From Bifidobacterium sp. (GTDB taxonomy: Bacteria; Actinomycetota; Actinomycetes; Actinomycetales; Bifidobacteriaceae), in assembly GCA_024104275.1 (NCBI GenBank), contig JAGGHK010000006.1:34385-98384 (forward strand): 64,000 nt of DNA, read 5' to 3'. The position numbers and the translations under genes are program-made. The number at the start of each line of letters is the position of its first letter. Positions within the stretch are counted from its first letter, which is position 1. The notes under the pieces were generated by a model. That model worked only from the letters and a program-made list of their open reading frames with translations. It had not been told where the DNA came from and did no database searches. This document shows, piece after piece, positions 1 to 64,000 of the stretch.

Positions 1-6
1 GCATAG

Positions 7-828
<822 letters not shown>

Positions 829-850
829 GCCTGATTTCGCTTAACTGAAC

Positions 851-894
851 AAAAAATGTGGGTGCCCGCAACATTCGTGGCACCCACATTTTTT
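851..894 (+). terminator. Rho-independent terminator after the SDR gene
   Basis: A perfect 16-bp stem has the left arm AAAAAATGTGGGTGCC and the complementary right arm ending in a run of T, around a 12-nt loop. It starts 22 bp after the SDR stop codon. The gap that follows, to 1137, holds only an A/T-rich stretch with a possible -10 (TACAAT at 969-974) for the next gene. Confidence 0.9.
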
Positions 895-1137
895 GTTACG
901 TTCGTTCTGTCGTAGATACTTTGCATTCCAACGATGATTGCAAATCCACACGATTCTCGGCTAAGTGATACAATATATAACCTATTCGGCGAAAAATTAG
1001 CAAAGACGACGAGATGTGCCTAAGGGACAACCATGGTTATTATCATGGTAGTGAATTGTCTGAATGAGGCCAATGACGCGACTCTATGCGATAAACCGCC
1101 GGCTTATCGACGATACAAAGGGAGAAGAGCGAAACCT

Positions 1138-1857
1138 ATGGAAGTGCAACTGGCGGTGTGGGGCTGGCAGGCCCTTTATCTTCTCGAAGCGTTGGTTTTA
1201 TCGACTTCCATAGGCCTTGAGCGTCAGGCGAGGCACAAGGACGCCGGCACGCGCACCCACGCCTTGGTGGGCGTCGGCTCGGCCCTGTTCGTCATCATCA
1301 GCAAATACGGCTTCATCGACATGCTCACGGCCTCGCCCAACATCAGGGTGGATGCGTCACGCGTGGCCGCGCAGATTGTCTCCGGCATCGGCTTCATCGG
1401 CGCTGGCGTCGTTTTCACCCAACGCTCGCACGTGCGCGGTTTGACGACGGCGGCCTCCATCTGGATGACCGCTGCGATCGGCTCGGCCTGCGGTGCAGGA
1501 CTTTTCGTCCCGGCCTTGGTCTGCACGGCCCTCTACTTCCTGGCGGTGACGCTGTTGCCCTTCCTCACCAGGATCATCGCCCCCAGCATCGGCAACGACG
1601 ACATGCTGCGTTTGCGTTATCGCGACGGGCATGGCATCCTGCGTTCAATCCTTTCGGTCTGCGCCCAACATGGGGTTTCCGTTGAAGGCTTTTCGACAAG
1701 AAAATCAAAAAACGAGGATGGCGAGGAGCCTGGAAGCCGCGGCCACGTCGTTTCCGCCGATCTTGAAGTACGCGGGCGCGACAGCAAGGAGCTTATCGGC
1801 GACCTGAGCGACATCGACGGAGTGATTTCCGTCACAAGAATCAATAATAACGATTGA
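1138..1857 (+). CDS. MgtC/SapB-family membrane protein
   Basis: The protein of 239 residues has an N-terminal block of four to five hydrophobic segments with the family signature: an early conserved Glu-Arg after the first helix (GLERQARHKDAGTRTHALVGVG) and a glycine-rich GIGFIGAGVVF followed by GLTTAASIWMTAAIGSACG. A soluble C-terminal domain of about 90 residues resembles the ACT-like tail of the longer MgtC proteins. MgtC relatives modulate Mg2+ homeostasis or the F-type ATPase; the exact role here is unknown. The start was placed at the ATG at 1138, behind AGGGAGAA. An in-frame start at 1033 would add 35 residues with no family resemblance. It stands alone between the SDR and polyprenyl synthase genes. 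Confidence 0.85.
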   Translation: MEVQLAVWGWQALYLLEALVLSTSIGLERQARHKDAGTRTHALVGVGSALFVIISKYGFIDMLTASPNIRVDASRVAAQIVSGIGFIGAGVVFTQRSHVRGLTTAASIWMTAAIGSACGAGLFVPALVCTALYFLAVTLLPFLTRIIAPSIGNDDMLRLRYRDGHGILRSILSVCAQHGVSVEGFSTRKSKNEDGEEPGSRGHVVSADLEVRGRDSKELIGDLSDIDGVISVTRINNND

Positions 1858-1991
1858 CATAATGCGAATCTGCAATATCTGATGCAACTGACCGGAAAGT
1901 TTTGGCTGTTCAGTCACCTTTAATATCGGCCATCATGCTATATTAGGTACGTTCGTCAGATTAGTAGAGACTTTCGAGAGGTCGGGTACGC

Positions 1992-2963
1992 ATGCCAAAT
2001 CAGCAGGAACTCCTGTTGCGTGATGATCTAAAGCGCGTGGTGCAAACGATGCACTCTGAAGAGGATAACTTGACCCCCTATCGTGAGGATTACCGCCACC
2101 TGCTCGACAATTATGGCAAGATGATTCGCGCATCGCTGGTTCTGCTTTTCTCCTACGTCGTCCAAGACGGCAAGCCCTATCACGTCGACGACAAGATCAT
2201 CACCGGTGCCGCGGCGATCGAAATGCTGCATTTGGCCACGTTGGTGCACGACGACGTGCTCGACAATGCCTCGGTCCGCCGCAATGAACCCACTATCCAG
2301 ACCATCCATGGCAACAAGGCCGCGATTTATCTGGGCGACCTCATTCTTTCGCGTTATATGGAAATCATCGCGACCATCGCGCCGGACACGGCTTTCATCG
2401 CCGAACAGGCCCATACCGTCAACGAGATTGTTTCCGGGGATCTGCTGCAGGAAGCCGCGAGACACAACATCGGCACTTCCAAGGAATACTATTTGCGTGC
2501 CATCACCGGCAAGACCGCTGCACTCTTCCGTCTGGCTGCGATCACCGGCATCAAGCTCACCACCGACTCTCCTTCACCCTCAGCGCTCGAGCAGGCGGCA
2601 AAATTCGGAGAGCATTTGGGCATCGCCTTCCAGATTCTGGACGATGTAGAGGATTTCGACGTCGCCCACGACACCGGCAAGCCAAAACTTGAGGACATCC
2701 GCGACGGCATCTATACCTTGCCCGTCATTCTGGCGATCGAGGCCGACCCGTCGTTTACAGACATCGTCAAGCTTGACGACCCGTTGAAAGTCCTCGACTA
2801 CTTCAAGGCACACCCACAGTTCATCAACAACGCCAAGGATGAAGCACGCGAACATCTGGAAGCGGCCAAGGCCGTGATTGCCGACAGCAAATACCCGGCG
2901 ATCAGGCCGGGCACGGTCAAAGCTCTGGTTGACGTCATCGACAAATTCATCAAAACGCTCTGA
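1992..2963 (+). CDS. Polyprenyl diphosphate synthase (trans-isoprenyl diphosphate synthase)
   Basis: This 323-residue protein is of normal family length and carries both aspartate-rich motifs: DDVLD at residues 87-91 (first, FARM) and DDVED at 217-221 (second), each binding Mg2+-diphosphate. It extends allylic diphosphates with isopentenyl diphosphate. The small or medium residues just before the first motif suit a medium/long-chain (hepta- to decaprenyl) product rather than farnesyl diphosphate. A long prenyl chain would be used for a quinone side chain, which fits the menA-type prenyltransferase (24815) and the quinol oxidase (8329) in the same window. Chain length is inferred. A GAGAGGTCGG stretch precedes the ATG. 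The gene ends convergently with cydC, with one shared hairpin between them. Confidence 0.88.
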   Translation: MPNQQELLLRDDLKRVVQTMHSEEDNLTPYREDYRHLLDNYGKMIRASLVLLFSYVVQDGKPYHVDDKIITGAAAIEMLHLATLVHDDVLDNASVRRNEPTIQTIHGNKAAIYLGDLILSRYMEIIATIAPDTAFIAEQAHTVNEIVSGDLLQEAARHNIGTSKEYYLRAITGKTAALFRLAAITGIKLTTDSPSPSALEQAAKFGEHLGIAFQILDDVEDFDVAHDTGKPKLEDIRDGIYTLPVILAIEADPSFTDIVKLDDPLKVLDYFKAHPQFINNAKDEAREHLEAAKAVIADSKYPAIRPGTVKALVDVIDKFIKTL

Positions 2964-3060
2964 CGTTTTCAAGCTTCGACAGTTCTGCACATTGACATTT
3001 CCATGCTTTGGTTCTAGCCGTTTTCAAGCATTATCGATAGCAAATCAGTGATAGCAAAAT

Positions 3061-3104
3061 AGTTGAGGGCCCGATGCTCAGGCTGAGTCATCCGGCCCTC
3101 AACT
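3061..3104. terminator. Bidirectional terminator between polyprenyl synthase and cydC
   Basis: An 11-bp perfect stem (AGTTGAGGGCC and its complement) encloses a 22-nt loop in the convergent gap. It can serve both strands. Confidence 0.7.
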
Positions 3105-3138
3105 CATATTGTTGTGGTTTCGGTTTCGATGCCGTCTT

Positions 3139-5067
3139 TCACCGCGTGGTTTCCAGCTCACCGACATCGAGGCGGTAGAGCTCGCGGAAACGCTCGTTGG
3201 TGCGGTAAAGCTCCGTGGGAGCGCCCTGCATGGCAATCTTGCCATTGTCGAGGAAGATGACCTTGTCGGACTGCTCGAGCCCTTGCAGATGATGAGTGAC
3301 CCAGAGCATCGTGCGGTCGCCGGCAGCGGAGAAGATCATCGACATCAGCTCTCGTTCGGTGATCGGGTCAAGGCCGATGGTCGGCTCGTCCAGCAAAATC
3401 ACTGGGGTGTCTTTGAGCACGATACGGGCCAAGGCGATGCGCTGACGTTGGCCGCCGGAGAAGCGCTGCCCCGCCTCGTCGACGGAGGTGTCGATGCCAT
3501 CGGGAAGCACACGAACGGCATCATCAAGCTGAACGGCCTTGAGTGCATCCCACACATCCTCGTCGGTGGCATCAGGAGCACCCAGACGCACATTTTCGGC
3601 GATGGTGGAATTGAAGAGGAACGCCTGCTGGTTCAAGTAACCGAAGATGCGGGCACGTTCGTCCTGCAGAGCCGCCACAGGAATCCCATTGATGGTGATT
3701 GCACCCTTTTGCGGCACCAGATCGCCGAGCAGCAGCTGGAGAATCGTGGTCTTGCCTTCACCGCTGGGGCCAAGCAGCGCGACCTTCTCGCCGGCCTTGA
3801 TATGCAGGGTGAAATCGTCGAGCAACGTCGGCTGTCCGGGTCCGTAGGCAAAAGTGACATGGTCAAAATCGATGGATTCAATCGGACCATCAAGACTCTG
3901 CTGCGCCACCGGCTCCTGCTGACGCGACTCGACGCGGTTGGTCAAGTCATTCAAATGCTCGAGCGAATCGCTATAGAGCGGTATCTCGGCGGTGGCCTGG
4001 GCAACATTGATGAAACAGTCAACCAACGGGAAAACGGCAAGCACGATGGAAGCGGACCAGTCGGCTATGGACTTGGAACCCGTCATGGTCAAGCCTGCTC
4101 CGACCATCAGGCCGATGGCGATGACGCCGAAGACGACCTGGATGGCGAAATTGCGCCAGCGTTCAAAAGTTTTCTGCTGGTCCTTGCTCTCCTGGATACG
4201 CCGGTATTCATCGGCTCCGATGGAGATGAAATCCTTGTCTTTGTGGGTGATGACCCAATCGCTCAGGCCGAGGTAGCTTTCGGTGACCTTGGTGTATTCC
4301 TGCGCCTGCTGCTGCTTTTCGAGCGCGAAGTGGCCGGTCGAGAAGCTCAGCGAGACCAGCGGAATGAGAATCAGGACCAGTGCGAGCATCAGGAAGAGCA
4401 GCAACGAGGAAGTCCACGAGAAGACACCCATGGCGATGGTGACGATAATCCAGAGGATATAGGCCACCACGGTGGGGAAAATGGTGCGCAGGTAGAAGTT
4501 CTCGAGGTGGTCGAGATCGTCCGCCAAAAGGCTCAATACGCTGCCCGTACGCTCATGCTCGTTGAGGAACGCGGCGTCCTTGGAGAGGGTGCGATAAAGC
4601 TGCACGCGCAGCTTTGAGATGACGTGAAGCACCCAGTCGTGGCTTTTGAGCTGTTCGACGTATTTGAACACAGGGCGGCCGATGCCGAAGGCGCGCGTGA
4701 GTACGATGGGCACATAGACCATGAGGATGTTATAGGGCATGCGCGCCGAACGGTTGATAAGGTAGCCAGCGGTGAACATGAGGGCGGCGGCGCACACGAA
4801 AGTCATCGAGCCGAGGAAGAAGATCAGGGCGAGCGTGCGCTTGTTTTCCTTCAGATACGGCCAGAACCAGTGGTCGTTGTCCCAGATTTTGAGGTAGTCG
4901 CGCAGTCTTGGCTTTTCCTGCCTAGAATCCGAAGACGAACCGGCGACATTCTCCCCCACGCCGTTGCCGGCCTTGCCGTTTTTCGTCTCACCATGCATGT
5001 CTTTTGGGGCTTTCACACTGCTCAAGACTTTTGCGTTTTCAGTGTCGTTCGTACTTGTTGAGTCCAT
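3139..5067 (-). CDS. cydC: CydC-type ABC exporter subunit (cytochrome bd assembly)
   Basis: The 642-residue half-transporter has a hydrophobic domain with about six membrane segments followed by a nucleotide-binding domain. That domain shows Walker A (GPSGEGKTT), the signature FSGGQRQRIALAR and Walker B (VILLDEPT). With CydD it forms the heterodimeric exporter of cysteine/glutathione-type thiols, or a haem-related cargo, needed to assemble cytochrome bd. The start was put at the ATG at 5067, behind AAGG and 40 bp after the cydD stop. A longer reading frame that overlaps cydD looks non-native. The first 65 residues are polar and low-complexity before the first membrane segment. It is the last gene of the respiratory cluster, ending at a bidirectional terminator. 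Confidence 0.9.
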   Translation of the reverse strand: MDSTSTNDTENAKVLSSVKAPKDMHGETKNGKAGNGVGENVAGSSSDSRQEKPRLRDYLKIWDNDHWFWPYLKENKRTLALIFFLGSMTFVCAAALMFTAGYLINRSARMPYNILMVYVPIVLTRAFGIGRPVFKYVEQLKSHDWVLHVISKLRVQLYRTLSKDAAFLNEHERTGSVLSLLADDLDHLENFYLRTIFPTVVAYILWIIVTIAMGVFSWTSSLLLFLMLALVLILIPLVSLSFSTGHFALEKQQQAQEYTKVTESYLGLSDWVITHKDKDFISIGADEYRRIQESKDQQKTFERWRNFAIQVVFGVIAIGLMVGAGLTMTGSKSIADWSASIVLAVFPLVDCFINVAQATAEIPLYSDSLEHLNDLTNRVESRQQEPVAQQSLDGPIESIDFDHVTFAYGPGQPTLLDDFTLHIKAGEKVALLGPSGEGKTTILQLLLGDLVPQKGAITINGIPVAALQDERARIFGYLNQQAFLFNSTIAENVRLGAPDATDEDVWDALKAVQLDDAVRVLPDGIDTSVDEAGQRFSGGQRQRIALARIVLKDTPVILLDEPTIGLDPITERELMSMIFSAAGDRTMLWVTHHLQGLEQSDKVIFLDNGKIAMQGAPTELYRTNERFRELYRLDVGELETTR

Positions 5068-5107
5068 GGTCGCCTTGGATGGGTTCGAGTGCAGATTATT
5101 CTGTGAT

Positions 5108-7108
5108 TCAGTCGAGGTACTGGTCAATCTGGTTGCCTCCCATCTCGCCGATGAGGTGGTCCAGCGGGCCACCTGCGCCAATCAGTTCCTTCGGAGTTCC
5201 GGATTCGACCACCCGGCCTTGGTCGAGCACGAGCACTTGGTCGACGTTCGCCAGCCAGTGCAGCCGGTGCGTGGCGAGGATGACCAGATGGTTCTCTATG
5301 ATCGGCAGCAGCGTCTTTTTGAGGTCGTATTCGGTTTCGATATCGAGGTGTGCGGTGGGTTCGTCGAAGAGCAGTACCTCGCGGGATTTGTCAAGCAGGA
5401 CTCGGGCAAGCGCGATACGCTGGGCCTGGCCGCCGCTGATGCCGCGGTTGCCCTCCCCTATCAGGGTGTCAAGTCCGTCGGCAAGCTCGGCGAGCCATTC
5501 GTCAAGACCAGCCTCGTGGGCGGCCGCGTTGACGTCTTCATCGCTCGCGTCCGTAACGTAGAAACGGATGTTGTCGGCGATGGAACCGCTGAAGATGTAT
5601 GGGGTCTGGGGAATATAGCTGATATGGCACTGCCACGCGGCAACGTTGAAATTCTCGAGTTTGTGGCCGTCGAGCTCAATGGAACCGGCGTGCGGAATGT
5701 TGAATCCGGCAAGCAGGTTGACCAATGTCGACTTGCCGGCGCCGGATTTGCCAATGACGGCGATTTTGCCGTAACCCTTGAACGTCATCGACACATGGTG
5801 CAGCGCATTAGGTTGTGTTGGGTCTTCAATCGCGACAGTCTTGCTATCGCTATCGTCGGTTGCGTTGTCGACGGCTTCATTATCGGCTTTCTGACCCTTG
5901 TCAGCACCTTTCTTACCGTGTCCACGACGACGTTTGGATTTGGAGCTGTTGGAGTCGTTTGAATCGTCGTCGGACTTCTTTTCGTCCTCCCCCTCGCGCT
6001 GCTGCTCCACCGCGTTCATGGCCACGTTGTGGCTGGCGACGGCCTTCGTATCGTCCGCATCCTGTGGCTTGCTGCCGGCGGGATAGGCGAAGTCTACATC
6101 CTCGAGCTTGAGCTCGCTGTCGTCCTTCCAGCCATCCCACTTGGTTTCAGTGTCCTGCGGGGTCTCGGGGCTGTCGATGAAACTCATGATGTCGTGCAAA
6201 GCGTTCTTGCCGTCAAGCGTGGCATGGTAGTTGTCGCCGAACTGGCGAACCGGCAGGAAATAGTCAGGAGCCATGATCAACGCGAACATAGCCGGGAAGA
6301 GCGGCATGGTGCCGTTGACCAGGCGCAATCCGAGGAACACGGCCATAATGGCGATGCCAAGTGTCGTGAACCAGTCGAGGGCGAAGGTCGAGGTCATGGC
6401 CACCTTGAGCACGTCGATGGTGCGTTTGCGGAAGCGTTCGCTGACGCTGTAAATCTCGCCTTCGTATTCCTTGTCGACGCCGAGCATCTTCAAAGTCGGC
6501 AGACCCAAGATGCTGTCGACGAATTTGGTATTGAGAATATTGAATTGCGCATATTGCTTGTTGGAACGGTCGCGGGCGGCGAGTCCCAGAATGACCATAA
6601 AGAAGATAATCAACGGGTACATCAAGAGCAGAATCAACCCGCTGACCCAGTCCTGCCACCAGACGGCAATGAGAATAACCAGAGAAATGATCATCATGTC
6701 GGTCATTTTCGGCAGGAGGATCTCGATATAGCTTTTGACCTGGTCAAGGCCGTCGATCAGCATCGTCACCGTCGAACCGGTGCCGCGGGAGGCCAGTGCC
6801 TGCGGGCCCAAACGGAAGATTTTTTCCTGCAGTTGGGGACGAATCTGTCCGGCGACATATTTGCCGTATTTGCTGGAAATACGCTGTTTGGCGACGTCGC
6901 AGAGATGACGCATCGCATAGAAAGCAAGGAATTCAATGGCTGGAGAGACCAACGTCGAAACCGAGTGAAGTTTCCATATCTCCACCAGCCCTCGGGCCAA
7001 GCCGTGGGCCTGTCCGACGATGCACAGCGCCTGCAAAAGCGAAAGCAGGGCAAGAAGCCCCATGCGCTGCCGCACCCCGTCGAACCTGAATAGACTTTTA
7101 TCGATCAC
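5108..7108 (-). CDS. cydD: CydD-type ABC exporter subunit with a charged insertion in its ATPase domain
   Basis: The protein has six membrane segments and a nucleotide-binding domain with Walker A (GKSGAGKST), signature ISGGQAQRIALAR and Walker B (VLLFDEPT). It is the partner of CydC for cytochrome bd assembly. About 85 residues rich in Asp, Glu, Ser and Lys, including a KRRRGHGKK patch, are inserted between the first and second beta strands of the ATPase domain (DNA 5813-6076), where family members usually have only a short loop. The GTG start at 7108 is preferred because GGGA lies 6 nt upstream; a TTG at 7120 would add four residues. A long hairpin separates it from cydB, so cydDC may be expressed at a lower level. 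Confidence 0.9.
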   Translation of the reverse strand: MIDKSLFRFDGVRQRMGLLALLSLLQALCIVGQAHGLARGLVEIWKLHSVSTLVSPAIEFLAFYAMRHLCDVAKQRISSKYGKYVAGQIRPQLQEKIFRLGPQALASRGTGSTVTMLIDGLDQVKSYIEILLPKMTDMMIISLVILIAVWWQDWVSGLILLLMYPLIIFFMVILGLAARDRSNKQYAQFNILNTKFVDSILGLPTLKMLGVDKEYEGEIYSVSERFRKRTIDVLKVAMTSTFALDWFTTLGIAIMAVFLGLRLVNGTMPLFPAMFALIMAPDYFLPVRQFGDNYHATLDGKNALHDIMSFIDSPETPQDTETKWDGWKDDSELKLEDVDFAYPAGSKPQDADDTKAVASHNVAMNAVEQQREGEDEKKSDDDSNDSNSSKSKRRRGHGKKGADKGQKADNEAVDNATDDSDSKTVAIEDPTQPNALHHVSMTFKGYGKIAVIGKSGAGKSTLVNLLAGFNIPHAGSIELDGHKLENFNVAAWQCHISYIPQTPYIFSGSIADNIRFYVTDASDEDVNAAAHEAGLDEWLAELADGLDTLIGEGNRGISGGQAQRIALARVLLDKSREVLLFDEPTAHLDIETEYDLKKTLLPIIENHLVILATHRLHWLANVDQVLVLDQGRVVESGTPKELIGAGGPLDHLIGEMGGNQIDQYLD

Positions 7109-7152
7109 GACCAGTCCCAACTACTAACGAATGTTTTTTAAAGACAAAGAAA

Positions 7153-7221
7153 GCCCGATGTTCCCCGACGTACCGATGAATATTATTGGTCATTCATCGG
7201 TACGCCACGAGAACATCGGGC
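7153..7221 (-). terminator. Long two-part hairpin between cydB and cydD
   Basis: The outer arms (7153-7163 with 7211-7221) pair over 11 bp and the inner arms (7170-7181 with 7192-7203) over 12 bp, giving one extended stem. On the minus strand it is followed by a T-rich run. It could terminate most cydAB transcripts or mark a processing site. Confidence 0.65.
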
Positions 7222-7261
7222 ATTGATTTAACTTTCCATTGAAAGGACGAGCATCAGTTCG

Positions 7262-8332
7262 TCACTGTGCCAAAGCCGCCTTGATGGCTTCCGGCGTATT
7301 GTCCGTGAGCAAACGCTTCCTCTGGATGAAGTAGGACCAGATGAAGTAGATTAGGACGATCGGCAGGAGGCAGCAGAGCACGATGGTCATGATTTCCAGC
7401 GTGTACTGCGAAGACGAAGCCGCAGACACGGCCAGGCTCTTGGACGGATCGGTCGCAATCATCACGTTCGGGAAAAGCCCGTTGAAGATGAAGGCAATGA
7501 TGCCGGCAAGGGTGACGCCCGAGGAAATGAAGGCGAACCCGCCACGCTTCTTGTACGCGGAAAGGTGACCACAAATCGTCGCAGCCAGAATGACCACGGT
7601 GATCAGCAGTGTCGACTTGGTGCGACGCTGATAGAAATCAGTGAAGATGAACGCCAAGATGACGAAGACCACAAGTGCCGGGTAGGCGATCCAATAAACC
7701 TTCTTGGAGGTGTTGAGCATCCTCTCGGAGGTCTTCTCATCAAGCTTGAGGCTCAGGAAGTGCAGTCCGTGCAGGAAGCTGAAGAACACCACAGCCACGC
7801 CGCCGACAATGGAGAGCCAGTTGACCACGTCGAAGAACCCGGCGTGAACGTTGCCCTGCGCATCCATCGGGACGCCCTGGATGACGCTGGTGAGCATCAT
7901 GCCCAGGCCGAACGGTGCGATGACGCTGCCTGCGAAGTTGGCCCACTGCCAGACGTTGCGCTCACGATCGGTGACCGCATGTGCGGCGAACTCGAAGGAG
8001 ACACCACGCAGGATAAGGCCGACCAACACGATGAAGAGCAGTAGGTAGTAACCAGAGAAGAGGCTTGCGTACCACAGCGGGAAGGAGGCGAACATGGCGC
8101 CGCCGCCGGTGATAAGCCAGACCTCGTTGCCGTCCCAGTGAGGGCCGACCGCGCGCATGTAGAGCGCACGTTCGTCGCCGTTGTGGGCGAGGACTCGAGT
8201 GGCCATGCCGACACCGAAATCGATGCCGTCAAGGAAGAGGAAGATGGCGAATACCAGCGCAATCACAAAGAACCACAGCAATTGCAGGAAATTGTTGCCA
8301 TCGATCAATGGCTTAGCGAGAAACTCGGTCAT
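7262..8332 (-). CDS. cydB: Cytochrome bd quinol oxidase subunit II
   Basis: This 356-residue membrane protein has eight to nine hydrophobic segments and a typical CydB opening, with FLDGIDFGVGMATRVL after the first helix. The WDGNEVWLITGGGAMFASFPLWYA stretch is highly characteristic of the family. CydB pairs with CydA to form the haem-bearing oxidase that couples quinol oxidation to oxygen reduction without proton pumping. Its ATG overlaps the cydA stop by 4 bp (ATGA), so translation is coupled. Length and motifs are normal. The gene ends 41 bp before the long hairpin that precedes cydD. Confidence 0.95.
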   Translation of the reverse strand: MTEFLAKPLIDGNNFLQLLWFFVIALVFAIFLFLDGIDFGVGMATRVLAHNGDERALYMRAVGPHWDGNEVWLITGGGAMFASFPLWYASLFSGYYLLLFIVLVGLILRGVSFEFAAHAVTDRERNVWQWANFAGSVIAPFGLGMMLTSVIQGVPMDAQGNVHAGFFDVVNWLSIVGGVAVVFFSFLHGLHFLSLKLDEKTSERMLNTSKKVYWIAYPALVVFVILAFIFTDFYQRRTKSTLLITVVILAATICGHLSAYKKRGGFAFISSGVTLAGIIAFIFNGLFPNVMIATDPSKSLAVSAASSSQYTLEIMTIVLCCLLPIVLIYFIWSYFIQRKRLLTDNTPEAIKAALAQ

Positions 8333-9795
8333 GCCAACGCCACCTTTCTGTTAGCTGCGTGGGCACCGACATGAGAACCTTCGGTAGCCGGCTGCGTAGC
8401 TCCTTCCGGATCCGGCTCCGGCCCCTGATGGAGTACACGACGCGAGTAGAAGATCATCACGCCGCCCATGAGGCAGAAGAGCAGGAAGTACACGATATTG
8501 GTGAACAGCAGGCTCGGGACGGTAGCCGTCGGAGAGACTGCGTCAGCGATGGTCTGCAGGCCATAGACAATCCACGGATAACGGCCGAGTTCGGTGATGA
8601 GCCAGCCACCGGTGGTGCCGATGAACGGCAGGTAGGTGCAAACGCCCAAGACCCAGAGCTTCCAGCGGCTGTCCGCCAGGGTGTTCTTGGACTTGCGGGT
8701 GAACCACAGCGTGCAGATAGCGAGAATCAACACCGCGAAACCGACGGCGGCCATGAAGCGGAAGCTCCAGAACAGCACGTTGGTGGGCACATAGTAATCC
8801 GAGATCTCAGGATGGGCAATGCCGTTCTTGATGATCTTTCCACGCTCGCCGAGGAACTGCTGGTTCAAGGTGTTCATGCCTTGAATGGTTCCGCCATAAA
8901 GCTTGTGGAACGCAAGCAGGGAGAGCATGCCGGGAATCTCTAGGCCAGCGGACTTGTGCGCGCCTTCGTTGATGAGGCCGACGACCATCCATGGAGCCGG
9001 GCTCTTGAGATCCTCGTAAATGCCTTCAGTGGCGGCGAACTTCATCGGCTGGTCCTTGATGATCTCAAGGGTCTGCAAGTCGCCGGTGATGATGACAAGG
9101 ATGGAACCGATCAACGCGATAATCGCGCCAACACGAATCGAACGGGTGAAGAAGGCCCTATCGGCATTCTTGTGCATGAAGCCGAAGGCGCTCATGCCGA
9201 CAACGACCATGCCGCCAAGCATCAATGCGCCGGTGGCGACGTGCGGGAATTCGCGCCAAAGCTGGGGATTGCCGATAACCGCGGCGAAATTCGTCATTTC
9301 GGCGTGGCCGGTCTTCTTGTTGATGCCGTAACCCACAGGGTTCTGCATGAAGCTGTTGGCCGCGAGAATCCAAATGGCGGAGACTGTGGAGCCAAGCCAT
9401 GTCAGCCAGATGAAGACAACGTGGACACCCGGCTTGAACCGGTTCCAAGTGAACATCCAGACGCCAATGAAGGTGGACTCCATGAAGAACGCCAGCAGGG
9501 CCTCAATGGCCAGCGGCGCCCCGAAGATGTCGCCCATGAAACGCGAGTAGTTCGACCAGTTCATACCGAATTGGAATTCCTGAATGATGCCGGTCACTAC
9601 GCCAACAGCGAAGCTCAGAAGGAAAATCTTCCCCCAGAACTGTGCCATGCGTTTGTAAATGTATTTCCTCTTCACTACGTATAACGTTTCCATTACGGCA
9701 ACAGTGAATGCCAAACCAATAGATAACGGTACGAAGAAGAAGTGGAAGACCGTCGTCATCGCGAACTGGAATCGCGATAACCCTAAAACAGTCAT
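8329..9795 (-). CDS. cydA: Cytochrome bd quinol oxidase subunit I
   Basis: The 488-residue protein holds the haem ligands expected for CydA: His18 in FHFFFVPLSIG (b595 or d ligand), a His in EFPHVATGALMLGG, and a Met in RFMAAVGFAVL (b558 ligands). The normally conserved GRQPW of the quinol-side loop reads GRYPW here. The start is the ATG at 9795 with AAAGGA 6 nt upstream; an upstream in-frame start gives ten residues without family resemblance. It lies 46 bp behind ndh on the same strand with no terminator between, so ndh-cydA-cydB is probably one transcript. Its size matches the short-Q-loop class. Confidence 0.95.
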   Translation of the reverse strand: MTVLGLSRFQFAMTTVFHFFFVPLSIGLAFTVAVMETLYVVKRKYIYKRMAQFWGKIFLLSFAVGVVTGIIQEFQFGMNWSNYSRFMGDIFGAPLAIEALLAFFMESTFIGVWMFTWNRFKPGVHVVFIWLTWLGSTVSAIWILAANSFMQNPVGYGINKKTGHAEMTNFAAVIGNPQLWREFPHVATGALMLGGMVVVGMSAFGFMHKNADRAFFTRSIRVGAIIALIGSILVIITGDLQTLEIIKDQPMKFAATEGIYEDLKSPAPWMVVGLINEGAHKSAGLEIPGMLSLLAFHKLYGGTIQGMNTLNQQFLGERGKIIKNGIAHPEISDYYVPTNVLFWSFRFMAAVGFAVLILAICTLWFTRKSKNTLADSRWKLWVLGVCTYLPFIGTTGGWLITELGRYPWIVYGLQTIADAVSPTATVPSLLFTNIVYFLLFCLMGGVMIFYSRRVLHQGPEPDPEGATQPATEGSHVGAHAANRKVALA

Positions 9796-9841
9796 TTTAA
9801 TCCTTTCTTCCCAACTATTCCCCACCTATAAAAGCGAGGAA

Positions 9842-11017
9842 TCAATCATCTTCAAGCATAGTACGAATATTGGTCAACTCCAAAGTGGAACGGTCTGCGA
9901 TGAACTTTTTGGCCACGCTGGCAACCCACCCCTTGAGGTTCCAATGGCCAAACATGTCAATCGATGCAATTCCCGCTTTCGGTCCCAACGAGCAAAGTGT
10001 GCCGAGGGACTTGTAAACGAACTTCTTCGGGTCCTTGCCTTGAATACGCGCGACGATGTTGTCCGCTGCAGTATCGGCTTCTGCGATGGAAATCTGCGCG
10101 GTGGTCGGATAGAGACGACCGTTGTCCGGGTTCGGGACGGCGGAGACGTCACCCACCAGGAACTCCTCGGGATGGCCTTTGATCGACAGATCGTCTTGGA
10201 CGACCACGCGGTTGCGCTTCTGGTCGTATCCCGAATTCGCGATGACGTGGCTGCCGTGCACGCCGGTCGTCCAAATGATGGTATTGGCCGGGAATGCGGT
10301 GTCGTTGCTCATCACTGCGTTCGGCTTGACCTCGGTGATCGGGGTGCCTGCATGGAAGGTGACGCCGTGGTCTTCGAGGTACTTGACGCCCCACTCAGCA
10401 AGCTTGGGGTCGAACATCGGCAGGATCTTCGGAGTCGCCTCAATGCAGTCAATCTTTACCTTGTCAAGCGGGAAGTCATCTTCCTTTGCCAGTTCGGGCA
10501 GACGATAGACCAGTTCGCCCAAGTACTCGATGGAGGTGAAGCCGGCCCCGCAGACGACAATATGAAGGTCGTTCTCGTCGTGACTGGTCTTGTAGTCCTT
10601 GAGCGTGTCTTCAAGATGCTTGCGCGCGGCGACGGCGGTATCGATATCGATCAGCGGCCAGCCGTTCTCGTCGGCACCTTTGATGCCAAAGGTCTCGGAC
10701 TCGAAGCCCAAGGCGTTGACCAGATAATCGTAGGAAAGCGGTTCGCCGTTCTTCAGTTCGACCTTCCTGGCATCCTGATCGACCTTGGTGACTTCATCGA
10801 TGACTACCTTGACCTTCGGATCGACGGCTTTGCGCACGTCGAACGTGATCTGATTGGGTTCCTTTGTGCCTGCGGCGACCTCGTGCAGTTCGGTGGACTG
10901 GTAATGGTATGGATTCTTGTTGACCAGGATGATGTCGGCATCAACATTGGCCTTCGCAAGTTGCTTCGCGGCACGCATGCCGCCATAACCTGCGCCAAGA
11001 ATAACGATCGTAGTCAT
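9842..11017 (-). CDS. ndh: Type II NADH:quinone oxidoreductase (NDH-2)
   Basis: The 391-residue flavoprotein has an N-terminal FAD-binding GAGYGGMRAA motif (residues 8-17), a second dinucleotide site with VVCGAGFTSIEYLGEL in the middle for NADH, and the FAD-closing block EFLVGDVSAVPNPDNGRLYPTTAQIS near residue 300. It resembles the single-subunit, non-proton-pumping NADH dehydrogenases and should feed electrons from NADH to the quinone pool at the membrane face. The start at 11017 has GAAGGGGG upstream. Being first in the cluster with cydAB, it completes an NADH-to-oxygen chain. A strong palindrome about 30 bp upstream suggests metal- or peroxide-dependent control. Confidence 0.9.
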   Translation of the reverse strand: MTTIVILGAGYGGMRAAKQLAKANVDADIILVNKNPYHYQSTELHEVAAGTKEPNQITFDVRKAVDPKVKVVIDEVTKVDQDARKVELKNGEPLSYDYLVNALGFESETFGIKGADENGWPLIDIDTAVAARKHLEDTLKDYKTSHDENDLHIVVCGAGFTSIEYLGELVYRLPELAKEDDFPLDKVKIDCIEATPKILPMFDPKLAEWGVKYLEDHGVTFHAGTPITEVKPNAVMSNDTAFPANTIIWTTGVHGSHVIANSGYDQKRNRVVVQDDLSIKGHPEEFLVGDVSAVPNPDNGRLYPTTAQISIAEADTAADNIVARIQGKDPKKFVYKSLGTLCSLGPKAGIASIDMFGHWNLKGWVASVAKKFIADRSTLELTNIRTMLEDD

Positions 11018-11046
11018 TTTACCCCCTTCGTTGGGAATTGTATAAG

Positions 11047-11075
11047 AATGAATACTATTCATTTGATATTCATTC
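11047..11075 (-). promoter_or_regulatory. Fur/PerR-like palindromic operator upstream of ndh-cyd
   Basis: AATGAATACTATTCATT at 11047-11063 is a perfect 8-1-8 palindrome, followed by a third half-site TATTCATTC (11067-11075). The arm-1-arm layout is that of Fur-family boxes. The site lies 30-58 bp before the ndh start, where a repressor would block transcription. The rest of the gap up to the tRNA-Glu gene is very A/T-rich and shows no gene. Confidence 0.5.
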
Positions 11076-11322
11076 TCGTTTGTTGCTTACGATATTAAAA
11101 TATCTATTCGCAATAAGAAAAACGATTTAATTTGCATAATCAGATACATTTCTGCACGATTCGACTACTTAATATGACATATTTCACAAAATATACCGTC
11201 ACTGAAAAATAATTGGAAAACGTTTGCTGTAATTAGATAGAACAATTATTTTGTATGGTAATGGAACCTGACTCAACGATGTTTCGAAAACCAGAAGCCA
11301 TACTTTTAAACTCTCGAAAAAG

Positions 11323-11394
11323 TACCCCCCAAGAGAGTCGAACTCTTGTTGTCAGATTGAAAGTCTGGTGTCCTAACCGTTAGACGAGGGGGGC
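11323..11394 (-). tRNA. tRNA-Glu (UUC)
   Basis: A full cloverleaf can be read on the minus strand: acceptor GCCCCCC pairing with GGGGGGU, T-arm GAGUUCGACUC, and anticodon loop CUUUCAA giving UUC. The length is 72 nt with no encoded CCA. Confidence 0.93.
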
Positions 11395-11492
11395 TAACAG
11401 CCTACTCAGTTTATAATAGGAGCTCGCTATGAGCAAGTATCGGCGTGTTGGCAATCGACTTGCCGATTGCAATACTTTTATCGCACGTAATC

Positions 11493-12290
11493 TCAAACGG
11501 CACGATATGTGAAGTCATGAATCACACGGCCCGCTGCCAGTCCCTTTTTCTCGAAATTGGTGAGCACCCTGCCTTCGTAGCGTTCCGACTCTTTGAAATC
11601 GGCATGAGGCAGCGATGCGGCTCTGCCGGCGGTCCCTTTGCCCACATGCTCGATAGGCAACGAAACCGTCAGGTCGCCTGCATTCGCGAAATCAGAACGC
11701 CCATCCATAACTTCGTGAACATGAAGAGCATAATCCTCGATGTCGGTGGCGATTCTCCAAACGCTTCCCTTGCAAAGCGACTTGCGAATATCGTCCGCGA
11801 GCGCCGGCTGAACGATGCGACGTTTGTGATGGCGCATTTTAGGCCACGGATCGGGGAAAAACGTCCATACCTCTTCGGCCACACCGGGCTCGCTCGCCTT
11901 GAAGAGCTCCGGGGCATTGACCTGAGCGATGCGCAGATTGGCCAACCTAAGTTTGCCGCCACGCAACATGGTGTGAGCGACACCGGGATCGTAAACCTCC
12001 ACCGCAAGGAAATTGGTTTCAGGACGTGCCTGCGCCGCGGCGATGATATTTTCGCCCTGGCCTGTGCCGATTTCAATGACCAACGGATTTTCGTTGCCCC
12101 AAGCCTTGCGCACGAAATCACGATCAAACACAAATCCGGGCGTCAGATCAAGCAAGCCATCCCCCGCATTGATGTCAAGCAGGAAATCCGGCGAATACCG
12201 TTGCCATGCCCGCTTCAGCCGGTCGTCAAGACGTCCCGTTCGACGCACGTATGAGAGCACATGATGGATTCTTTTGTCGTTTTCCTGCAC
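11493..12290 (-). CDS. trmB: tRNA (guanine-N7-)-methyltransferase
   Basis: The 265-residue protein has the S-adenosylmethionine site [10 protein letters not shown] and the TrmB-specific signature [19 protein letters not shown], which binds G46 of the tRNA variable loop. It methylates tRNA G46 to m7G. Its N-terminal 65 residues ([23 protein letters not shown]) form the extension seen in actinobacterial members. The ATG at 12290 lies just inside a 14-bp palindrome in the 63-bp divergent gap shared with the DUF4190-type gene. It follows no operon partner; tRNA-Glu lies downstream on the same strand after about 100 bp. Confidence 0.93.
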
Positions 12291-12293
12291 AAA

Positions 12294-12307
12294 CGTTAAG
12301 TTTAACG
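12294..12307. promoter_or_regulatory. Palindrome in the trmB divergent promoter
   Basis: CGTTAAGTTTAACG has 6-bp arms around GT and sits 4 bp before the trmB start. It may be an operator for both divergent genes, but no regulator can be named. Confidence 0.3.
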
Positions 12308-12340
12308 GAAGGCAGACCCGGAAACTTCATCTTGCGTGCG

Positions 12341-12346
12341 TAGACT
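12341..12346 (+). promoter_or_regulatory. -10 box of a likely leaderless gene
   Basis: TAGACT is followed by 7 nt and then the ATG at 12354, with no Shine-Dalgarno sequence, as expected when transcription starts at the start codon. Confidence 0.45.
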
Positions 12347-12353
12347 ATCGGTT

Positions 12354-13190
12354 ATGAACAACAACGACTTCAACGTAGACTCAGGGCGGAATCCCCAAGG
12401 CGGGCCAGATACGGAAAACAGCCAAAGCGCTCAGGACGGGTACGATGGGCAGACTCCACGAACCCCAGCTGATTCACATGATTCCCAGAAAACAATCCAT
12501 GAATACGGGGCACCACAGTTTGGGCAACCAAATCAGAACCCTTCGTACTTCACCAATGGAGCCCCGCAACAGGCGACCGGCACACAGAATCCCGGATATT
12601 CTGGAATGGACTTTCCCGGCTACGGCTACCGGCAACCCGTAGAGCCCTCCTACCAATACACCTCTGCAAATCGACAAACGCAACCGGGACCGGCCCCCTA
12701 CCAATATGGCGCAAACCAACAAATGCAGAATTCCCAGCCATTAGACTCCATGCCACCCATCGGACTCCAGGGCTACTACATCCCGGCGCCGAACCAAAAA
12801 TGGAACACCCTGTGCATCATCGGCTTCATACTGTCGTTCTTTATGCCGATCATCGGGTTGGCGCTTTCTGTAGTCGCGCTTATTCAGATCAATCACAGCG
12901 GCGAAAAGAGCAAAGGCGTGTCGGTCGCCGGAATCGCCATCGGTGCGGTGTTGACGATATTGGACGTCATCCTGGCCATCGTGCTCGTTTCCGCATTCGG
13001 AAGCATAGTGAGCCACACGGATTCGGATTACCCCAACTGCCATGGCTCGGATTGCAGCTCGAACCCCTTTGACGACGGTGACGATCCGGACGCCGAAGAC
13101 AACGAGGATACGAGCTACGCCTATTACCTTTATGATTTCGGCCAGGCTGCCACCACCACGGATATGGACGCCTTGCCTGATATCGCTTGA
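12354..13190 (+). CDS. DUF4190-type membrane protein with a Gln/Pro/Tyr-rich N-terminus
   Basis: The first 150 of 278 residues are low-complexity (Gln, Asn, Pro, Tyr, Gly), typical of actinobacterial cytoplasmic tails that precede a small membrane domain. Two hydrophobic segments follow: WNTLCIIGFILSFFMPIIGL and GIAIGAVLTILDVILAIVLV, with the short polar HSGEKSKGVSVAGI link that characterises DUF4190. The C-terminus is acidic (NPFDDGDDPDAEDNEDTS). Function is unknown; such proteins often sit near envelope-stress genes. The ATG at 12354 is preferred as a leaderless start; a GTG at 12336 is an alternative. Similar low-complexity N-termini occur in the PspC-domain genes near 40 kb. Confidence 0.7.
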   Translation: MNNNDFNVDSGRNPQGGPDTENSQSAQDGYDGQTPRTPADSHDSQKTIHEYGAPQFGQPNQNPSYFTNGAPQQATGTQNPGYSGMDFPGYGYRQPVEPSYQYTSANRQTQPGPAPYQYGANQQMQNSQPLDSMPPIGLQGYYIPAPNQKWNTLCIIGFILSFFMPIIGLALSVVALIQINHSGEKSKGVSVAGIAIGAVLTILDVILAIVLVSAFGSIVSHTDSDYPNCHGSDCSSNPFDDGDDPDAEDNEDTSYAYYLYDFGQAATTTDMDALPDIA

Positions 13191-13468
13191 GACAAATTCG
13201 GATAGACGTGCCCGTTGACATCGGTTTGCCTTTGCCTTAGCCAATAGGTAGGTGGGCTGTAGACGAATAGGCAGTAGGCAGATATCTTTCCCTGAACCCT
13301 GCGTGCCGGAACTTCTTGTGTTTCCATCAACGATTTTGAATTACAAATGATTCATCATGTCGGATAAATCATTGCCATCATACGCGACACGCTGAAATGG
13401 CTCTGGGGTTGCGTTTGGCCTGAATCTGAGTAGTATTAACACTCGGCTGCTTGATGAAGGCAAGCCAC

Positions 13469-13542
13469 GGCTCCGTAGCTCAGTTGGTTAGAGCGCCGCC
13501 CTGTCACGGCGGAGGTCACCAGTTCAAGTCTGGCCGGAGTCG
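13469..13542 (+). tRNA. tRNA-Asp (GUC)
   Basis: The acceptor GGCUCCG pairs with CGGAGUC, the D-arm GCUCAGUUGGUUAGAGC is typical, and the anticodon loop CUGUCAC gives GUC. It is 74 nt long without an encoded CCA. The 278 bp upstream show no gene. Confidence 0.95.
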
Positions 13543-13558
13543 CTTGAATGGTCTTGAG

Positions 13559-13577
13559 CCCGGTTCGCCGGGTTTTT
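13559..13577 (+). terminator. Terminator between tRNA-Asp and tRNA-Phe
   Basis: CCCGG-TTCG-CCGGG followed by TTTTT forms a short stem with the very stable UUCG tetraloop. Its place just before tRNA-Phe suggests the two tRNA genes are at least partly uncoupled. Confidence 0.7.
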
Positions 13578-13588
13578 GATTTATTCAT

Positions 13589-13664
13589 GGCTCTGTAGCT
13601 CAGTTGGTAGAGCGAACGACTGAAAATCGTTAGGTCAGCGGATCGATGCCGCTCGGAGCCACCA
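13589..13664 (+). tRNA. tRNA-Phe (GAA)
   Basis: The acceptor GGCUCUG pairs with CGGAGCC, the anticodon loop CUGAAAA gives GAA, and CCA is encoded at the 3' end (13662-13664). Confidence 0.95.
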
Positions 13665-13778
13665 CTCAGGTCTCGAAGCCAAGTAATCACAATGGTTTCG
13701 AGGCTTTTTCACTTCTCGGCGGCGAACAGCTTCCGCCCAGCCCCATCGTTTACCCAGCAGATTCGCGTTACAGGACAG

Positions 13779-13830
13779 AAACGCCTAAGGTCTCGGCACG
13801 AATCGCTTCATACCGAGACCTTAGGCGTTT
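13779..13830. terminator. Bidirectional terminator between tRNA-Phe and the phosphatase gene
   Basis: An 18-bp perfect stem (13779-13796 with 13813-13830, left arm AAACGCCTAAGGTCTCGG) has T-rich flanks on both strands. Confidence 0.85.
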
Positions 13831-13843
13831 CAACCCATCAGAG

Positions 13844-14353
13844 TCAGAGCTGCTTGGCGACCCAATCGACGATGTACGGAGCGACGCCATCGATCTGATC
13901 GATGGCGATATCGAAATCACGCGGGCCGCCGTACCACGGGTCGACCAGGTCAATGTCGCTTTCGTGGCCAGGTGCAGGCTCGGGCAGGTTGGGGTCAAAG
14001 CTACGGTAAAGATGTACTTCGGGCTTCTTGTCGGCCGGCAGGAGGCGCAACAGTCCCCTTTCGTGCGACCATGTCATCGGCAGGAACAGGTCGCTTTCGT
14101 CGATTTCCTCTGGCGTGATGCGGTGCGCGAAATGATGCTTGGGAATCTCATAGCCTCGTTGGCGCAGCACACGCACGGCACGCGGGTCGATGGGGTGACT
14201 GTGTTCCTCATCACTGACGCCGCTGGACATCACACGTACCTTGTCCCCCAGCCCGCGCTCCTCGAAATTGGCGCGCAGGATGATCTCGGCCATAGGGGAA
14301 CGACATATGTTGCCGGTGCAGACGGTCATGACGGTATAAGGGTGATTGGACAT
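13844..14353 (-). CDS. Low-molecular-weight protein-tyrosine phosphatase
   Basis: The 169-residue protein opens with the phosphate loop C12-TGNIC-R18-SPMAE, the CX5R signature of this family, and carries the general-acid Asp138 in DPWYGG. It should remove phosphate from tyrosine residues in the cytoplasm; in Gram-positive bacteria its partners are often BY-kinases of exopolysaccharide synthesis, though none is in this window. Length and motifs are normal. It is a single-gene unit ending at a strong bidirectional terminator. Confidence 0.93.
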   Translation of the reverse strand: MSNHPYTVMTVCTGNICRSPMAEIILRANFEERGLGDKVRVMSSGVSDEEHSHPIDPRAVRVLRQRGYEIPKHHFAHRITPEEIDESDLFLPMTWSHERGLLRLLPADKKPEVHLYRSFDPNLPEPAPGHESDIDLVDPWYGGPRDFDIAIDQIDGVAPYIVDWVAKQL

Positions 14354-14497
14354 AGCTGAAGTATCTTTCCTCTATAAAAAACGAACGGTATTCGATACAG
14401 CCATCTTAACGAACAGACCGTAATATGCCATAAACAAACAACACAGATACAACGGCAAAACCATCGTATCTGTGTCAATACTTAAAAACCGCTCTCG

Positions 14498-15154
14498 CTA
14501 ATTCTTGTGATAAGTGACGAAACGGTACGCTTCAACGGCACCTTCCTGCTTGCCGGGAGTCATCCATGGTCCGTCATCCTTGAGACTCCAAGCCCCGGCT
14601 CGCACCAGCTCGTCCATATCCGGCGCATAGGTGTCCGCATCGAAACGGCCACGGATATAGGTGACGTACGCTTTGTTGGCGAACGGCATGATGGATCGGA
14701 ACAGCTGCGCTCCCCCGATCACCCAGATCTCGCTGCGGTCCAAACCGTCGTCGGGGATGGCTTCCTGGCGCGCGAAATCGAGTGCCGCTTCAATATCGTT
14801 GGCAGTGGTAGCCCCGGCAGCACGCCAGTTCGGGTCATGAGAGACTACGATATTGTCGCGATTGGGCAACGGGCGGTATTTCGGATCAAGCGAATCCCAA
14901 GTCTTGCGACCCATAATCACCGGGTGCGAAACCGTCAGTTCCTTGAAACGCTTCATGTCCTCGGCAAGATGCCAAGGCATCCCGCCCTTGAACCCCATCG
15001 CATCGGGACGGCCCTGCATGTCTTGCCCGCACGCCCAGATGAGATTCACCGAAAACGTCTTGACGACATCGTCTCCCCAGTCCTCGGTGACTTTTTGCCC
15101 GGCAAGTCCGGGCTCGGGTTCGTGATAGCCAGTACGGCTACTGTCATGCTCCAT
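14498..15154 (-). CDS. folA: Dihydrofolate reductase
   Basis: The 218-residue protein carries DHFR marks: GMPWHLAEDMKRFKELT (substrate pocket), VIMGRKTWDSLD (NADPH and folate site) and VIGGAQLFRSIM (dinucleotide site). It reduces dihydrofolate to tetrahydrofolate. The start was placed at 15154, behind AAGGAG at 8 nt, giving an N-terminal extension of about 30 polar residues before the catalytic domain (VNLIWACGQDMQG). It lies 177 bp behind thyA on the same strand, the classic pairing: ThyA makes the dihydrofolate that FolA recycles. Confidence 0.93.
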   Translation of the reverse strand: MEHDSSRTGYHEPEPGLAGQKVTEDWGDDVVKTFSVNLIWACGQDMQGRPDAMGFKGGMPWHLAEDMKRFKELTVSHPVIMGRKTWDSLDPKYRPLPNRDNIVVSHDPNWRAAGATTANDIEAALDFARQEAIPDDGLDRSEIWVIGGAQLFRSIMPFANKAYVTYIRGRFDADTYAPDMDELVRAGAWSLKDDGPWMTPGKQEGAVEAYRFVTYHKN

Positions 15155-15330
15155 TTCATTACTCCTTGAATTAGGCAATATTGCCAGTCTAACCAACGGC
15201 TGAGACGCGATTTCGCGTCGATTGAAACCTACCTGAACTCGCCCTTATCGTGCGTCAGCTGGTTCTTGACTCCGTGCCGAACAAACAGAACTCGAAGCTT
15301 AGTCCAGCCTTTCAATTCCGTAATCTCGTC

Positions 15331-16200
15331 TCAGACCGCGACCGGCGCCTTGATGGCGGGATGATGCTGATAATTGACGATCTTGAAATCCTCGTACCGG
15401 TAGTCGAAAATCGAATCGGCTTTGCGGATCTCGATCTGCGGGTATGGATAGGGCTCGCGTGAAAGCTGGGTCAGCACCTGGTCGATATGGTTGTCGTAGA
15501 CATGGCAATCACCGCCGGTCCAGACGAACTCCCCCGGCTCAAGGCCGGTCTGCTGCGCCATCATCAACGTAAGCAGCGAATAAGAAGCAATGTTAAACGG
15601 CACACCGAGGAACATGTCGCAGGAACGCTGGTACAGCTGGCAGGAAAGCTTGCCGTCGGCCACGTAGAACTGGAAGAGGGCGTGGCAAGGCGGCAGAGCC
15701 ATCTGCTCGACCTCTGCCGGATTCCAGGCGGTGACGATCATACGACGGGAATCGGGATGCGTCTTGATGAGATTCAGCACATTCGAAATCTGGTCAATGG
15801 TACGGTTTGGATTGTCCTTGGTCGGTGCCGGCCAGCTACGCCATTGCACGCCGTAGACTGGGCCCAAATCGCCGTTCTCGTCGGCCCACTCATCCCAGAT
15901 GTGCACGTTGTGCTCCTGCAGCCAGCGCACGTTGCTCGAGCCTTTGAGGAACCATAGCAACTCGTAGGCAATGCCCTTAAAATAGACCGTTTTGGTGGTC
16001 AGCAGCGGGAAGCCTTTGGAAAGGTCGAAGCGCATCTGACGGCCGAACAGCGAAATCGTCCCAGTGCCAGTACGGTCGGTTTTAAGCGTGCCTTCCTTCA
16101 GAATGTCACGTACCAGATCCTCGTACGGCATGGGGATGTCGGTTTCCGGACGTGCAGGGATCCTCTGACGAATTTCTTCGAGCTGTTCTTGAGTCAACAT
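15331..16200 (-). CDS. thyA: Thymidylate synthase
   Basis: This 289-residue enzyme methylates dUMP to dTMP using methylenetetrahydrofolate. The nucleophile Cys172 lies in [12 protein letters not shown], the phosphate-binding [11 protein letters not shown] precedes it, and [10 protein letters not shown] and [13 protein letters not shown] are the usual family blocks. The length is close to the compact bacterial class with a short insertion. It begins the thyA-folA pair. The 385 bp upstream hold no gene but contain a nested palindrome. Confidence 0.96.
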
Positions 16201-16306
16201 AACTGCTCATTCTAGCAACCCGGGCGGCCACGTCGATGCCGAGGCAACGAAAATCTGTCTATCTGAAGACACTATGGGGTTGAAGGCTGCTTGAGGGAAC
16301 GTAACG

Positions 16307-16413
16307 GTGTCTTTTTACTTGCTTGCTCGTAGCAACTAAGTAAAAAGTAACAATTAGAGCTGCTATTTGTGCCTTTTTACTTAGAACAGCCAAGCAAGCA
16401 AATAAAAAGACAC
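16307..16413. repeat. Nested four-arm palindrome (107 bp)
   Basis: Outer arms 16307-16329 and 16391-16413 are inverted over 23 bp with two mismatches. Inner arms 16336-16347 and 16373-16384 are a perfect 12-bp inverted pair. All four contain CTTTTTACTT or its near-complement, so several alternative foldings are possible. It lies in the divergent gap between thyA and the OsmC-like gene. Confidence 0.75.
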
Positions 16414-16585
16414 AAATAGACGGCCAACATCACGCAACCGACTACGACGCTTTCATTTCACTGATAGAAAAGGGACTCATTCGGATGTATCCTAACCTCC
16501 ACCCCACCGCCATTCGAACGACGGGGCTTGGGATTAGATTGGTAAGTGAAGGCCTGCAAAAGGCACAACCGCGAGGAGGTACACA

Positions 16586-17002
16586 ATGGCAAAGAAACTG
16601 TGGGTGGAGCGCAACAAGGACGGTTCCTGGGATGCGTTCAGCGACGAGGGGGCACACATCAAGTTCGGGCACGGCAAAGGCCTGTTCAACCCCGGCGACC
16701 TGATGAAGGTGGCGTTGGCGGGCTGCGGCGCGCTTTCCAGCCAGATGACCATCGAGAATTCGCTGGGCGAAGGCAAGGGCGCGAAGATCACCGTCGACGG
16801 CGATTACGACCGTGAGGCCGACGGCTACACCGCTTTCCGCGAGCAGGTTGTCGTTGACGCCCAGAGCGCCGGTATCCATGGCGAGGACGTCGAGAAGCTC
16901 AAGGACCGCGTCGAAAAGCACATCGAGAAGTCCTGCACCGTGATGCACACCTACGAGGTCGCCACGCCGGTGAGTATGGAAGTCAAGGTGCTCACCAAGT
17001 AG
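16586..17002 (+). CDS. OsmC/Ohr-family peroxide-reducing protein
   Basis: The 138-residue protein has the two family cysteines: Cys47 in LAGCGALSSQM and a second in KSCTVMHTYEV. These reduce organic or hydrogen peroxides at the expense of thiols. Length and the alpha/beta layout match OsmC (the FNPGDLMKVALAGC block is typical). The ATG at 16586 follows a GAGGAGG Shine-Dalgarno at good spacing. It would complement Tpx (55001) and the oxygen-consuming cyd chain in defence against oxidants. OsmC and Ohr subfamilies cannot be separated by eye. Confidence 0.85.
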   Translation: MAKKLWVERNKDGSWDAFSDEGAHIKFGHGKGLFNPGDLMKVALAGCGALSSQMTIENSLGEGKGAKITVDGDYDREADGYTAFREQVVVDAQSAGIHGEDVEKLKDRVEKHIEKSCTVMHTYEVATPVSMEVKVLTK

Positions 17003-17284
17003 CTTCAGCAGCCTTGGAAACGTGGCTGTCGTCGCTTTTCTCGACGTCGCAACGAACATGCACCGGATAGATTCCATCGTCTCGGGCACGTTGCAACTGA
17101 GCGTCGTTCCAGAAACGACTTGGACTGCATCGGCATAATGCAAACTACAGCAAGAGCTGTCGCCGCAAACGCGATAGAACAACCACGTCAGCAATACGTT
17201 GCATTTCAGACGTTATTGCGGACATATTGCAGCAAACACGAATGTGGCCATAAGCATGTTGCAACCGACATTGCTTAGAGGGCA
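17003..17284. other. Gene-free gap with scattered TGCAAC/GTTGCA motifs
   Basis: No open reading frame here looks real. The hexamer GTTGCA or a close complement recurs at roughly 17090, 17139, 17198, 17227 and 17258 in both orientations, suggesting a degenerate multi-arm palindrome. Confidence 0.35.
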
Positions 17285-17330
17285 AAAGGGCGGTGCCGAT
17301 ATCCTTTATGGAAATCGGCACCGCCCTTTT
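17285..17330. terminator. Bidirectional terminator between osmC-like and usp genes
   Basis: AAAGGGCGGTGCCGAT at 17285-17300 pairs perfectly with the right arm ending in CCCTTTT, with A/T runs on both sides. It serves the convergent genes. Confidence 0.85.
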
Positions 17331-17386
17331 ATGGTTGATGACGTTCTCGACTGATTCGTCAATCAGCACGGCAGTCAGGCAATCAA

Positions 17387-18394
17387 TCAGCTCTTGTGCT
17401 CAGGGTCGATGGAGGATTCGATCGCTTCGGCGGCGGAGCTGTCGGCGGTCTTCACAGAGACCTGCTCGACACCTTCGATGCCTTCGATGGTGCCGTCGGA
17501 GCGGGACTTTTCAGCCTCGACATACTTGCGGGGAACCACGTAGACCGGACCGGCAGCGTGCTGGATAAGGCCCTGGCTGGTGGAACCGACGAGCAGGCCG
17601 GTGAACCCGCCCTTACCGCGGGATCCGACCACCACGATGTCGTGGTCGTAGCTGGCCTTCGTGAGAGCACTGACAGCGGATTCAGGAACGATGGTCTTGG
17701 TGATCTTGAGCTCCGGATGAGCCTTGCGCACCGGGGCGATCTGGGTTTCAAGGTCTTCCATATAGGAATCGTAAACGCCATCCTCGTCGCTCACGCCCTG
17801 CAGGCCTGCCACAGCGTCGATGACGTCGAGTTCGGCGCCACGGTCGGCGGAAAGGTCGGCCGCGATCTGCAGCGCCTTCAGCCCCCACGCACTGGCATCG
17901 ATGCCGACGGCCACACGCTTGATGGTGTTGTTCAAATGCATCGTTTTGCCGTCGTCGTCGGTGTAGGGCACCACGATGATCGGGCAATAGGCGTATGCCG
18001 GCAACGAGGAGCTGGTGGTTCCCAGCAGACGCTCGGCCAGACCACCCTTGCCGCGGTTGCCGATGACAATGAGGTTGTAGTTGCGGGAAAGCTCGACGAA
18101 GACCGAAGACGGGTCGCCGGTGACAATCAAGGTCTGCGCCTCGACGCCCTGCTCGTCGGCGATGGCCTTGGCCTTGGAAAGGATCTCCTGCGCGTCAATG
18201 TGCGCCGCGTTGTCATCGCCCATGGAAGTGTAGGTGGAATCGAACGAAACCGCCGCATAGCTCGGCAGCGAATACGCGCAGACAATCTGCAACGTCAACC
18301 CTGCGTGCTTGGCGTAATTTGCGGCCCACCAGGTCGCCTTGTAGCTGGCTTGCGAGCCATCCACACCTACCAGAATAGCCTTGTCGTTTACCAT
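17387..18394 (-). CDS. Universal stress protein with two tandem Usp domains
   Basis: Two UspA domains of about 150 residues follow one another in 335 residues. Each begins with the strand-loop ILVGVDGSQASYKA or VAVGIDASAWGLKA and ends with the ATP-binding pattern G-2x-G-9x-G-S/T (IGNRGKGGLAERLLGTTSSS and VGSRGKGGFTGLLVGSTSQG). Both nucleotide sites look intact. Tandem Usp proteins of actinobacteria act in hypoxia or stress survival by binding ATP. The ATG at 18394 has a perfect AAGGAGGT; a frame open upstream to 18469 is not needed. A short acidic tail follows the second domain. Confidence 0.92.
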   Translation of the reverse strand: MVNDKAILVGVDGSQASYKATWWAANYAKHAGLTLQIVCAYSLPSYAAVSFDSTYTSMGDDNAAHIDAQEILSKAKAIADEQGVEAQTLIVTGDPSSVFVELSRNYNLIVIGNRGKGGLAERLLGTTSSSLPAYAYCPIIVVPYTDDDGKTMHLNNTIKRVAVGIDASAWGLKALQIAADLSADRGAELDVIDAVAGLQGVSDEDGVYDSYMEDLETQIAPVRKAHPELKITKTIVPESAVSALTKASYDHDIVVVGSRGKGGFTGLLVGSTSQGLIQHAAGPVYVVPRKYVEAEKSRSDGTIEGIEGVEQVSVKTADSSAAEAIESSIDPEHKS

Positions 18395-18490
18395 GACTAC
18401 CTCCTTGACATACGTGACACCGCTCATAACGGTTCTACTTAAAGAATACCAGCCTTGCAGGAGAGGCACGAATTATGCGCATATAAAGAA

Positions 18491-18513
18491 ACGCGCCCCG
18501 AAAGGGAACGCGT
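18491..18513 (-). terminator. Terminator after the NlpC/P60 gene
   Basis: Read on the minus strand, ACGCGTTCCC and GGGGCGCGT form a stem around TTTC, followed by TTCTTT. Confidence 0.65.
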
Positions 18514-18549
18514 CTCTTATATCGACTTTTTATAAAAGCTATTACAAAA

Positions 18550-19266
18550 CTACAGCACTCGACGGATGGAATAACCTCCAGAGAAGACAGTCGGCACCGA
18601 ATCGTACTGGGTTCCGTTAAGCTGGGCGTTGACTACCTGACCATTGCCAATATAGATGGCGGCATGACCGGCATTAGCGATGATATCGCCCGGCATCGCC
18701 TGACTCAAATCAGCGACCGGCTGGCCGACCGTTGCCTGAGCGCCAGACGTGCGCGGCAGCGCTATGCCCATCTGGGCATATACATACTGGACGAACCCGG
18801 AACAATCCCAACCTGCGGGAGAGGTGCCGCCACTGACATATGGAACCTTGCCGATGAACTGATTGGCGAAAGCGAGCAAGCTGGAGACCGACTGGCCATT
18901 AGGAGGCGTGACAGTGAAATTCTGTGGCGTTGCCGGCAGGGAATCCCTGGCTGCAGAACGGGAAGCAGCTGCAGCGTCAGCTGCCCGCTGCTGTGCGGCG
19001 GCAGCATCCTTTTCGGCCTGCGATTGCGTCTGAGGCACATCGAGCGATTCGATGCCTCCCCAATTCGACTTGGCGTCGACATCGGTGGAGGTGGACTCCT
19101 TCAGCAAGTCTTTACGAACGACATTGACCTTGCGAAACGAACGTGAGGAAGTGACCGGGTCGTTGTCCTCGTTGGCAGCGGAGGCGGCGGGAGAGAATGC
19201 AATGAGGGCCGAGGCGCTCAATGCGAGCGCGGCCACGGATGCACAGATCTTCGAAACTTTCATCAT
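18550..19266 (-). CDS. Secreted NlpC/P60 peptidoglycan endopeptidase
   Basis: The start at 19266 gives MMKVSKICASVAALALSASALIAF, a clear signal peptide ending near AASA. A linker of about 90 residues rich in Ala, Gln and Asp follows, then an NlpC/P60 domain of about 110 residues. The catalytic Cys lies in GWDCSGFVQYVYAQMG, the His in GHAAIYIGNG, and a polar third residue follows. It should cut D-gamma-glutamyl-diaminopimelate-type bonds in stem peptides outside the membrane. No good Shine-Dalgarno precedes the start; an ATG at 19296 is possible. It lies 205 bp behind the CHAP-domain gene on the same strand, so two wall hydrolases stand together. Confidence 0.9.
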   Translation of the reverse strand: MMKVSKICASVAALALSASALIAFSPAASAANEDNDPVTSSRSFRKVNVVRKDLLKESTSTDVDAKSNWGGIESLDVPQTQSQAEKDAAAAQQRAADAAAASRSAARDSLPATPQNFTVTPPNGQSVSSLLAFANQFIGKVPYVSGGTSPAGWDCSGFVQYVYAQMGIALPRTSGAQATVGQPVADLSQAMPGDIIANAGHAAIYIGNGQVVNAQLNGTQYDSVPTVFSGGYSIRRVL

Positions 19267-19471
19267 GTGATTCAGATTACCATACGGCTGCAACATAATC
19301 CGTTCGCGACGGCTTGCCAAAACTATAATTCAGGGCAAACAAAGCGCTGATTTTAGGAGTTAGGATTCCCTTGAACACTATGCAAAACATGGAAACAAAA
19401 GTTTCGCTGTCGCAAAGTATAACCTTCACAAATTTCTGTGAAAGCAAAATCGAAAAAGAGGAAATGCAGAC

Positions 19472-20395
19472 TCAGTAATGAATGATCTGGTGGGCGGCAA
19501 CCTGATCGGCCGTGTAGGTCCTCGAGAAGGTCTTGCCCTGGAAGGAAGCACCGCATTCGGAAGTGACGACGGAACCATCAGGATTGATCTGCTCGATGAT
19601 GGCCACATGTCCGCAAACCGGATCCGAACCGTCTTGACCGCCCGCGAACACCATGATGTCGCCGACGTGACGAGCTGTGCGATCAACCCAATAGCCCAAA
19701 GAACAAGCCGTATCGGCCCACTGAGCACCGTTACCCATCTGGGAGCCCGCGGGAAGCCCGAGCTGATGCCTGCGCACGTACACCCACCAAGTGCACTGGC
19801 TGAACTCATAATTATTGCCGAAATCCCCCGTGGCGTGATTGGGATTGAACCCAGCAGGCAACACCTTATAATCCTGATCCATCAGGTTAGCGATCTGCGG
19901 ATTATCGGCAATCGACTTCGACATCGCGGAAACGTCGAGCGAGGTATTGGAATCTCCGAGACTCCACGTGCCTTGCGCACCATTGGACTGCAGAGGAACA
20001 CGCTCTTCCGAACGCGATGCCGCATTGATTGGCTTCATTGTGGAAGTGGTGGTGGCTTCCCCACTGGCATTGAAGCTTGGCTTACTCGGATTTCCAGCCA
20101 TTGCGGCGGTGGCAGCAGCGCCCACGAGCGCCGCCAAAGAAGCGGAAACGACTGCGGCATGACGTCGGTTCTCGGATTCCCGAGCCAAACGAATGGAACG
20201 ACGGGTTTCAGGTACGATCTCGTTGAGCTTGTCGATGACCTCTGGGGTCAAGCCGACCATGGCGCCATTAGTGGCAACAGCCTGCGCCTGCCGCACCGCC
20301 TTGAGCGAATGCGACCCCTTTGCAGGAGAGAAGAGGGATGAAACGGCAACAGACCGTTTCACGCCTCTCCGTGCCTTGTGCGCACCGTGAACCAT
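19472..20395 (-). CDS. CHAP-domain peptidoglycan hydrolase
   Basis: The 307-residue protein has a long basic N-terminus, one membrane segment (AAVVSASLAALVGAAATAAMAG, about residues 85-106), a linker and a C-terminal CHAP amidase domain. The catalytic Cys is in SQCTWWVYVRRHQLG, the His in CGHVAIIEQI and an acidic residue in SECG. It probably cleaves wall peptide or amide bonds while anchored to the membrane or released. AAGGAG lies just before the ATG at 20395. The unusual 85-residue cytoplasmic N-terminus (LTPEVIDKLNEIVPETRRSIRLA) has no recognised domain. It is paired with the NlpC/P60 gene downstream. Confidence 0.9.
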   Translation of the reverse strand: MVHGAHKARRGVKRSVAVSSLFSPAKGSHSLKAVRQAQAVATNGAMVGLTPEVIDKLNEIVPETRRSIRLARESENRRHAAVVSASLAALVGAAATAAMAGNPSKPSFNASGEATTTSTMKPINAASRSEERVPLQSNGAQGTWSLGDSNTSLDVSAMSKSIADNPQIANLMDQDYKVLPAGFNPNHATGDFGNNYEFSQCTWWVYVRRHQLGLPAGSQMGNGAQWADTACSLGYWVDRTARHVGDIMVFAGGQDGSDPVCGHVAIIEQINPDGSVVTSECGASFQGKTFSRTYTADQVAAHQIIHY

Positions 20396-20729
20396 AAACC
20401 AACTCCTTGCGGACAACGTTTCTGTAAAGAATGCCTTGCTGAACTTTACCGGTATAACACCGTATCAATAAGACACCGTAAAGTGCATCTGCTACTTGTT
20501 AATTTCTGCTACAAGAATACTTCAAGCCCTAATTTTTTGAAAGCACAATCCGACCTCCACTTTCTAAAAGCCGCAGAATCAAATCGGTTCGTCGGCGTGT
20601 CACATTTCCTTCACATTAAATACGTCAATATAAGAGACAAAGTCTTAATACAAACGAACAAAGCACACAAAACGCAGCAATCCCCCACCGGCCCTTTCTC
20701 GATCAAGGAAACGTGAGGATTCGATCGGT
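20396..20729. other. Gene-free A/T-rich gap between manA and the CHAP gene
   Basis: About 330 bp hold the Shine-Dalgarno and promoter region of the CHAP gene and no convincing gene, repeat or strong terminator. Confidence 0.4.
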
Positions 20730-22370
20730 TCAGACCTGCGTGGAAGCCATGATGAACGTGCCGACTTCGCTATCCGAATCCAATTGCACCCGGCCGTCGG
20801 CGGCGGGAACGAAAACGGCCTCGCCCTGATGCAAAACCCTGGATTCGCGGGAACTTACGACCCTTATGGACCCTTCGATACACACGACGACCCTCGGGCC
20901 AAAATGCCGGTTGGACAGCGAAACCCTGGTCATCAGCTGGCCGTAACGACGTGACAAACGTTCCATCATCGGCCAGGGGCGCTGCTGCGTGCCGACCCTG
21001 CCGTAACTCAACATAAATTCATCAATCTTCGGACGGTAGATGACCCGATTGCCGAACATCCCACCCCAATCCGCCATCCAGCTGACGCTCGGGTCGACGG
21101 GCAAGGACGAGTCGCAATCGAGACTTTGCAGAAAATCGGGAATATCCTTGTGCTTCACCGTCATTCCTGCACGTAATACGTTGTCGGAATTGGTCATGAT
21201 TTCGACGCCGGTGCCGCGGATATAGGCATGCGGCGTGCCCGCAGGGATAAAAACAGACTCGCCTTCCTGCAACGCCACAGGATTCATCATCAGCAACGCC
21301 AGCACGCTCGGGTCGCCCGGGAACGCCTCTTCGGCGGCGAGAGCATAACGGAACGCCAGCTGAGAGCGCTCGTCGGAAACTTCATAAGCCGCGTCCGTCA
21401 AAGCCTCGCGTAAACCGCTGGCAGGGGCGGCGGTTACAGCCGTATGAAACGCTCGGAAAATCCTTTTGTGCGAAGGCTGCCAAACCGCGGATGCTATGGG
21501 CATCAGCGCATCGGCTTCCCAGAAATCCTCGGTTTCCGGTTCCACGGCCTGATCAGGAGAATTGTTATTGAACATTTTGTACATGCCATAAATCACATTC
21601 ATGCCATGATGAGATTGCGGGGTGAGCGCCTCAACCATACGCCGGGCGAGCGGATGGTCCACCAACGTCAAATTGGCAAGCATGAATGTCGGTGTCGCAA
21701 ACCCTACAGACGCTTGGAAAGGCTCCAAAGCGACGACCATCTCGTTTTTCGCCACCGGATCCTTGAAGGAGCGCTCGGGCGCATTCATCGGCACATGTTG
21801 CGCATTCTGCGCGTTGAAGCCGGCACGGGCCTGGAAATCGATGGGATGGACCTGCAGGGAAAGCGGGATACGCGCGGAAATGACCTTGAGAAGATAGGGC
21901 AGGACCGGCCCGAATTTATCGGAGCACCTGGCACCAAGCATCCCTTCGGGGTCCGCTCGGATGAGGTCGGTCAACGCCATTGAGGTATGCAACCCGCCGG
22001 GCTCTTCCCCGCTCTCGCCCGACACGCGCGAATTACGGAACCTCGCCAATGCCCTGTTGTGTTTACGCTGATCATTGCGCGATAACCCTTCCAAGCCTTG
22101 TTGCGCATTCAGATCCACCGGCGAAGGCCATTGGGCATGGCCGCTGAACCACATCTCAGCAAGCGGGCCATCGCCGGTAGCGGTACCGATTCGAGCGTCT
22201 GATTGCGTTCGCTGGAGCAAGGCGGTCTGCTCGCCGCCCACAGATGCACGAATCTCGCTTTTGGCAGCCAAAGAGGCATTCTGCGAGTCCAATTGGGAAG
22301 CGAACATCGCTTGCAAACGGGTATAGGAGCCCCAGGCATACCGCTTGGCGACCGGGTAAATCGAATACAC
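20730..22370 (-). CDS. manA: Mannose-6-phosphate isomerase, class I
   Basis: This zinc enzyme interconverts mannose-6-phosphate and fructose-6-phosphate. The zinc ligands are recognisable in LSLQVHP, in NEMVVAL and in AGTPHAYIRGTGVEIMTNSDNVLRAG, the last being the main family signature. At 546 residues it is over 100 longer than common members, mainly through variable stretches near residues 45-130. The usual HKPE segment is altered to AKNE, although the Glu ligand is kept. The GTG at 22370 is preferred because AAGGAG lies 9 nt before it; a TTG two codons earlier is too close. It diverges from the small membrane gene at 22490. Confidence 0.88.
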   Translation of the reverse strand: MYSIYPVAKRYAWGSYTRLQAMFASQLDSQNASLAAKSEIRASVGGEQTALLQRTQSDARIGTATGDGPLAEMWFSGHAQWPSPVDLNAQQGLEGLSRNDQRKHNRALARFRNSRVSGESGEEPGGLHTSMALTDLIRADPEGMLGARCSDKFGPVLPYLLKVISARIPLSLQVHPIDFQARAGFNAQNAQHVPMNAPERSFKDPVAKNEMVVALEPFQASVGFATPTFMLANLTLVDHPLARRMVEALTPQSHHGMNVIYGMYKMFNNNSPDQAVEPETEDFWEADALMPIASAVWQPSHKRIFRAFHTAVTAAPASGLREALTDAAYEVSDERSQLAFRYALAAEEAFPGDPSVLALLMMNPVALQEGESVFIPAGTPHAYIRGTGVEIMTNSDNVLRAGMTVKHKDIPDFLQSLDCDSSLPVDPSVSWMADWGGMFGNRVIYRPKIDEFMLSYGRVGTQQRPWPMMERLSRRYGQLMTRVSLSNRHFGPRVVVCIEGSIRVVSSRESRVLHQGEAVFVPAADGRVQLDSDSEVGTFIMASTQV

Positions 22371-22476
22371 TGGCAAAGGCTCCTTGAAGTTAACGCTTTC
22401 TCTATGGTCTCATAGCTCTCATACCGATTCACGAAAAGAATCAGCGTATAGCCAACTTAAGGTTAACCCCAGATAC

Positions 22477-22482
22477 TACAAT
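22477..22482 (+). promoter_or_regulatory. -10 box of a likely leaderless gene
   Basis: TACAAT is followed by 7 nt and then the ATG at 22490, with no ribosome-binding site. Confidence 0.5.
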
Positions 22483-22489
22483 CACGGGT

Positions 22490-22747
22490 ATGAAGTTTGC
22501 CCCGATCATCAACCCCGATGTCTGTAAGCCCGCACCGAAGCCCGTCCAGGTGGATTTGCGCAAGACGTTCCTGATTATCGCCAGCTGGTGGCTTATCGCC
22601 CTTGCGATCAGTGCCATATTGCTTGCATGCGGATTCCACGTCGTCGAAGCGGTTATTCTATGCTCGGCAGGCGTCCTCATCGGTGTGCTGATGCTGATTT
22701 GGGAGCATTTTGACCGCTGGGACTATCGCAGGCTCGGCGCCAACTAA
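22490..22747 (+). CDS. Small two-helix membrane protein (DUF2530-like)
   Basis: The protein has 85 residues. A polar N-terminus with a PVQVDLRKTF motif is followed by two membrane helices (LIIASWWLIALAISAILLAC and VVEAVILCSAGVLIGVLMLIW) and a basic tail WDYRRLG. This layout and length are like the actinobacterial DUF2530 family, but the match is by general appearance only. Function is unknown. The likely leaderless start and divergence from manA suggest an independently expressed gene. phoU lies 150 bp downstream. Confidence 0.65.
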   Translation: MKFAPIINPDVCKPAPKPVQVDLRKTFLIIASWWLIALAISAILLACGFHVVEAVILCSAGVLIGVLMLIWEHFDRWDYRRLGAN

Positions 22748-22900
22748 GACTTTGGGAAGTCCTAGCGCTTCTTACCGAACCTTTCTGTCAATCCCAATCA
22801 GATAATCCTCAACCAGTAATTTATAATTCATCAATATTTACCAATATTTAATATCTCCACCGCATACCCGGCGTATCCAACCACTACGAAAGAAGCTCAT

Positions 22901-23578
22901 ATGCGCGTCATCTACAACGAAGAACTCAAAGCGGTCGCCGACGATATAGAGAGCATGGCCAACGGGGTTTGCGCTGCGATTCACGGGGCAGGAAAAGCAC
23001 TGATGGACAAAGACATGGACGCAGCCAAATCCGTAATCGACGGCGACGCGGCCATCGACGCGCTGGAGAAACAGATTATCGACCAGTGCGTGAAATTACT
23101 GGCCCAGCAAAGCCCTGTGGCCACGGATCTGCGGGTGGTCGTCGCCACGTTGCGTTTGGCCTCCACCATCGAGCGTATGGGCGATTTGGCACAGCACATC
23201 GCGCAAACGGCTCATCGAGCCTACCCTGATTCGGCGTTGCCAGACGATGAGAAAACCCGTCATATCTTCGAGAGCATGCGCGAATTTCTTGACATCACCG
23301 CGGACAGATTGCCGGAAATGCTCGCCGACCGCGACACGACTCTGGCGCAGCAGGTCATCGCCGACGACAACAAACTCGACGAGCTTCATCAAGAATCCTT
23401 CGAACTCGTGCTCGACGACTCATGGAAGGGCACAAAGCAACAGCTTATCGACGTGGTACTGACCGCTCGCTTCATGGAGCGTCTCGGCGACCATGCCGTC
23501 TCCACGGCCCGCCAGGTGGTCTATATCGTCTCCGGATTCGACCCGAGCAAGGAGCCCCGCGACCTCGACGAGGACTGA
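22901..23578 (+). CDS. phoU: PhoU-family phosphate regulator
   Basis: The 225-residue all-helical protein is built of two PhoU repeats of about 100 residues. It shows the family pattern in LLAQQSPVATDLRVVVATLRLASTIERMGDLAQHIAQ and again in DVVLTARFMERLGDHAVSTARQVVY, where the acidic residues bind metal. PhoU dampens phosphate uptake through Pst and the PhoR-type kinase. No pst or phoPR gene is in the window, so it acts at a distance. An AAAGAAG site precedes the ATG. A large palindromic array follows it. Confidence 0.92.
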   Translation: MRVIYNEELKAVADDIESMANGVCAAIHGAGKALMDKDMDAAKSVIDGDAAIDALEKQIIDQCVKLLAQQSPVATDLRVVVATLRLASTIERMGDLAQHIAQTAHRAYPDSALPDDEKTRHIFESMREFLDITADRLPEMLADRDTTLAQQVIADDNKLDELHQESFELVLDDSWKGTKQQLIDVVLTARFMERLGDHAVSTARQVVYIVSGFDPSKEPRDLDED

Positions 23579-23638
23579 AATTCGTTCGATTAGGATTTCT
23601 GTGCACGTAACCGCAACTCTGGCATAGATCCCCATTAG

Positions 23639-23726
23639 TGCCTCTAACAGGTCAATCGTGCCCCTCGACGTATGTTTTAGCGGTAAAAAACAAACGGAAA
23701 GAGGCAGGAGTGACCTGTTAGGGGCA
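23639..23726. repeat. 88-bp palindromic element, copy 1
   Basis: Arms TGCCTCTAACAGGTCA (23639-23654) and TGACCTGTTAGGGGCA (23711-23726) are inverted around a 56-bp spacer with GTTTTAGCGGTAAAAA. The same arm-spacer-arm plan is present in copies at 49537, 61097 and 62582. Confidence 0.85.
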
Positions 23727-23849
23727 CGACCAGACGGCTAGAGGGCAGGACTGGCCTGTTACCTGTTAAAAGACAGGACTGACCGGTTAGCAGGGCTGAC
23801 CTGTTTGCACGACCGACCGGTTAAAGGCACGACTGACCTGTTAGAGGCA
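23727..23849 (+). repeat. Direct array of extra right arms next to copy 1
   Basis: After copy 1 the arm core TGACCTGTTA or a one- to two-base variant recurs in direct orientation at 23752, 23780, 23797, 23814 and 23834, usually next to GGCA or GGCACGA. Confidence 0.8.
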
Positions 23850-23889
23850 GCAATAACGGACGATGGAGGGGCGTCTTGCCTTTGACAGC

Positions 23890-23928
23890 AAAAGGGCGGT
23901 TCATGACATCGCATGAACCGCCCTTTGA
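23890..23928. terminator. Terminator after gpmA
   Basis: AAAGGGCGGTTCATG pairs with CATGAACCGCCCTTT around a short loop, 13 bp beyond the gpmA stop codon. Confidence 0.85.
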
Positions 23929-23940
23929 AAAGTCAGTGAC

Positions 23941-24687
23941 TTACTTCTTGGCCTGGCCTTGGGCAGCCACGGCAGCAGCGCCGGCGGCGGCGGCTTCGGG
24001 GTCGAGATACTCGCCACGAGGCTTGATCGGTTTCATGTTCTCGTCGAGCTCGTAAACCAGCGGAATGGCCGTCGGAATGTTGACCTTGGAGATTTCCTCT
24101 TCGCTCAAGCCGTCAAGCATCTTGACGATGGCGCGCAGGGAGTTGCCGTGCGCGGCGATCAGGACGGTCTTGCCGCTCTTCAACTCAGGGACGATCTCGG
24201 ATTCCCAGTACGGGGTGACGCGGGTGACGACGTTGGCCAAGGCCTCGGTCTCGGGGACCGGATCGCCGGCGTAACGCGGGTCGCTGTTCTGCGAGAACTT
24301 GTCGCTCGGATCGATTTCCGGCGGCGGGGTGCCATAGGAACGACGCCAGATCATGAACTTCTCGTCGCCGTACCTCTCGCGGATCTCGGACTTGTTCTTG
24401 CCTTGCAGGGCGCCGTAATGACGCTCGTTAAGCCTCCAGCTGCGCTTGACCGGAATCCAGAGGCGATCGGCCTCATCCAGTGCGTAGTTGGCGGTGTTGA
24501 TCGCGCGACGCAGCAACGAAGTGAAGACGATGTCGGGAAGGACGTTCTTCTCCTTGAGGAGCTGGCCACCGTGCTTGGCTTCCTCGACACCCTGCTCGGT
24601 GAGCGGGACATCGACCCAGCCGGTGAATTGGTTTGTTTTATTCCATGCGCTCTGGCCGTGCCGGAGCAATACTAATCTATAAGGCAT
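23941..24687 (-). CDS. gpmA: 2,3-bisphosphoglycerate-dependent phosphoglycerate mutase
   Basis: The 248-residue enzyme carries the phosphohistidine motif [10 protein letters not shown] (His10) and [15 protein letters not shown], with [12 protein letters not shown] and the second histidine in AAHGNSLRA. It interconverts 3- and 2-phosphoglycerate in the lower part of glycolysis, and in bifidobacteria in the lower half of the fructose-6-phosphate shunt. Length and motifs are standard. The C-terminus ends with an Ala-rich tail ([18 protein letters not shown]). It is a single-gene unit with its own terminator. Confidence 0.96.
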
Positions 24688-24814
24688 AGTTCAATGGTAG
24701 GCGATGAATGGGACGGTATGGCGGCAAAATTGTGAACGTTAACAGTACTGTCCGCCACGCACGCTCAAATCCCCTATGAACCTATTGCCACACCAAAGCC
24801 ACACCAATGGCCCA

Positions 24815-25852
24815 TTAGAGCGTCAGAGCGATCTCCACGACGATGAAGACGATCGAGAAGAGCAAGACCGTCATGCTCGCCATCGGCAGGGCCTTGACGA
24901 AGTTGCCGCCGTTGATGCTTTTGACAAGACCCGTTGCCGCCTTGATGCAGACCAGCGCGACGAGAATCGCAATAACCGCCCAGATAAGGCCGGCCACGCT
25001 GAAGTGACGGAACAACATCACCAAAGGAACGAAAGCGCCGACAACCGTGACGACCAGCGGAACCAGATAGGTGACGAACAGCACGGTCTGGGCGTTCTTC
25101 TGTCCGAGGCGCACACCGAGGGTCATCTTGCCGCTGATTTTGTCTTCATCGACATCACGGAGGTTGTTGACCATCAGGATGGCGCAGGAGAAGAGACCGC
25201 AGAGCACCGCGCCCAGGATACCTTCGGCGTTGACACGGCCGGTGAGCACGTATTGAGTGCCGAGCACCGCCACCAAGCCGAAGAAGATGAAGACGCCGAC
25301 TTCTCCGAAACCGGCGTAGCCGTAAGGATGCTTGCCGCCGACATAGAACCAGCCTGCAAGCAGGCAGACGATGCCAAGCGCAATAAGCCACCAGTGGCCG
25401 GTGATGATAGTGAGGGCGAGACCTGCGACGCAGGCGATGAAGGCGTTGACACCGGCGGCGGCGAGCACCTGACCCGGCTTGACACGTCCGGAAACGGTCA
25501 AACGCTGCGGTTTGGCGGTCTTGATTTCCGCGTCACCTCGGCCTTCATCGGTGCCGCGGATGCCATCCGAATAGTCATTGGCGAAATTGGCGGCGATCTG
25601 GATGAACAGCGCTACCACCACGCAGAGCAGCGCAAGCAAAGCGAACTTTCCCCATGGCATGCTGGCTGCTGGGGCGCTCAAGCCGCTGGGCTCAGCCACA
25701 CAAGTTTGAAGTTCTTTTGAGGCGGAAGCGCAACCTGCCGGTTGCAGTTTCAAAAGACGATATCCTGCAGCGACACCGACCAATACAGATGCAATGGATG
25801 CCGGTAACGTTTTCGGACGCAGCCCGTTGACCCACAAATCCAAGTTCTTCAA
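24815..25852 (-). CDS. menA: 1,4-dihydroxy-2-naphthoate prenyltransferase (MenA, UbiA superfamily)
   Basis: The 345-residue protein has about nine membrane helices and both aspartate motifs of the superfamily: NDYSDGIRGTD and RDVDEDKISGKMTLGVRLG. The RPKTLPASIASVLVG opening is typical of MenA. It attaches the polyprenyl chain to dihydroxynaphthoate, giving demethylmenaquinone at the membrane. A Cys/Ser/Ala-rich loop of about 35 residues (CASASKELQTCVAEPSGLSAPA) sits between helix 1 and the next segment. With the polyprenyl synthase, ndh and cydAB, it would provide the quinone of an aerobic chain; no other men genes are visible here. Confidence 0.88.
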   Translation of the reverse strand: MKNLDLWVNGLRPKTLPASIASVLVGVAAGYRLLKLQPAGCASASKELQTCVAEPSGLSAPAASMPWGKFALLALLCVVVALFIQIAANFANDYSDGIRGTDEGRGDAEIKTAKPQRLTVSGRVKPGQVLAAAGVNAFIACVAGLALTIITGHWWLIALGIVCLLAGWFYVGGKHPYGYAGFGEVGVFIFFGLVAVLGTQYVLTGRVNAEGILGAVLCGLFSCAILMVNNLRDVDEDKISGKMTLGVRLGQKNAQTVLFVTYLVPLVVTVVGAFVPLVMLFRHFSVAGLIWAVIAILVALVCIKAATGLVKSINGGNFVKALPMASMTVLLFSIVFIVVEIALTL

Positions 25853-26028
25853 CGCGATCCCAACTTCCTTAAAGGCGTATCGACGCTATTTTGCGACCGT
25901 ACACTACTTAAACCAGTAGAAACTATAGCAGGTTTGACCAAACCAGACTTTATACAAAAGTTGCTGTCCTATTAGAAGGCCAGCAACTGGTTCACATCAA
26001 TCGATGCATCAAGCAGACAGCATCAACA

Positions 26029-26063
26029 GTGCTTTGCTTGACAATCTTTATCAAGCAAAGCAC
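26029..26063. terminator. Terminator after lysS
   Basis: GTGCTTTGCTTG and CAAGCAAAGCAC form a 12-bp perfect stem around an 11-nt loop in the gap between lysS and menA. Confidence 0.75.
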
Positions 26064-26138
26064 CTTCGAAAATGAACCGAAAGCACAACACAGATGACGA
26101 CAAAAGAATGACGGGAACATTTCCCGTCTTCTTAGCGA

Positions 26139-27803
26139 CTAGTTCAGCGGCTTCACCAGCGGGAAGGTGATGGTCTCGCGGATGGTCGCGCCCGTGAGGG
26201 CAATGAGCAGACGGTCGATGCCCATGCCCATGCCTCCGGCCGGCGGCATGCCGACGCCCAGCGCCTCGAGGAAGTCCTCGTCGATGTCCATCGCCTCGAC
26301 GTCGCCCGCGAGCGCGTCCTTGGCCTGGTCGACCAGGCGCTGACGCTGCACCACTGGGTCGTTGAGTTCGGAATAGCCGGTCGCCAGCTCGAAGCCGCGC
26401 ACGTAGAGATCCCACTTCTCCACGACGCCCTTCTTGCTGCGGTGGGCCTTGACCAGCGGGCTGGTCTCGACCGGGAAGTCGCGCACGAAAGTCGGAACCT
26501 CGGCGCCCAGGCCGGCCTCGTAGAAGTGCTCCCAAAGGTGCTCGACCAGCTTGCCGTGATTCTCGACCTCGTCACGCTCCACGCCGAGCTTGTCGGCGAT
26601 GGCGCCCAAGTGCTCCACGGACGTTTCCGGCGTGATCTCCTCGCCGAGCGATTCGGAAAGCGACTCGTACATGGAAATCTGCTTCCATTCGCCGCCGAAG
26701 TCGTATTCGCTGCCGTCGAGCAGCGTCACCTTGGCGGAGCCGAACGCGTCGATGGCCGAGCGCTGGATGAGCTTTTTGGTCAACGCGGCGATGGTGTCGT
26801 AGTTGCCATAGGCCTGATAAGCCTCGAGCATCGTGAACTCCGGGGCGTGCGTGCCGTCGACGCCCTCGTTGCGGAAGTCGCGGTTGATCTCGAAGACGCG
26901 CTCAATGCCACCGACCAGGCAGCGCTTGAGGAACAGTTCCGGGGCGATGCGCAGGTAGAGATCGATATCGAAGGCGTTCATATGAGTGATGAACGGACGT
27001 GCCGCCGCTCCCCCGTGCACCGTCTGCAGCATCGGGGTCTCGACCTCGAGGAAGTCGTCTTTGGCAAACGTATTACGAAGCGAACTGACGACCTTGGAAC
27101 GCTTACGAACCATGTCACGAATCTTCTCATCGGCGATCATGCCGATATACGGCTTGCGGGTGCGGGTGTCTTCCGTGAGCTCCTTGTGCAAAGCGGGCAG
27201 CGGCTGCAACGCCTTGGCGGCGATCTTCCACTCGCTGGCGAAAACGGAAAGCTCACCGGTCTTGGAGGCGATCACGCGTCCCTTCAAATAAAGGTGGTCG
27301 CCGAGATCGACAAACTGCTTGAACGCTTTGAGCGAATCCGCGCCGATCTCCTTCTTGGAGATCATGCCCTGGATCTTGGTGCCGTCACCTGCGGCAAGCT
27401 GCACAAAACACAGGCCGCCGCCGTTGCGCAGGAAAAGCACACGTCCGGCGATGGAGACGACATCCTGCGTCTCTTCACCCGCGTTGAGCTTGCCATCATA
27501 TTTGGCGCGAACCTGCGGAATCGTGTCGTTGACCTCGACCACGACCGGGTAAGGCGCGACGCCGTCTTTGAGCATCTGGGCACGCTTGGCCACGCGCATC
27601 TGCACCTGCTCGGGCTGACCTTCCGGGCCGAATTCCTTGTTGGTCGGGTCGATGGACTCGTCGAACGACTTGCCTTCATTGATATTGGCCGCGATGGCCT
27701 CGTCCTGCTTAAGGCGCAATTCCGCACGCTCGACAGTGGACATTACCGGGGTCTGCGCCTCTTCTTCATTCCGGTTTTCGCCGGTTTCATTTGTTTCGTT
27801 CAT
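26139..27803 (-). CDS. lysS: Lysyl-tRNA synthetase, class II
   Basis: The 554-residue synthetase has an OB-fold anticodon-binding domain (APYPVVVEVNDTIPQVRAKY) and the class II motifs: motif 1 near FLEVETPMLQTVHGGAAARPF, motif 2 FRNEGVDGTHAPEFTMLEAY and motif 3 GMGMGIDRL. It charges tRNA-Lys. The start at 27803 has GAGGA upstream and yields a polar Glu/Asn-rich extension of about 60 residues before the catalytic core; a later ATG (MSTVERAE) is an alternative. It stands alone with its terminator. Confidence 0.95.
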   Translation of the reverse strand: MNETNETGENRNEEEAQTPVMSTVERAELRLKQDEAIAANINEGKSFDESIDPTNKEFGPEGQPEQVQMRVAKRAQMLKDGVAPYPVVVEVNDTIPQVRAKYDGKLNAGEETQDVVSIAGRVLFLRNGGGLCFVQLAAGDGTKIQGMISKKEIGADSLKAFKQFVDLGDHLYLKGRVIASKTGELSVFASEWKIAAKALQPLPALHKELTEDTRTRKPYIGMIADEKIRDMVRKRSKVVSSLRNTFAKDDFLEVETPMLQTVHGGAAARPFITHMNAFDIDLYLRIAPELFLKRCLVGGIERVFEINRDFRNEGVDGTHAPEFTMLEAYQAYGNYDTIAALTKKLIQRSAIDAFGSAKVTLLDGSEYDFGGEWKQISMYESLSESLGEEITPETSVEHLGAIADKLGVERDEVENHGKLVEHLWEHFYEAGLGAEVPTFVRDFPVETSPLVKAHRSKKGVVEKWDLYVRGFELATGYSELNDPVVQRQRLVDQAKDALAGDVEAMDIDEDFLEALGVGMPPAGGMGMGIDRLLIALTGATIRETITFPLVKPLN

Positions 27804-27943
27804 AATCCTCGAGTGTACCGAGCAGCCGATACACGCTATGATTTTGCGGTTCAATGACCAATAAACATGTAGGTAAATATGCATGCCGACACGCATACTG
27901 GACTCGTCCGCGGGGTCGTTGTATCATGATTGCTGTTGTTCAT

Positions 27944-28020
<77 letters not shown>

Positions 28021-28025
28021 ACTAG

Positions 28026-28050
28026 AAACCCCTTGTTTTGCAAGGGGTTT
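28026..28050 (+). terminator. Terminator after tRNA-Pro
   Basis: AAACCCCTT and AAGGGGTTT form a 9-bp stem with a T-rich end. The 170 bp beyond hold the promoter region of the MFS gene. Confidence 0.8.
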
Positions 28051-28223
28051 CGTCATGTCTAAGACGTAGCGGATACGTCGTTTCACCTCATTATTATGGC
28101 ATTAACGAGAAGAGGACTCCCGACCATTATCCGTGTCTGGTTTGCCAGGTCTGTATCTATAAGACGTTACTGCTATAACGCGGCACCACGGAAAATTACG
28201 GAGTCGATTCGCAAGGAGTCAAG

Positions 28224-29411
28224 TTGAAGAAAAGCCTGCTCGCACTAGCCTGCGGTGCGTTCACATACGGGGCCTCGGAATTCGTGATGATGGGCATCCT
28301 GCCCCAAGCGGCACGGGACATGCACGTCAGCATCCCCACGGCCGGCAATTTCATTTCGGCCTATGCCATCGGCGTGTGCATCGGCACGTTGATGCTTATT
28401 TTCGGCCGTAAAATGGGACCGAAAAAGCTTATCCTCATCTTCATGTCCATCGCCTTTATCGGCGACCTGTTCAGCTCGTTCGCCCCGAACGCCACGCTGC
28501 TCGTCATCGGTCGCTTCATCTCCGGGCTCCCGCATGGCGCATTCTTCGGCACCTCAGCCCTCGTAGCCAAAACGCTGGCCGACCCCGGAAAGGAAGCCAA
28601 AGCGGTCAGCCTCACCATCACCGGCCAGACAGTCGCCAATATGCTTGGCGTGCCGGCCGGGACGTTCATCGCGGAGTATGTTTCCTGGCGTCTGGCATTC
28701 CTTATCCTTGCCGGCGTCGCAGCCCTGACCGTCGTACTGGTGGCGGTGTGGGTGCCGCATATCGAACCGGTCAAGGACACCGGCATCCTCGGCCAGTTCA
28801 AATTCCTGAGAAAGCCGGGGCCCTGGGTTATTCTGCTCGCGGTGTTCACCGGCAACACCGGCATCTTCAGTTGGTGGAGCTACGTTTCCCCATGGCTGCA
28901 GAAAGTCGGCGGCTACGCTTCCGGCACCGTCCCGTTCTTGATGATGCTTGCCGGTTTCGCAATGGTGATCGGCGGGCTGGCCGGCGGACATTTGACCGAC
29001 CGTTGGCGCAGTGCGGGAACGGCAGGACTTGGCCAGTGCTTGAGCGTCATCGGCATGGTTCTGGTCTTCTTCGTACCCGGCAACAAAATCGACACGGCTA
29101 TCTTCACGTTCGTCATTGCTTTCGCCATGTTCTTCGTCTCCACCCCGCAACAGCTGCTGATGGCCGAAGCCGGTGAAGGCGGCGGCGAACTGATCGGCGG
29201 TGCCGCAGTGCAGGTCGCGTTCAATTTCGGCAATGCGGTCGGTTCCATGGTCGGCGGCGGCATGCTCACCATGTCGCATATGAACTATCATTTCATCGCT
29301 CTGGGTGGCGTCCCCTTCGCCTTGGCAGCCACCACCCTGCTCGCCGTCTATTCATTGCATTACGAAACCGATACCGACGCCTACGAACGCTTGCAGCCTA
29401 TTGACGTGTGA
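28224..29411 (+). CDS. MFS efflux transporter of the AraJ/DHA1 type
   Basis: The 395-residue protein has twelve membrane helices. The first repeat contains the efflux motif LALACGAFTYGASEFVMMGILPQAARDM and, after helix 2, LIFGRKMGPKKLIL (motif A). Helix 4 and 5 carry RFISGLPHGAFFGTSALVA and GQTVANMLGVPAGT, the antiporter motif C region. It is closest in look to proton-coupled drug or sugar exporters of the AraJ/YdhP group; the substrate is unknown. The start is a TTG at 28224 with AAGGAG 5 nt upstream. It is a single-gene unit. Confidence 0.88.
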   Translation: MKKSLLALACGAFTYGASEFVMMGILPQAARDMHVSIPTAGNFISAYAIGVCIGTLMLIFGRKMGPKKLILIFMSIAFIGDLFSSFAPNATLLVIGRFISGLPHGAFFGTSALVAKTLADPGKEAKAVSLTITGQTVANMLGVPAGTFIAEYVSWRLAFLILAGVAALTVVLVAVWVPHIEPVKDTGILGQFKFLRKPGPWVILLAVFTGNTGIFSWWSYVSPWLQKVGGYASGTVPFLMMLAGFAMVIGGLAGGHLTDRWRSAGTAGLGQCLSVIGMVLVFFVPGNKIDTAIFTFVIAFAMFFVSTPQQLLMAEAGEGGGELIGGAAVQVAFNFGNAVGSMVGGGMLTMSHMNYHFIALGGVPFALAATTLLAVYSLHYETDTDAYERLQPIDV

Positions 29412-29506
29412 GAAACCCGTAGTCTGGATTCGTCCGCGGGAAAGCGCTTAGGCATAGTCGGATACCGTTGCTTCATATGACGGATTCGCAACCTACATTT
29501 CAGAAA

Positions 29507-31726
29507 TCAACGCTTGGAATCAGCTGAATCGGCTCCGGTCGATGTGTGGGATTCGCGGCCTGAGCATAGGAAGCCGATCACCATGGGGGTAATCAGCACC
29601 AGCTGAAAAACGAACCTCGTGGGCGAAGGGCGGCCCGGCCTTGAAAGGCTTTCGGCGCAGACATAGAGGCTCGCGGCAGTCAACAGCCACGGCATGCATT
29701 TGAGTAGCAGGCTTCGGCCTGAGGACACGGCACGAGTCATAAGATCGTCAGCAAGCCGTTTGTTGCCAAGATCGACAGCATCAAAACGCCGGGAATCAAC
29801 TGTCTTGTTATCGGCTTGGACCAATCCGTTCGTTCTATCGTCCGAATGGTCATCAACGTTATCGTTGTTCCGCCCCAGCGCAAGGATTTCCCGTCGTTGT
29901 TCTTTCCTGCGCCTCCACAAGCAATACAATACGAACCCCGGCAAAACCGATGTCCACAACGCCATGAAGAACGGGATATTGATACCTGGCGTATCGAGGA
30001 TGGTGCGGTAAAGCTGTTTCACAGTCTCACTGCCCTCGGTGGGCGGGGTGTGCGGCTGGAGCACGCCATAGGTGTACGAAGTGTCGGAGGTGGTCATCGG
30101 CAGCATCGCCACCGAAACCGGCTTGGGAATGGGCTGATCCTTGACGCTGAACGCATCGAAGGTCATCCAGCCCGCTTCCAAGCAGAAAAAGCCCTGCACG
30201 TACGAATCGGGATGACGCAGGCCGACGTCAAGCCACGCCTTGGCAAACCGCGAAATCGGCACCTTGCCTTTCACCGTCCAGCCGATGGCCGGAACCGCAA
30301 GCCACGGGTCATAGTCCCCGCTGATTTCACTCCATGAATATTCGAGATAGCCGTCGACGGCCTCGCGGTCGGATTCGCTAATATCGTAGGGATCATCGTA
30401 GGCTGCTCGGGCCATCATCTGAATCGGCAAGGCGAGCGCGGCCTCCGGCGTGCCGGGCACGACGTTGATGTGTTTGTAGGCGAATTTCGGTAAGGCCATA
30501 TCCACAATGACGAACAGCACCACCGCCAGCGCCACCAAAGCAGCCTTGAGTTTCGCGGCAAACCTGCCAATAAGCAAAGCAAGCAGACAAAGCACGACAA
30601 TATAGAGCCCGAGTTTCTTGGTCAGGGCGACCAACAGTCCGTCAAGTGCGAACGCGGTGACAAACCAAGGGTTGCGAACGAGATCGAGTTTGCTGTCGAC
30701 CAGTTTGCAATACATTACTGCCCACGGAACAAAAAACATCGCGCTGGTCGTGTCTTTGGCGATTGACATGACGCACATCGGCACGACCGGGAAGAAACAG
30801 AAGAACGCCGCCAAACCGTACAGCATCCTACGGTTGAGATTGCTTTTGCTTAGGTATGCCAACAGCCAGGCGATGCCGAACGCGAAGCCTACGGCCTGCA
30901 GAAGCGCATAGATATACATGCCGATGTTGTAATTATCGAAAAGCGCCTTGCCAAGCGACGCGAACCAGCCGTATACATAGGTATCGAGGAAGGGATGATG
31001 GTCCCAGATCTTGCCCGCGTTCATCCCGTAGAGCGGCATGCCGTAATATTCCGCGATCTGGTCGCCGGTATCGAAGTGGATCACGCCCGGGAAGAGCAGA
31101 ATGATATACGGCAGCCAGCAACACAGCAATATCGACGCATCGGCGGCGATGGCGGCAGGACGTTCGACGTAACGGAAATGGAAGTAACGGCGGACAGCAG
31201 CGAAACGCTTGTGAGGATTGACGGCAGAGGCGATAACCACGGTTCCCTTTTCAGACGAAAACGCGGAATTGGTGTTGTCTGTGTCGTTTTTCGAAGTATT
31301 TTTTGCAGGTACTTCGTTTTCAGCGGCGCTTGCCTTGAATCCATTGCCGGAACGCTCGAATGGGTGGGTTCTCGCAAATTCCACGCCGCGATAAGCAACC
31401 ATATACAACAAAGCGAACAGTACCGCATAGCAGACCGCCTGCAGATAAAGGTAGACGTGGTCGAAGGGAACCCAACCAAACTGCGCGGCCTGACTTGAGC
31501 AGGCGACCATGAAGCCAAGCACGGCGGGAATCAGCCAACCGACTTTCGAGGGCCGCAGAAAGTTGACGAACGTTGACCAAATCCCCATGCTGGCAGGTTC
31601 GGCTGGAATTGATGCACTTTGACGATTGCCGACATTATCGCCGCCGCGCGAACCGGCTGCGAGATCGGCGGATACCCTTGAAACCGCCAACACATCGCCG
31701 GACTGGCCAATTCCCCTATCCTTCAC
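29507..31726 (-). CDS. Large polytopic membrane protein (GT-C-like, DUF6020 type)
   Basis: The 739-residue protein has about 12 to 14 hydrophobic segments. A luminal-type acidic loop after an early helix contains HFDTGDQIAEYYGMPLYG and a DHHPFLDTYVYGWFASLG block, reminiscent of GT-C glycosyltransferases that use lipid-linked sugars. A large outside loop (about 150 residues, near residues 450-600) precedes the last two helices. This architecture recalls the DUF6020 family of actinobacteria. The GTG at 31726 is chosen because AGGGGAG lies 5 nt upstream. A role in cell-envelope glycosylation is possible but unproven. It diverges from the TPR-DUF4037 gene. Confidence 0.7.
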   Translation of the reverse strand: MKDRGIGQSGDVLAVSRVSADLAAGSRGGDNVGNRQSASIPAEPASMGIWSTFVNFLRPSKVGWLIPAVLGFMVACSSQAAQFGWVPFDHVYLYLQAVCYAVLFALLYMVAYRGVEFARTHPFERSGNGFKASAAENEVPAKNTSKNDTDNTNSAFSSEKGTVVIASAVNPHKRFAAVRRYFHFRYVERPAAIAADASILLCCWLPYIILLFPGVIHFDTGDQIAEYYGMPLYGMNAGKIWDHHPFLDTYVYGWFASLGKALFDNYNIGMYIYALLQAVGFAFGIAWLLAYLSKSNLNRRMLYGLAAFFCFFPVVPMCVMSIAKDTTSAMFFVPWAVMYCKLVDSKLDLVRNPWFVTAFALDGLLVALTKKLGLYIVVLCLLALLIGRFAAKLKAALVALAVVLFVIVDMALPKFAYKHINVVPGTPEAALALPIQMMARAAYDDPYDISESDREAVDGYLEYSWSEISGDYDPWLAVPAIGWTVKGKVPISRFAKAWLDVGLRHPDSYVQGFFCLEAGWMTFDAFSVKDQPIPKPVSVAMLPMTTSDTSYTYGVLQPHTPPTEGSETVKQLYRTILDTPGINIPFFMALWTSVLPGFVLYCLWRRRKEQRREILALGRNNDNVDDHSDDRTNGLVQADNKTVDSRRFDAVDLGNKRLADDLMTRAVSSGRSLLLKCMPWLLTAASLYVCAESLSRPGRPSPTRFVFQLVLITPMVIGFLCSGRESHTSTGADSADSKR

Positions 31727-31860
31727 CGCTACTCCCCTGCCACTCGCCGGCCATAGCCGCAACAAACCTGTTCCATGTTTCTATGGCCAGTCTAGCGTGC
31801 CGGTTCGTCGAATGAGCCCAAGTCTTTTGGATACGGGGTTTATCAGGAAAATCATAAACC

Positions 31861-31876
31861 TGTGACATAGCTCACA
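31861..31876 (+). promoter_or_regulatory. CRP/GlxR-type binding site
   Basis: TGTGACATAGCTCACA matches the TGTGA-N6-TCACA consensus perfectly, including the central TA preferred by actinobacterial GlxR. It lies 69 bp before the TPR-DUF4037 start, with a candidate -10 (TAGACT, 31911-31916) between. Confidence 0.6.
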
Positions 31877-31944
31877 TCGAAACCAGGGCTCTGAATATCG
31901 TATCTGGCAATAGACTTGGAACAGGATACGACGAAGGAGCAGTC

Positions 31945-34290
31945 ATGGACGACAACGCGCAAGGCAAGACACCTGAGGAACTTTTGCGGGCTTTCAGCGA
32001 GGATCACTCTGCGATTTCAGGGGAACCTGACGACGCCAGCGATCCGAACAACGCGGCCGCGCCCACACCCACGGCGAACGCCACGTTTGACACCAACGAA
32101 TTTTTGAAAGGGCTCGACGCCTTGTTCGACGCACACGAGGCGAAGGACAAGGCCGAACCGTACCTCAAGCAGGCTATGACGGATGCCGAAAACGCCGGTG
32201 ATAACGCTGGGCTTTTGACGGTGCTCAACGAGACCATGGGCTTCTACCGCTCGCACGGGCGGCACGAAGACAACCAGTGGGTCATCCAGCGGGCGTTGGA
32301 ACTGGGCTTGAAGATGGGCATCGAAGGCACTGAAGCCTGGACCACGACGCTCATCAACGCGGCCACCGGCATGCGCGCGGCCAAGAAGTACGACCAGGCC
32401 GAAGATCTCTACATGCAGGCGCTGGCATCGGCACAGAAGACGCTGGCGCCGACTGACCGGCGGATGGCGGCGCTGCACAACAACATTTCCATGTTGTATA
32501 GCGAGACCGGAAAATTGGAAGCAGCGCAGGCCGAGCTGGAAAAGGCACTTTCCATTCTCGAAGCCTCTAGCACCGACCCCAAAACCGATATCGACGTGGC
32601 CTCCACGCATACCAATCTTGCGTTGGTGTTGTTGCAGCGAGCGACTGAGGCGGCACAGGGCAGACCGAGCAGTACGACAGGAACACAGAAATCACAAGAC
32701 AACACCGCAGTTACCAGCCAACCACAGGATGGATCGGAATCCGAAGATGAAGCCTCATCCGAAACCGCCGATTCACTGCTGGAACAAGCGATGAACCATT
32801 CCTCCAAAACGCTGGAAATCTATAAAAACGGGCATCTTGAGCACAGCGCCCACTTCGCCTCGGCATTGGCCGGATATGCGCAGACCTGCTTTGCGGCGGG
32901 ACTGTTTGACAAAGCCATCGACTCCTATCGACAGGCGCTCAAAGTCATCGAAGAATGTTATGGCGTCGATACCGATTACTATCGCATCACTGCGGGCAAT
33001 CTCGCCCAGGTTGAGGAGACTGCACGAACGGTGCGGGAAGCGGACGGAAATAACGGGAAATCGGAATCTGATAACGACGCCGATACTGCTCAGGAACGAA
33101 ACGCGAAAGTATTAGAATCGGATAACAGCACTCATCAAGACCCAAACAGTAATGGAATGAGCGGCAACGCCACCGCCCCGGTCTTGGACAAACAAGACAA
33201 AAACAATTCCTATACAGCTTCGAACAATAACGAATCTCCTTCTGCCACCAACAACACAGCGGCAGAAACCAGACCGGCCATCTCCGGGCTGAAACTCGCA
33301 CGGGCCTATTGGGAACAGTGCGGCAAGCCGATGATTGCGGAGAAATACCCAGAATATCAGGGGCGCATCGCCGCAGGGCTGGTCGGACACGGCTCGGAAT
33401 GTTATGGGTTTGACGACCGGTATTCGCAGGACCACGATTTCGGACCCGGGTTCTGTCTGTGGCTCACGGACGAGGATTACGTGGCGATCGGCGAGAAACT
33501 GCAGGCCGACTACGAGGCGCTGCCGCAGGAATTCATGGGCTTCGGGCCTCGTGAATCCACAGCACGGGCGCAAGGCGGGTCGCGACGTACCGGCGTCTTC
33601 CGTATCGGTGATTTCTTTGCCGGAATCACGGGATATCCGGCCGCCCCCGGCGACGACAAGCCCCACGAATGGCTGCTGCTCGACGAACCGACGCTCGCCG
33701 CGGCAACCAACGGCGAAATCTTCGCCGATCCGCTCGGAGCCGTTTCCAAGACGCGCCAAGGCTTCAAACTGATGCCCGACGATGTGCGGCTTTCGTTGAT
33801 TTCACGCAGGCTTGGCATGATTGCGCAGGCCGGTCAGTACAATCTGCCCCGGATGCTCAAACGTGGCGACGGGGCGGCGGCATGGCTGTCCATCCGCGAA
33901 TTCACCACCAACGTCTGCTCGTTCGTCTTCCTCATCAATGAGCCGATTCGCGCCGGATATATGCCGTATTACAAATGGCAGTTCGCGGCGCTGAGACGGC
34001 TTTCCGGACGTATGTCAACGGTCTTGCCGGATGTCTGCGAACAGCTCGAAACCACCCTGCGGCTTTCCTCGGCGGCCTGCTTCGGCGGTGCCGGATTCGG
34101 GGAAGGCGGCAAAGGCTCCGCACCCGCGCAAGAACAGATTCAATCGACGGTTGAGCACATCTGCCATGAAATCGTCGCGGAGCTTAAAAACGAGGGCCTG
34201 ACCAACAGCGACGAGGAATTCCTAGAATGGCAGCGACCGTACGTCGAGGCGCATATAGGCAGCGACAATCCCGTGCTGCACAGCCTTTAA
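31945..34290 (+). CDS. TPR protein fused to a DUF4037 nucleotidyltransferase-like domain
   Basis: The 781-residue protein has three parts. Residues about 50-200 and 270-355 contain tetratricopeptide repeats (for example MRAAKKYDQAEDLYMQALASAQKTL and TCFAAGLFDKAIDSYRQALKVIEE). A low-complexity linker (about 360-450) follows. Residues 450-760 form a DUF4037 domain with a nucleotidyltransferase-like site: GSE at 483-485, Asp490 and DHD at 496-498 (GSECYGFDDRYSQDHDFGP). The pattern suggests transfer of a nucleotide or other group to an unknown target bound by the TPRs. GAAGGAG precedes the ATG. The DUF4125 gene begins about 100 bp later, so the two probably work together. No experimental function is known to me. 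Confidence 0.82.
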   Translation: MDDNAQGKTPEELLRAFSEDHSAISGEPDDASDPNNAAAPTPTANATFDTNEFLKGLDALFDAHEAKDKAEPYLKQAMTDAENAGDNAGLLTVLNETMGFYRSHGRHEDNQWVIQRALELGLKMGIEGTEAWTTTLINAATGMRAAKKYDQAEDLYMQALASAQKTLAPTDRRMAALHNNISMLYSETGKLEAAQAELEKALSILEASSTDPKTDIDVASTHTNLALVLLQRATEAAQGRPSSTTGTQKSQDNTAVTSQPQDGSESEDEASSETADSLLEQAMNHSSKTLEIYKNGHLEHSAHFASALAGYAQTCFAAGLFDKAIDSYRQALKVIEECYGVDTDYYRITAGNLAQVEETARTVREADGNNGKSESDNDADTAQERNAKVLESDNSTHQDPNSNGMSGNATAPVLDKQDKNNSYTASNNNESPSATNNTAAETRPAISGLKLARAYWEQCGKPMIAEKYPEYQGRIAAGLVGHGSECYGFDDRYSQDHDFGPGFCLWLTDEDYVAIGEKLQADYEALPQEFMGFGPRESTARAQGGSRRTGVFRIGDFFAGITGYPAAPGDDKPHEWLLLDEPTLAAATNGEIFADPLGAVSKTRQGFKLMPDDVRLSLISRRLGMIAQAGQYNLPRMLKRGDGAAAWLSIREFTTNVCSFVFLINEPIRAGYMPYYKWQFAALRRLSGRMSTVLPDVCEQLETTLRLSSAACFGGAGFGEGGKGSAPAQEQIQSTVEHICHEIVAELKNEGLTNSDEEFLEWQRPYVEAHIGSDNPVLHSL

Positions 34291-34360
34291 ATCATATTGC
34301 GAAAATCTCCTGTTAAAACCACTAAAGTGGATGGCAGAGTGTCAATGAATGAATCGATAA

Positions 34361-34383
34361 CGATATGTGACACAGACATATCG
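34361..34383. promoter_or_regulatory. Inverted repeat overlapping the DUF4125 ribosome-binding region
   Basis: CGATATGT and ACATATCG are 8-bp perfect arms, 7 nt apart, ending at the Shine-Dalgarno GAGGA. It could be an operator or an RNA hairpin that hides the ribosome-binding site. Confidence 0.45.
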
Positions 34384-34395
34384 AGGAAAAGAGCG

Positions 34396-35067
34396 ATGAT
34401 GACTGAGAACGCAACGAAGCAAGGAACGCAAACTGACACATCCACAGCAGACCAAGCTCGACTCAACCTGTTGGAACGCGTGGTGAAGCACGAATGGGAC
34501 CAGTTCCAGAAGACGGACAACGAGGGCGGACGCGCGGCCTGCCAAGGTAATTGGCCGACGTTCCACCAGATGCGGGCCAGTCAGTTCATGACCTGGCCCA
34601 TGCCGCTGCTGAAAAGCTATGCGGACGACCTCGACAAGGCGGACCGTGTCGGACGTAATCTCATCACCGAGAAATACGGACGGATGATGATCTCGACCTG
34701 GCCGGATGAATATCGCGCCAATATCGAGCCGTATATTCCCGCTCGTTCCGCCGAGCGAGTGGCCTCACAGGAAAAGGTCATCGCCCAACAGGTGACGTGG
34801 GCCGATGACTTCCGCGGACGTTACCCCAAACTCGGCCGCGGGATGCGTGTGCTGCACACCTCTGAGGACACACACGAAAAAACGTCGTTCGAGACCTACT
34901 TGCGCGGCGAGCTTGGCACATATTCCGACAAGACGTTCGGGCTGTATAGCGATTTCATTTCACAACTCGCCTCAGCCAACCGCAACCTCACTGAAGAGAC
35001 CATCCGCAACACTGTGCTGCTCGGCGGCTTCAAGTCGCTCGACGAGGCCGAAGCATTGCAGCAATAG
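34396..35067 (+). CDS. DUF4125-family protein
   Basis: The 223-residue soluble protein shows the family hallmarks: a Glu-rich first helix (ERVVKHEWDQFQKTDNEGGRAACQGNWPTF), followed by MRASQFMTWPMPLLKSYADDL and GRNLITEKYGRMMISTWPDEY. The NEGGRA and EKYGRMM blocks are strongly conserved in this family, but no activity is established. It is the second gene after the TPR-DUF4037 protein, a pairing that also occurs in other Gram-positive genomes, so a shared function is likely. The ATG at 34396 follows GAGGA; longer in-frame starts at 34345 or 34297 lack one. An inverted repeat overlaps its leader. Confidence 0.82.
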   Translation: MMTENATKQGTQTDTSTADQARLNLLERVVKHEWDQFQKTDNEGGRAACQGNWPTFHQMRASQFMTWPMPLLKSYADDLDKADRVGRNLITEKYGRMMISTWPDEYRANIEPYIPARSAERVASQEKVIAQQVTWADDFRGRYPKLGRGMRVLHTSEDTHEKTSFETYLRGELGTYSDKTFGLYSDFISQLASANRNLTEETIRNTVLLGGFKSLDEAEALQQ

Positions 35068-35090
35068 GCGTAAAGATATGAGCGATGCGT

Positions 35091-35096
35091 TAGAGT
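35091..35096 (+). promoter_or_regulatory. -10 box of a likely leaderless gene
   Basis: TAGAGT is followed by 7 nt and the ATG at 35104, without a Shine-Dalgarno sequence. This gives the hydrolase gene its own promoter 24 bp after the DUF4125 stop. Confidence 0.45.
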
Positions 35097-35103
35097 GACA
35101 CGC

Positions 35104-36747
35104 ATGCGATTGCTGAAACGATTCCTTCCTTCTGCGTCTATCTTCGTGGCGCTTGTTGCCGTTTTGACGACGTTGGGCGCTGTGATGATGCCAAGTTGGA
35201 GCGTGGAACCACTGACGCAACATATCAAGGTGACATCTGCCGATTCCGCGATTCAGATGCGTGCCACAAAAACCGATCAGGAAGGCACCTATCAGGTCAA
35301 AACAACAAACCTGCACATCAAGCTTGCCCCGAACGTCACCATCAACGCCATCCTGCGCTCCCCCGTTGGTGCCCCGGGTAGGCGGCCGGCGACTTTGTTC
35401 ATTCACGGTGCAGGCACCGGCAAAGCCAGCGAAGTCTATGGCGACATCGCTTCGGCTATGAGTTCGGCCGGCATCGTCACGCTGGTGCCAGATAAACGGC
35501 TTGACACCTACACCACGTTCCACCGCGACTATTATGCGATGGCCGAAGATTATATGACCTCGCTCAAAACTCTACGAACGCAACCCGACGTCGACCCTGC
35601 GAAGGCCGGCATCTACGCGGAATCCGAAGGCACCTGGATTGCCGAGGCGATGACCCATCGTCACCCGGGCGCAATCCCCTTCATGATGCTGACCTCGCCG
35701 CCGGCGGTTTCAGGACGCCGACAGATGGCGATGGCGGCCAACACCTACGTTGATGCCGTTGGCGCACCGAAGGGCCTCAATCGCGATGTCGATAAATTCA
35801 TTGGATTGGATTTCGCACCGCTTGGGCTGCAATATGCCGATTTCCCCGCCGAGCGCTACCTGAAAGACCTCACGATGCCGCTGTTGATCAGCTTCGGCAC
35901 CGACGACCTTTCCATGCCTATCGAGCAGGGCGCAACCGATATCATCGACGCAACCCGTGCGGCAGGCAATCGCAACGTACTCGTGCGCTATTACCACGCC
36001 AACCACCAGATGCGCGTCGGTGCGCACACCTCCGTGCCCGGCCTTCCACTCGACAAACACTACACGCATGACCTTGAAGACTGGACGAACGCCATCGTCG
36101 CCGGCACGAAAGCGGGCGATTGGGCAACGCCACAAATCGCCGGAGACCAGCCACACCAACGACTCTCCGTCCCCGCTAGCGTCAAGCACGGGCTTATCGG
36201 GTCGCTCAGCACGATATTGGTGCTGCTGGCCGCGATTGTGTTGTGTGCGGCAATGGCGGGAATCGTTGGCATTTGTATTGCAATAGGGCATGTGAGGAAA
36301 CGTTCCGAACAAGGATTCTCAAATTTGGATAGCGAAAACATCGCAAACCAATCTTCGACAAAAACAACAAGAGTTCGACTCCCTTGGAGGGACACTACTG
36401 ATCATAGCCGGTTCCCGCATCGTCTCACGACGGCGTTGGTCTTGAACAGCTGTTGCGCGGTGCTGGGTATCGTGATGTTCTTCATTTACGTCATCATCGC
36501 GGCGAAATCGGCGCTGACGCTCACCTCGCGAGGCACGCTGCTGACTTGGGGCTGGGTACTGATGCAAGTCGTTGCGTTAATCAACATTGCCTTGTTCACT
36601 TGGCTGATCATGGAACTTTGGCGTTCACGCGGCAAGCGTTTCCAGAGCTTCTGGACCCCCGCACACTTCGTCGTTGCCGCATTATGCGTCATCGCAGCCG
36701 TGGCAACGCTCATAATGATGGCGTTCTTCGGGCTTTATACTATTTAA
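35104..36747 (+). CDS. Membrane-anchored alpha/beta hydrolase
   Basis: The 547-residue protein has an N-terminal signal anchor (FLPSASIFVALVAVLTTLGAVMM), an external alpha/beta hydrolase domain (about residues 75-340) and three to four C-terminal membrane helices. The fold is seen in ATLFIHGAGTGKASEVYGD (oxyanion region), the nucleophile elbow YAESEGTWIAE, an Asp in FGTDDLSMP and a His in YYHANHQM. The elbow reads E-S-E-G, where most members have G-x-S-x-G. It likely hydrolyses an ester or thioester on the outer face; the substrate is unknown. GTG at 35095 is an alternative start. It ends at a hairpin shared with the convergent acidic membrane gene. Confidence 0.78.
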   Translation: MRLLKRFLPSASIFVALVAVLTTLGAVMMPSWSVEPLTQHIKVTSADSAIQMRATKTDQEGTYQVKTTNLHIKLAPNVTINAILRSPVGAPGRRPATLFIHGAGTGKASEVYGDIASAMSSAGIVTLVPDKRLDTYTTFHRDYYAMAEDYMTSLKTLRTQPDVDPAKAGIYAESEGTWIAEAMTHRHPGAIPFMMLTSPPAVSGRRQMAMAANTYVDAVGAPKGLNRDVDKFIGLDFAPLGLQYADFPAERYLKDLTMPLLISFGTDDLSMPIEQGATDIIDATRAAGNRNVLVRYYHANHQMRVGAHTSVPGLPLDKHYTHDLEDWTNAIVAGTKAGDWATPQIAGDQPHQRLSVPASVKHGLIGSLSTILVLLAAIVLCAAMAGIVGICIAIGHVRKRSEQGFSNLDSENIANQSSTKTTRVRLPWRDTTDHSRFPHRLTTALVLNSCCAVLGIVMFFIYVIIAAKSALTLTSRGTLLTWGWVLMQVVALINIALFTWLIMELWRSRGKRFQSFWTPAHFVVAALCVIAAVATLIMMAFFGLYTI

Positions 36748-36892
36748 TGGATACGCGCAAAATTATCGACGACGTAAAGAAGCAATAACGCAACCAAGTA
36801 ACCAAGTAAAATGTTCCGTCATTTTCATGTTTATCAACCGGAATGTTCCGCTTCACCGTGTGCCTTGAAAGCAATGTGTCGCCAAACCGAAT

Positions 36893-36928
36893 GATGCCTG
36901 CGCAACGTATTATCGTCGCGCAGGCATC
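36893..36928. terminator. Bidirectional hairpin between hydrolase and acidic membrane gene
   Basis: GATGCCTGCGC and GCGCAGGCATC pair perfectly over 11 bp around a 14-nt loop in the convergent gap. Confidence 0.65.
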
Positions 36929-36958
36929 GTGGACATATAGGCAATCATTCAGGAAAAC

Positions 36959-37717
36959 CTATTGCCGCCTCCGAGCCCTCCATTTGGCCGTACCTTTGTG
37001 AATCAGCGATGGCAAGCCGAGCAACACCGCCAATGCAATCAGCAATGCTCCCAGCACGACAATGCCCATGGCGATCAGCGAGCGCACATCGACGCTTCCA
37101 GGTACCGACGCGAACACCATCGGAAAAGCGGAGGCAACAATTAGCATCACCGCGCCCAGGAACAGCGGCAGCAGACTCAGCAAAATGGTCGCCTTGCTCG
37201 GTCCGGCCGGCGGCTGCGGCTTCGGCATCTGCTTCGGTAGGTCACGCGGAACGCGCACATAGGCACCGGAAGGGGCGGGTCCGCTGGCGAAATTCACGGG
37301 AGGCGCATAACCAGGCTGCGGCGGCACGTCCGATGCAGCACTGCCGGTTCCGGTTTCACTCCAAGTCTTAGTCCCCGTTTCGGTTTCTTCCCCAGCTTCA
37401 GTTTCAGCCGCCATTCCAACCCCAGTCTCGGTTTCAGCGCCCACTGCGGTTTCAGTCCCAGTGTCCTGAACTGGCATAGTTTCGGCGGCATCGTCGGTAC
37501 CACGTAAAAGCGGCACAGCCTCAGTATCATCAATATCGCTCGAAGTCGATATAGCCTTGTTATCGGCGCTACGATTCTGAGCAGACACGGTCTCCGCATC
37601 ATCGGTATCTACGCCAAAGTTCTGAACTGGAATGGTCTCGGTAGTATCATCGTTATCGTTTCGAACCGACATATCCTCTGTCTCCGCGATGTCATTGCCC
37701 GAAGTCAGATTCGTCAT
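36959..37717 (-). CDS. Acidic low-complexity protein with two C-terminal membrane helices
   Basis: The 252-residue protein begins with about 125 residues dominated by Thr, Glu, Asp and Ala, including a run of ETETG-like units (TETAVGAETETGVGMAAETEAGEETETGTKT). A Pro-rich stretch and two hydrophobic segments follow (ILLSLLPLFLGAVMLIVASA and LIAMGIVVLGALLIALAVLLGL), ending in a basic RRRQ tail. The ATG at 37717 has AAGGAG 7 nt upstream. It begins 33 bp after the PspC gene on the same strand, so the two are probably co-transcribed. No family is recognised; a role in envelope stress is inferred from context only. Confidence 0.75.
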   Translation of the reverse strand: MTNLTSGNDIAETEDMSVRNDNDDTTETIPVQNFGVDTDDAETVSAQNRSADNKAISTSSDIDDTEAVPLLRGTDDAAETMPVQDTGTETAVGAETETGVGMAAETEAGEETETGTKTWSETGTGSAASDVPPQPGYAPPVNFASGPAPSGAYVRVPRDLPKQMPKPQPPAGPSKATILLSLLPLFLGAVMLIVASAFPMVFASVPGSVDVRSLIAMGIVVLGALLIALAVLLGLPSLIHKGTAKWRARRRQ

Positions 37718-37749
37718 CTCGTTCTCCTTATTGGATTCGTCACTCATGC

Positions 37750-40098
37750 TCATCGTCTCCATGTCCCGTCGCTCTTGCCTGTGGCGAATTGCGCATAGCT
37801 GGGCACCATGCTTTCCTCGGGATATTGCACCGTTACGCGGCCTTCAACGATGTAGGGTGCGTCGATGGTGAGTTCCGGCCCGGTTTTCGGCATCTTGCCA
37901 TGGTCGTCCGCTGAGAACCACGCGTAATCCTTGGAAGTGCCGATGCCGTGCTGGAATTCGAGGCGGTCGTAGCTGTTGCCGCCTATGCCGATCTGTGAAC
38001 CTCGGCCGATTGCGACATAACCGCTGCCCAATGATTTCGTGCCGGTGGCCGGGTCATCACCGAGCCATGAACCCATGACGAGGTTGCCATCGCAGGAGCC
38101 GAGACAGAATTTGTAGCCCCAGTTTCCATCGTTCGTCCCGTCGTAATAGTCGCTGTCGTCATCGCCGATGTAGCCGTCTACGTCTACTCCGCAACCGTCG
38201 CTTTCGCTGCATCCACCGCTGTAGCTGAATCTGCCTGGCCCAGAGGAACTGTCCGATTCCGATGACGCACCCGACTTTTCAGGACTATCCGGTTTTGCCG
38301 GTGTGTCCGGCTTCGATGTCCTCGAGTCTTCACGCAGCTTCTGAGCCTCAATCTGCATATTTACGTTGTTGCCATGGCTAAGTCGGTACGAGCATCCAGC
38401 AGGCAAGGTGACGAAAACCGTGGCTTGACTGTCCGTCAAATTGATTGTTCCGGTTGGGCAACCGGACTTGACCGTGTTCCCATCCCTCAACATGACGTCG
38501 TGAGTGCCATGCGTTTTGGCGTAATCGCTCAGGTCGATGTTGACCGCGTCGTCGTCAAGCCTGTGACCTTTGATGGCGGTTCCCTTTTTGAGTTTTTTGA
38601 GTTGTTGGTCGTTGCTGCCGTCGATGGCTTTGAATCCGCTGACATTGACTTGGGTGTAGGTCACGCTTGTTTGCGCAAGCCCCGTCACCACCGCGGAATA
38701 ACCGATGTCACTAACGATAAAAACAACTGTGACGAATGCCGTGATCCAGACCAAGGGATGCAACCCTCCGGCGCGATGACCGGCGAGACCTAGCACAGCG
38801 ATAATCACGCCGAGGAATATCAGTATCCCGCCAATCCAGTACGTTCCGTATTGGAGAATCGTGCCCATATAGCCGCCGTTGTCGAAACATTGTATCGCAA
38901 CAAGCGCACCCGAAAGAAGGATAGCTCCGAGCGCAAGCAGGACGAGCACGAATCCGGCCGGCTTGCGTCGCGTACGTCTCGGCCCCCATGACCTTGCCGC
39001 GCCTTGAGTTGAGTTCGGCTGATAAGGCTGCGTCGGATCGGCCATATAGGTAGGAGGAGCGGCGGATGCCTGCGCTGCACCAGCGGCAAACGGCGAAGCC
39101 CAAGATTGCGCGGAAGGCTGACCGTTGAAGCCGGAAGCGTTTTGACTCCCGTTCCAAGCTCCGTTTCGCGAGTTCCAGGCATCGGCTGCAGAGGTCTGGC
39201 CACCATTGCCAAATCGGTTCTGATCGTTTCCGTTATCGCTGGAATCAACGTTATCGATATGGCCATCCGACGCATTTGACTTCAGATTGGAATCGCCCTC
39301 GCACGCATTCGCATCGGCATCTTCAACACGGTCGCCTGCATTCAAACCATTCTGTTCACGAAACGTCGCCTCGTTGTTTCCTTGCATTCCCTGGGTTCCT
39401 TGGGTTCCGTCCTGCGGATTACCCTGCGTTTGCTGCCAGGGTTGCGCAGCGTACGGCGCGGAATTCGTGTTTCCGTAGAACGTCGGATTTGCGCTGCCGG
39501 AAGGGGCATAAGGCGTCGGCCCAGCTTGAGATGGACCTTGCGACTGCCGCGGGCGAGCTTGGTATTGGCCTTGGTATTCACCTTGCTGACCTTGATATTG
39601 ACCTTGTTGTCCGTTATTGGCGTACGCAGCTCCACGCTGTTGCTGAGCCTTGTTCGCAAGGCTGTTGACCATAATCAGCAGTACCACAACCGCTACAATG
39701 GCCAACAAAACGCCGATACCGGGGAAACAGAACGCGATAATCATGAAAATAATCGGGCCAAGCAGAGACCATTGCCATTGTCCATAAATCAGCTCCTCTC
39801 CGGAAATCCTGCCGTCACGGCAATCCGGAAGCAGCACCCATGCCGCCGCATAGAAGGCCGCGCCGAAACCACAGACCAACATGGAGGCGGCGACCACGGC
39901 ACGCACGAAAACGGGACTCAGCCCGTACCTCACCGCAATGCCGTCGCATACGCCGGCGATCCAGCGATTGTTGCCGCGCATGAGTCCGCTGCCGCGAATC
40001 CATGCGAAGAAGCGGTCGACTTTGTCGTGCCGTGGAGGAACGGGATTGCTCATGTTGGTCGGCTGTTGGTAGCCGTTGCCGTAGGTGTTGTTGCTCAT
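37750..40098 (-). CDS. PspC-domain membrane protein with a long extracellular adhesin-like tail
   Basis: The 782-residue protein starts with a PspC domain (about residues 35-100: GNNRWIAGVCDGIAVRYGLSPVFVRAVVAASMLVCGFGAAFYAAAWVLLPD), a second helix pair, a Gln/Gly/Tyr-rich low-complexity stretch (about 165-370) and further membrane segments. A C-terminal region of about 300 residues follows, Gly/Asp/Ser-rich with SGGCSESDGCGVDVDGYIGDD. The latter resembles the DUF4097/LiaF-type beta-helix tail of envelope-stress sensors. It is transcribed away from the PspC-containing kinase. The ATG at 40098 follows GGAA. Together they look like a three-component envelope-stress system; the direct partner is inferred. 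Confidence 0.8.
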   Translation of the reverse strand: MSNNTYGNGYQQPTNMSNPVPPRHDKVDRFFAWIRGSGLMRGNNRWIAGVCDGIAVRYGLSPVFVRAVVAASMLVCGFGAAFYAAAWVLLPDCRDGRISGEELIYGQWQWSLLGPIIFMIIAFCFPGIGVLLAIVAVVVLLIMVNSLANKAQQQRGAAYANNGQQGQYQGQQGEYQGQYQARPRQSQGPSQAGPTPYAPSGSANPTFYGNTNSAPYAAQPWQQTQGNPQDGTQGTQGMQGNNEATFREQNGLNAGDRVEDADANACEGDSNLKSNASDGHIDNVDSSDNGNDQNRFGNGGQTSAADAWNSRNGAWNGSQNASGFNGQPSAQSWASPFAAGAAQASAAPPTYMADPTQPYQPNSTQGAARSWGPRRTRRKPAGFVLVLLALGAILLSGALVAIQCFDNGGYMGTILQYGTYWIGGILIFLGVIIAVLGLAGHRAGGLHPLVWITAFVTVVFIVSDIGYSAVVTGLAQTSVTYTQVNVSGFKAIDGSNDQQLKKLKKGTAIKGHRLDDDAVNIDLSDYAKTHGTHDVMLRDGNTVKSGCPTGTINLTDSQATVFVTLPAGCSYRLSHGNNVNMQIEAQKLREDSRTSKPDTPAKPDSPEKSGASSESDSSSGPGRFSYSGGCSESDGCGVDVDGYIGDDDSDYYDGTNDGNWGYKFCLGSCDGNLVMGSWLGDDPATGTKSLGSGYVAIGRGSQIGIGGNSYDRLEFQHGIGTSKDYAWFSADDHGKMPKTGPELTIDAPYIVEGRVTVQYPEESMVPSYAQFATGKSDGTWRR

Positions 40099-40198
40099 GG
40101 TTCCATTACAGCACCCCGCGACGCTGAAAAAGGTCAGGGAACACCCTGATTTAACCCTGATTTTTGCCGGAACGCACCCTGAAAACCGCAAAATCATG

Positions 40199-40204
40199 CA
40201 CAAT
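40199..40204 (+). promoter_or_regulatory. -10 box of the likely leaderless histidine kinase gene
   Basis: CACAAT is followed by exactly 6 nt and then the ATG at 40211. The same CACAAT-N6-ATG arrangement precedes the genes at 47697 and 50443. Confidence 0.5.
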
Positions 40205-40210
40205 GGAAGT

Positions 40211-41764
40211 ATGAAGCCATCGAACCAAGCACCGGAAAATCGCCGCGGACCATATCAAAGCCAGCGCAACCAGCCAACTTACGCTTGGCAACAGTACACG
40301 CCTGCCAGCGGATTTCCGGTGACCCCGCAACAACGCCTGCCGCTGTTGCGTCCGAAAAAGAAGCGTATTTTCTGCGGGGTCTGCCGGGGTTTGAGTCTGC
40401 ACTTGGGCGTGCCTGTGGCCTGGATTCGTTTGGCTTTTGTAGCCGCTACGTTTCTTTTCGGCGCCGGCATCGTGGCGTATAGCTTCCTGTGGGCGTTCGT
40501 TCCGGCCGGAGACCCGGTTACCGCCGAACAGGAACGGCGCGAAGCCAAACAGAATGCCGCGAACGCGCCTTTGTCATACGGAAATGTTGGCAACATTCAA
40601 ACCTCGCAGTACCAAAACGGCAATAATCCTCTATTCGGCAATATTTCGGATACAGCAGATTCCTTTAACGCCCAGCAACAAACGACTCACCCTTCTTCAT
40701 CACCATCTGCCGCAACCAGCAGCAGAAGTGCCAACGGAACCAAGAACGATGAAACCGGCAGCGGTCCCGAAAACCTTGCGCAGGCCTTCAAAAGCGCTTC
40801 AAAACCGTCGATCATCGCCTTGGCCGGCATTGTTCTGATTGCACTGGCAGTGGTTTTGGGGACCAGCCCGCTGCCCGGCGACCTCACCTTCGGCATTTTC
40901 ATGGCATTGTGCGGCATCGGCGTGGCCTGGATTCGTTTCAATGCCGAAGACGGGCAGATTCGCTACCTGCTTATCGGAGTGGCGCTGATGGCGATCGGCT
41001 ACTTTATCTGCGCCGATTCCGATACGTTCAGATATCACCTGCCGTTTTCCGCGGCGATTGCCGGCGTAGCGCTGCTGGCGGGGGTCGCGCTGGCTATCAT
41101 TCCGCTTGCCAACCGGTTCATCCACGAGCTAAGCCACGAACATGCGCTGAAGGAACGCGAGGAGGAACGCGCCGACATGACCGCGCACCTGCACGACGGT
41201 GTATTACAGACTCTTGCACTCATCCAGCTACACAGCGACGAACCGAAAACCGTGTTCACACTGGCACGCAAGCAGGAGCGCGAACTGCGTCGGTGGCTTT
41301 ATCAGGAGCGGATACCTTCGGACCGGTCGGTGAGCAGCGGGCTCAAAGAAATCGCGGCGCATATCGAGGACGAATTCGGCGAGCCCATCGATGTGGTGAC
41401 CGTGGGTGACACCCAGCCCAGCGCCCAGACCGACGCACTGCTCAACGCCAGCGAGCAGGCCATGCTCAACGCCGCGCAGCATGGCGCGGAACCGATTTCG
41501 GTCTACTGCGAGGTGGGAGCAGCGCAAGCCGAAGTCTTTGTCCGCGACCACGGCGACGGCTTTGATCAGGACGCTATTCCGCCGGACCGGCTCGGTATCC
41601 GTCAATCCATCATCGGCCGCATCGAGCGCCGCGGAGGCAGTGTCACTATCGTCTCGCGGCCGAACTGGGGAACGGAAGTCCATATGACCATGCCGATTCC
41701 CAAAGAAAACGGCAACGCGGATAGTGCAACGGCAGAAGGAACGCAAACAGAAACGGGCAAATGA
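40211..41764 (+). CDS. PspC-fused histidine kinase (NarL/LiaS type)
   Basis: The 517-residue kinase has an N-terminal PspC domain (KKRIFCGVCRGLSLHLGVPVAWIRLAFVAATFLFGAG), a Ser/Thr-rich linker and about four further membrane helices. A HisKA_3-type dimerisation helix follows with the phospho-acceptor in MTAHLHDGVLQTLALIQL, then a GHKL ATPase domain (N box LNASEQAMLNAAQHG, G1 VFVRDHGDGFD, G2 RLGIRQSIIGRIERRGGS). It should sense envelope stress through PspC and phosphorylate the response regulator at 41961. The likely leaderless start at 40211 and the divergent PspC gene 112 bp away support a shared control region. An in-frame ATG at 40196 is possible. Confidence 0.9.
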   Translation: MKPSNQAPENRRGPYQSQRNQPTYAWQQYTPASGFPVTPQQRLPLLRPKKKRIFCGVCRGLSLHLGVPVAWIRLAFVAATFLFGAGIVAYSFLWAFVPAGDPVTAEQERREAKQNAANAPLSYGNVGNIQTSQYQNGNNPLFGNISDTADSFNAQQQTTHPSSSPSAATSSRSANGTKNDETGSGPENLAQAFKSASKPSIIALAGIVLIALAVVLGTSPLPGDLTFGIFMALCGIGVAWIRFNAEDGQIRYLLIGVALMAIGYFICADSDTFRYHLPFSAAIAGVALLAGVALAIIPLANRFIHELSHEHALKEREEERADMTAHLHDGVLQTLALIQLHSDEPKTVFTLARKQERELRRWLYQERIPSDRSVSSGLKEIAAHIEDEFGEPIDVVTVGDTQPSAQTDALLNASEQAMLNAAQHGAEPISVYCEVGAAQAEVFVRDHGDGFDQDAIPPDRLGIRQSIIGRIERRGGSVTIVSRPNWGTEVHMTMPIPKENGNADSATAEGTQTETGK

Positions 41765-41960
41765 TGAACCAAAATACGCGGATAATACAATCGTCGCCAT
41801 TACGACCAGCGATACATACCTATACGAACCGGCGCGATATCGTCGTTAGCGATACCAACCAATCATCGATTGGCACAACAAGCCAAGACATCAGCCATGC
41901 AAATAGAACCAAACAGATATGATTGACAACAGTATGAGACAGACAGGTGAGTGCAACAGC

Positions 41961-42695
41961 ATGAACGGGAACACATCTGGCAACGGGGCAGCCGCGGCCA
42001 GCCGAGTGAATACCGACTCGCGAAACCGCAACCAACCGCTCAGCGACCACCATTCCATTCGTGTGGCCGTGGTCGACGACCACGAGATGTTCCGCGCCGG
42101 GGTCATCGCGACGCTGAGCCCACATTTCACCATCGTCGGCCAGGCGCCCGATGTCGAGGGATCAGTGGCAATGATCGCTGATACCAAACCGGATGTGGTA
42201 CTGCTCGATGTTCACGTTCCCGGTGGCGAAGGCGGAGGAGGCGCGGAAATACTGCTCAAATCGCATCCGCTCTCCCCCAATTCCGCGTTTCTTGCGCTTT
42301 CCGTTTCCGATTCGCCGAAGGATGTCGGTGCGGTCATCCGGGCCGGGGCACGCGGCTACGTCACCAAAACCATCAGCGGCGACGACTTGCTTTCCTCAAT
42401 CATTCAAGTCCATGAAGGATACGCCGTCTTCTCCCCAAAACTGGCCGGATTCGTACTCTCCACTTTCCAAGGTGCAGGCCAGGCCGAACACGACGACGAA
42501 CTCGACAAGCTCTCCCATCGCGAGCAGGAGGTCATGCGGCTGATCGCACGCGGCTACACCTACAAGGAAATCGCCGCAGAACTGTTCATCTCCATCAAGA
42601 CGGTGGAAACCCATGTCAGCGCCGTGCTCAAAAAACTCCAGCTCTCCAACCGCACCGAGCTCACCCGCTGGGCCGCCGACCGTCGGATCGTGTGA
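41961..42695 (+). CDS. NarL/LuxR-type response regulator
   Basis: The 244-residue protein has a receiver domain with the acidic pair Asp39-Asp40, the phosphorylation site Asp83 (LLDVHVPG), and the Lys in GYVTKTISGDD. A LuxR-type helix-turn-helix follows (LSHREQEVMRLIARGYTYKEIAAELFISIKTVETHVSAVLKKL). It is the output partner of the kinase just upstream. The ATG at 41961 follows AGGTGAG; starts at 41919 and 41934 would add up to 14 unaligned residues. A 200-bp gap between kinase and regulator contains a short CCAATC-type palindrome (41859-41873), so the regulator may also have its own promoter. Confidence 0.92.
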   Translation: MNGNTSGNGAAAASRVNTDSRNRNQPLSDHHSIRVAVVDDHEMFRAGVIATLSPHFTIVGQAPDVEGSVAMIADTKPDVVLLDVHVPGGEGGGGAEILLKSHPLSPNSAFLALSVSDSPKDVGAVIRAGARGYVTKTISGDDLLSSIIQVHEGYAVFSPKLAGFVLSTFQGAGQAEHDDELDKLSHREQEVMRLIARGYTYKEIAAELFISIKTVETHVSAVLKKLQLSNRTELTRWAADRRIV

Positions 42696-42732
42696 GAACC
42701 GCACTTTCACAGCCGATATATCGCGAGCACTC

Positions 42733-42839
42733 GTGCACTTTTACAAATTAGAACGAAAAGTGCTGCCCCATTTTGGCTTGGTCTTCACACATCAAACGAT
42801 ATAAGGCAGACACTTTCACTTAACACTTCAAAAGTGCAC
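42733..42839. repeat. Four-arm palindrome (107 bp) between the regulator and HAD genes
   Basis: Outer arms GTGCACTTTT (42733-42742) and AAAAGTGCAC (42830-42839) are perfect. The inner pair AAAGTGCTGCC (about 42757) and GGCAGACACTTT (about 42805) is nearly perfect. All four share the core AAAGTG. The plan and length match the element at 16307, with a different arm sequence. Confidence 0.65.
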
Positions 42840-42849
42840 AAGCACCAAG

Positions 42850-43461
42850 TCATTCTTGTAAAATTTTGCGTCGCAAATCAGAGGCAGCCGCCAATGCTTC
42901 GGCGTGCAATCCGATTTTGGCAAGAGCCGCTGCCGTCCGCTGATCGCTGCACACGAAAAGAGAATTTTCTACATTGAGATCGAAACGACGAATGGCGTGA
43001 TGCACCACAACAGGGTCAGGCAGACGAAGTTTTTCCTCGGACGAAACCTCAAAATCTCGCAATAACCCTAGTCCCGGAAAACGCCGTTGAGCCAATTTGA
43101 GATGTTTTCGCGTGGTATTCGCCAATCCCCATAAGCGGATTCCAGCGGCGTCCAAATCCTGCAACAACTTCGCCATTCCCGGCATCATGCCGACGAACCC
43201 GTCGTCTTCGTGATCGAGGTACATCTTAAGCACCCACGCAATGGCCGGCCCGTGATGTTTTTCGTAGGAAGCAAGCACCCGTTCCTCGCTCCATCCGCTT
43301 TCGAGCATCGCCAGGTAAAACTCCATCCCCCACTCGTCGCGCGGATCGAACATCATATCCGCGATACCTGCCGGATATTGCCCGGTAATCGGCCGCCACC
43401 CGTCCCATTCCACGAGCACCCCATCGAGCCCAAACACCACGTCGGTTATTGCCGTTCCCAT
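42850..43461 (-). CDS. HAD-superfamily protein with a missing nucleophile
   Basis: The 203-residue protein has the HAD layout: motif I VVFGLDGVLVEWD, motif II LWGLANTT, a Lys in EEKLRLPDP for motif III and CSDQRTAAALA for motif IV. The catalytic nucleophile of motif I (first Asp of DxD) is replaced by Gly11, while Asp13 is kept, and motif IV has only one acidic residue. It is therefore unlikely to be an ordinary phosphatase and may be a binding or regulatory relative. The ATG at 43461 follows AAGGTG. An 18-bp stem-loop lies just upstream. Confidence 0.8.
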   Translation of the reverse strand: MGTAITDVVFGLDGVLVEWDGWRPITGQYPAGIADMMFDPRDEWGMEFYLAMLESGWSEERVLASYEKHHGPAIAWVLKMYLDHEDDGFVGMMPGMAKLLQDLDAAGIRLWGLANTTRKHLKLAQRRFPGLGLLRDFEVSSEEKLRLPDPVVVHHAIRRFDLNVENSLFVCSDQRTAAALAKIGLHAEALAAASDLRRKILQE

Positions 43462-43508
43462 TACCAATACACCTTTTCACACATCAACAGTTAAATTTCG
43501 GGCATGCA

Positions 43509-43558
43509 GACGGAAAGTTGGAGACCGAATCGGGAGGTTTGGTCTCCAACTTTCCGTC
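43509..43558. repeat. Perfect 18-bp inverted repeat upstream of the HAD gene
   Basis: GACGGAAAGTTGGAGACC (43509-43526) and its complement (43541-43558) flank a 14-nt loop. It is not followed by a clear T-run, and it lies 48 bp before the gene start. Confidence 0.6.
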
Positions 43559-43728
43559 CGCACGCCCCCTCGATTCACTTTCTGACGATGATCGCCTCGC
43601 TGGACTTCCCCCCCATTAGTTGTCTACACCATGCCTTTTCCTTGAACTGGGCATGATACCCCACCCTTATTAAGAATGCCGCGCCACGCAATACAGTGGT
43701 CGTGGCACACGAATCAGATGAGTTCGTG

Positions 43729-43760
43729 CAACCGGCGAAAGCGTTACCTTTCGCCGGTTG
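43729..43760. terminator. Hairpin in the HAD/tRNA-Ser gap
   Basis: CAACCGGCGAAAG and CTTTCGCCGGTTG form a 13-bp perfect stem with a short loop. Confidence 0.55.
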
Positions 43761-43785
43761 TTTCATAGCGTTCGGCAAAAGAAAT

Positions 43786-43816
43786 GGGTTCCGGATAGAC
43801 CTAGTATCCGGAACCC
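43786..43816 (-). terminator. Terminator after tRNA-Ser
   Basis: GGGTTCCGGATA and TATCCGGAACCC pair over 12 bp. On the minus strand a T-rich run (CATTTCTTTTG) follows, 6 bp downstream of tRNA-Ser. Confidence 0.75.
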
Positions 43817-43821
43817 TTTTG

Positions 43822-43906
43822 CGGACAGGGCGAGATTCGAACTCGCGGAGGATTGCTCCTCAACGGTTTTCAAGACCGTCTCTTTCGACCGCTCAGACAC
43901 CTGTCC
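43822..43906 (-). tRNA. tRNA-Ser (UGA)
   Basis: Read on the minus strand, acceptor GGACAGG pairs with CCUGUCC, the anticodon loop CUUGAAA gives UGA, and a long variable arm typical of serine tRNAs follows. It is 85 nt long. Confidence 0.95.
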
Positions 43907-44012
43907 ATGTTGCGATTAGCAGCTTGCACCGCAAACGCAACGAATGAAATTATAGCAACCGCCCGCAGACAGCTGGCGCGTCACGCTTCACCAAGGGTCA
44001 TCTAACATTTGC

Positions 44013-44247
44013 CGCCATAAACAATCCATTGATGATATTCGAGCGGCTCAAAAATGTCGAAACCGAAAAAATACGCCATAAACAAGCCACTCACGAACTT
44101 CAAGCAGCTCAAAAATGTCGAAACCGTAGAAACGCGCCATAAACAAGCCACTCACCGAGCCCAGAAGGCCCAAAAATGGCGGAAACATAGAAAAGCGCCA
44201 TAAACAGGCCGCTCAGTGATTATCAACGGCTTGTTTATGGCGCTTTT
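44013..44247 (+). repeat. 61-bp-period tandem repeat ending in an inverted arm
   Basis: Units begin with CGCCATAAACAAKCCA-like sequence at 44013, 44074, 44135 and 44196, an exact 61-bp period. The first three units also share a CTCAAAAATGTCGAAACC-like second half. The last unit is cut short by GGCTTGTTTATGGCGCTTTT, the complement of its own beginning. No coding potential is seen. Confidence 0.85.
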
Positions 44248-44294
44248 GGACGATAGGAACCGGATGGGTGGGCTACGCTACGCGGCGAAAGCCG

Positions 44295-45581
44295 TCACGC
44301 CTCCCACTTGGTGGGCTCGATGACCTCGCGGCCGCCCATGTAGGGGCGCATGGCCTTCGGAATCTCGATGGAGCCGTCCTTCTGCTGATGGTTCTCGAGG
44401 ATGGCGACGAGCCAGCGCGTGGTCGCCAACGTGCCGTTGAGGGTAGAGACCGGGCGGGTGGAGCCGTCCTCGGTACGTTCGCGGATGTTCAGGCGACGGG
44501 CCTGGTACTCCGTGCAGTTCGAGGTGGACGTGAGCTCGCGGTAACGGCCCTGCGTCGGCACCCAGGCCTCGTTGTCGAACTTGCGCGCGGCGGAGGAGCC
44601 GAGGTCGCCGGCGGCGGTGTCGATGGTGCGGTAGGGCACCTCGACCTTGGCCAGCATCTGCTCCTCCATGCCGAGCAGCTGCTTGTGCATCTGCCGGGAT
44701 TCTTCCTGCTTGCAGTAGACGAACATCTCCACCTTGTCGAACTGGTGGACGCGGATGATGCCGGACGTATCCTTGCCTGCGGCACCGGCCTCACGACGGT
44801 AGCAGCTCGACCAGCCGCAATACTTCAAAGGCCCGTTGCCAAGATCAAGAATCTCGTTCTCATGCATGCCTGCGAGCGCCACTTCGGACGTTCCGACCAA
44901 GTACTGGTCGTCAGGTTCTCGCAAACGATAGATTTCGTCGGCGTGTGAGTTCAAAAAGCCGGTTCCGGCCATGACCTCAGGGCGTACCAGCGTCGGCGTG
45001 ATGGCCAACGTGAAGCCGTTCTCTTCGGCCTGATCGACTGCCATGGTGAGCATGGCGATCTGCATACGGGCGACAGCGCTACGCAGGAAGTAGAAACGCG
45101 ATCCGGAGACCTTGACGCCACGGCGCATATCGATGCCGGCCACACCGACACCCAACGTCAGATGATCCTTGGGTTCGAAGCCCTCCGCCTTGAAATCGCG
45201 CGGCGTGCCGACCTTCTGCACCACCACGTAATCGTCCTCGCCGCCTTCGGGCGCTTCGGGCTCGACGATGTTGGAGAACTGCCACATGGCCTTCGTATAA
45301 GCTTCGGCGGCATCGTCGGAAGTCTTCTTGTATTCGGCGACCTTGCTGGCCAGATCTTTGGTCTGCGCGATCAACGCGGCCTTCTCGCCAGGCGCGGCGG
45401 AAGCGACCTTCTTGCCCATCGCCTTCTGGCTGGCACGGGCCTCCTCGTACGACTTCAGCGCCGCACGGCGGGTCTCGTCCTGCTTCAAAACCTCGTCGAC
45501 GAGCTCGACGGATTCGCCGCGTTTGCGCTGGGATTCCCGCACGACGTCGGGATGTTCACGAATAAATTGGATATCTAGCAT
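44295..45581 (-). CDS. serS: Seryl-tRNA synthetase
   Basis: The 428-residue class II synthetase has the N-terminal tRNA-binding coiled coil (residues about 25-110), then motif 2 (SSCYRREAGAAGKDTSGIIRVHQFDKVEMF) and motif 3 (GTLATTRWLVAILENHQ). The TSEVALAGMHENEIL block is the usual serine pocket. It charges tRNA-Ser and tRNA-Sec-type serine acceptors. A GAGG precedes the ATG. It sits between the tRNA-Ser(UGA) gene and a serine-type transporter on the same strand. Confidence 0.97.
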   Translation of the reverse strand: MLDIQFIREHPDVVRESQRKRGESVELVDEVLKQDETRRAALKSYEEARASQKAMGKKVASAAPGEKAALIAQTKDLASKVAEYKKTSDDAAEAYTKAMWQFSNIVEPEAPEGGEDDYVVVQKVGTPRDFKAEGFEPKDHLTLGVGVAGIDMRRGVKVSGSRFYFLRSAVARMQIAMLTMAVDQAEENGFTLAITPTLVRPEVMAGTGFLNSHADEIYRLREPDDQYLVGTSEVALAGMHENEILDLGNGPLKYCGWSSCYRREAGAAGKDTSGIIRVHQFDKVEMFVYCKQEESRQMHKQLLGMEEQMLAKVEVPYRTIDTAAGDLGSSAARKFDNEAWVPTQGRYRELTSTSNCTEYQARRLNIRERTEDGSTRPVSTLNGTLATTRWLVAILENHQQKDGSIEIPKAMRPYMGGREVIEPTKWEA

Positions 45582-45781
45582 AACCTCAATCCTACTTTCT
45601 CAAAGGGACACCCACGTCCGAGCTGCAAGCCCGCCGCGGACAACCCGTTTCACTTCTCTTGACATATTAAAATACCGATATTTACTATCCATATCTGCTA
45701 TTCATCGCAATGTATTTCAGCATTCCCATACATCACAGTTCCGCAACACATTTCAACAATCCAAAAGACCACCGCCCCACA

Positions 45782-47149
45782 TCACATGAACAATTCCACG
45801 ATGTTGTAGAAGATCGCGGTGACGGCGATAAGGCCGACCACGAAAATGAACACGTTGCTGGCCTTGCCCTTGTATTTCTGCAGCGCCGGCACCTTGTGGA
45901 TGGCGTACATCGGCAGAAGCAGCAGCACGAAGGCGATCAGCGGGCCGGCCATCGTCTCGATCATGCCGATCGCGGAGGGGTTGGCCCAGGCGACGAACCA
46001 GCAGGCGAGGAACATCAGGACGCTGACGATGACATTGAGTTTCTTGCGCTCGACCACCACGCCCTTGGTATGCGCCACTTTGCGGATGATGCCGCCAAGC
46101 CCCTCCTCGACGCCGAGATAATGACCGAGGAACGCCTTGAAGATGCAGACGAACGCGGTGATAGAGGCGATCCAGGAGATGGCCGGGGTATTGAGGATAT
46201 TGGCGAGATAGCTCAGGATGGAAACGTTCTGCGCCTTGGCTTTGACCAGATCGCCAGGGGTCAGCGCGAGGTCGCTGCTCAGCACGAAGAAGAGCACGAC
46301 GGTGACCATCATGGGTTCGCCGATTTTGAGGATCTTGCCGATTTTGTCGTCGGAATACTTGCCGTAGCGCTTGCGCACGTTGACAGAGAAGGAGGAAATG
46401 ATGGCGGAATGGTCGAACGTGAGGACGATGACCGGAACCAGCAGCCACAGGTCAAGAGCAAGCGTGCCGAAATCGAACGCACCGGAACCGTTCTTGGGGA
46501 AGCTGGTGAGCATGGAGGGGTTCCAGCGCGGGATAAGGTACAGTGCGAAAATCACCAGAACGGCGATGACCGGCCAGGTCAGCCAGCTCATCACGCGCGT
46601 CACGGCGCGGGTTCCGCAGGTCATGATGAGAATCAGCACCGCAACGAGTACGAGGGAAAGCAGCCAACGCGGCGGGACGGGCAAGTGCAATTGGTTGGCG
46701 ATGAAGCTCTGGGCGGTATTGGTGATGGAGACTGAGTACATCAGCAGGATGACCAGGACCTCGACGAAGTAGATGATCGTGAAGACCATGCCGAAGCCGA
46801 AGCCGAAATGCTGCTCGACCACGTCGGTGATGTCATCGCCCGGGTTCTTCGCAGAAAGGACGAACCGGCACATCGCACGGTGCGCGAAATACGCCAGCGG
46901 ATAGGCCACGAGCAGCATCAGCACGATGCCGATGATGCCTGCCCCGCCCGCGTCGATCGGAAGGAACAGGACGCCGGCGCCGATGGCCGTGCCGAAAAGA
47001 CTGAGCATCCAACGGATATCCTGACCGTGCCATTTCAGTGCGGAAGCCTTGTCGGTCGTATAATCCTCAGGATTCTGGGCCTTAACCGCCCCATCCACTT
47101 GCGCGTCACCTGCCCGTCGTTTCACCGGACGTTCTTCTTGGTTCGTCAT
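45782..47149 (-). CDS. Serine/threonine-type amino-acid permease (SdaC/HAAAP family)
   Basis: The 455-residue protein has eleven membrane helices. The first has the HAAAP pattern MLSLFGTAIGAGVLFLPIDAGGAGI and is followed by VAYPLAYFAHRAMCRFVLSAKNPGDDITDVVE, typical of SdaC-like proton/serine symporters. It probably imports serine or threonine; the exact substrate is inferred. The ATG at 47149 is downstream of GAGGGGAAAG. The polar N-terminus (TNQEERPVKRRAGDAQVDG) is longer than usual. It lies 200 bp upstream of serS on the same strand. Confidence 0.85.
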   Translation of the reverse strand: MTNQEERPVKRRAGDAQVDGAVKAQNPEDYTTDKASALKWHGQDIRWMLSLFGTAIGAGVLFLPIDAGGAGIIGIVLMLLVAYPLAYFAHRAMCRFVLSAKNPGDDITDVVEQHFGFGFGMVFTIIYFVEVLVILLMYSVSITNTAQSFIANQLHLPVPPRWLLSLVLVAVLILIMTCGTRAVTRVMSWLTWPVIAVLVIFALYLIPRWNPSMLTSFPKNGSGAFDFGTLALDLWLLVPVIVLTFDHSAIISSFSVNVRKRYGKYSDDKIGKILKIGEPMMVTVVLFFVLSSDLALTPGDLVKAKAQNVSILSYLANILNTPAISWIASITAFVCIFKAFLGHYLGVEEGLGGIIRKVAHTKGVVVERKKLNVIVSVLMFLACWFVAWANPSAIGMIETMAGPLIAFVLLLLPMYAIHKVPALQKYKGKASNVFIFVVGLIAVTAIFYNIVELFM

Positions 47150-47684
47150 GACAATCCACTTTCCCCTCATGTTTTGTTGGATTTTCTAAAATCCGCTTCG
47201 AATGGACCACTGCCCAATATGAAGCAAAACATCACACTTTACCGGGCAGATTGTGCCGTTGCGATAATGCAATATTTGAATGTTTACGGAACCTAATAAA
47301 TCAATCCGAAATATCGCTGCAGACGACAGTCGACGACGAATGCGATCGACGGGTCGAAGCGAAAATGTTCACGTTTTGGGCAATCAAAGAGCGGTACGCG
47401 GCATTTGCCGTGGCGCCTGCTTCAATTCCCATATCGAACATGGTTCACAGTATATTGAAGCTAGTCCACGCTCGATAATCGGGTGACAAATAGTGAGACG
47501 GCATTGTTTCATTTTTGTTTCCTCAACCACGTTTTCGCCTCCATTTCAAGCTCCATACCCGTCAGTAGGCCTTATCGCTTTACGATGATTGATAAGTCTA
47601 AAAAACAGCAAAGCCAAGGCAAAGCAACGTGTAGGCTTCGTTCATCTTTTTTTCAACTTCGGGCGCAACGTCACTGTATCGCGC
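47150..47684. other. Gene-free gap between the permease and diacylglycerol kinase genes
   Basis: About 535 bp of divergent promoter space contain no reading frame with a convincing start or recognisable product, and no strong repeat or terminator. Confidence 0.4.
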
Positions 47685-47690
47685 CACAAT
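47685..47690 (+). promoter_or_regulatory. -10 box of the likely leaderless diacylglycerol kinase gene
   Basis: CACAAT is followed by 6 nt and the ATG at 47697, the same spacing as at 40199 and 50431. Confidence 0.5.
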
Positions 47691-47696
47691 AGAGGC

Positions 47697-48797
47697 ATGT
47701 CTCGAACTGTGCTTTTCGTCATTCTCGCCGTGGTGGCGGTATGCGTACTCGCCGTTGCCGCCGCGTTGATATGGCGCGCCTGGAAACGCTGGCGGAGGGT
47801 GCAGAAACTCAATGAGCGCCACGACGATCAGGTTCGCTACGCCTTCATCATCAATCCCTCCAAACCGCAGGCGGCACGAACACGCCTGCACATCGAGGAA
47901 TTCTGCAAAGACCACAGACTCACACAAATCGAGTTCATCGAGACCACGCTGGAACGCGACGGCAGGATTTGCGCCCTTGAAGCGCTGGGCCATGGAGCCG
48001 ACGTCGTGGTGGCGGTGGGCGGCGACGGCACCGTGCGCACCGTGGCGAGCGCCGTAAGCGGCACCGGGCATACCTTGGGCATCATCCCCATCGGAACCGG
48101 CAATCTTTTCGCCCGCAACATGGGCATCCCCGTCGATGACATCAACGCGGCCCTGGCCATCGCGACCTCGCACGGCTCGCGGATGGTGGACATGGGACGT
48201 ATGGCGCTGCTCGACAGGCCCGAGGACGACCACGCACACGCTTTCCTTATCATTGCCGGCATCGGCTTCGACGCCGACATGATCAGCGACACCAGCCCGG
48301 AACTGAAGAAAAGCATCAGCTGGCTCGCTTATTTCTCCGGCGGCATGAAGCATCTCTTTGCGCCGAAATACCGCGGGGCCGTCACCATTACCAGCGCCGA
48401 CGGCAGTTCTCACTCCGTCGGGGAAGTCCACTTCCGCACCTTCATGGCCGGCAATTGCGGCGAAATTCCGGTGTTCTCGCTGATGCCCGACGCCTCGTTC
48501 GACGACGGCCTGCTCGATTTCGAAATCATCGACACTTCCGGCGGCCTGCTCGGTTGGATGAATCTTTTCGGCGACGTCATGCATCAGACCATCACCGGCA
48601 AAGCGCAGCAAAGCCCGCTTTCCACCAATTCCACCATGGACCAGATTCAGGGCGTCAAGGCCGAGATCAAGCTCGAAAAGCCTGCGCTCGCCCAGGTCGA
48701 CGGCGACATGCTCGGTTCCACGAGCCATATCCTTTTCAGCGTCGAACCCAAGTCGCTGCGCGTCCGTGTCCCGGCCGAGGCCGAGCTCGAACAATAA
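47697..48797 (+). CDS. Diacylglycerol/lipid kinase (DagK/YegS family)
   Basis: The 366-residue protein has an N-terminal membrane anchor (LFVILAVVAVCVLAVAAALIW), then a DAGK catalytic domain with IINPSKPQAART, the ATP-binding VVAVGGDGTVRTVASAV and IIPIGTGNLFARNM. The ending (QVDGDMLGSTSHILFSVEPKSLRVRVP) is the usual C-terminal lobe. It phosphorylates diacylglycerol or a related lipid, feeding phosphatidate back into phospholipid synthesis. The N-terminal anchor is an addition seen in some actinobacteria. Its stop codon is directly followed by the last base of the convergent DUF421 gene. Confidence 0.9.
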   Translation: MSRTVLFVILAVVAVCVLAVAAALIWRAWKRWRRVQKLNERHDDQVRYAFIINPSKPQAARTRLHIEEFCKDHRLTQIEFIETTLERDGRICALEALGHGADVVVAVGGDGTVRTVASAVSGTGHTLGIIPIGTGNLFARNMGIPVDDINAALAIATSHGSRMVDMGRMALLDRPEDDHAHAFLIIAGIGFDADMISDTSPELKKSISWLAYFSGGMKHLFAPKYRGAVTITSADGSSHSVGEVHFRTFMAGNCGEIPVFSLMPDASFDDGLLDFEIIDTSGGLLGWMNLFGDVMHQTITGKAQQSPLSTNSTMDQIQGVKAEIKLEKPALAQVDGDMLGSTSHILFSVEPKSLRVRVPAEAELEQ

Positions 48798-49433
48798 CTA
48801 CTTCGCGTAACCGGTCAATTCCAGTTTTTTGGAGACGTACTCGCCGATATACACGCCGTTGGTACCTTCGTAGCCTTGCTTCTTGACCTCGTCCTCAAGC
48901 CAATCCTTGTCGTGGCCAATGGCCTCGAGCACGTCGGTGTCAACCTGCCCGTCGACGATCAGCGGCAGACGCAGCGTCTCGTCGCCGTAGCAGATGACGG
49001 TCAGCTGGCCGTTCTGCTCGAAGTAGGCCTTCAAGACCTTGGAAATCTCATAGACGCCCTGCGCACGCAATTTGAGCATCAGGTCGCTGGCGGAGACGCC
49101 CTTGCGCATGCAGGTGGCCACATCGACCTTGCCGTGCGAGATGAGCATGACCGGGCTGCCGTCGATGAGTTTCTTGCAGAACCGGCTGTTTTCCTTGGCG
49201 AACTTGATGATCATGCACAAGAGCATCCACGTTACCAGCACGAAGACGAACTGGAGCACGGTGATCTGCTCGTTGTAGATCACGCCGCCGATGATGGCGC
49301 CGAGCACGTAGTTCTGAATCTGGTCCATGGCGCTCGTGGGCGCGAGATTGGATTTGCCGAAGAGGTTGATGTGGACGATCAGGAAGACGATGCCCACGAC
49401 GAGTTTGATGATGAGTGTGGTGCTGATAAGCAT
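48798..49433 (-). CDS. DUF421/YetF-family membrane protein
   Basis: The 211-residue protein has three membrane helices (including the QNYVLGAIIGGVIYNEQITVLQFVFVL block) and a soluble C-terminal YetF domain (SPVMLISHGKVDVATCMRKGVSASDLMLKLRAQGVYEISKVLKAYFEQNGQLTV). Its function is unknown. In many Gram-positive bacteria it is next to a DUF3290 gene, as here, where that gene lies 290 bp upstream on the same strand beyond copy 2 of the 88-bp repeat. No terminator is needed on the convergent side because the diacylglycerol kinase stop abuts it. Confidence 0.88.
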   Translation of the reverse strand: MLISTTLIIKLVVGIVFLIVHINLFGKSNLAPTSAMDQIQNYVLGAIIGGVIYNEQITVLQFVFVLVTWMLLCMIIKFAKENSRFCKKLIDGSPVMLISHGKVDVATCMRKGVSASDLMLKLRAQGVYEISKVLKAYFEQNGQLTVICYGDETLRLPLIVDGQVDTDVLEAIGHDKDWLEDEVKKQGYEGTNGVYIGEYVSKKLELTGYAK

Positions 49434-49536
49434 GATGAAAGTCCTTTATCTATTATCACTTGTTATCACAGATTGTTACCGCTGCCGCCAACATGATACC
49501 GAAGTCGAGAAGTTGCTATTCATGATGACCAAGTCC

Positions 49537-49644
49537 TGCCCCTAACAGGTCAGTCGTGCCTCTCCACGTTTGTTTTTGGCCACTAAAACCTACGTCTACG
49601 GGCAGTATTGACCTGTTTAGGGGCATCACTGACCGGTTAGGGGC
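49537..49644. repeat. 88-bp palindromic element, copy 2, with one extra arm
   Basis: Arms TGCCCCTAACAGGTCA (49537-49552) and TGACCTGTTTAGGGGCA (49609-49625) flank a spacer with TTTTTGGCCACTAAAACCTA. An additional direct arm TGACCGGTTAGGGGCA ends at 49644. It lies between DUF421 and DUF3290. Confidence 0.85.
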
Positions 49645-49724
49645 AGGATTCCGGCACAGTTTCGGCCAGAACCACGTAGTTCGCAGCATGATCCGGAAAT
49701 GGTGGCGGTCGACACGACTTTCAC

Positions 49725-50165
49725 TCACTTTTCCACCTTGACGTCGCTGAGCATATGGGTTTCGGTGAGTTCGTACGCGGTATAGTCCGTATTAAGGCTC
49801 ACCGTATAGTACTTTTTGCCGATTTTGACGATGACGTCCTGATTCAGATATTTCGAATTGACCAGCACGTCATTCTCTGAAACGTGCCGTTCCTTGGCGA
49901 CTTTCTGAACGAAACTGACCATCTGCTCACTTTTCGCGCTGGCCGTCTCGCTTTGCTGGAATTGCGTATAGCCGCTGCCGAGCACCAGCACCACCAGCAG
50001 CAGCGCAATGATGCCCAAGTCCCGGTATTTCGTCTTGAGCCTGTGCCGCAGATACAACACGAAGAACGCGACCAGCGCCACACATAGCGCAATGATGATA
50101 ATAAATCGCACGACCTGATTGATGCCGTGCTGGCTTTGCAGGTAATTGATACCGTAAAATGTCAT
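49725..50165 (-). CDS. DUF3290-family membrane protein
   Basis: The 146-residue protein has two N-terminal helices (VVRFIIIIALCVALVAFFVLYL and LGIIALLLVVLVLGSGYTQF) and a soluble C-terminal domain ending in a short beta pattern (DVIVKIGKKYYTVSLNTDYTAYELTETHML). This layout and the neighbour identify DUF3290, often paired with DUF421/YetF in Gram-positive bacteria. Function is unknown. The 276-bp gap upstream towards pgm shows no other gene. Confidence 0.82.
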   Translation of the reverse strand: MTFYGINYLQSQHGINQVVRFIIIIALCVALVAFFVLYLRHRLKTKYRDLGIIALLLVVLVLGSGYTQFQQSETASAKSEQMVSFVQKVAKERHVSENDVLVNSKYLNQDVIVKIGKKYYTVSLNTDYTAYELTETHMLSDVKVEK

Positions 50166-50430
50166 GGAAATGCCTCAAACGTTTGGTTGGCAGGTAATTT
50201 CTCCCTTTTCATTATAGGGGCGGCGCAATATGTAGCTGGCTTTTGGCGCTGATAGAAGAATTTATATGACATTTCCCAACCGTCTGACCGCCATAGTCAC
50301 CAGACCGCCCAACGATGACTCGCTCGTTTCGCTTCGCATTTCCAGCCATGCTCATCGCCAACCTCACAACAACCGTGTGCGATTGGTTGTTATACCGCAC
50401 AAAAACGACACTTTAGCCGCGCAACTGTGG

Positions 50431-50436
50431 CACAAT
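50431..50436 (+). promoter_or_regulatory. -10 box of the likely leaderless pgm gene
   Basis: CACAAT, then GGAGGC, then the ATG at 50443. The GGAGGC is too close to act as a good ribosome-binding site, so a leaderless mRNA is likely. Confidence 0.5.
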
Positions 50437-50442
50437 GGAGGC

Positions 50443-52119
50443 ATGGTTGCAAACAATGCGGGCAAACCCGCCACTAAAGCCGACCTCATCGACGTCAACG
50501 AGGTCATCGGAAAATACTATGACGCCATCCCCGACCCAGCCGACCCGGCGCAACGCATCTCATTCGGCACCTCCGGACACCGTGGTTCGTCGCTCAAAAC
50601 CTCCTTCAATGAGGCGCATATCGTCGCGATCACGCAGGCCATCGCGGAATACCGCAAGAAAGCCGGCGTGACCGGCCCGTTGTATCTCGGCCGTGACACC
50701 CACGCACTTTCCGGCCCCGCGATGAAGACGGCCATCGAGGTGCTCGTCGCCAACGGCGTCACCGTGCGCATCGATTCGCGCGACGACTTCGTGCCGACCC
50801 CGGTCATTTCACATGCGATTTTGACCCACAACCGCGCCGCAGACGGCTCACAGCGCTTCGAGGGCGACGGCCTTGCCGACGGCATCGTGGTGACCCCTTC
50901 GCACAACCCGCCCACCGACGGCGGTTTCAAGTACGACCCGGTCACCGGTGGCCCCGCTCCGGCCGAAGCCACCGAAGCCATTGCCAACCGCGCCAACGAA
51001 TTGCTCGGCTCGTTCCGCGACGTCAAGCGCATTCCCTACAACGAGGCCGTCAAGTCCCCGCTGGTGGAGCGCTTCGACTATCGCGATCACTACGTTTCCG
51101 ACCTCGGCAACGTCATCGACTTCGACCTCATCCGTTCCTCCGGCGTGCGTTTGGGCATCGATCCGCTCGGCGGCGCCTCGGTCAATTATTGGCCGCTCAT
51201 CAATGAAAAGTACGGCCTCAACATCGGCGTGGTCCGTCCCGACGTGGACCCGACCTGGCGGTTCATGACCATCGACCACGATGGCAAGATCCGCATGGAT
51301 CCCAGCTCGCAGTATGCGATGAAGGGCCTTGTCGACGAGCTCAACGCCGGCGCGTGGAGCAAGTACGACCTCGTGGGCGGCACCGACCCGGACGCCGACC
51401 GCCACGGCATCGTCTGCCCCGACTGGGGTGTGATGAACCCGAACCACTACCTCGCGGTGTGCATCGCCTATCTCTTCGGAGGCGCACGCCCGGGCTGGCC
51501 CAAGGGCACCGGCGTGGGCAAGACGCTGGTCTCGTCCTCACTGATTGACCGCGTGGCCGCTTCCATCGGCGCGCCGCTGGTCGAGGTGCCGGTCGGCTTC
51601 AAGTGGTTCGTCGACCCGCTTTTCACCGGTAAAGTCGCGTTCGGCGGCGAGGAGAGCTCCGGCATGAGCTTCCTGCGTCGTGACGGCCACGTGTGGACCA
51701 CCGACAAGGACGGCATCATCCCCGACCTGCTCGCTGCGGAAATCACCGCGAAAACCGGCAAGAATCCGGCACAGCTGCATCAGGAGCAGGTGGCGAAGTT
51801 CGGCGAAAGCTGGTACAAGCGCGTCGACACCCCGACCACGCTCGAGCAGAAGCAGAAGTTCGCGGCCCTGACCCCCGAATCCGTTTCCGCCACCACGCTG
51901 GCAGGCGAGGACATCACCGCCAAGCTCACGCGAGCGCCCGGCAACGACGCGCCCATCGGCGGCATCAAAGTGACCACGAAAGACAACTGGTTCGCCGCCC
52001 GCCCTTCCGGCACCGAGAACATCTACAAGATCTACGCCGAGTCGTTCGTCTCCCCCGAGGCGCTCGACACGGTGCTGGAAGATGCCACCGACGTGGTCGA
52101 CAAGGCGCTTGGCGAGTAA
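50443..52119 (+). CDS. pgm: Phosphoglucomutase (alpha-D-glucose-phosphate specific)
   Basis: The 558-residue enzyme interconverts glucose-1- and glucose-6-phosphate. The opening FGTSGHRG, phosphoserine Ser153 in [13 protein letters not shown], the Mg2+ loop [10 protein letters not shown] and the phosphate-binding [15 protein letters not shown] are all present in order. Length matches the E. coli Pgm type. The start at 50443 gives the polar [15 protein letters not shown] and is preferred over a frame that continues upstream to 50266. It links galactose/glycogen and glycolytic carbon. Confidence 0.97.
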
Positions 52120-52134
52120 TCCGTCATAGGGCCC

Positions 52135-52210
52135 CGCACAAGTCGGTAGATAGGAAAATAAGAATGGCGGAATTCCGCGGTTCCCAAAAACCTATCTACC
52201 GACTTGTGCG
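52135..52210. repeat. Perfect 20-bp inverted repeat after pgm
   Basis: Positions 52135-52154 and 52191-52210 are exact complements (arm begins CGCACAAGTCGG). The 36-bp loop contains another palindrome GCGGAATTCCGC (52167-52178). It may end pgm transcription, but no T-run follows. Confidence 0.75.
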
Positions 52211-52239
52211 TTATCTACTGGAATTTCGCCGGCAAAACG

Positions 52240-52245
52240 TAGGCT
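52240..52245 (+). promoter_or_regulatory. -10 box of the likely leaderless RNase HI gene
   Basis: TAGGCT is followed by 7 nt and then the ATG at 52253. Confidence 0.4.
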
Positions 52246-52252
52246 GGTAATC

Positions 52253-53941
52253 ATGACTATTACGGTTTCTACGGACGGCAGTGCACTCGGCAACCCCAAC
52301 GGGCCCATGGGCTGGGCATGGGCGGATCACGCGGTGAACGCGGCGAGGACGGACGGGCATCAGCACGACGGCGACAGCGACGCGGGCGGCGCCACCAACG
52401 GCACCAACCAAATCGGCGAACTGTGCGCGGTGCTCGAGGCGCTGCGGGCGCACCGCGGGGCCGAGCCACTGACCATCGAAACCGACTCGCAGTACGCCAT
52501 CAACTGCTCGACCAACTGGGTCAAGGGCTGGAAGAAGAACGGCTGGAAGAACTCGCAGAAGAAGCCAGTCAAGAACGCACCGCTCATCAAGGCCATCGAC
52601 GCCGAAATCGGCCGACGCGAGGGGCCGGTGAAGTTCGTCTGGGTCAAGGGCCACAACGGCAATCCGGGCAACGAGAAGGTCGACGACCTTGCTCATACCT
52701 ACTCCGGAGACGCGCGCAGCGGGCTCAAGGACGGCTACTTGCCGTTGGAAGGCTGGCAGTCGCTGCTTGCCTCGCCATACGCCAAAGGCGTGGATATTCC
52801 GGCCGACGCGAAAATGCTCATCGACGGCAAAATCACCGAGGAACAATACCACCTTGGACGCGGGGTTGAATCGGGCGACGGCGACAGCGATGATTGGGAC
52901 AACGCCAACGATAACGAAAACCCGACCACACATTCCAACCGCGATGGTGGCGATGCCGAAGACAGCGACAACCCGACCTCACGCTCCAGTCGCAATGGCG
53001 AGAACAACAGTAATACCGACAAAAAACAAATCGCAAACGGTGAAGAAACCGGCCCTACCGGCGTTGCTATCCCTCGAAAACCAACGCTGACCGAACGTCT
53101 CGCGGAACCCGAAGGCGTGCCTGAATACGATTTCAGCCCACGCAAGCCGATTGTCACACACCATCGCACGGCGGAGAATGACGGGCCGCTAGACGGGGAC
53201 AATGCTCATGACGGGAACGAAGAGGAGCCTCATACCGCCGGACGCACGGTGCGCTCCCATCCAGACTTCAGCGCCTCCCCGGTCGGTGATGACGTGACCA
53301 TTCCTGCGGACAAAAGCGATGCCGCAGCCACGCAAACCGAGTTGCCGGTAGCCGAGCCGAATTCCAAGCCGAAGCAATCAGTTGGCGATACATCTTCCGG
53401 CACCGAACAACCACTTTCCGAAGATGTTTTCGACGCCGAGCAATCAGCTGCAAACGCCGCTGCTGCAACCCGACAATCATCAGGCGATATTCCTTCCGGA
53501 GCCTACGTTGACGGCGACGAAACGGATGATACAGACGTGACGCCAAACGGCAGGCACGGCAACGATATCGACGACCACGACGCAGGAAACGGCGCAACAA
53601 ACGAGGCATCTGACCATTCTGAGGATACGTCCAAATCCGAACAGACGAATGACAGCGCAACCACCTCGACAGCTCAGGAAACACCGGAAATTCCGGACAA
53701 GCACGAATCACAACACAACGCGGAGACACCAACCAACCCGGAACCAGCATACCTGCCCAGCGGACTGAGCGTGAGCGGGCCGCTGCGCTTCTCCCCTGCG
53801 CCGCAGACCAGCCCGACCTATAGCGGACGGCCTCGCCACATCCGCGGGGTCATCGCCATCGACGGGTATGTGGCCGGGGACGGCACCATCGTGCTGAGCA
53901 ATGCCCCATTCCTTATCGCCAATAATAACCACAAAAAGTAA
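52253..53941 (+). CDS. Ribonuclease HI with a long acidic tail and an extra C-terminal region
   Basis: Residues 1-155 are RNase HI. The catalytic set Asp8, Glu56, Asp78 and Asp144 is complete, and His134 sits in KGHNGNPGNEKVDDLA. Residues 150-205 are conserved-looking (EGWQSLLASPYAKGVDIPADAKMLIDG). About 300 residues then are Asp/Glu/Ser/Thr/Asn-rich and probably disordered. The last 55 (about 507-562: LPSGLSVSGPLRFSPAPQTSPTYSGRPRHIRGVIAIDGYVAGDGT) look folded again. Typical RNase HI has about 150 residues, so this protein is nearly four times longer. It removes RNA from RNA-DNA hybrids; the tail's role is unknown. The start is leaderless-like. Confidence 0.85.
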   Translation: MTITVSTDGSALGNPNGPMGWAWADHAVNAARTDGHQHDGDSDAGGATNGTNQIGELCAVLEALRAHRGAEPLTIETDSQYAINCSTNWVKGWKKNGWKNSQKKPVKNAPLIKAIDAEIGRREGPVKFVWVKGHNGNPGNEKVDDLAHTYSGDARSGLKDGYLPLEGWQSLLASPYAKGVDIPADAKMLIDGKITEEQYHLGRGVESGDGDSDDWDNANDNENPTTHSNRDGGDAEDSDNPTSRSSRNGENNSNTDKKQIANGEETGPTGVAIPRKPTLTERLAEPEGVPEYDFSPRKPIVTHHRTAENDGPLDGDNAHDGNEEEPHTAGRTVRSHPDFSASPVGDDVTIPADKSDAAATQTELPVAEPNSKPKQSVGDTSSGTEQPLSEDVFDAEQSAANAAAATRQSSGDIPSGAYVDGDETDDTDVTPNGRHGNDIDDHDAGNGATNEASDHSEDTSKSEQTNDSATTSTAQETPEIPDKHESQHNAETPTNPEPAYLPSGLSVSGPLRFSPAPQTSPTYSGRPRHIRGVIAIDGYVAGDGTIVLSNAPFLIANNNHKK

Positions 53942-53998
53942 CAGAACCGAACAAAACCGAAACAATAATAAAAGTATCGGAACACAGATACTATGGAA

Positions 53999-54014
53999 AG
54001 TGACGCTCGTCACT
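53999..54014. promoter_or_regulatory. Palindrome upstream of rpiA
   Basis: AGTGACGCTCGTCACT has 7-bp arms around CT, 38 bp before the rpiA start. A second short inverted pair (GTATC...GATAC) lies just upstream of it. It may be an operator. Confidence 0.35.
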
Positions 54015-54052
54015 ACAACAAGACGGAGCTAAAACCTTTTAAAGGAGTACGA

Positions 54053-54751
54053 ATGGATAAGAACGAACAAGACGCGCTGAAAAAGGCGGCAGGCATCGAG
54101 GGTGCCAAGTTCATCAAAGACGGCATGATCGCAGGCCTCGGCACCGGCTCGACCGTGCGCTTCCTGGTCGACGAACTCGGCCGCCGCACGCAGGAGGAAG
54201 GACTCAAGTTCACAGGCGTGACCACCTCGCGCCGCACCGCCAAGCAGGCCGAGGGCTATGGCATCAAGATTGTCGACATCGACGACGTGGACCACATCGA
54301 CCTCGCCATCGACGGCGCAGACGAAGTGGACAAGAACTTCAACGGCATCAAGGGCGGCGGCGCGGCCTTGCTCTGGGAGAAGATCGTCAACGAGAACGCC
54401 AACTACAACATCTGGATCGTCGACGCCTCCAAGGTGGTCGACACCATCGGCAAGTTCCCGCTGCCCGTCGAGGTCATCCCCTACGGCTCTCGCCACGTCA
54501 TCGACAAGTTCGAGGCCAAGGGCTACAAGCCGGTCCTGCGCAAGAACGCCGACGGCACCGAAGTACGCACCGATGAGAACAACTACGTCGTCGACCTGCA
54601 CCTCGGGCGCATCGACCATCCGCAGGATCTCGCCGAAGACCTGATCAACACGGTCGGCGTGGTGGAGCACGGCCTCTTCCTCAACCGCGTGGACAAAGTC
54701 ATCGTCGGTAACCCGAACGGCCCGCGTATCCTGACCGTTTCCGAAAACTGA
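54053..54751 (+). CDS. rpiA: Ribose-5-phosphate isomerase A
   Basis: The 232-residue enzyme has [16 protein letters not shown] near the start, the catalytic block [28 protein letters not shown] and [12 protein letters not shown]. It converts ribulose-5-phosphate to ribose-5-phosphate and feeds both the bifid shunt and nucleotide synthesis. The ATG at 54053 is placed behind AAAGGAG; an upstream frame from 53993 lacks a binding site. It stands alone and is followed by a three-hairpin array. Confidence 0.96.
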
Positions 54752-54783
54752 TTCACCGGCTTGGCCTCTCCCGTTGGCCGTTG

Positions 54784-54950
54784 ATTTGTGACGCTAACCA
54801 GTCCATTAGCGTCACAAATTGCCTACCAACAAACGTAAACAGATGATTTGCGACACAAATCAGCCATATTGTGTCGCAAATTAACGACCAACAAACGAAA
54901 GCAGGAGAATTGCGACGCCCATTCACTTCTCGGTGTTGCAATTCTCCTGC
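54784..54950. repeat. Array of three hairpins with a repeated spacer
   Basis: Three perfect stems lie in a row: 54784-54819 (14 bp, arm ATTTGTGACGCTAA), 54846-54881 (13 bp, ATTTGCGACACAA) and 54901-54950 (13 bp, GCAGGAGAATTGC). The spacers after the first and second stems both contain ACCAACAAACG (54825 and 54887). The first two arms are related in sequence. Confidence 0.8.
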
Positions 54951-55000
54951 TTACTAGACTTAAGCCAGACACCAAATGCTGAAGCATCCGGCCGTTCCGC

Positions 55001-55507
55001 TCACTTCAGCGCTTCGACCGCCTGACGAGCGGCGTCATAGTCAGGCTCGGTGCCGATTTCGGGGACCTGCTGCACGTACGCGACATTGCCGTCACGATCT
55101 ACCACCACGACAGCGCGCGAGAGCAAACCACGCATGCCACCGTCAGCAATCGTCACGCCATAGTCCTCTCCGAACGAGGAACGGAACGCAGAACCGGTGA
55201 CGACGTTCTTGATGCCTTCCGCGCCGCAGAAACGGCCCTGCGCGAACGGCAGATCCTTGGAAACGCAGACCACGACGGTGTCCTCGAGCTCATCGGCCAT
55301 CTGGTTGAACTTGCGCACCGACATCGAGCAGACGTCTGTATCGACGGACGGGAAGATGTTGATGACGACCTTTTTGCCCGCGAACCTGGACGAGTCGAAA
55401 TCGTTCAGATCGCCGTCGACGAGAGTGAAAGCCGGGGCCTTGGAGCCGACGACGGGGAGATTTCCTACAGTATTGGTGGCAACGCCACCCAAAGTTATTT
55501 GTGCCAT
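55001..55507 (-). CDS. tpx: Thiol peroxidase (Tpx)
   Basis: The 168-residue peroxiredoxin has the peroxidatic Cys60 (PSVDTDVCSMS) and the resolving Cys94 (GRFCGAEG), spaced as in E. coli Tpx. It reduces hydrogen and lipid peroxides using thioredoxin. Length and motifs are normal. With the OsmC-like protein (16586) and the cyd chain it fits an oxygen-exposed lifestyle. It has its own promoter region, upstream of which lies a double hairpin. Confidence 0.96.
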   Translation of the reverse strand: MAQITLGGVATNTVGNLPVVGSKAPAFTLVDGDLNDFDSSRFAGKKVVINIFPSVDTDVCSMSVRKFNQMADELEDTVVVCVSKDLPFAQGRFCGAEGIKNVVTGSAFRSSFGEDYGVTIADGGMRGLLSRAVVVVDRDGNVAYVQQVPEIGTEPDYDAARQAVEALK

Positions 55508-55715
55508 ATCCTCATGGTTTCACAAAACGGACGGACATGCCAACGTTTTACGCTACCTGATAGCAATATCACGCGCTTTGCCACATATCGCGCATTCCGT
55601 TCCGGTTCGTCCATTGCTGCCCGCCTTCTGCGACTTTGCTACCTTCGAGGCGTACCGGCAATGCCGATACTCATCTGCTCCTTTCGACGTCAGAGACGCA
55701 GACCGATTGCCTTTC

Positions 55716-55840
55716 ACGGCAGAAAATGAACAAAATGGCCCTCGATTCTGTCCATTCTCTGCCGTCAACTCGACCTCTTTACCTATAACGGCAGTAAATG
55801 GACACAATACGCGCAGATATTGTTCATTTTCTGCCGTTAT
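55716..55840. repeat. Two hairpins built from four copies of one arm
   Basis: ACGGCAGAAAATGAACA (55716-55732) pairs, with two mismatches, with 55749-55765. The related ATAACGGCAGTAAATGG (from 55785) pairs with 55818-55840. All four arms share CGGCAG-A/T-AAATG, so different pairings are possible. The gap between tpx and bS22 is otherwise empty. Confidence 0.75.
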
Positions 55841-55962
55841 CCAAAGGACTTGTAGTCTGAAAAATCTGGCGAACTTGACCTTTCCGCAAGACCAAAATCG
55901 CTGCGGCAAAACAAAAAGGCCCGGAGCCGAACGACCCCGAACCTTCTATGAAAAGCTTTATA

Positions 55963-56052
55963 CTACTTGCGCTGATGACGAGTCTTACGCAGCAGTTTGC
56001 GGTGCTTCTTCTTGCTCATCCGCTTGCGGCGCTTCTTGATGACAGAACCCAT
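55963..56052 (-). CDS. Small ribosomal protein bS22 (AURKAIP1/COX24-domain)
   Basis: This 29-residue, extremely basic protein (begins [20 protein letters not shown]) is the short actinobacterial bS22, a subunit of the 30S ribosome near the decoding region. Its GGAGG lies 7 nt before the ATG. Its length and Lys/Arg composition are as expected, and it is too small for most gene finders. It is a single-gene unit. Confidence 0.93.
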
Positions 56053-56212
56053 CTGAAGCCTCCAATCCTTGACTGTAAGTTTGCAACTTAACTTATCGTA
56101 CTCGCTCTTGCCGACTTAAAACGCCATGTCGCCGATATTCGGTGACCAAATGCGAATCGTACAGCGGGCGTCTATATTCGAAACATTCGAACCATCGTCT
56201 CGAGATATCGTT

Positions 56213-56830
56213 CTAAAGCGGGAACTTCGAATAGAACCGCTGAATCGAATCCTTGGGACCGGTGGCCTGGAAGACAACGGTATCGTTCTGCCAAACGGCC
56301 GTAGCGGTCTTGGCCTTGCCGCCGCTGGCCTTCACCACGTATTTGCCCGTGGCATTGCCGGAAACCTTGACATCGCCGCTGGCCACATCCGTGCCCTTGA
56401 GCGCGCCGGTCAACGTGCCGTATTGGGTTTTCGCGCCGTCAGCACTCGACCATTGCGCCACCACCAAAGTGACATCCTTGGCCGCATTCCCGGTCGAATA
56501 GGTGAGCGTATACTCCTCCAGCGGTGAGGCGGAAGTCCAATTGGCGCTCGGAGCGGACTCCGTGCGGGCGAAATTGAGAACGGTGTCGGGCATCGCCTTG
56601 AGCAACGGCGTGGCATCCTGCGGCAATTCCTTGGCCTTGATGCTCGGCGTGGTGGGCTCCGGCTTGGCGGACGTCGTTTGCTGCTGCTTCTGCTCGTCGC
56701 TGGCCGACTTGTTCATCGCCCATCCCGGCCACACAAACGCGGAAAGCAAGGCGAGAACGATGACCACCGCGGCCGCGACCACGACAGCAATCAACTTGCC
56801 ATGAGAAGAAGATTTTTGTTCACTCGACAT
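56213..56830 (-). CDS. Membrane-anchored secreted-domain protein of unknown function
   Basis: The 205-residue protein has a short basic N-terminus, one membrane segment (LIAVVVAAAVVIVLALLSAFVW, about residues 12-33), a Gln/Thr/Pro-rich linker and an external domain of about 140 residues. That domain is rich in Ala, Thr and Gly and has a beta-rich pattern (EEYTLTYSTGNAAKDVTLVVAQWSSADGAKTQYG). No family is recognised. The frame also opens at 56839 (MAAMSS). It may help maintain the envelope, but only its location is clear. Confidence 0.7.
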   Translation of the reverse strand: MSSEQKSSSHGKLIAVVVAAAVVIVLALLSAFVWPGWAMNKSASDEQKQQQTTSAKPEPTTPSIKAKELPQDATPLLKAMPDTVLNFARTESAPSANWTSASPLEEYTLTYSTGNAAKDVTLVVAQWSSADGAKTQYGTLTGALKGTDVASGDVKVSGNATGKYVVKASGGKAKTATAVWQNDTVVFQATGPKDSIQRFYSKFPL

Positions 56831-56939
56831 AGCCGCCATTATTTCACATCGTGCTGACGCTCAGCGATGAGGAAATCCTGTCGTCGTTTCAAAGACGAAC
56901 CACGGACTTTAGCCGACAAAGCACGCGTTGCAATGACAA

Positions 56940-57095
56940 TTCTCGATTTTTTAGGCCTCTTGGCGCACCAAGAAGGCCAAAAATCGAAGAATCGACGCAA
57001 ATCCCATCTTTTTGAACCTCTTGGCGCGCAAAGAGGTTCAAAAATCGAAGAATCATCACTCAATCTCGTTATTTTCGGCAACTTGGCGCGCCAAG
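56940..57095. repeat. Three-part palindromic array sharing CTTGGCGC
   Basis: A hairpin at about 56941-56990 and a second at about 57010-57055 both have CTTGGCGC in the loop, and each is followed by AAAAATCGAAGAATC. A third element CTTGGCGCGCCAAG (57082-57095) is a perfect 14-bp palindrome. The rest of the 400-bp gap before radA has no gene. Confidence 0.7.
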
Positions 57096-57224
57096 ATACT
57101 TCATATTTCGTGATTTGAGATTTCAACATGGGATTTTCCTGATTGACCGAAAACGCCATACCCTTTTTCATAAGTTTTGTGAGCCAAAACCTTGAGAGGG
57201 CTTGCTCTTGTCGGCGAAATTGGC

Positions 57225-57230
57225 TAGCGT
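57225..57230 (+). promoter_or_regulatory. -10 box of the likely leaderless radA gene
   Basis: TAGCGT is followed by 7 nt and the ATG at 57238. TTGCTC lies 17 bp upstream as a -35 candidate. Confidence 0.5.
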
Positions 57231-57237
57231 CGGCATC

Positions 57238-58662
57238 ATGGCTAAGAATGCGACACAATACGTCTGCTCGGAGTGCGGATGGAACGGCGTGAAATGGTAC
57301 GGACGCTGCCCCGAGTGCGGTGCATGGGGCACCATCGAGGAGTTTCACGAGGCACGGCCCGCCCCCGCGTCGCGAACCGCCGCGCCCGGACGCACCTCGC
57401 GCACGCAGGCCAGTTCCGCCGTCATCGCCGGCAGCGCCGCCGCCAAGCCGATTACGGAGATCTCGACCGAAGGCGTAAAACGAATCCCCACCGGCTTCGA
57501 CGAGTTTGATCGCGTGTTGGGCGGCGGCATTGTGCCAGGTTCGGTCGTCTTGGTCGCCGGCGAACCGGGTATCGGCAAGTCCACGCTGCTCCTGGAAACC
57601 GCCGGCAACGCGGCGCGAAACCATCCCAAGAAATCAGTCCTCTATATATCCGGCGAAGAATCCCAGGCACAGGTGCGCATGCGGGCCTCCCGTATCAACG
57701 CCATGGAAAGCAACCTGCTGCTGGCCTCCACCACCGACCTCGCCACCGTGCTCGGTCTGATCGAACAGGAGAAGCCGAGCCTCGCCATCGTGGATTCGGC
57801 GCAGACCATCGTCTCGCAGGATGTCGATGGCATCTCCGGCGGCTCGACCCAGGTGCGCGAGGTGGCCAGTGCGCTTATCGACACCGCCAAAACGCTTGAC
57901 ATCCCGGTCATGCTGGTCGGCCACGTCACCAAAGACGGCTCCATCGCCGGCCCACGTACGCTGGAACATTTGGTGGATGTGGTCTGCCAGTTCGAGGGCG
58001 ATGCGCAGACCGCCCTGCGCATGCTGCACGCGGCCAAGAACCGTTTCGGCCCCACTGACGAGGTAGGCTGCTTCGATATGAGCGGTGAAGGCATCGAGGA
58101 GGTCAGCGACCCTTCCGGTCTGTTCCTTTCCACTGAGGATGCGCCGGTCGAAGGCACCTGCGTCACGTTCACACTCGACGGCCACCGCAGCCTGCCGATC
58201 GAGGTGCAGGCGCTCGTCACGAAATCCGTGCTGCCTACGCCCCGCCGCAACACCAATGGCATTGATTCCAACAGACTCGCCATGCTTTCGGCGGTGCTTT
58301 ATCGTCACGGCCGTGTGAATCTTTTGGCGAACGACCTTTACGTTTCGACCATCGCGGGCGGGCTGGCCAAGGAGCCGGCCTGCGATCTGGCCATCGTCGC
58401 CGCGCTGGCGAGCGCCGCCACATCGAAACCCATCGCCCGCACCACCTGCGCGATGGGTGAGATTTCGTTGACCGGCCAGGTGCGCCCCGTCCCCCAGCTT
58501 TCCCACCGCCTGAACGAAGCCGCACGTCTGGGCTTCACCCGCGCCGTGGTCCCCACCCATCGCGGCCGTCGCGCCATCAAGGCCGTCAAGGGCTTGGAGA
58601 TCGTAGAGGTCTCGTCCCTGCGAGACACTTTGGATGCGTTGGGTGTCTCAAAAGGAAGATAA
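57238..58662 (+). CDS. radA: DNA repair protein RadA
   Basis: The 474-residue protein has the N-terminal zinc finger Cys10, Cys13, Cys24 and Cys27, a RecA-like core with Walker A at 109-116 (GEPGIGKS) and the RadA signature KNRFG near residue 263. A C-terminal Lon-like domain follows (LTGQVRPVPQLSHRLNEAARLGF). It processes recombination intermediates by branch migration. It is a single-gene unit with a leaderless-like start. Confidence 0.96.
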   Translation: MAKNATQYVCSECGWNGVKWYGRCPECGAWGTIEEFHEARPAPASRTAAPGRTSRTQASSAVIAGSAAAKPITEISTEGVKRIPTGFDEFDRVLGGGIVPGSVVLVAGEPGIGKSTLLLETAGNAARNHPKKSVLYISGEESQAQVRMRASRINAMESNLLLASTTDLATVLGLIEQEKPSLAIVDSAQTIVSQDVDGISGGSTQVREVASALIDTAKTLDIPVMLVGHVTKDGSIAGPRTLEHLVDVVCQFEGDAQTALRMLHAAKNRFGPTDEVGCFDMSGEGIEEVSDPSGLFLSTEDAPVEGTCVTFTLDGHRSLPIEVQALVTKSVLPTPRRNTNGIDSNRLAMLSAVLYRHGRVNLLANDLYVSTIAGGLAKEPACDLAIVAALASAATSKPIARTTCAMGEISLTGQVRPVPQLSHRLNEAARLGFTRAVVPTHRGRRAIKAVKGLEIVEVSSLRDTLDALGVSKGR

Positions 58663-58806
58663 TGAATCCATCAGCCTTCAATACTTCCGGCATCCTTGAA
58701 TTAGGAAAATGCGAAGAATAAGAAATTGATAGAATAGCTCGAGATACTACAGACCGCAGCAAAGGCCGGGTCATCGTTTTTGAACAAAAGCATTGAAAGG
58801 CAAACA

Positions 58807-59532
58807 ATGAGCGTTGCATTTGAGGATATGAGCGAGTACGCACAACATGTGGTGAAGGCGCTGGACCTTGAGGCGCATCCCGAGGGCGGCTGGTACCGGC
58901 AGACCTGGCTGAGCCTGCAGGCCGCGGCGGGTACGGCGACGCAGCAGGCTGCCGAACGCGGGAAAACACAACGCGGTATCGACGGCGATGCACCCCAACA
59001 GGCTACAGAACACAGGCAGATGCAACATGACAGCGACAGCGGCACCAATGCCGGAAATCCGGCAGATTCCGGCAACGCCAATGCCTCATATTCCGACGAA
59101 ACCTACGCGGCAACTGAAGCCGACCTCAAATCGATGCAGGCGACGGAAGGCCGGCCGTTGGCCTCGCTGATCTACTTCCTGCTAGCAGAGGGCGACGCGA
59201 GCGCCTGGCACAAGGTGGATGCCACAGAAATCTGGCTTTGGCATGGTCCCGCCACCGTCGGCCTTGAGCTGGGCGGCTACGGCGACGCCCCGGCCGACGA
59301 ATCTGACCGCACGCTTTATACGCTCGGGCAAGGCCTCGCATCGGTCAATCCCAACGCGACTGACACTACACCGCAGATGGATGTCCAAACGCCAGATTTG
59401 TCGTCAACACCTGTCGGTCAAGTGGTCATCCCCGAAGGCTGCTGGCAGCGCACCGTACCCGGCAAAGGCGACGCACTGGTCTCCTGCGTGGTCAGCCCCG
59501 GTTTCACTTTCGACAGTTTCACGCTCGAATAA
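58807..59532 (+). CDS. DUF985-type cupin with a low-complexity insertion
   Basis: The 241-residue protein has the DUF985 cupin signatures: LEAHPEGGWYRQTW near the start, LASLIYFLLAEGDASAWHKVDATEIWLWHGP with the likely metal-binding His/Glu in mid-protein, and CVVSPGFTFDSFTL near the end. About 77 residues rich in Gln, Ala, Asn and Ser are inserted between the first and second blocks (residues 37-113, DNA 58915-59145), where other members run on directly. It may bind a metal and a small sugar-like or sulfur ligand; function is unknown. AAAGG precedes the ATG at 58807. Confidence 0.82.
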   Translation: MSVAFEDMSEYAQHVVKALDLEAHPEGGWYRQTWLSLQAAAGTATQQAAERGKTQRGIDGDAPQQATEHRQMQHDSDSGTNAGNPADSGNANASYSDETYAATEADLKSMQATEGRPLASLIYFLLAEGDASAWHKVDATEIWLWHGPATVGLELGGYGDAPADESDRTLYTLGQGLASVNPNATDTTPQMDVQTPDLSSTPVGQVVIPEGCWQRTVPGKGDALVSCVVSPGFTFDSFTLE

Positions 59533-59554
59533 GTAAAACGGCGGCCAAGCCTCC

Positions 59555-60841
59555 TCATTTCGCGCCGGTGATCGACAAGGTCTGGTCGGCGTAATCCTTT
59601 AACGCGGCCTTGAGCTCGTCAGTGCCGTCGAACCTGACCTGTCCACGCAGGAACTGGGTGAATTCCACACGCACCTTGTGATCGTAAAGTTCAAGCCAGT
59701 CGTCGGTGACACAGTACGGCTCGATGACGCGCTCGTGGATACCTGTCTCGTCGCTATACGTCGGCTTGGTACCGATGGAAATCGCGGCCGGCCAGCGCCA
59801 CGGCGAGCCTGGAGCCATGCGCATTTCGTCCGAGGGCGACGCAAGATTAGCGGCATTGACGTGACTGGATGTGCCACTCTTGCCAACACCTTTTGCGTCG
59901 TTGCCGACATTGGCATCGTTCGCATCATTCCCGGTCTTCATTCCATCGTCGATCGGCCCCAAATCAACCAACCAACCGGCATACACGCCATCGACCGGCA
60001 CATATCCTTCGACCACCTGCGAAAGATTCGCGGTCGGAAAGCCGATCTCGCGCCCACGTTGCTCACCGTGCACCACCGTGCCTTCGACAGCGTGATCGTG
60101 CCCCAGAATCTCGGCGGCGGCCTTCACGCATCCCTGCGAAAGCAAATAACGTACGTTCGACGAGCTCCAGACCCGTACTTTGCGGCAATTGTTTTTCTTC
60201 GTCCACGCACGCAGCTCAGTCTTGTTCATGCCCTCTCGCGGGTCTTGCGGCTCACCTATTCCTTCCGGCATCTTGGGTTCAAAATGTAACGGCACCCACG
60301 TATAGCCGGGTCCCAAATCGTCGACCACGTCAAGCTCGAAGACGCGAGTGGCCTCGCAAAGCTCTTGAATGGACTTGATATCGCCTTTCCGATTCGCGCC
60401 CAACGCCGCGTCCTGCCCGAGCACGAGCGTACGCATACCGAGCTTGCCGACCATCTGGCCCAGGAAGAAACGGAACGATTTGGCCGCGAACGCCAGCGTA
60501 TAATGCAATACGATTACACGGTCGACACCAAGCCTGTCCATCATTCGCGCGCGCTGCTCGACGGAACTCAGCGCCTGAGTATCCACGAAATCCTGCGGCA
60601 GATCCATACCGTCATGTTCGTTGGCGTAGGTATGCGCGAGCGCAGGCCTAGGGTCGAGGACCATCACAACGGCCAGGGAATCGGTCTGCTTCGCCAGTTC
60701 CACGACGCGACGAACCACGGCCTGATGGCCCTTGTGCATGCCGTCGAACACGCCAATCGTCATGACCGCGCGCTTGTGCGAGCTCAAGGTGGGCCAATCC
60801 ACCAATCCGTTAGCGTCGGGTGTCAACCTGGTGATCTTCAT
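59555..60841 (-). CDS. ribF: Bifunctional FMN adenylyltransferase/riboflavin kinase
   Basis: The 428-residue enzyme has the N-terminal FAD synthetase domain (GVFDGMHKGHQ near residues 30-40) and the C-terminal riboflavin kinase domain (GREIGFPTANL near 264). It makes FMN and FAD. Two low-complexity insertions, about 188-220 (PEGIGEPQDPREGMNKTEL) and 298-347 (GNDANDANVGNDAKGVGKSG), extend it well beyond the usual 310-330 residues. The ATG at 60841 follows AAAGGA. FAD from this enzyme would serve NDH-2. No FMN riboswitch is seen upstream. Confidence 0.94.
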   Translation of the reverse strand: MKITRLTPDANGLVDWPTLSSHKRAVMTIGVFDGMHKGHQAVVRRVVELAKQTDSLAVVMVLDPRPALAHTYANEHDGMDLPQDFVDTQALSSVEQRARMMDRLGVDRVIVLHYTLAFAAKSFRFFLGQMVGKLGMRTLVLGQDAALGANRKGDIKSIQELCEATRVFELDVVDDLGPGYTWVPLHFEPKMPEGIGEPQDPREGMNKTELRAWTKKNNCRKVRVWSSSNVRYLLSQGCVKAAAEILGHDHAVEGTVVHGEQRGREIGFPTANLSQVVEGYVPVDGVYAGWLVDLGPIDDGMKTGNDANDANVGNDAKGVGKSGTSSHVNAANLASPSDEMRMAPGSPWRWPAAISIGTKPTYSDETGIHERVIEPYCVTDDWLELYDHKVRVEFTQFLRGQVRFDGTDELKAALKDYADQTLSITGAK

Positions 60842-61096
60842 CAAAATCCTTTGTCTTGTTTGCCGGAAACCAGTTTATCAGCCGCGTCGCCCGTGCGAAA
60901 GCCCCCCTTTCTTGTGGCTTTACGCGGCCTACGAAAACGCACCTTGCACCACGTTGCAGTAAACGTATGCTCTGCGGTAACATGTCGGGATTCGTATGTT
61001 CGGCACAAAAGCAGTTCCTCACGCATACGTTATTCCAAGAATCCCATTGCATTGCTCTCGTTACTCGCTGAAGTCCTGCCGCAAACCGACTATTCC

Positions 61097-61184
61097 TGCC
61101 ACAAATCGGTCACTAATGCCCCTTCCCGTTGATTTTCGAAGCTAAAAACCTACGGCCGGAGGCACTAATGACCGATTTGTGGCA
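61097..61184. repeat. 88-bp palindromic element, copy 3
   Basis: Arms TGCCACAAATCGGTCA (61097-61112) and TGACCGATTTGTGGCA (61169-61184) are perfect complements. The spacer has GTTGATTTTCGAAGCTAAAA and CCTACG as in copy 4. An extra degenerate left arm TGCCGCAAACCGACT starts at about 61077. Confidence 0.88.
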
Positions 61185-61271
61185 CAAGCATAAACAACCA
61201 AGCACATTTTGGCCGAACCAATTCTCATAGAACGCAACGTTGGCCGACTTATCTGTGTAACTCTACAAAGT

Positions 61272-61383
61272 TGTTGATAACCCTCACGTGACACAACAAA
61301 TTTATGGATTCCACCCATGCGACACCACGGTTTTGTGGATAAGTCTGCTCGCTAACCGGTGGATAGAGGGAAAGTTATCCACA
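61272..61383. promoter_or_regulatory. Cluster of DnaA-box sequences
   Basis: Perfect 9-mers TGTGGATAA (61334-61342) and TTATCCACA (61375-61383) face each other. TGTTGATAA (61272-61280) is one mismatch away and GGTGGATAG (about 61359) two. They lie within 112 bp of an A/T-richer gap between ribF and the next gene. dnaA, dnaN and rpmH are not in this window. Confidence 0.5.
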
Positions 61384-61452
61384 GACACGCCGAGAGCGGC
61401 ATCATTCGACCACAGTACCCGTTTCAGCTTGCCTGCACCACACAAAAGAAGT

Positions 61453-61458
61453 TAGCGT
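61453..61458 (+). promoter_or_regulatory. -10 box of a likely leaderless gene
   Basis: TAGCGT is followed by 6 nt and the ATG at 61465. TTGCCT at 61429-61434 is a -35 candidate with an 18-bp spacer. Confidence 0.45.
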
Positions 61459-61464
61459 TGCCTT

Positions 61465-62418
61465 ATGGGACAATACACAAACAAGGCCAACCGACTTCTG
61501 ACGCAAGCAGAAGCTGAGCGGCGCTACTGCTACGGCACAAACGAGAGCCAGTGCAGAGCTCTCTTGCGTCTTAAACAGCATGGAAAGCTCGTTAGCCCAT
61601 ACCACAACGTATATGTCAGAACCGACTATTTCAAAACACTGAATCCCATCCAAAAGGCACAACATCTGGCTCGCACCCTTACGCTCATCCATCCACACTG
61701 GCAGTTCGCAGGACCGAGCGCTGCGGCAATGCTTGGATTGAATGTCCCTTGGTCGATGCTTAAACTCGTCTACATCGCCACACAACACTCCATTGCGAGG
61801 CATGCCGAACCGCATTTACGACGCATCTTCATTCCACGCCCGAAACGATGGAAAGCTTCCGGCGTTTCCGTGACAGAACCGGCTCGTACTCTGGTGGATT
61901 GCGCATTGCGTTTTCCATTCGAGCAGATACTTGGCGTCTTCGACTCAGCGCTAGCCAAAGGCCTCCTGCTCGAATCTCAAGTGGAATCCGTATGCACTTC
62001 AATCAGAGCTGATACATCGCCGGTTTCAAAGCTACTGCGATACGCGAACGGCTTGAGCTCGAATGGCGGCGAATCGCGTTGCCGAGCACTGATTATTGAA
62101 TCCGGTTTCGCGGTTCCAGAGCTGCAGCATAAGTTCATCGACCCTCGAGACGGCAGGAAATATTACACAGATTTCCTGTGGCAACGCCCTGACGGACGAA
62201 TGATCGTGCTGGAATATGACGGATTGGAGAAATACACCAATCCAGAAATGGCCGGCAATCGCAGCACTTGGGGAGTAGTCAACGAGGAACGGCAACGGGA
62301 ATCGGCATTGAAACGGGCAGGCGTGAGCGATATTCGAAGAATCTCGTCTGCGGAAATCAATGAACCGGACCTGTTGGCAAGCCGTTTGGAACAAGCAGGC
62401 GTACCAAAACTCTCGTAA
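61465..62418 (+). CDS. AbiEi-like wHTH protein with a DUF559/Vsr-like nuclease-type C-terminus
   Basis: The 317-residue protein starts with a winged-helix-like region resembling the AbiEi antitoxin fold, followed by a middle domain with the typical ARTLVDCALRFPFEQILGVFDSALA. The C-terminal part has Glu203 (GGESRCRA), Asp236 (YYTDFLW) and Glu250-x-Asp252 (VLEYDG), which look like a PD-(D/E)XK set of the DUF559/Vsr group. Such proteins are common in bifidobacteria and are often named as abortive-infection or TA components, but no toxin gene is next to it. The start is leaderless-like. Its GC is somewhat lower than its neighbours, so horizontal gain is possible. Confidence 0.7.
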   Translation: MGQYTNKANRLLTQAEAERRYCYGTNESQCRALLRLKQHGKLVSPYHNVYVRTDYFKTLNPIQKAQHLARTLTLIHPHWQFAGPSAAAMLGLNVPWSMLKLVYIATQHSIARHAEPHLRRIFIPRPKRWKASGVSVTEPARTLVDCALRFPFEQILGVFDSALAKGLLLESQVESVCTSIRADTSPVSKLLRYANGLSSNGGESRCRALIIESGFAVPELQHKFIDPRDGRKYYTDFLWQRPDGRMIVLEYDGLEKYTNPEMAGNRSTWGVVNEERQRESALKRAGVSDIRRISSAEINEPDLLASRLEQAGVPKLS

Positions 62419-62581
62419 GCCGCGAACGCCAAGCGTAGAGCGTTTCCGCCAATCCGTCTTCTTCCCCACCCTTCCCAACGACTAATTGAGAACTACGCAT
62501 CCCCTCGGTCGGTATGGTTACGCGCATAACCCATTTGCAAATGTCATGCTGTTACTATCCCTGCTAATCCTGCTGGACTCC

Positions 62582-62669
62582 TGCCACAAACCGGTCACTG
62601 ATGCCCCATCGCGTTGATTTTCGAAGCTAAAAACCTACGTCATGGGGCACTAGTGACCTATTTGTGGCA
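62582..62669. repeat. 88-bp palindromic element, copy 4
   Basis: Arms TGCCACAAACCGGTCA (62582-62597) and TGACCTATTTGTGGCA (62654-62669) are inverted with two mismatches. The spacer shares GTTGATTTTCGAAGCTAAAA and CCTACG with copy 3. It lies in the 390-bp gap before the surface protein gene, which holds no other gene. Confidence 0.88.
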
Positions 62670-62806
62670 GAACTCAAACAAACAGTTGGCAGATTTGCTT
62701 GACTGAACCGGTCGGCAGGCACGACATAAGAAAGAAACGCAGAACCAACATTCCAAAGGCGAAAAAGAATGGCAACCAGAAGAACGGGGGGGCAGATTTT
62801 TACCAA

Positions 62807-64000
62807 TCAGCGCGAAATAAGGGCATCGTCGCTTCGACGGTATGCGGCTCTGCGCCTTGCATATTGCGTAAGGGCCAGAACCGCGGCACAGGCCAACGCC
62901 AACGGCAGATACGACCACGGGCTCTTGTCGCTTCCCGTCATCGGCAGGGAGCTCAGCGTCTCCTCCATCGACAGCATGACCGGTTCGCTGGTATTGCCGC
63001 TGCTATCGGAAACTGTAATACGAACTTTATGGGCTCCGGTAACACCTGACGGCTGGTTGATGGAGAACTGTCCGCCGTCGGAAGTAGACAGCGTTGACGA
63101 TTGATGGGGCACACTGCTTTCGTTCCAAGTGATGACCGCGCCCGTGGAGTCAAGCCATTCGACGGTCACCGTGTCACCGTCCTCTGCGACGCCGGCCGAT
63201 GTGTCGGAACTATTTACTACGCCGGTGACCTTGCCATCCATCGCTCTTGCGCCATCGACCACATGCGGCGCCACGACGTCCACGGTCACGCTCTTTTCAT
63301 CCGTCCAGCCACTGGTGTCGCCTCCGCTACCGACGATCTGGGCTTTGACGGATATGGGTATGCCCTGGCCTTTGGTATCAGCGGCTTTGATAGACGCGAA
63401 GTCGGTGAAGTCGGACGACCAGTTATTGCCATCACGCACCGCGTCGGGATCGGGATTGGTTTCGTGAGACGTGCCATCCGTACCGGTCCACTTCCAGTGT
63501 GCCACAAACTTGTCATCGGTCAAGAGAGGCCCACCATTGACAGCATCAATCGTACCTGCGGCGTTTACGCTTCTGCCGCCGCCGACCAACGTATGAGGCC
63601 ATGCAATCGTACTGAGTGTGGGAATAGGTAGTTTTTGCCAGACCGCAAACAATGTCGTCTCCACGAGATCATCAAACGGCACCTGCTGGCCCGGTGTATA
63701 TTGAGGCGATTCCGCTGTCGGACTTCTGCTCCAGCCAGCCAGACGATAACCCTCACGCTTGAAGCCGGTGGACCGGGGCATCGTGACTGTGGTTGCTTTG
63801 AACCCATCTGTGAATGTTGCCGACACCGGAGCCGGCGCCGTTCCCCCATCGGCGACACTGCCACCGTTTATGTCATAAGAGACAGTGGCTACAGTTCCTG
63901 GAGCTCCGTACCACTGGGTAGAGGACCCTGGGCCTAAATTATAACGATCAGAACTTTCAGAAGTAACACGGCATGGGTGGTCAATCGCTTTCCATGTTCT
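62807..64000 (-). CDS. LPXTG-anchored cell-surface protein, C-terminal part (runs off the window)
   Basis: The frame stays open to the window end, so only the last 397 residues are seen. An InlB-type B repeat (YDINGGSVADGG, then GFKREGYRLAGWSRSPTAESPQYTPGQ) is followed by two Ig-like domains and a sorting signal: LPMTG, a hydrophobic stretch (WSYLPLALACAAVLALTQYA) and a basic tail RRRAAYRR. Sortase would link it to the wall. A role in adhesion or host contact is likely, but the functional part is upstream. Confidence 0.9.
   Translation of the reverse strand, partial: RTWKAIDHPCRVTSESSDRYNLGPGSSTQWYGAPGTVATVSYDINGGSVADGGTAPAPVSATFTDGFKATTVTMPRSTGFKREGYRLAGWSRSPTAESPQYTPGQQVPFDDLVETTLFAVWQKLPIPTLSTIAWPHTLVGGGRSVNAAGTIDAVNGGPLLTDDKFVAHWKWTGTDGTSHETNPDPDAVRDGNNWSSDFTDFASIKAADTKGQGIPISVKAQIVGSGGDTSGWTDEKSVTVDVVAPHVVDGARAMDGKVTGVVNSSDTSAGVAEDGDTVTVEWLDSTGAVITWNESSVPHQSSTLSTSDGGQFSINQPSGVTGAHKVRITVSDSSGNTSEPVMLSMEETLSSLPMTGSDKSPWSYLPLALACAAVLALTQYARRRAAYRRSDDALISR

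What the first reader, a model, noticed from the sequence alone, without database searches (positions are those of the whole stretch)
23639..62669. A dispersed 88-bp palindromic element occurs four times in the window
Copies at 23639-23726, 49537-49625, 61097-61184 and 62582-62669 are 88, 89, 88 and 88 bp long. Each has 16-17 nt inverted arms built on TGCC-N2-(T/A)AAC-(A/C)GGTCA and a related spacer that includes a TTTT run and CTAAAA-CCTACG. The constant length with diverged sequence points to a defined family, such as a small non-autonomous mobile element or a conserved RNA/DNA structure. All copies are intergenic.
Basis: seen in the sequence. Interest (0 to 1): 0.72.

Follow-up and report, generated by a model that had tools for sequence, protein, structure and literature searches.

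The report
Nuclease gene with dispersed cognate palindromes
An 88-base palindrome scattered through a bifidobacterial chromosome also brackets a nuclease-like gene whose relatives mostly carry different palindromes of their own, which looks like a selfish gene-plus-repeat system.

Summary
The four copies are real (c1 is in the opposite orientation) and belong to a family of at least 17 places in this genome, 88-89 bp each. None shows a terminator signature or an Rfam match. In 46 Bifidobacterium family loci, 40 have a strong ~88-bp dyad beside the gene and 32 share repeats between left and right flanks (phoU control: 11 and 0 of 30). No protein pair below 45% identity shares flank repeats (0 of 690). 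A second paralogue's palindrome is dispersed too. Outside the genus 16 of 29 loci share left/right repeats, against 2 of 812 cross-locus pairs. In Bifidobacterium 32 of 46 genes have a DnaA-box-like site upstream, 0 downstream. The unit is present or absent at one chromosomal spot among related species. Best reading: a REPtron-like selfish element with an enzyme other than a RAYT. The pairing is shown; binding, cutting and mobilisation are inferred. Against it: no target-site duplication, orphan repeats (G087), no clean empty site, no structure.

The parts
23639..23726 (-). palindrome copy c1 (opposite orientation to c2-c4)
23727..23850 (+). degenerate outward half-units (about 16-21 bp apart, up to 3 mismatches) after c1
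49537..49625 (+). palindrome copy c2 (89 bp)
49626..49646 (+). one extra outward half-unit after c2
61077..61092 (-). one degenerate outward half-unit before c3
61097..61184 (+). palindrome copy c3, left bracket of the gene
61334..61414 (+). leader: DnaA-box-like sites 61334-61342 (-) and 61375-61383 (+), ACACGCC 61385-61391, TTCGACCACA 61405-61414
61465..62418 (+). 317-aa protein: AbiEi-like N-terminal and central part, PD-(D/E)XK-type C-terminal part (E203, D236, E250xD252, K256)
62582..62669 (+). palindrome copy c4, right bracket of the gene

Best explanation
The palindromes are the dispersed cognate repeats of the nuclease-like protein encoded at 61465-62418. Each palindrome is an inverted pair of two 20-bp units around a T4-N8-A4 centre. 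Shown by sequence: the gene is bracketed by copies, other copies are scattered between other genes, and paralogues in the family mostly have their own, different repeats. Inferred: the AbiEi-like part binds the units as AbiEi antitoxins bind inverted repeats; the PD-(D/E)XK part cuts or nicks at or near the palindrome or its hairpin; repair or replication of the break copies palindromes, and sometimes the bracketed gene, into intergenic sites; and the leader with a DnaA-box-like site ties expression to replication initiation. It would thus work like a REPIN/RAYT system, with a different enzyme.
For: At least 17 places in this genome and 13 of 112 genus genomes with model matches, own included (those of G037 are a different sequence). 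In 46 family loci: dyad >=24 of 40 in 64 of 92 flanks, at least one flank in 40 of 46 loci, left/right repeat sharing in 32 of 46 (31 with the leader cut off); phoU control 12 of 60, 11 of 30, 0 of 30 (Fisher p 3e-9 for flanks, 9e-11 for sharing). Specificity: 0 of 690 pairs below 45% identity share flank repeats, 23 of 23 pairs at >=70% do, 0 of 21 same-genome paralogue pairs do (some high scores reflect shared neighbour genes). A second paralogue's palindrome is dispersed: 10 matches in G089, 7 of them away from its gene; 3 away in G092, 1 in G091. Outside the genus own-flank sharing is 16 of 29 against 2 of 812 cross-locus pairs. Nuclease residues are invariant in 25 of 25 aligned proteins; an AbiEi model matches 23 of 25 at E<=1, best 1.8e-8, window protein 2.4e-6; a distant member matches DUF559 over its cut-off, and the distant members' alignment matches ours over 277 columns (E 8e-51). 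DnaA-box-like site upstream in 32 of 46, downstream 0 of 46, phoU upstream 1 of 30. The gene unit lies between ettA and a thioesterase-like gene in 3 of 10 genomes examined and is absent there in 7; orientation differs between carriers. Arms covary within genome strata while positions 27-30 do not.
Against: No target-site duplication of 5, 6 or 8 bp next to the 88-bp ends in 72 copies; 2 of 72 match at 4 bp, and 1 of 72 at 5 bp if the ends are moved out by 4 bp. No clean empty site: the nearest (G090, ribF locus) shows homologous edges but no sharp junction, and by eye a half-element-like remnant. G087 carries 14 full-length repeats of two subfamilies, but its two family genes carry other repeats, so repeats can exist without a cognate gene; G091 and G092 have 6 and 4 places and no close cognate gene (best 49% and 48% identical). 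In G012 the cognate gene is broken. The close relative in G083 is bracketed by a different palindrome. Some repeats stay at the same site in several species (phoU-gpm in five): vertical persistence rather than recent movement. Within this genome alone arm covariation is modest (329 against 317.9 +- 4.2; 17 of 2000 shuffles reach it) and absent at positions 31-40. Six of 46 loci have no flank at >=24. The control is one gene family, and some of the 46 loci are orthologues, so counts are not independent. By crude gene of 100 places overlap some ORF. No protein structure was obtained.
Confidence: 0.6

Rival explanations
1. Operator network: the AbiEi-like protein is a DNA-binding regulator; the bracketing palindromes are autoregulatory operators and the dispersed copies a regulon. 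Movement is not involved.
For: AbiEi and Rv2827c bind 23-bp inverted repeats at their own promoters (PMC7319586, abstract and section 14 read). Some sites keep the same gene neighbours in several species.
Against: Copies lie in all orientations of neighbouring genes (52 tandem, 31 convergent, 17 divergent of 100 by crude gene calls), including the convergent phoU-gpm site. Repeats lie downstream of the gene as well as upstream. Nuclease residues are invariant. Sites are absent in relatives.
Confidence: 0.2
2. Guard or defence system: the nuclease attacks invading DNA, and the genomic palindromes are decoys, self-markers or binding sinks.
For: AbiEi models of a phage-defence library match 23 of 25 members at E<=1. 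Flank repeats differ between paralogues.
Against: Neither neighbour of the gene in the window matches a toxin family in Pfam. Between palindromes and gene only ORFs of 55 and 59 aa (threshold 50) were found in five loci checked.
Confidence: 0.1
3. Miniature inverted-repeat transposons of an ordinary DDE transposase.
For: Short, dispersed, palindromic, presence/absence between species.
Against: No target-site duplication. The gene between c3 and c4 has no transposase match. No search for a DDE insertion sequence with these ends was made beyond the half-unit pattern.
Confidence: 0.04
4. Structured RNA or bidirectional terminators of the flanking genes.
For: Strong folding and covarying arms. A chance-level terminator-like match lies 11 bp beyond c3 (2 found in the stretch, 2.6 expected).
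Against: No terminator-like site within any of the four copies. By eye a separate hairpin lies next to gpm in occupied and empty phoU-gpm loci. Divergent sites exist. No Rfam family at the copies.
Confidence: 0.04

Closest known systems
REPIN/RAYT systems (REPtrons)
   Same: Dispersed extragenic inverted pairs able to form hairpins, fixed spacing, compensatory changes, enzyme gene near or flanked by its own repeats (PMC3116915 abstract and section 10 part 1; PMC3733652 passages).
   Different: No Y1 tyrosine transposase found in this genome; the bracketed protein is AbiEi-like plus PD-(D/E)XK-like; four 20-bp units per element; no GTAG or CGTC foot seen by eye in the alignments.
AbiE type IV toxin-antitoxin, antitoxin AbiEi / Rv2827c
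   Same: AbiEi-like regions; AbiEi proteins bind inverted repeats in their own promoter (PMC7319586).
   Different: Additional C-terminal nuclease-type part, no toxin family match beside it in the window, repeats on both sides of the gene and dispersed over the chromosome.
DUF559 / REase_MTES_1575 (Pfam)
   Same: A distant member of the same family (L280) matches DUF559 over its cut-off and REase_MTES_1575 below its cut-off. That both belong to the PD-(D/E)XK group is recalled.
   Different: The Bifidobacterium members scanned do not match DUF559; no link of these families with dispersed palindromes showed in my searches.

Membership tests
REPIN/RAYT | Y1 (HUH) REP-associated tyrosine transposase in the genome | tested here: not met
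   PF01797: 0 of 1 genome (own only, 94.85% complete); 5 of 14 control genomes ring. Other element-bearing genomes not tested.
REPIN/RAYT | Inverted doublets forming hairpins, dispersed in extragenic space | tested here: met
   gene context of the 100 places is heuristic
REPIN/RAYT | GTAG or CGTC tetranucleotide at the hairpin foot | tested here: not met
   ends are mostly TGCC...GGCA or TGCT...AGCA, often preceded by TCC; read by eye
REPIN/RAYT | Enzyme gene flanked by its own repeats | tested here: met
   met with a different enzyme: 40 of 46 loci with a flanking dyad, 32 of 46 sharing left/right
AbiE toxin-antitoxin | AbiEi domains | tested here: met
   PADLOC AbiEi model 23 of 25 members at E<=1; of 10 distant members, Pfam AbiEi_4 over its cut-off in L273, L274 and L279, AbiEi_1 over its cut-off in L274; 5 of the 10 match nothing at E<=0.1
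AbiE toxin-antitoxin | Adjacent AbiEii (DUF1814) toxin gene | tested here: not met
   window neighbours are a riboflavin kinase/FAD synthetase gene and a 339-aa ORF without Pfam match; other loci not searched for it
PD-(D/E)XK nuclease | Conserved catalytic residues | tested here: met
   E203, D236, E250, D252, K256 invariant in 25 of 25; E, D and ExD invariant in 8 of 8 distant members, the K not. The motif itself is recalled.
PD-(D/E)XK nuclease | Fold and nuclease activity | not testable with these tools
   structure prediction not available; no convincing solved relative by sequence
MITE of a DDE transposon | Target-site duplication | tested here: not met
   0 of 72 at 5, 6 and 8 bp next to the 88-bp ends
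Known structured RNA | Match to an Rfam family | tested here: not met
   only five tRNAs in the window at gathering scores

The most novel reading that the evidence does not exclude
A new class of autonomous selfish element found in several lineages of Actinomycetota: a one-gene unit (AbiEi-type DNA-binding part fused to a PD-(D/E)XK nuclease) bracketed by palindromes that it recognises and spreads through the chromosome, with recognition sequence and protein co-diverging in each lineage and, in Bifidobacterium, expression tied to replication through DnaA.
Probability: 0.35. Interest if true: 0.9.

Novelty: new variant of a known kind. Interest (0 to 1): 0.8.

Why it matters
What makes intergenic palindromes in bacteria without RAYT transposases is open; the REP survey PMC3733652 (passages seen) says that CGTC repeats apparently lack a dedicated transposase. 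Here a gene family with predicted nuclease residues is statistically tied to its own palindromes, with different sequences for different paralogues, in Bifidobacterium and other Actinomycetota. That gives a directly testable enzyme-substrate pair and a natural series of diverged specificities, and may reinterpret solitary 'AbiEi family antitoxin' genes.

Tried and rejected
Integron attC sites, IS21-type ends and CIRCE-like operators were considered from memory and dropped for lack of fit; no test was run on them. The Opitutae/Verrucomicrobia pattern hits (L012-L014, L016) do not show the palindrome. blastn with c4 found no match in plasmids, with a G087 element none in plasmids or phages; c4 was not searched in phages. 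The first flank statistics used wrong gene coordinates for L173, L177 and L182; they were redone, where L182 and the broken G012 gene (L166, L214, L220) were left out and each gene was used once; family genes without a fetched locus were not examined. A first protein-versus-flank comparison was spoiled by an N spacer and redone. Whether the A4/T4 polarity follows gene direction was judged by eye only; no consistent relation was seen. Of 100 fetched places, 28 failed the filter of at least 24 of 44 pairs in register and were dropped before the pair statistics; 62 of the remaining 72 entered and 52 of 72 the stratified test.
Full report
What is there. The four copies were read and aligned. c1 aligns to the others as its reverse complement. 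The element is a near-perfect dyad: outer unit of 20 bp (TGCC-N2-WAACCGGTCA-NTNN), inner unit of 20 bp (TGCC...CGTNNNTTTT), eight central bases, and the mirror images. Length is 88 bp with few exceptions. The four copies fold much better than shuffles on both strands. No Rfam family matches them and no terminator-like site lies within a copy; one chance-level match lies 11 bp beyond c3.

A genome-wide family. blastn in the window's own genome gave 23 matches at E<=1, both strands counted. A covariance model from 14 copies gave 17 places at E<=1e-8, 88-89 bp each, and two weak ones; 14 of the 17 built the model. In the genus 13 of 112 genomes have matches, own included, counted further. G037 matches a palindrome of unrelated sequence. 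One hundred places were fetched and read. Subfamilies differ in sequence but keep the architecture; 72 of 100 passed a palindrome filter. At position 28 of these 72, 40 copies have A/A or T/T (unpaired) and 21 A/T or T/A. Shuffling right arms within genomes (62 copies) gives 1297 pairs at positions 1-26 against 1135 +- 21, none of 2000 shuffles reaching it, and 80 against 114 +- 11.5 at positions 27-30. Stratified by genome and inner-unit letter (52 copies) this is 1090 against 1047 +- 10, 0 of 2000 reaching, and 68 against 91 +- 10. For this genome alone (15 copies) it is 329 against 318 +- 4, with 17 of 2000 reaching, and no excess at positions 31-40. Copying history could produce part of this.

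Where copies sit. Neighbours look like core genes; the window's were tested with Pfam, the others judged by eye from translations; names such as gpm, ettA, ribF and 'thioesterase-like' are partly recalled. Crude gene calls put 39 of 100 places over some ORF, mostly short. Several sites are shared by species: by eye, phoU-gpm carries an element in G000, G092, G087, G082 and G091 and none of this family in G083, G084, G085, G086, G088, G089, G090 and G025 (13 loci read; G083 has another repeat array there). By eye a separate hairpin lies next to gpm in these loci. No target-site duplication was found.

The gene. c3 and c4 bracket a 317-aa gene. It has no Pfam or NCBIfam match of its own. Relatives occur in 94 of 112 genus genomes; close ones lie next to family elements in G082, G093 and G012 (broken in G012). 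Alignment of 25 members shows invariant S-x-NGGES, D236, E250-x-DG and K256, a PD-(D/E)XK signature by established knowledge. A PADLOC AbiEi model matches 23 of 25 at E<=1 (best 1.8e-8) and Pfam AbiEi_1 5 of 25 at E<=1. Of 10 distant members found by profile, Pfam AbiEi_4 is over its cut-off in L273, L274 and L279, AbiEi_1 in L274 and DUF559 in L280; five match nothing. The alignment of eight of them matches ours over 277 columns at E 8e-51.

Paralogues have their own repeats. Scanning the flanks of family genes for dyads showed palindromes or arrays of different sequence at most of them. With corrected coordinates for 46 loci: 64 of 92 flanks with dyad >=24 of 40, 40 of 46 loci with at least one, 24 with both, 32 sharing repeats between left and right; phoU control 12 of 60, 11 of 30, 1 of 30, 0 of 30. 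Some control dyads are this family's own elements (L132, L133, L143), which makes the control conservative; it is one gene family only. Sharing between loci follows protein identity: 0 of 690 pairs below 45%, 1 of 225 at 45-50%, 12 of 64 at 50-55%, 10 of 24 at 55-60%, 2 of 9 at 60-70%, 23 of 23 at 70% or more; 21 same-genome paralogue pairs stay at background. Some high scores are shared neighbour genes, not palindromes. The loci are the better-scoring ones for which DNA was held, not a random sample, and include orthologues. Against strict pairing: G087 has 14 full-length repeats but its two family genes carry other repeats.

A second test of dispersal. The palindrome beside another paralogue (48% identical) was searched in 10 genomes: 7 match at E<=0.01. 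G089 has 10 matches, 7 of them away from its gene, some partial; G092 has 3 and G091 1 away from the gene; G086 only at its gene. G084, G082 and G085 have 4, 1 and 1 weaker matches; G083, G088 and G090 none.

The leader. Upstream of the gene lies GTTATCCACA-ACACGCC-N-TTCGACCACA in various states. TTWTMCACA occurs within 400 bp upstream in 32 of 46 loci (41 sites) and in none downstream; phoU has it upstream in 1 of 30. TTCGACCACA with at most one mismatch occurs within 220 bp in 37 of 46, ACACGCC in 32 of 46, both in 27; 0 in 60 control flanks. That TTATCCACA is the DnaA box is established knowledge; binding was not tested. None of 29 loci outside the genus has TTWTMCACA there.

The unit comes and goes. 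Between ettA and a thioesterase-like gene the gene is present in G082, G083 and G093 and absent in G084, G085, G086, G089, G090, G091 and G092. Taking ettA as forward, the gene is forward in G093 and G082 and reversed in G083; in G082 the thioesterase-like gene is inverted. The G083 gene is bracketed by a different palindrome. In this genome the unit lies between ribF and a 339-aa ORF, which in G090 are about 219 bp apart without it; the edges align but no sharp junction can be drawn.

Beyond the genus. A profile search found 42 of 396 sampled genomes of the phylum, own included, with a match at E<=1e-10 (at most five candidates scored per genome, so a lower bound). Of 29 loci outside the genus, 16 share left and right flank repeats against 2 of 812 cross-locus pairs; dyads >=24 lie in 36 of 58 flanks (23 of 29 loci) against 4 of 174 mononucleotide shuffles.

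Interpretation. Pairing of a nuclease-like gene family with its own palindromes is shown statistically. That the protein binds them follows by analogy with AbiEi and Rv2827c, which bind 23-bp inverted repeats (PMC7319586, abstract and section 14). That it cuts and spreads them is inferred from the conserved active site, the dispersal and the presence/absence of the unit. REPINs (PMC3116915, abstract and section 10 part 1) are the closest functional analogue, but no Y1 transposase was found in this genome. Against: orphan repeats in G087, the broken gene in G012, vertical persistence of sites, and no target duplication.

Literature. Searches (open-access full texts only, top rows listed) showed no paper whose title or printed abstract start connects AbiEi or DUF559 genes with dispersed palindromes; papers not named above were seen in listings only. 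PMC3733652 was seen in passages.

Noticed in passing
L236 (G085), L238 (G086), L233 (G089), L239 (G092): gap between ettA and the thioesterase-like gene: Another hairpin family (for example GGGGATATGCGATG ... CATTGTATATCCCC) occupies the gap that holds the gene unit in other species, so this gap may be a hot spot.
   Followed up: no
L140 (G083), downstream of phoU: A tandem repeat of about 60 bp containing AAAACCTACG and CCACAAACCCATG lies where other species carry the 88-bp element.
   Followed up: no
L121-L126 (G037): A roughly 90-bp palindrome family built on TGCGCGCA and AGCGTAAC matches the model by structure but not by sequence.
   Followed up: partly
window 62807-63826 (-): 339-aa ORF without Pfam match beside c4; among the stretches read only that of G090 has it next to ribF.
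   Followed up: partly
L211 (own genome C13:42097-43059): Second family gene of this genome with an in-frame TAG and its own flanking repeats.
   Followed up: partly
L189, L178: Family genes flanked on both sides by arrays with a 62-64 nt period instead of single palindromes.
   Followed up: partly
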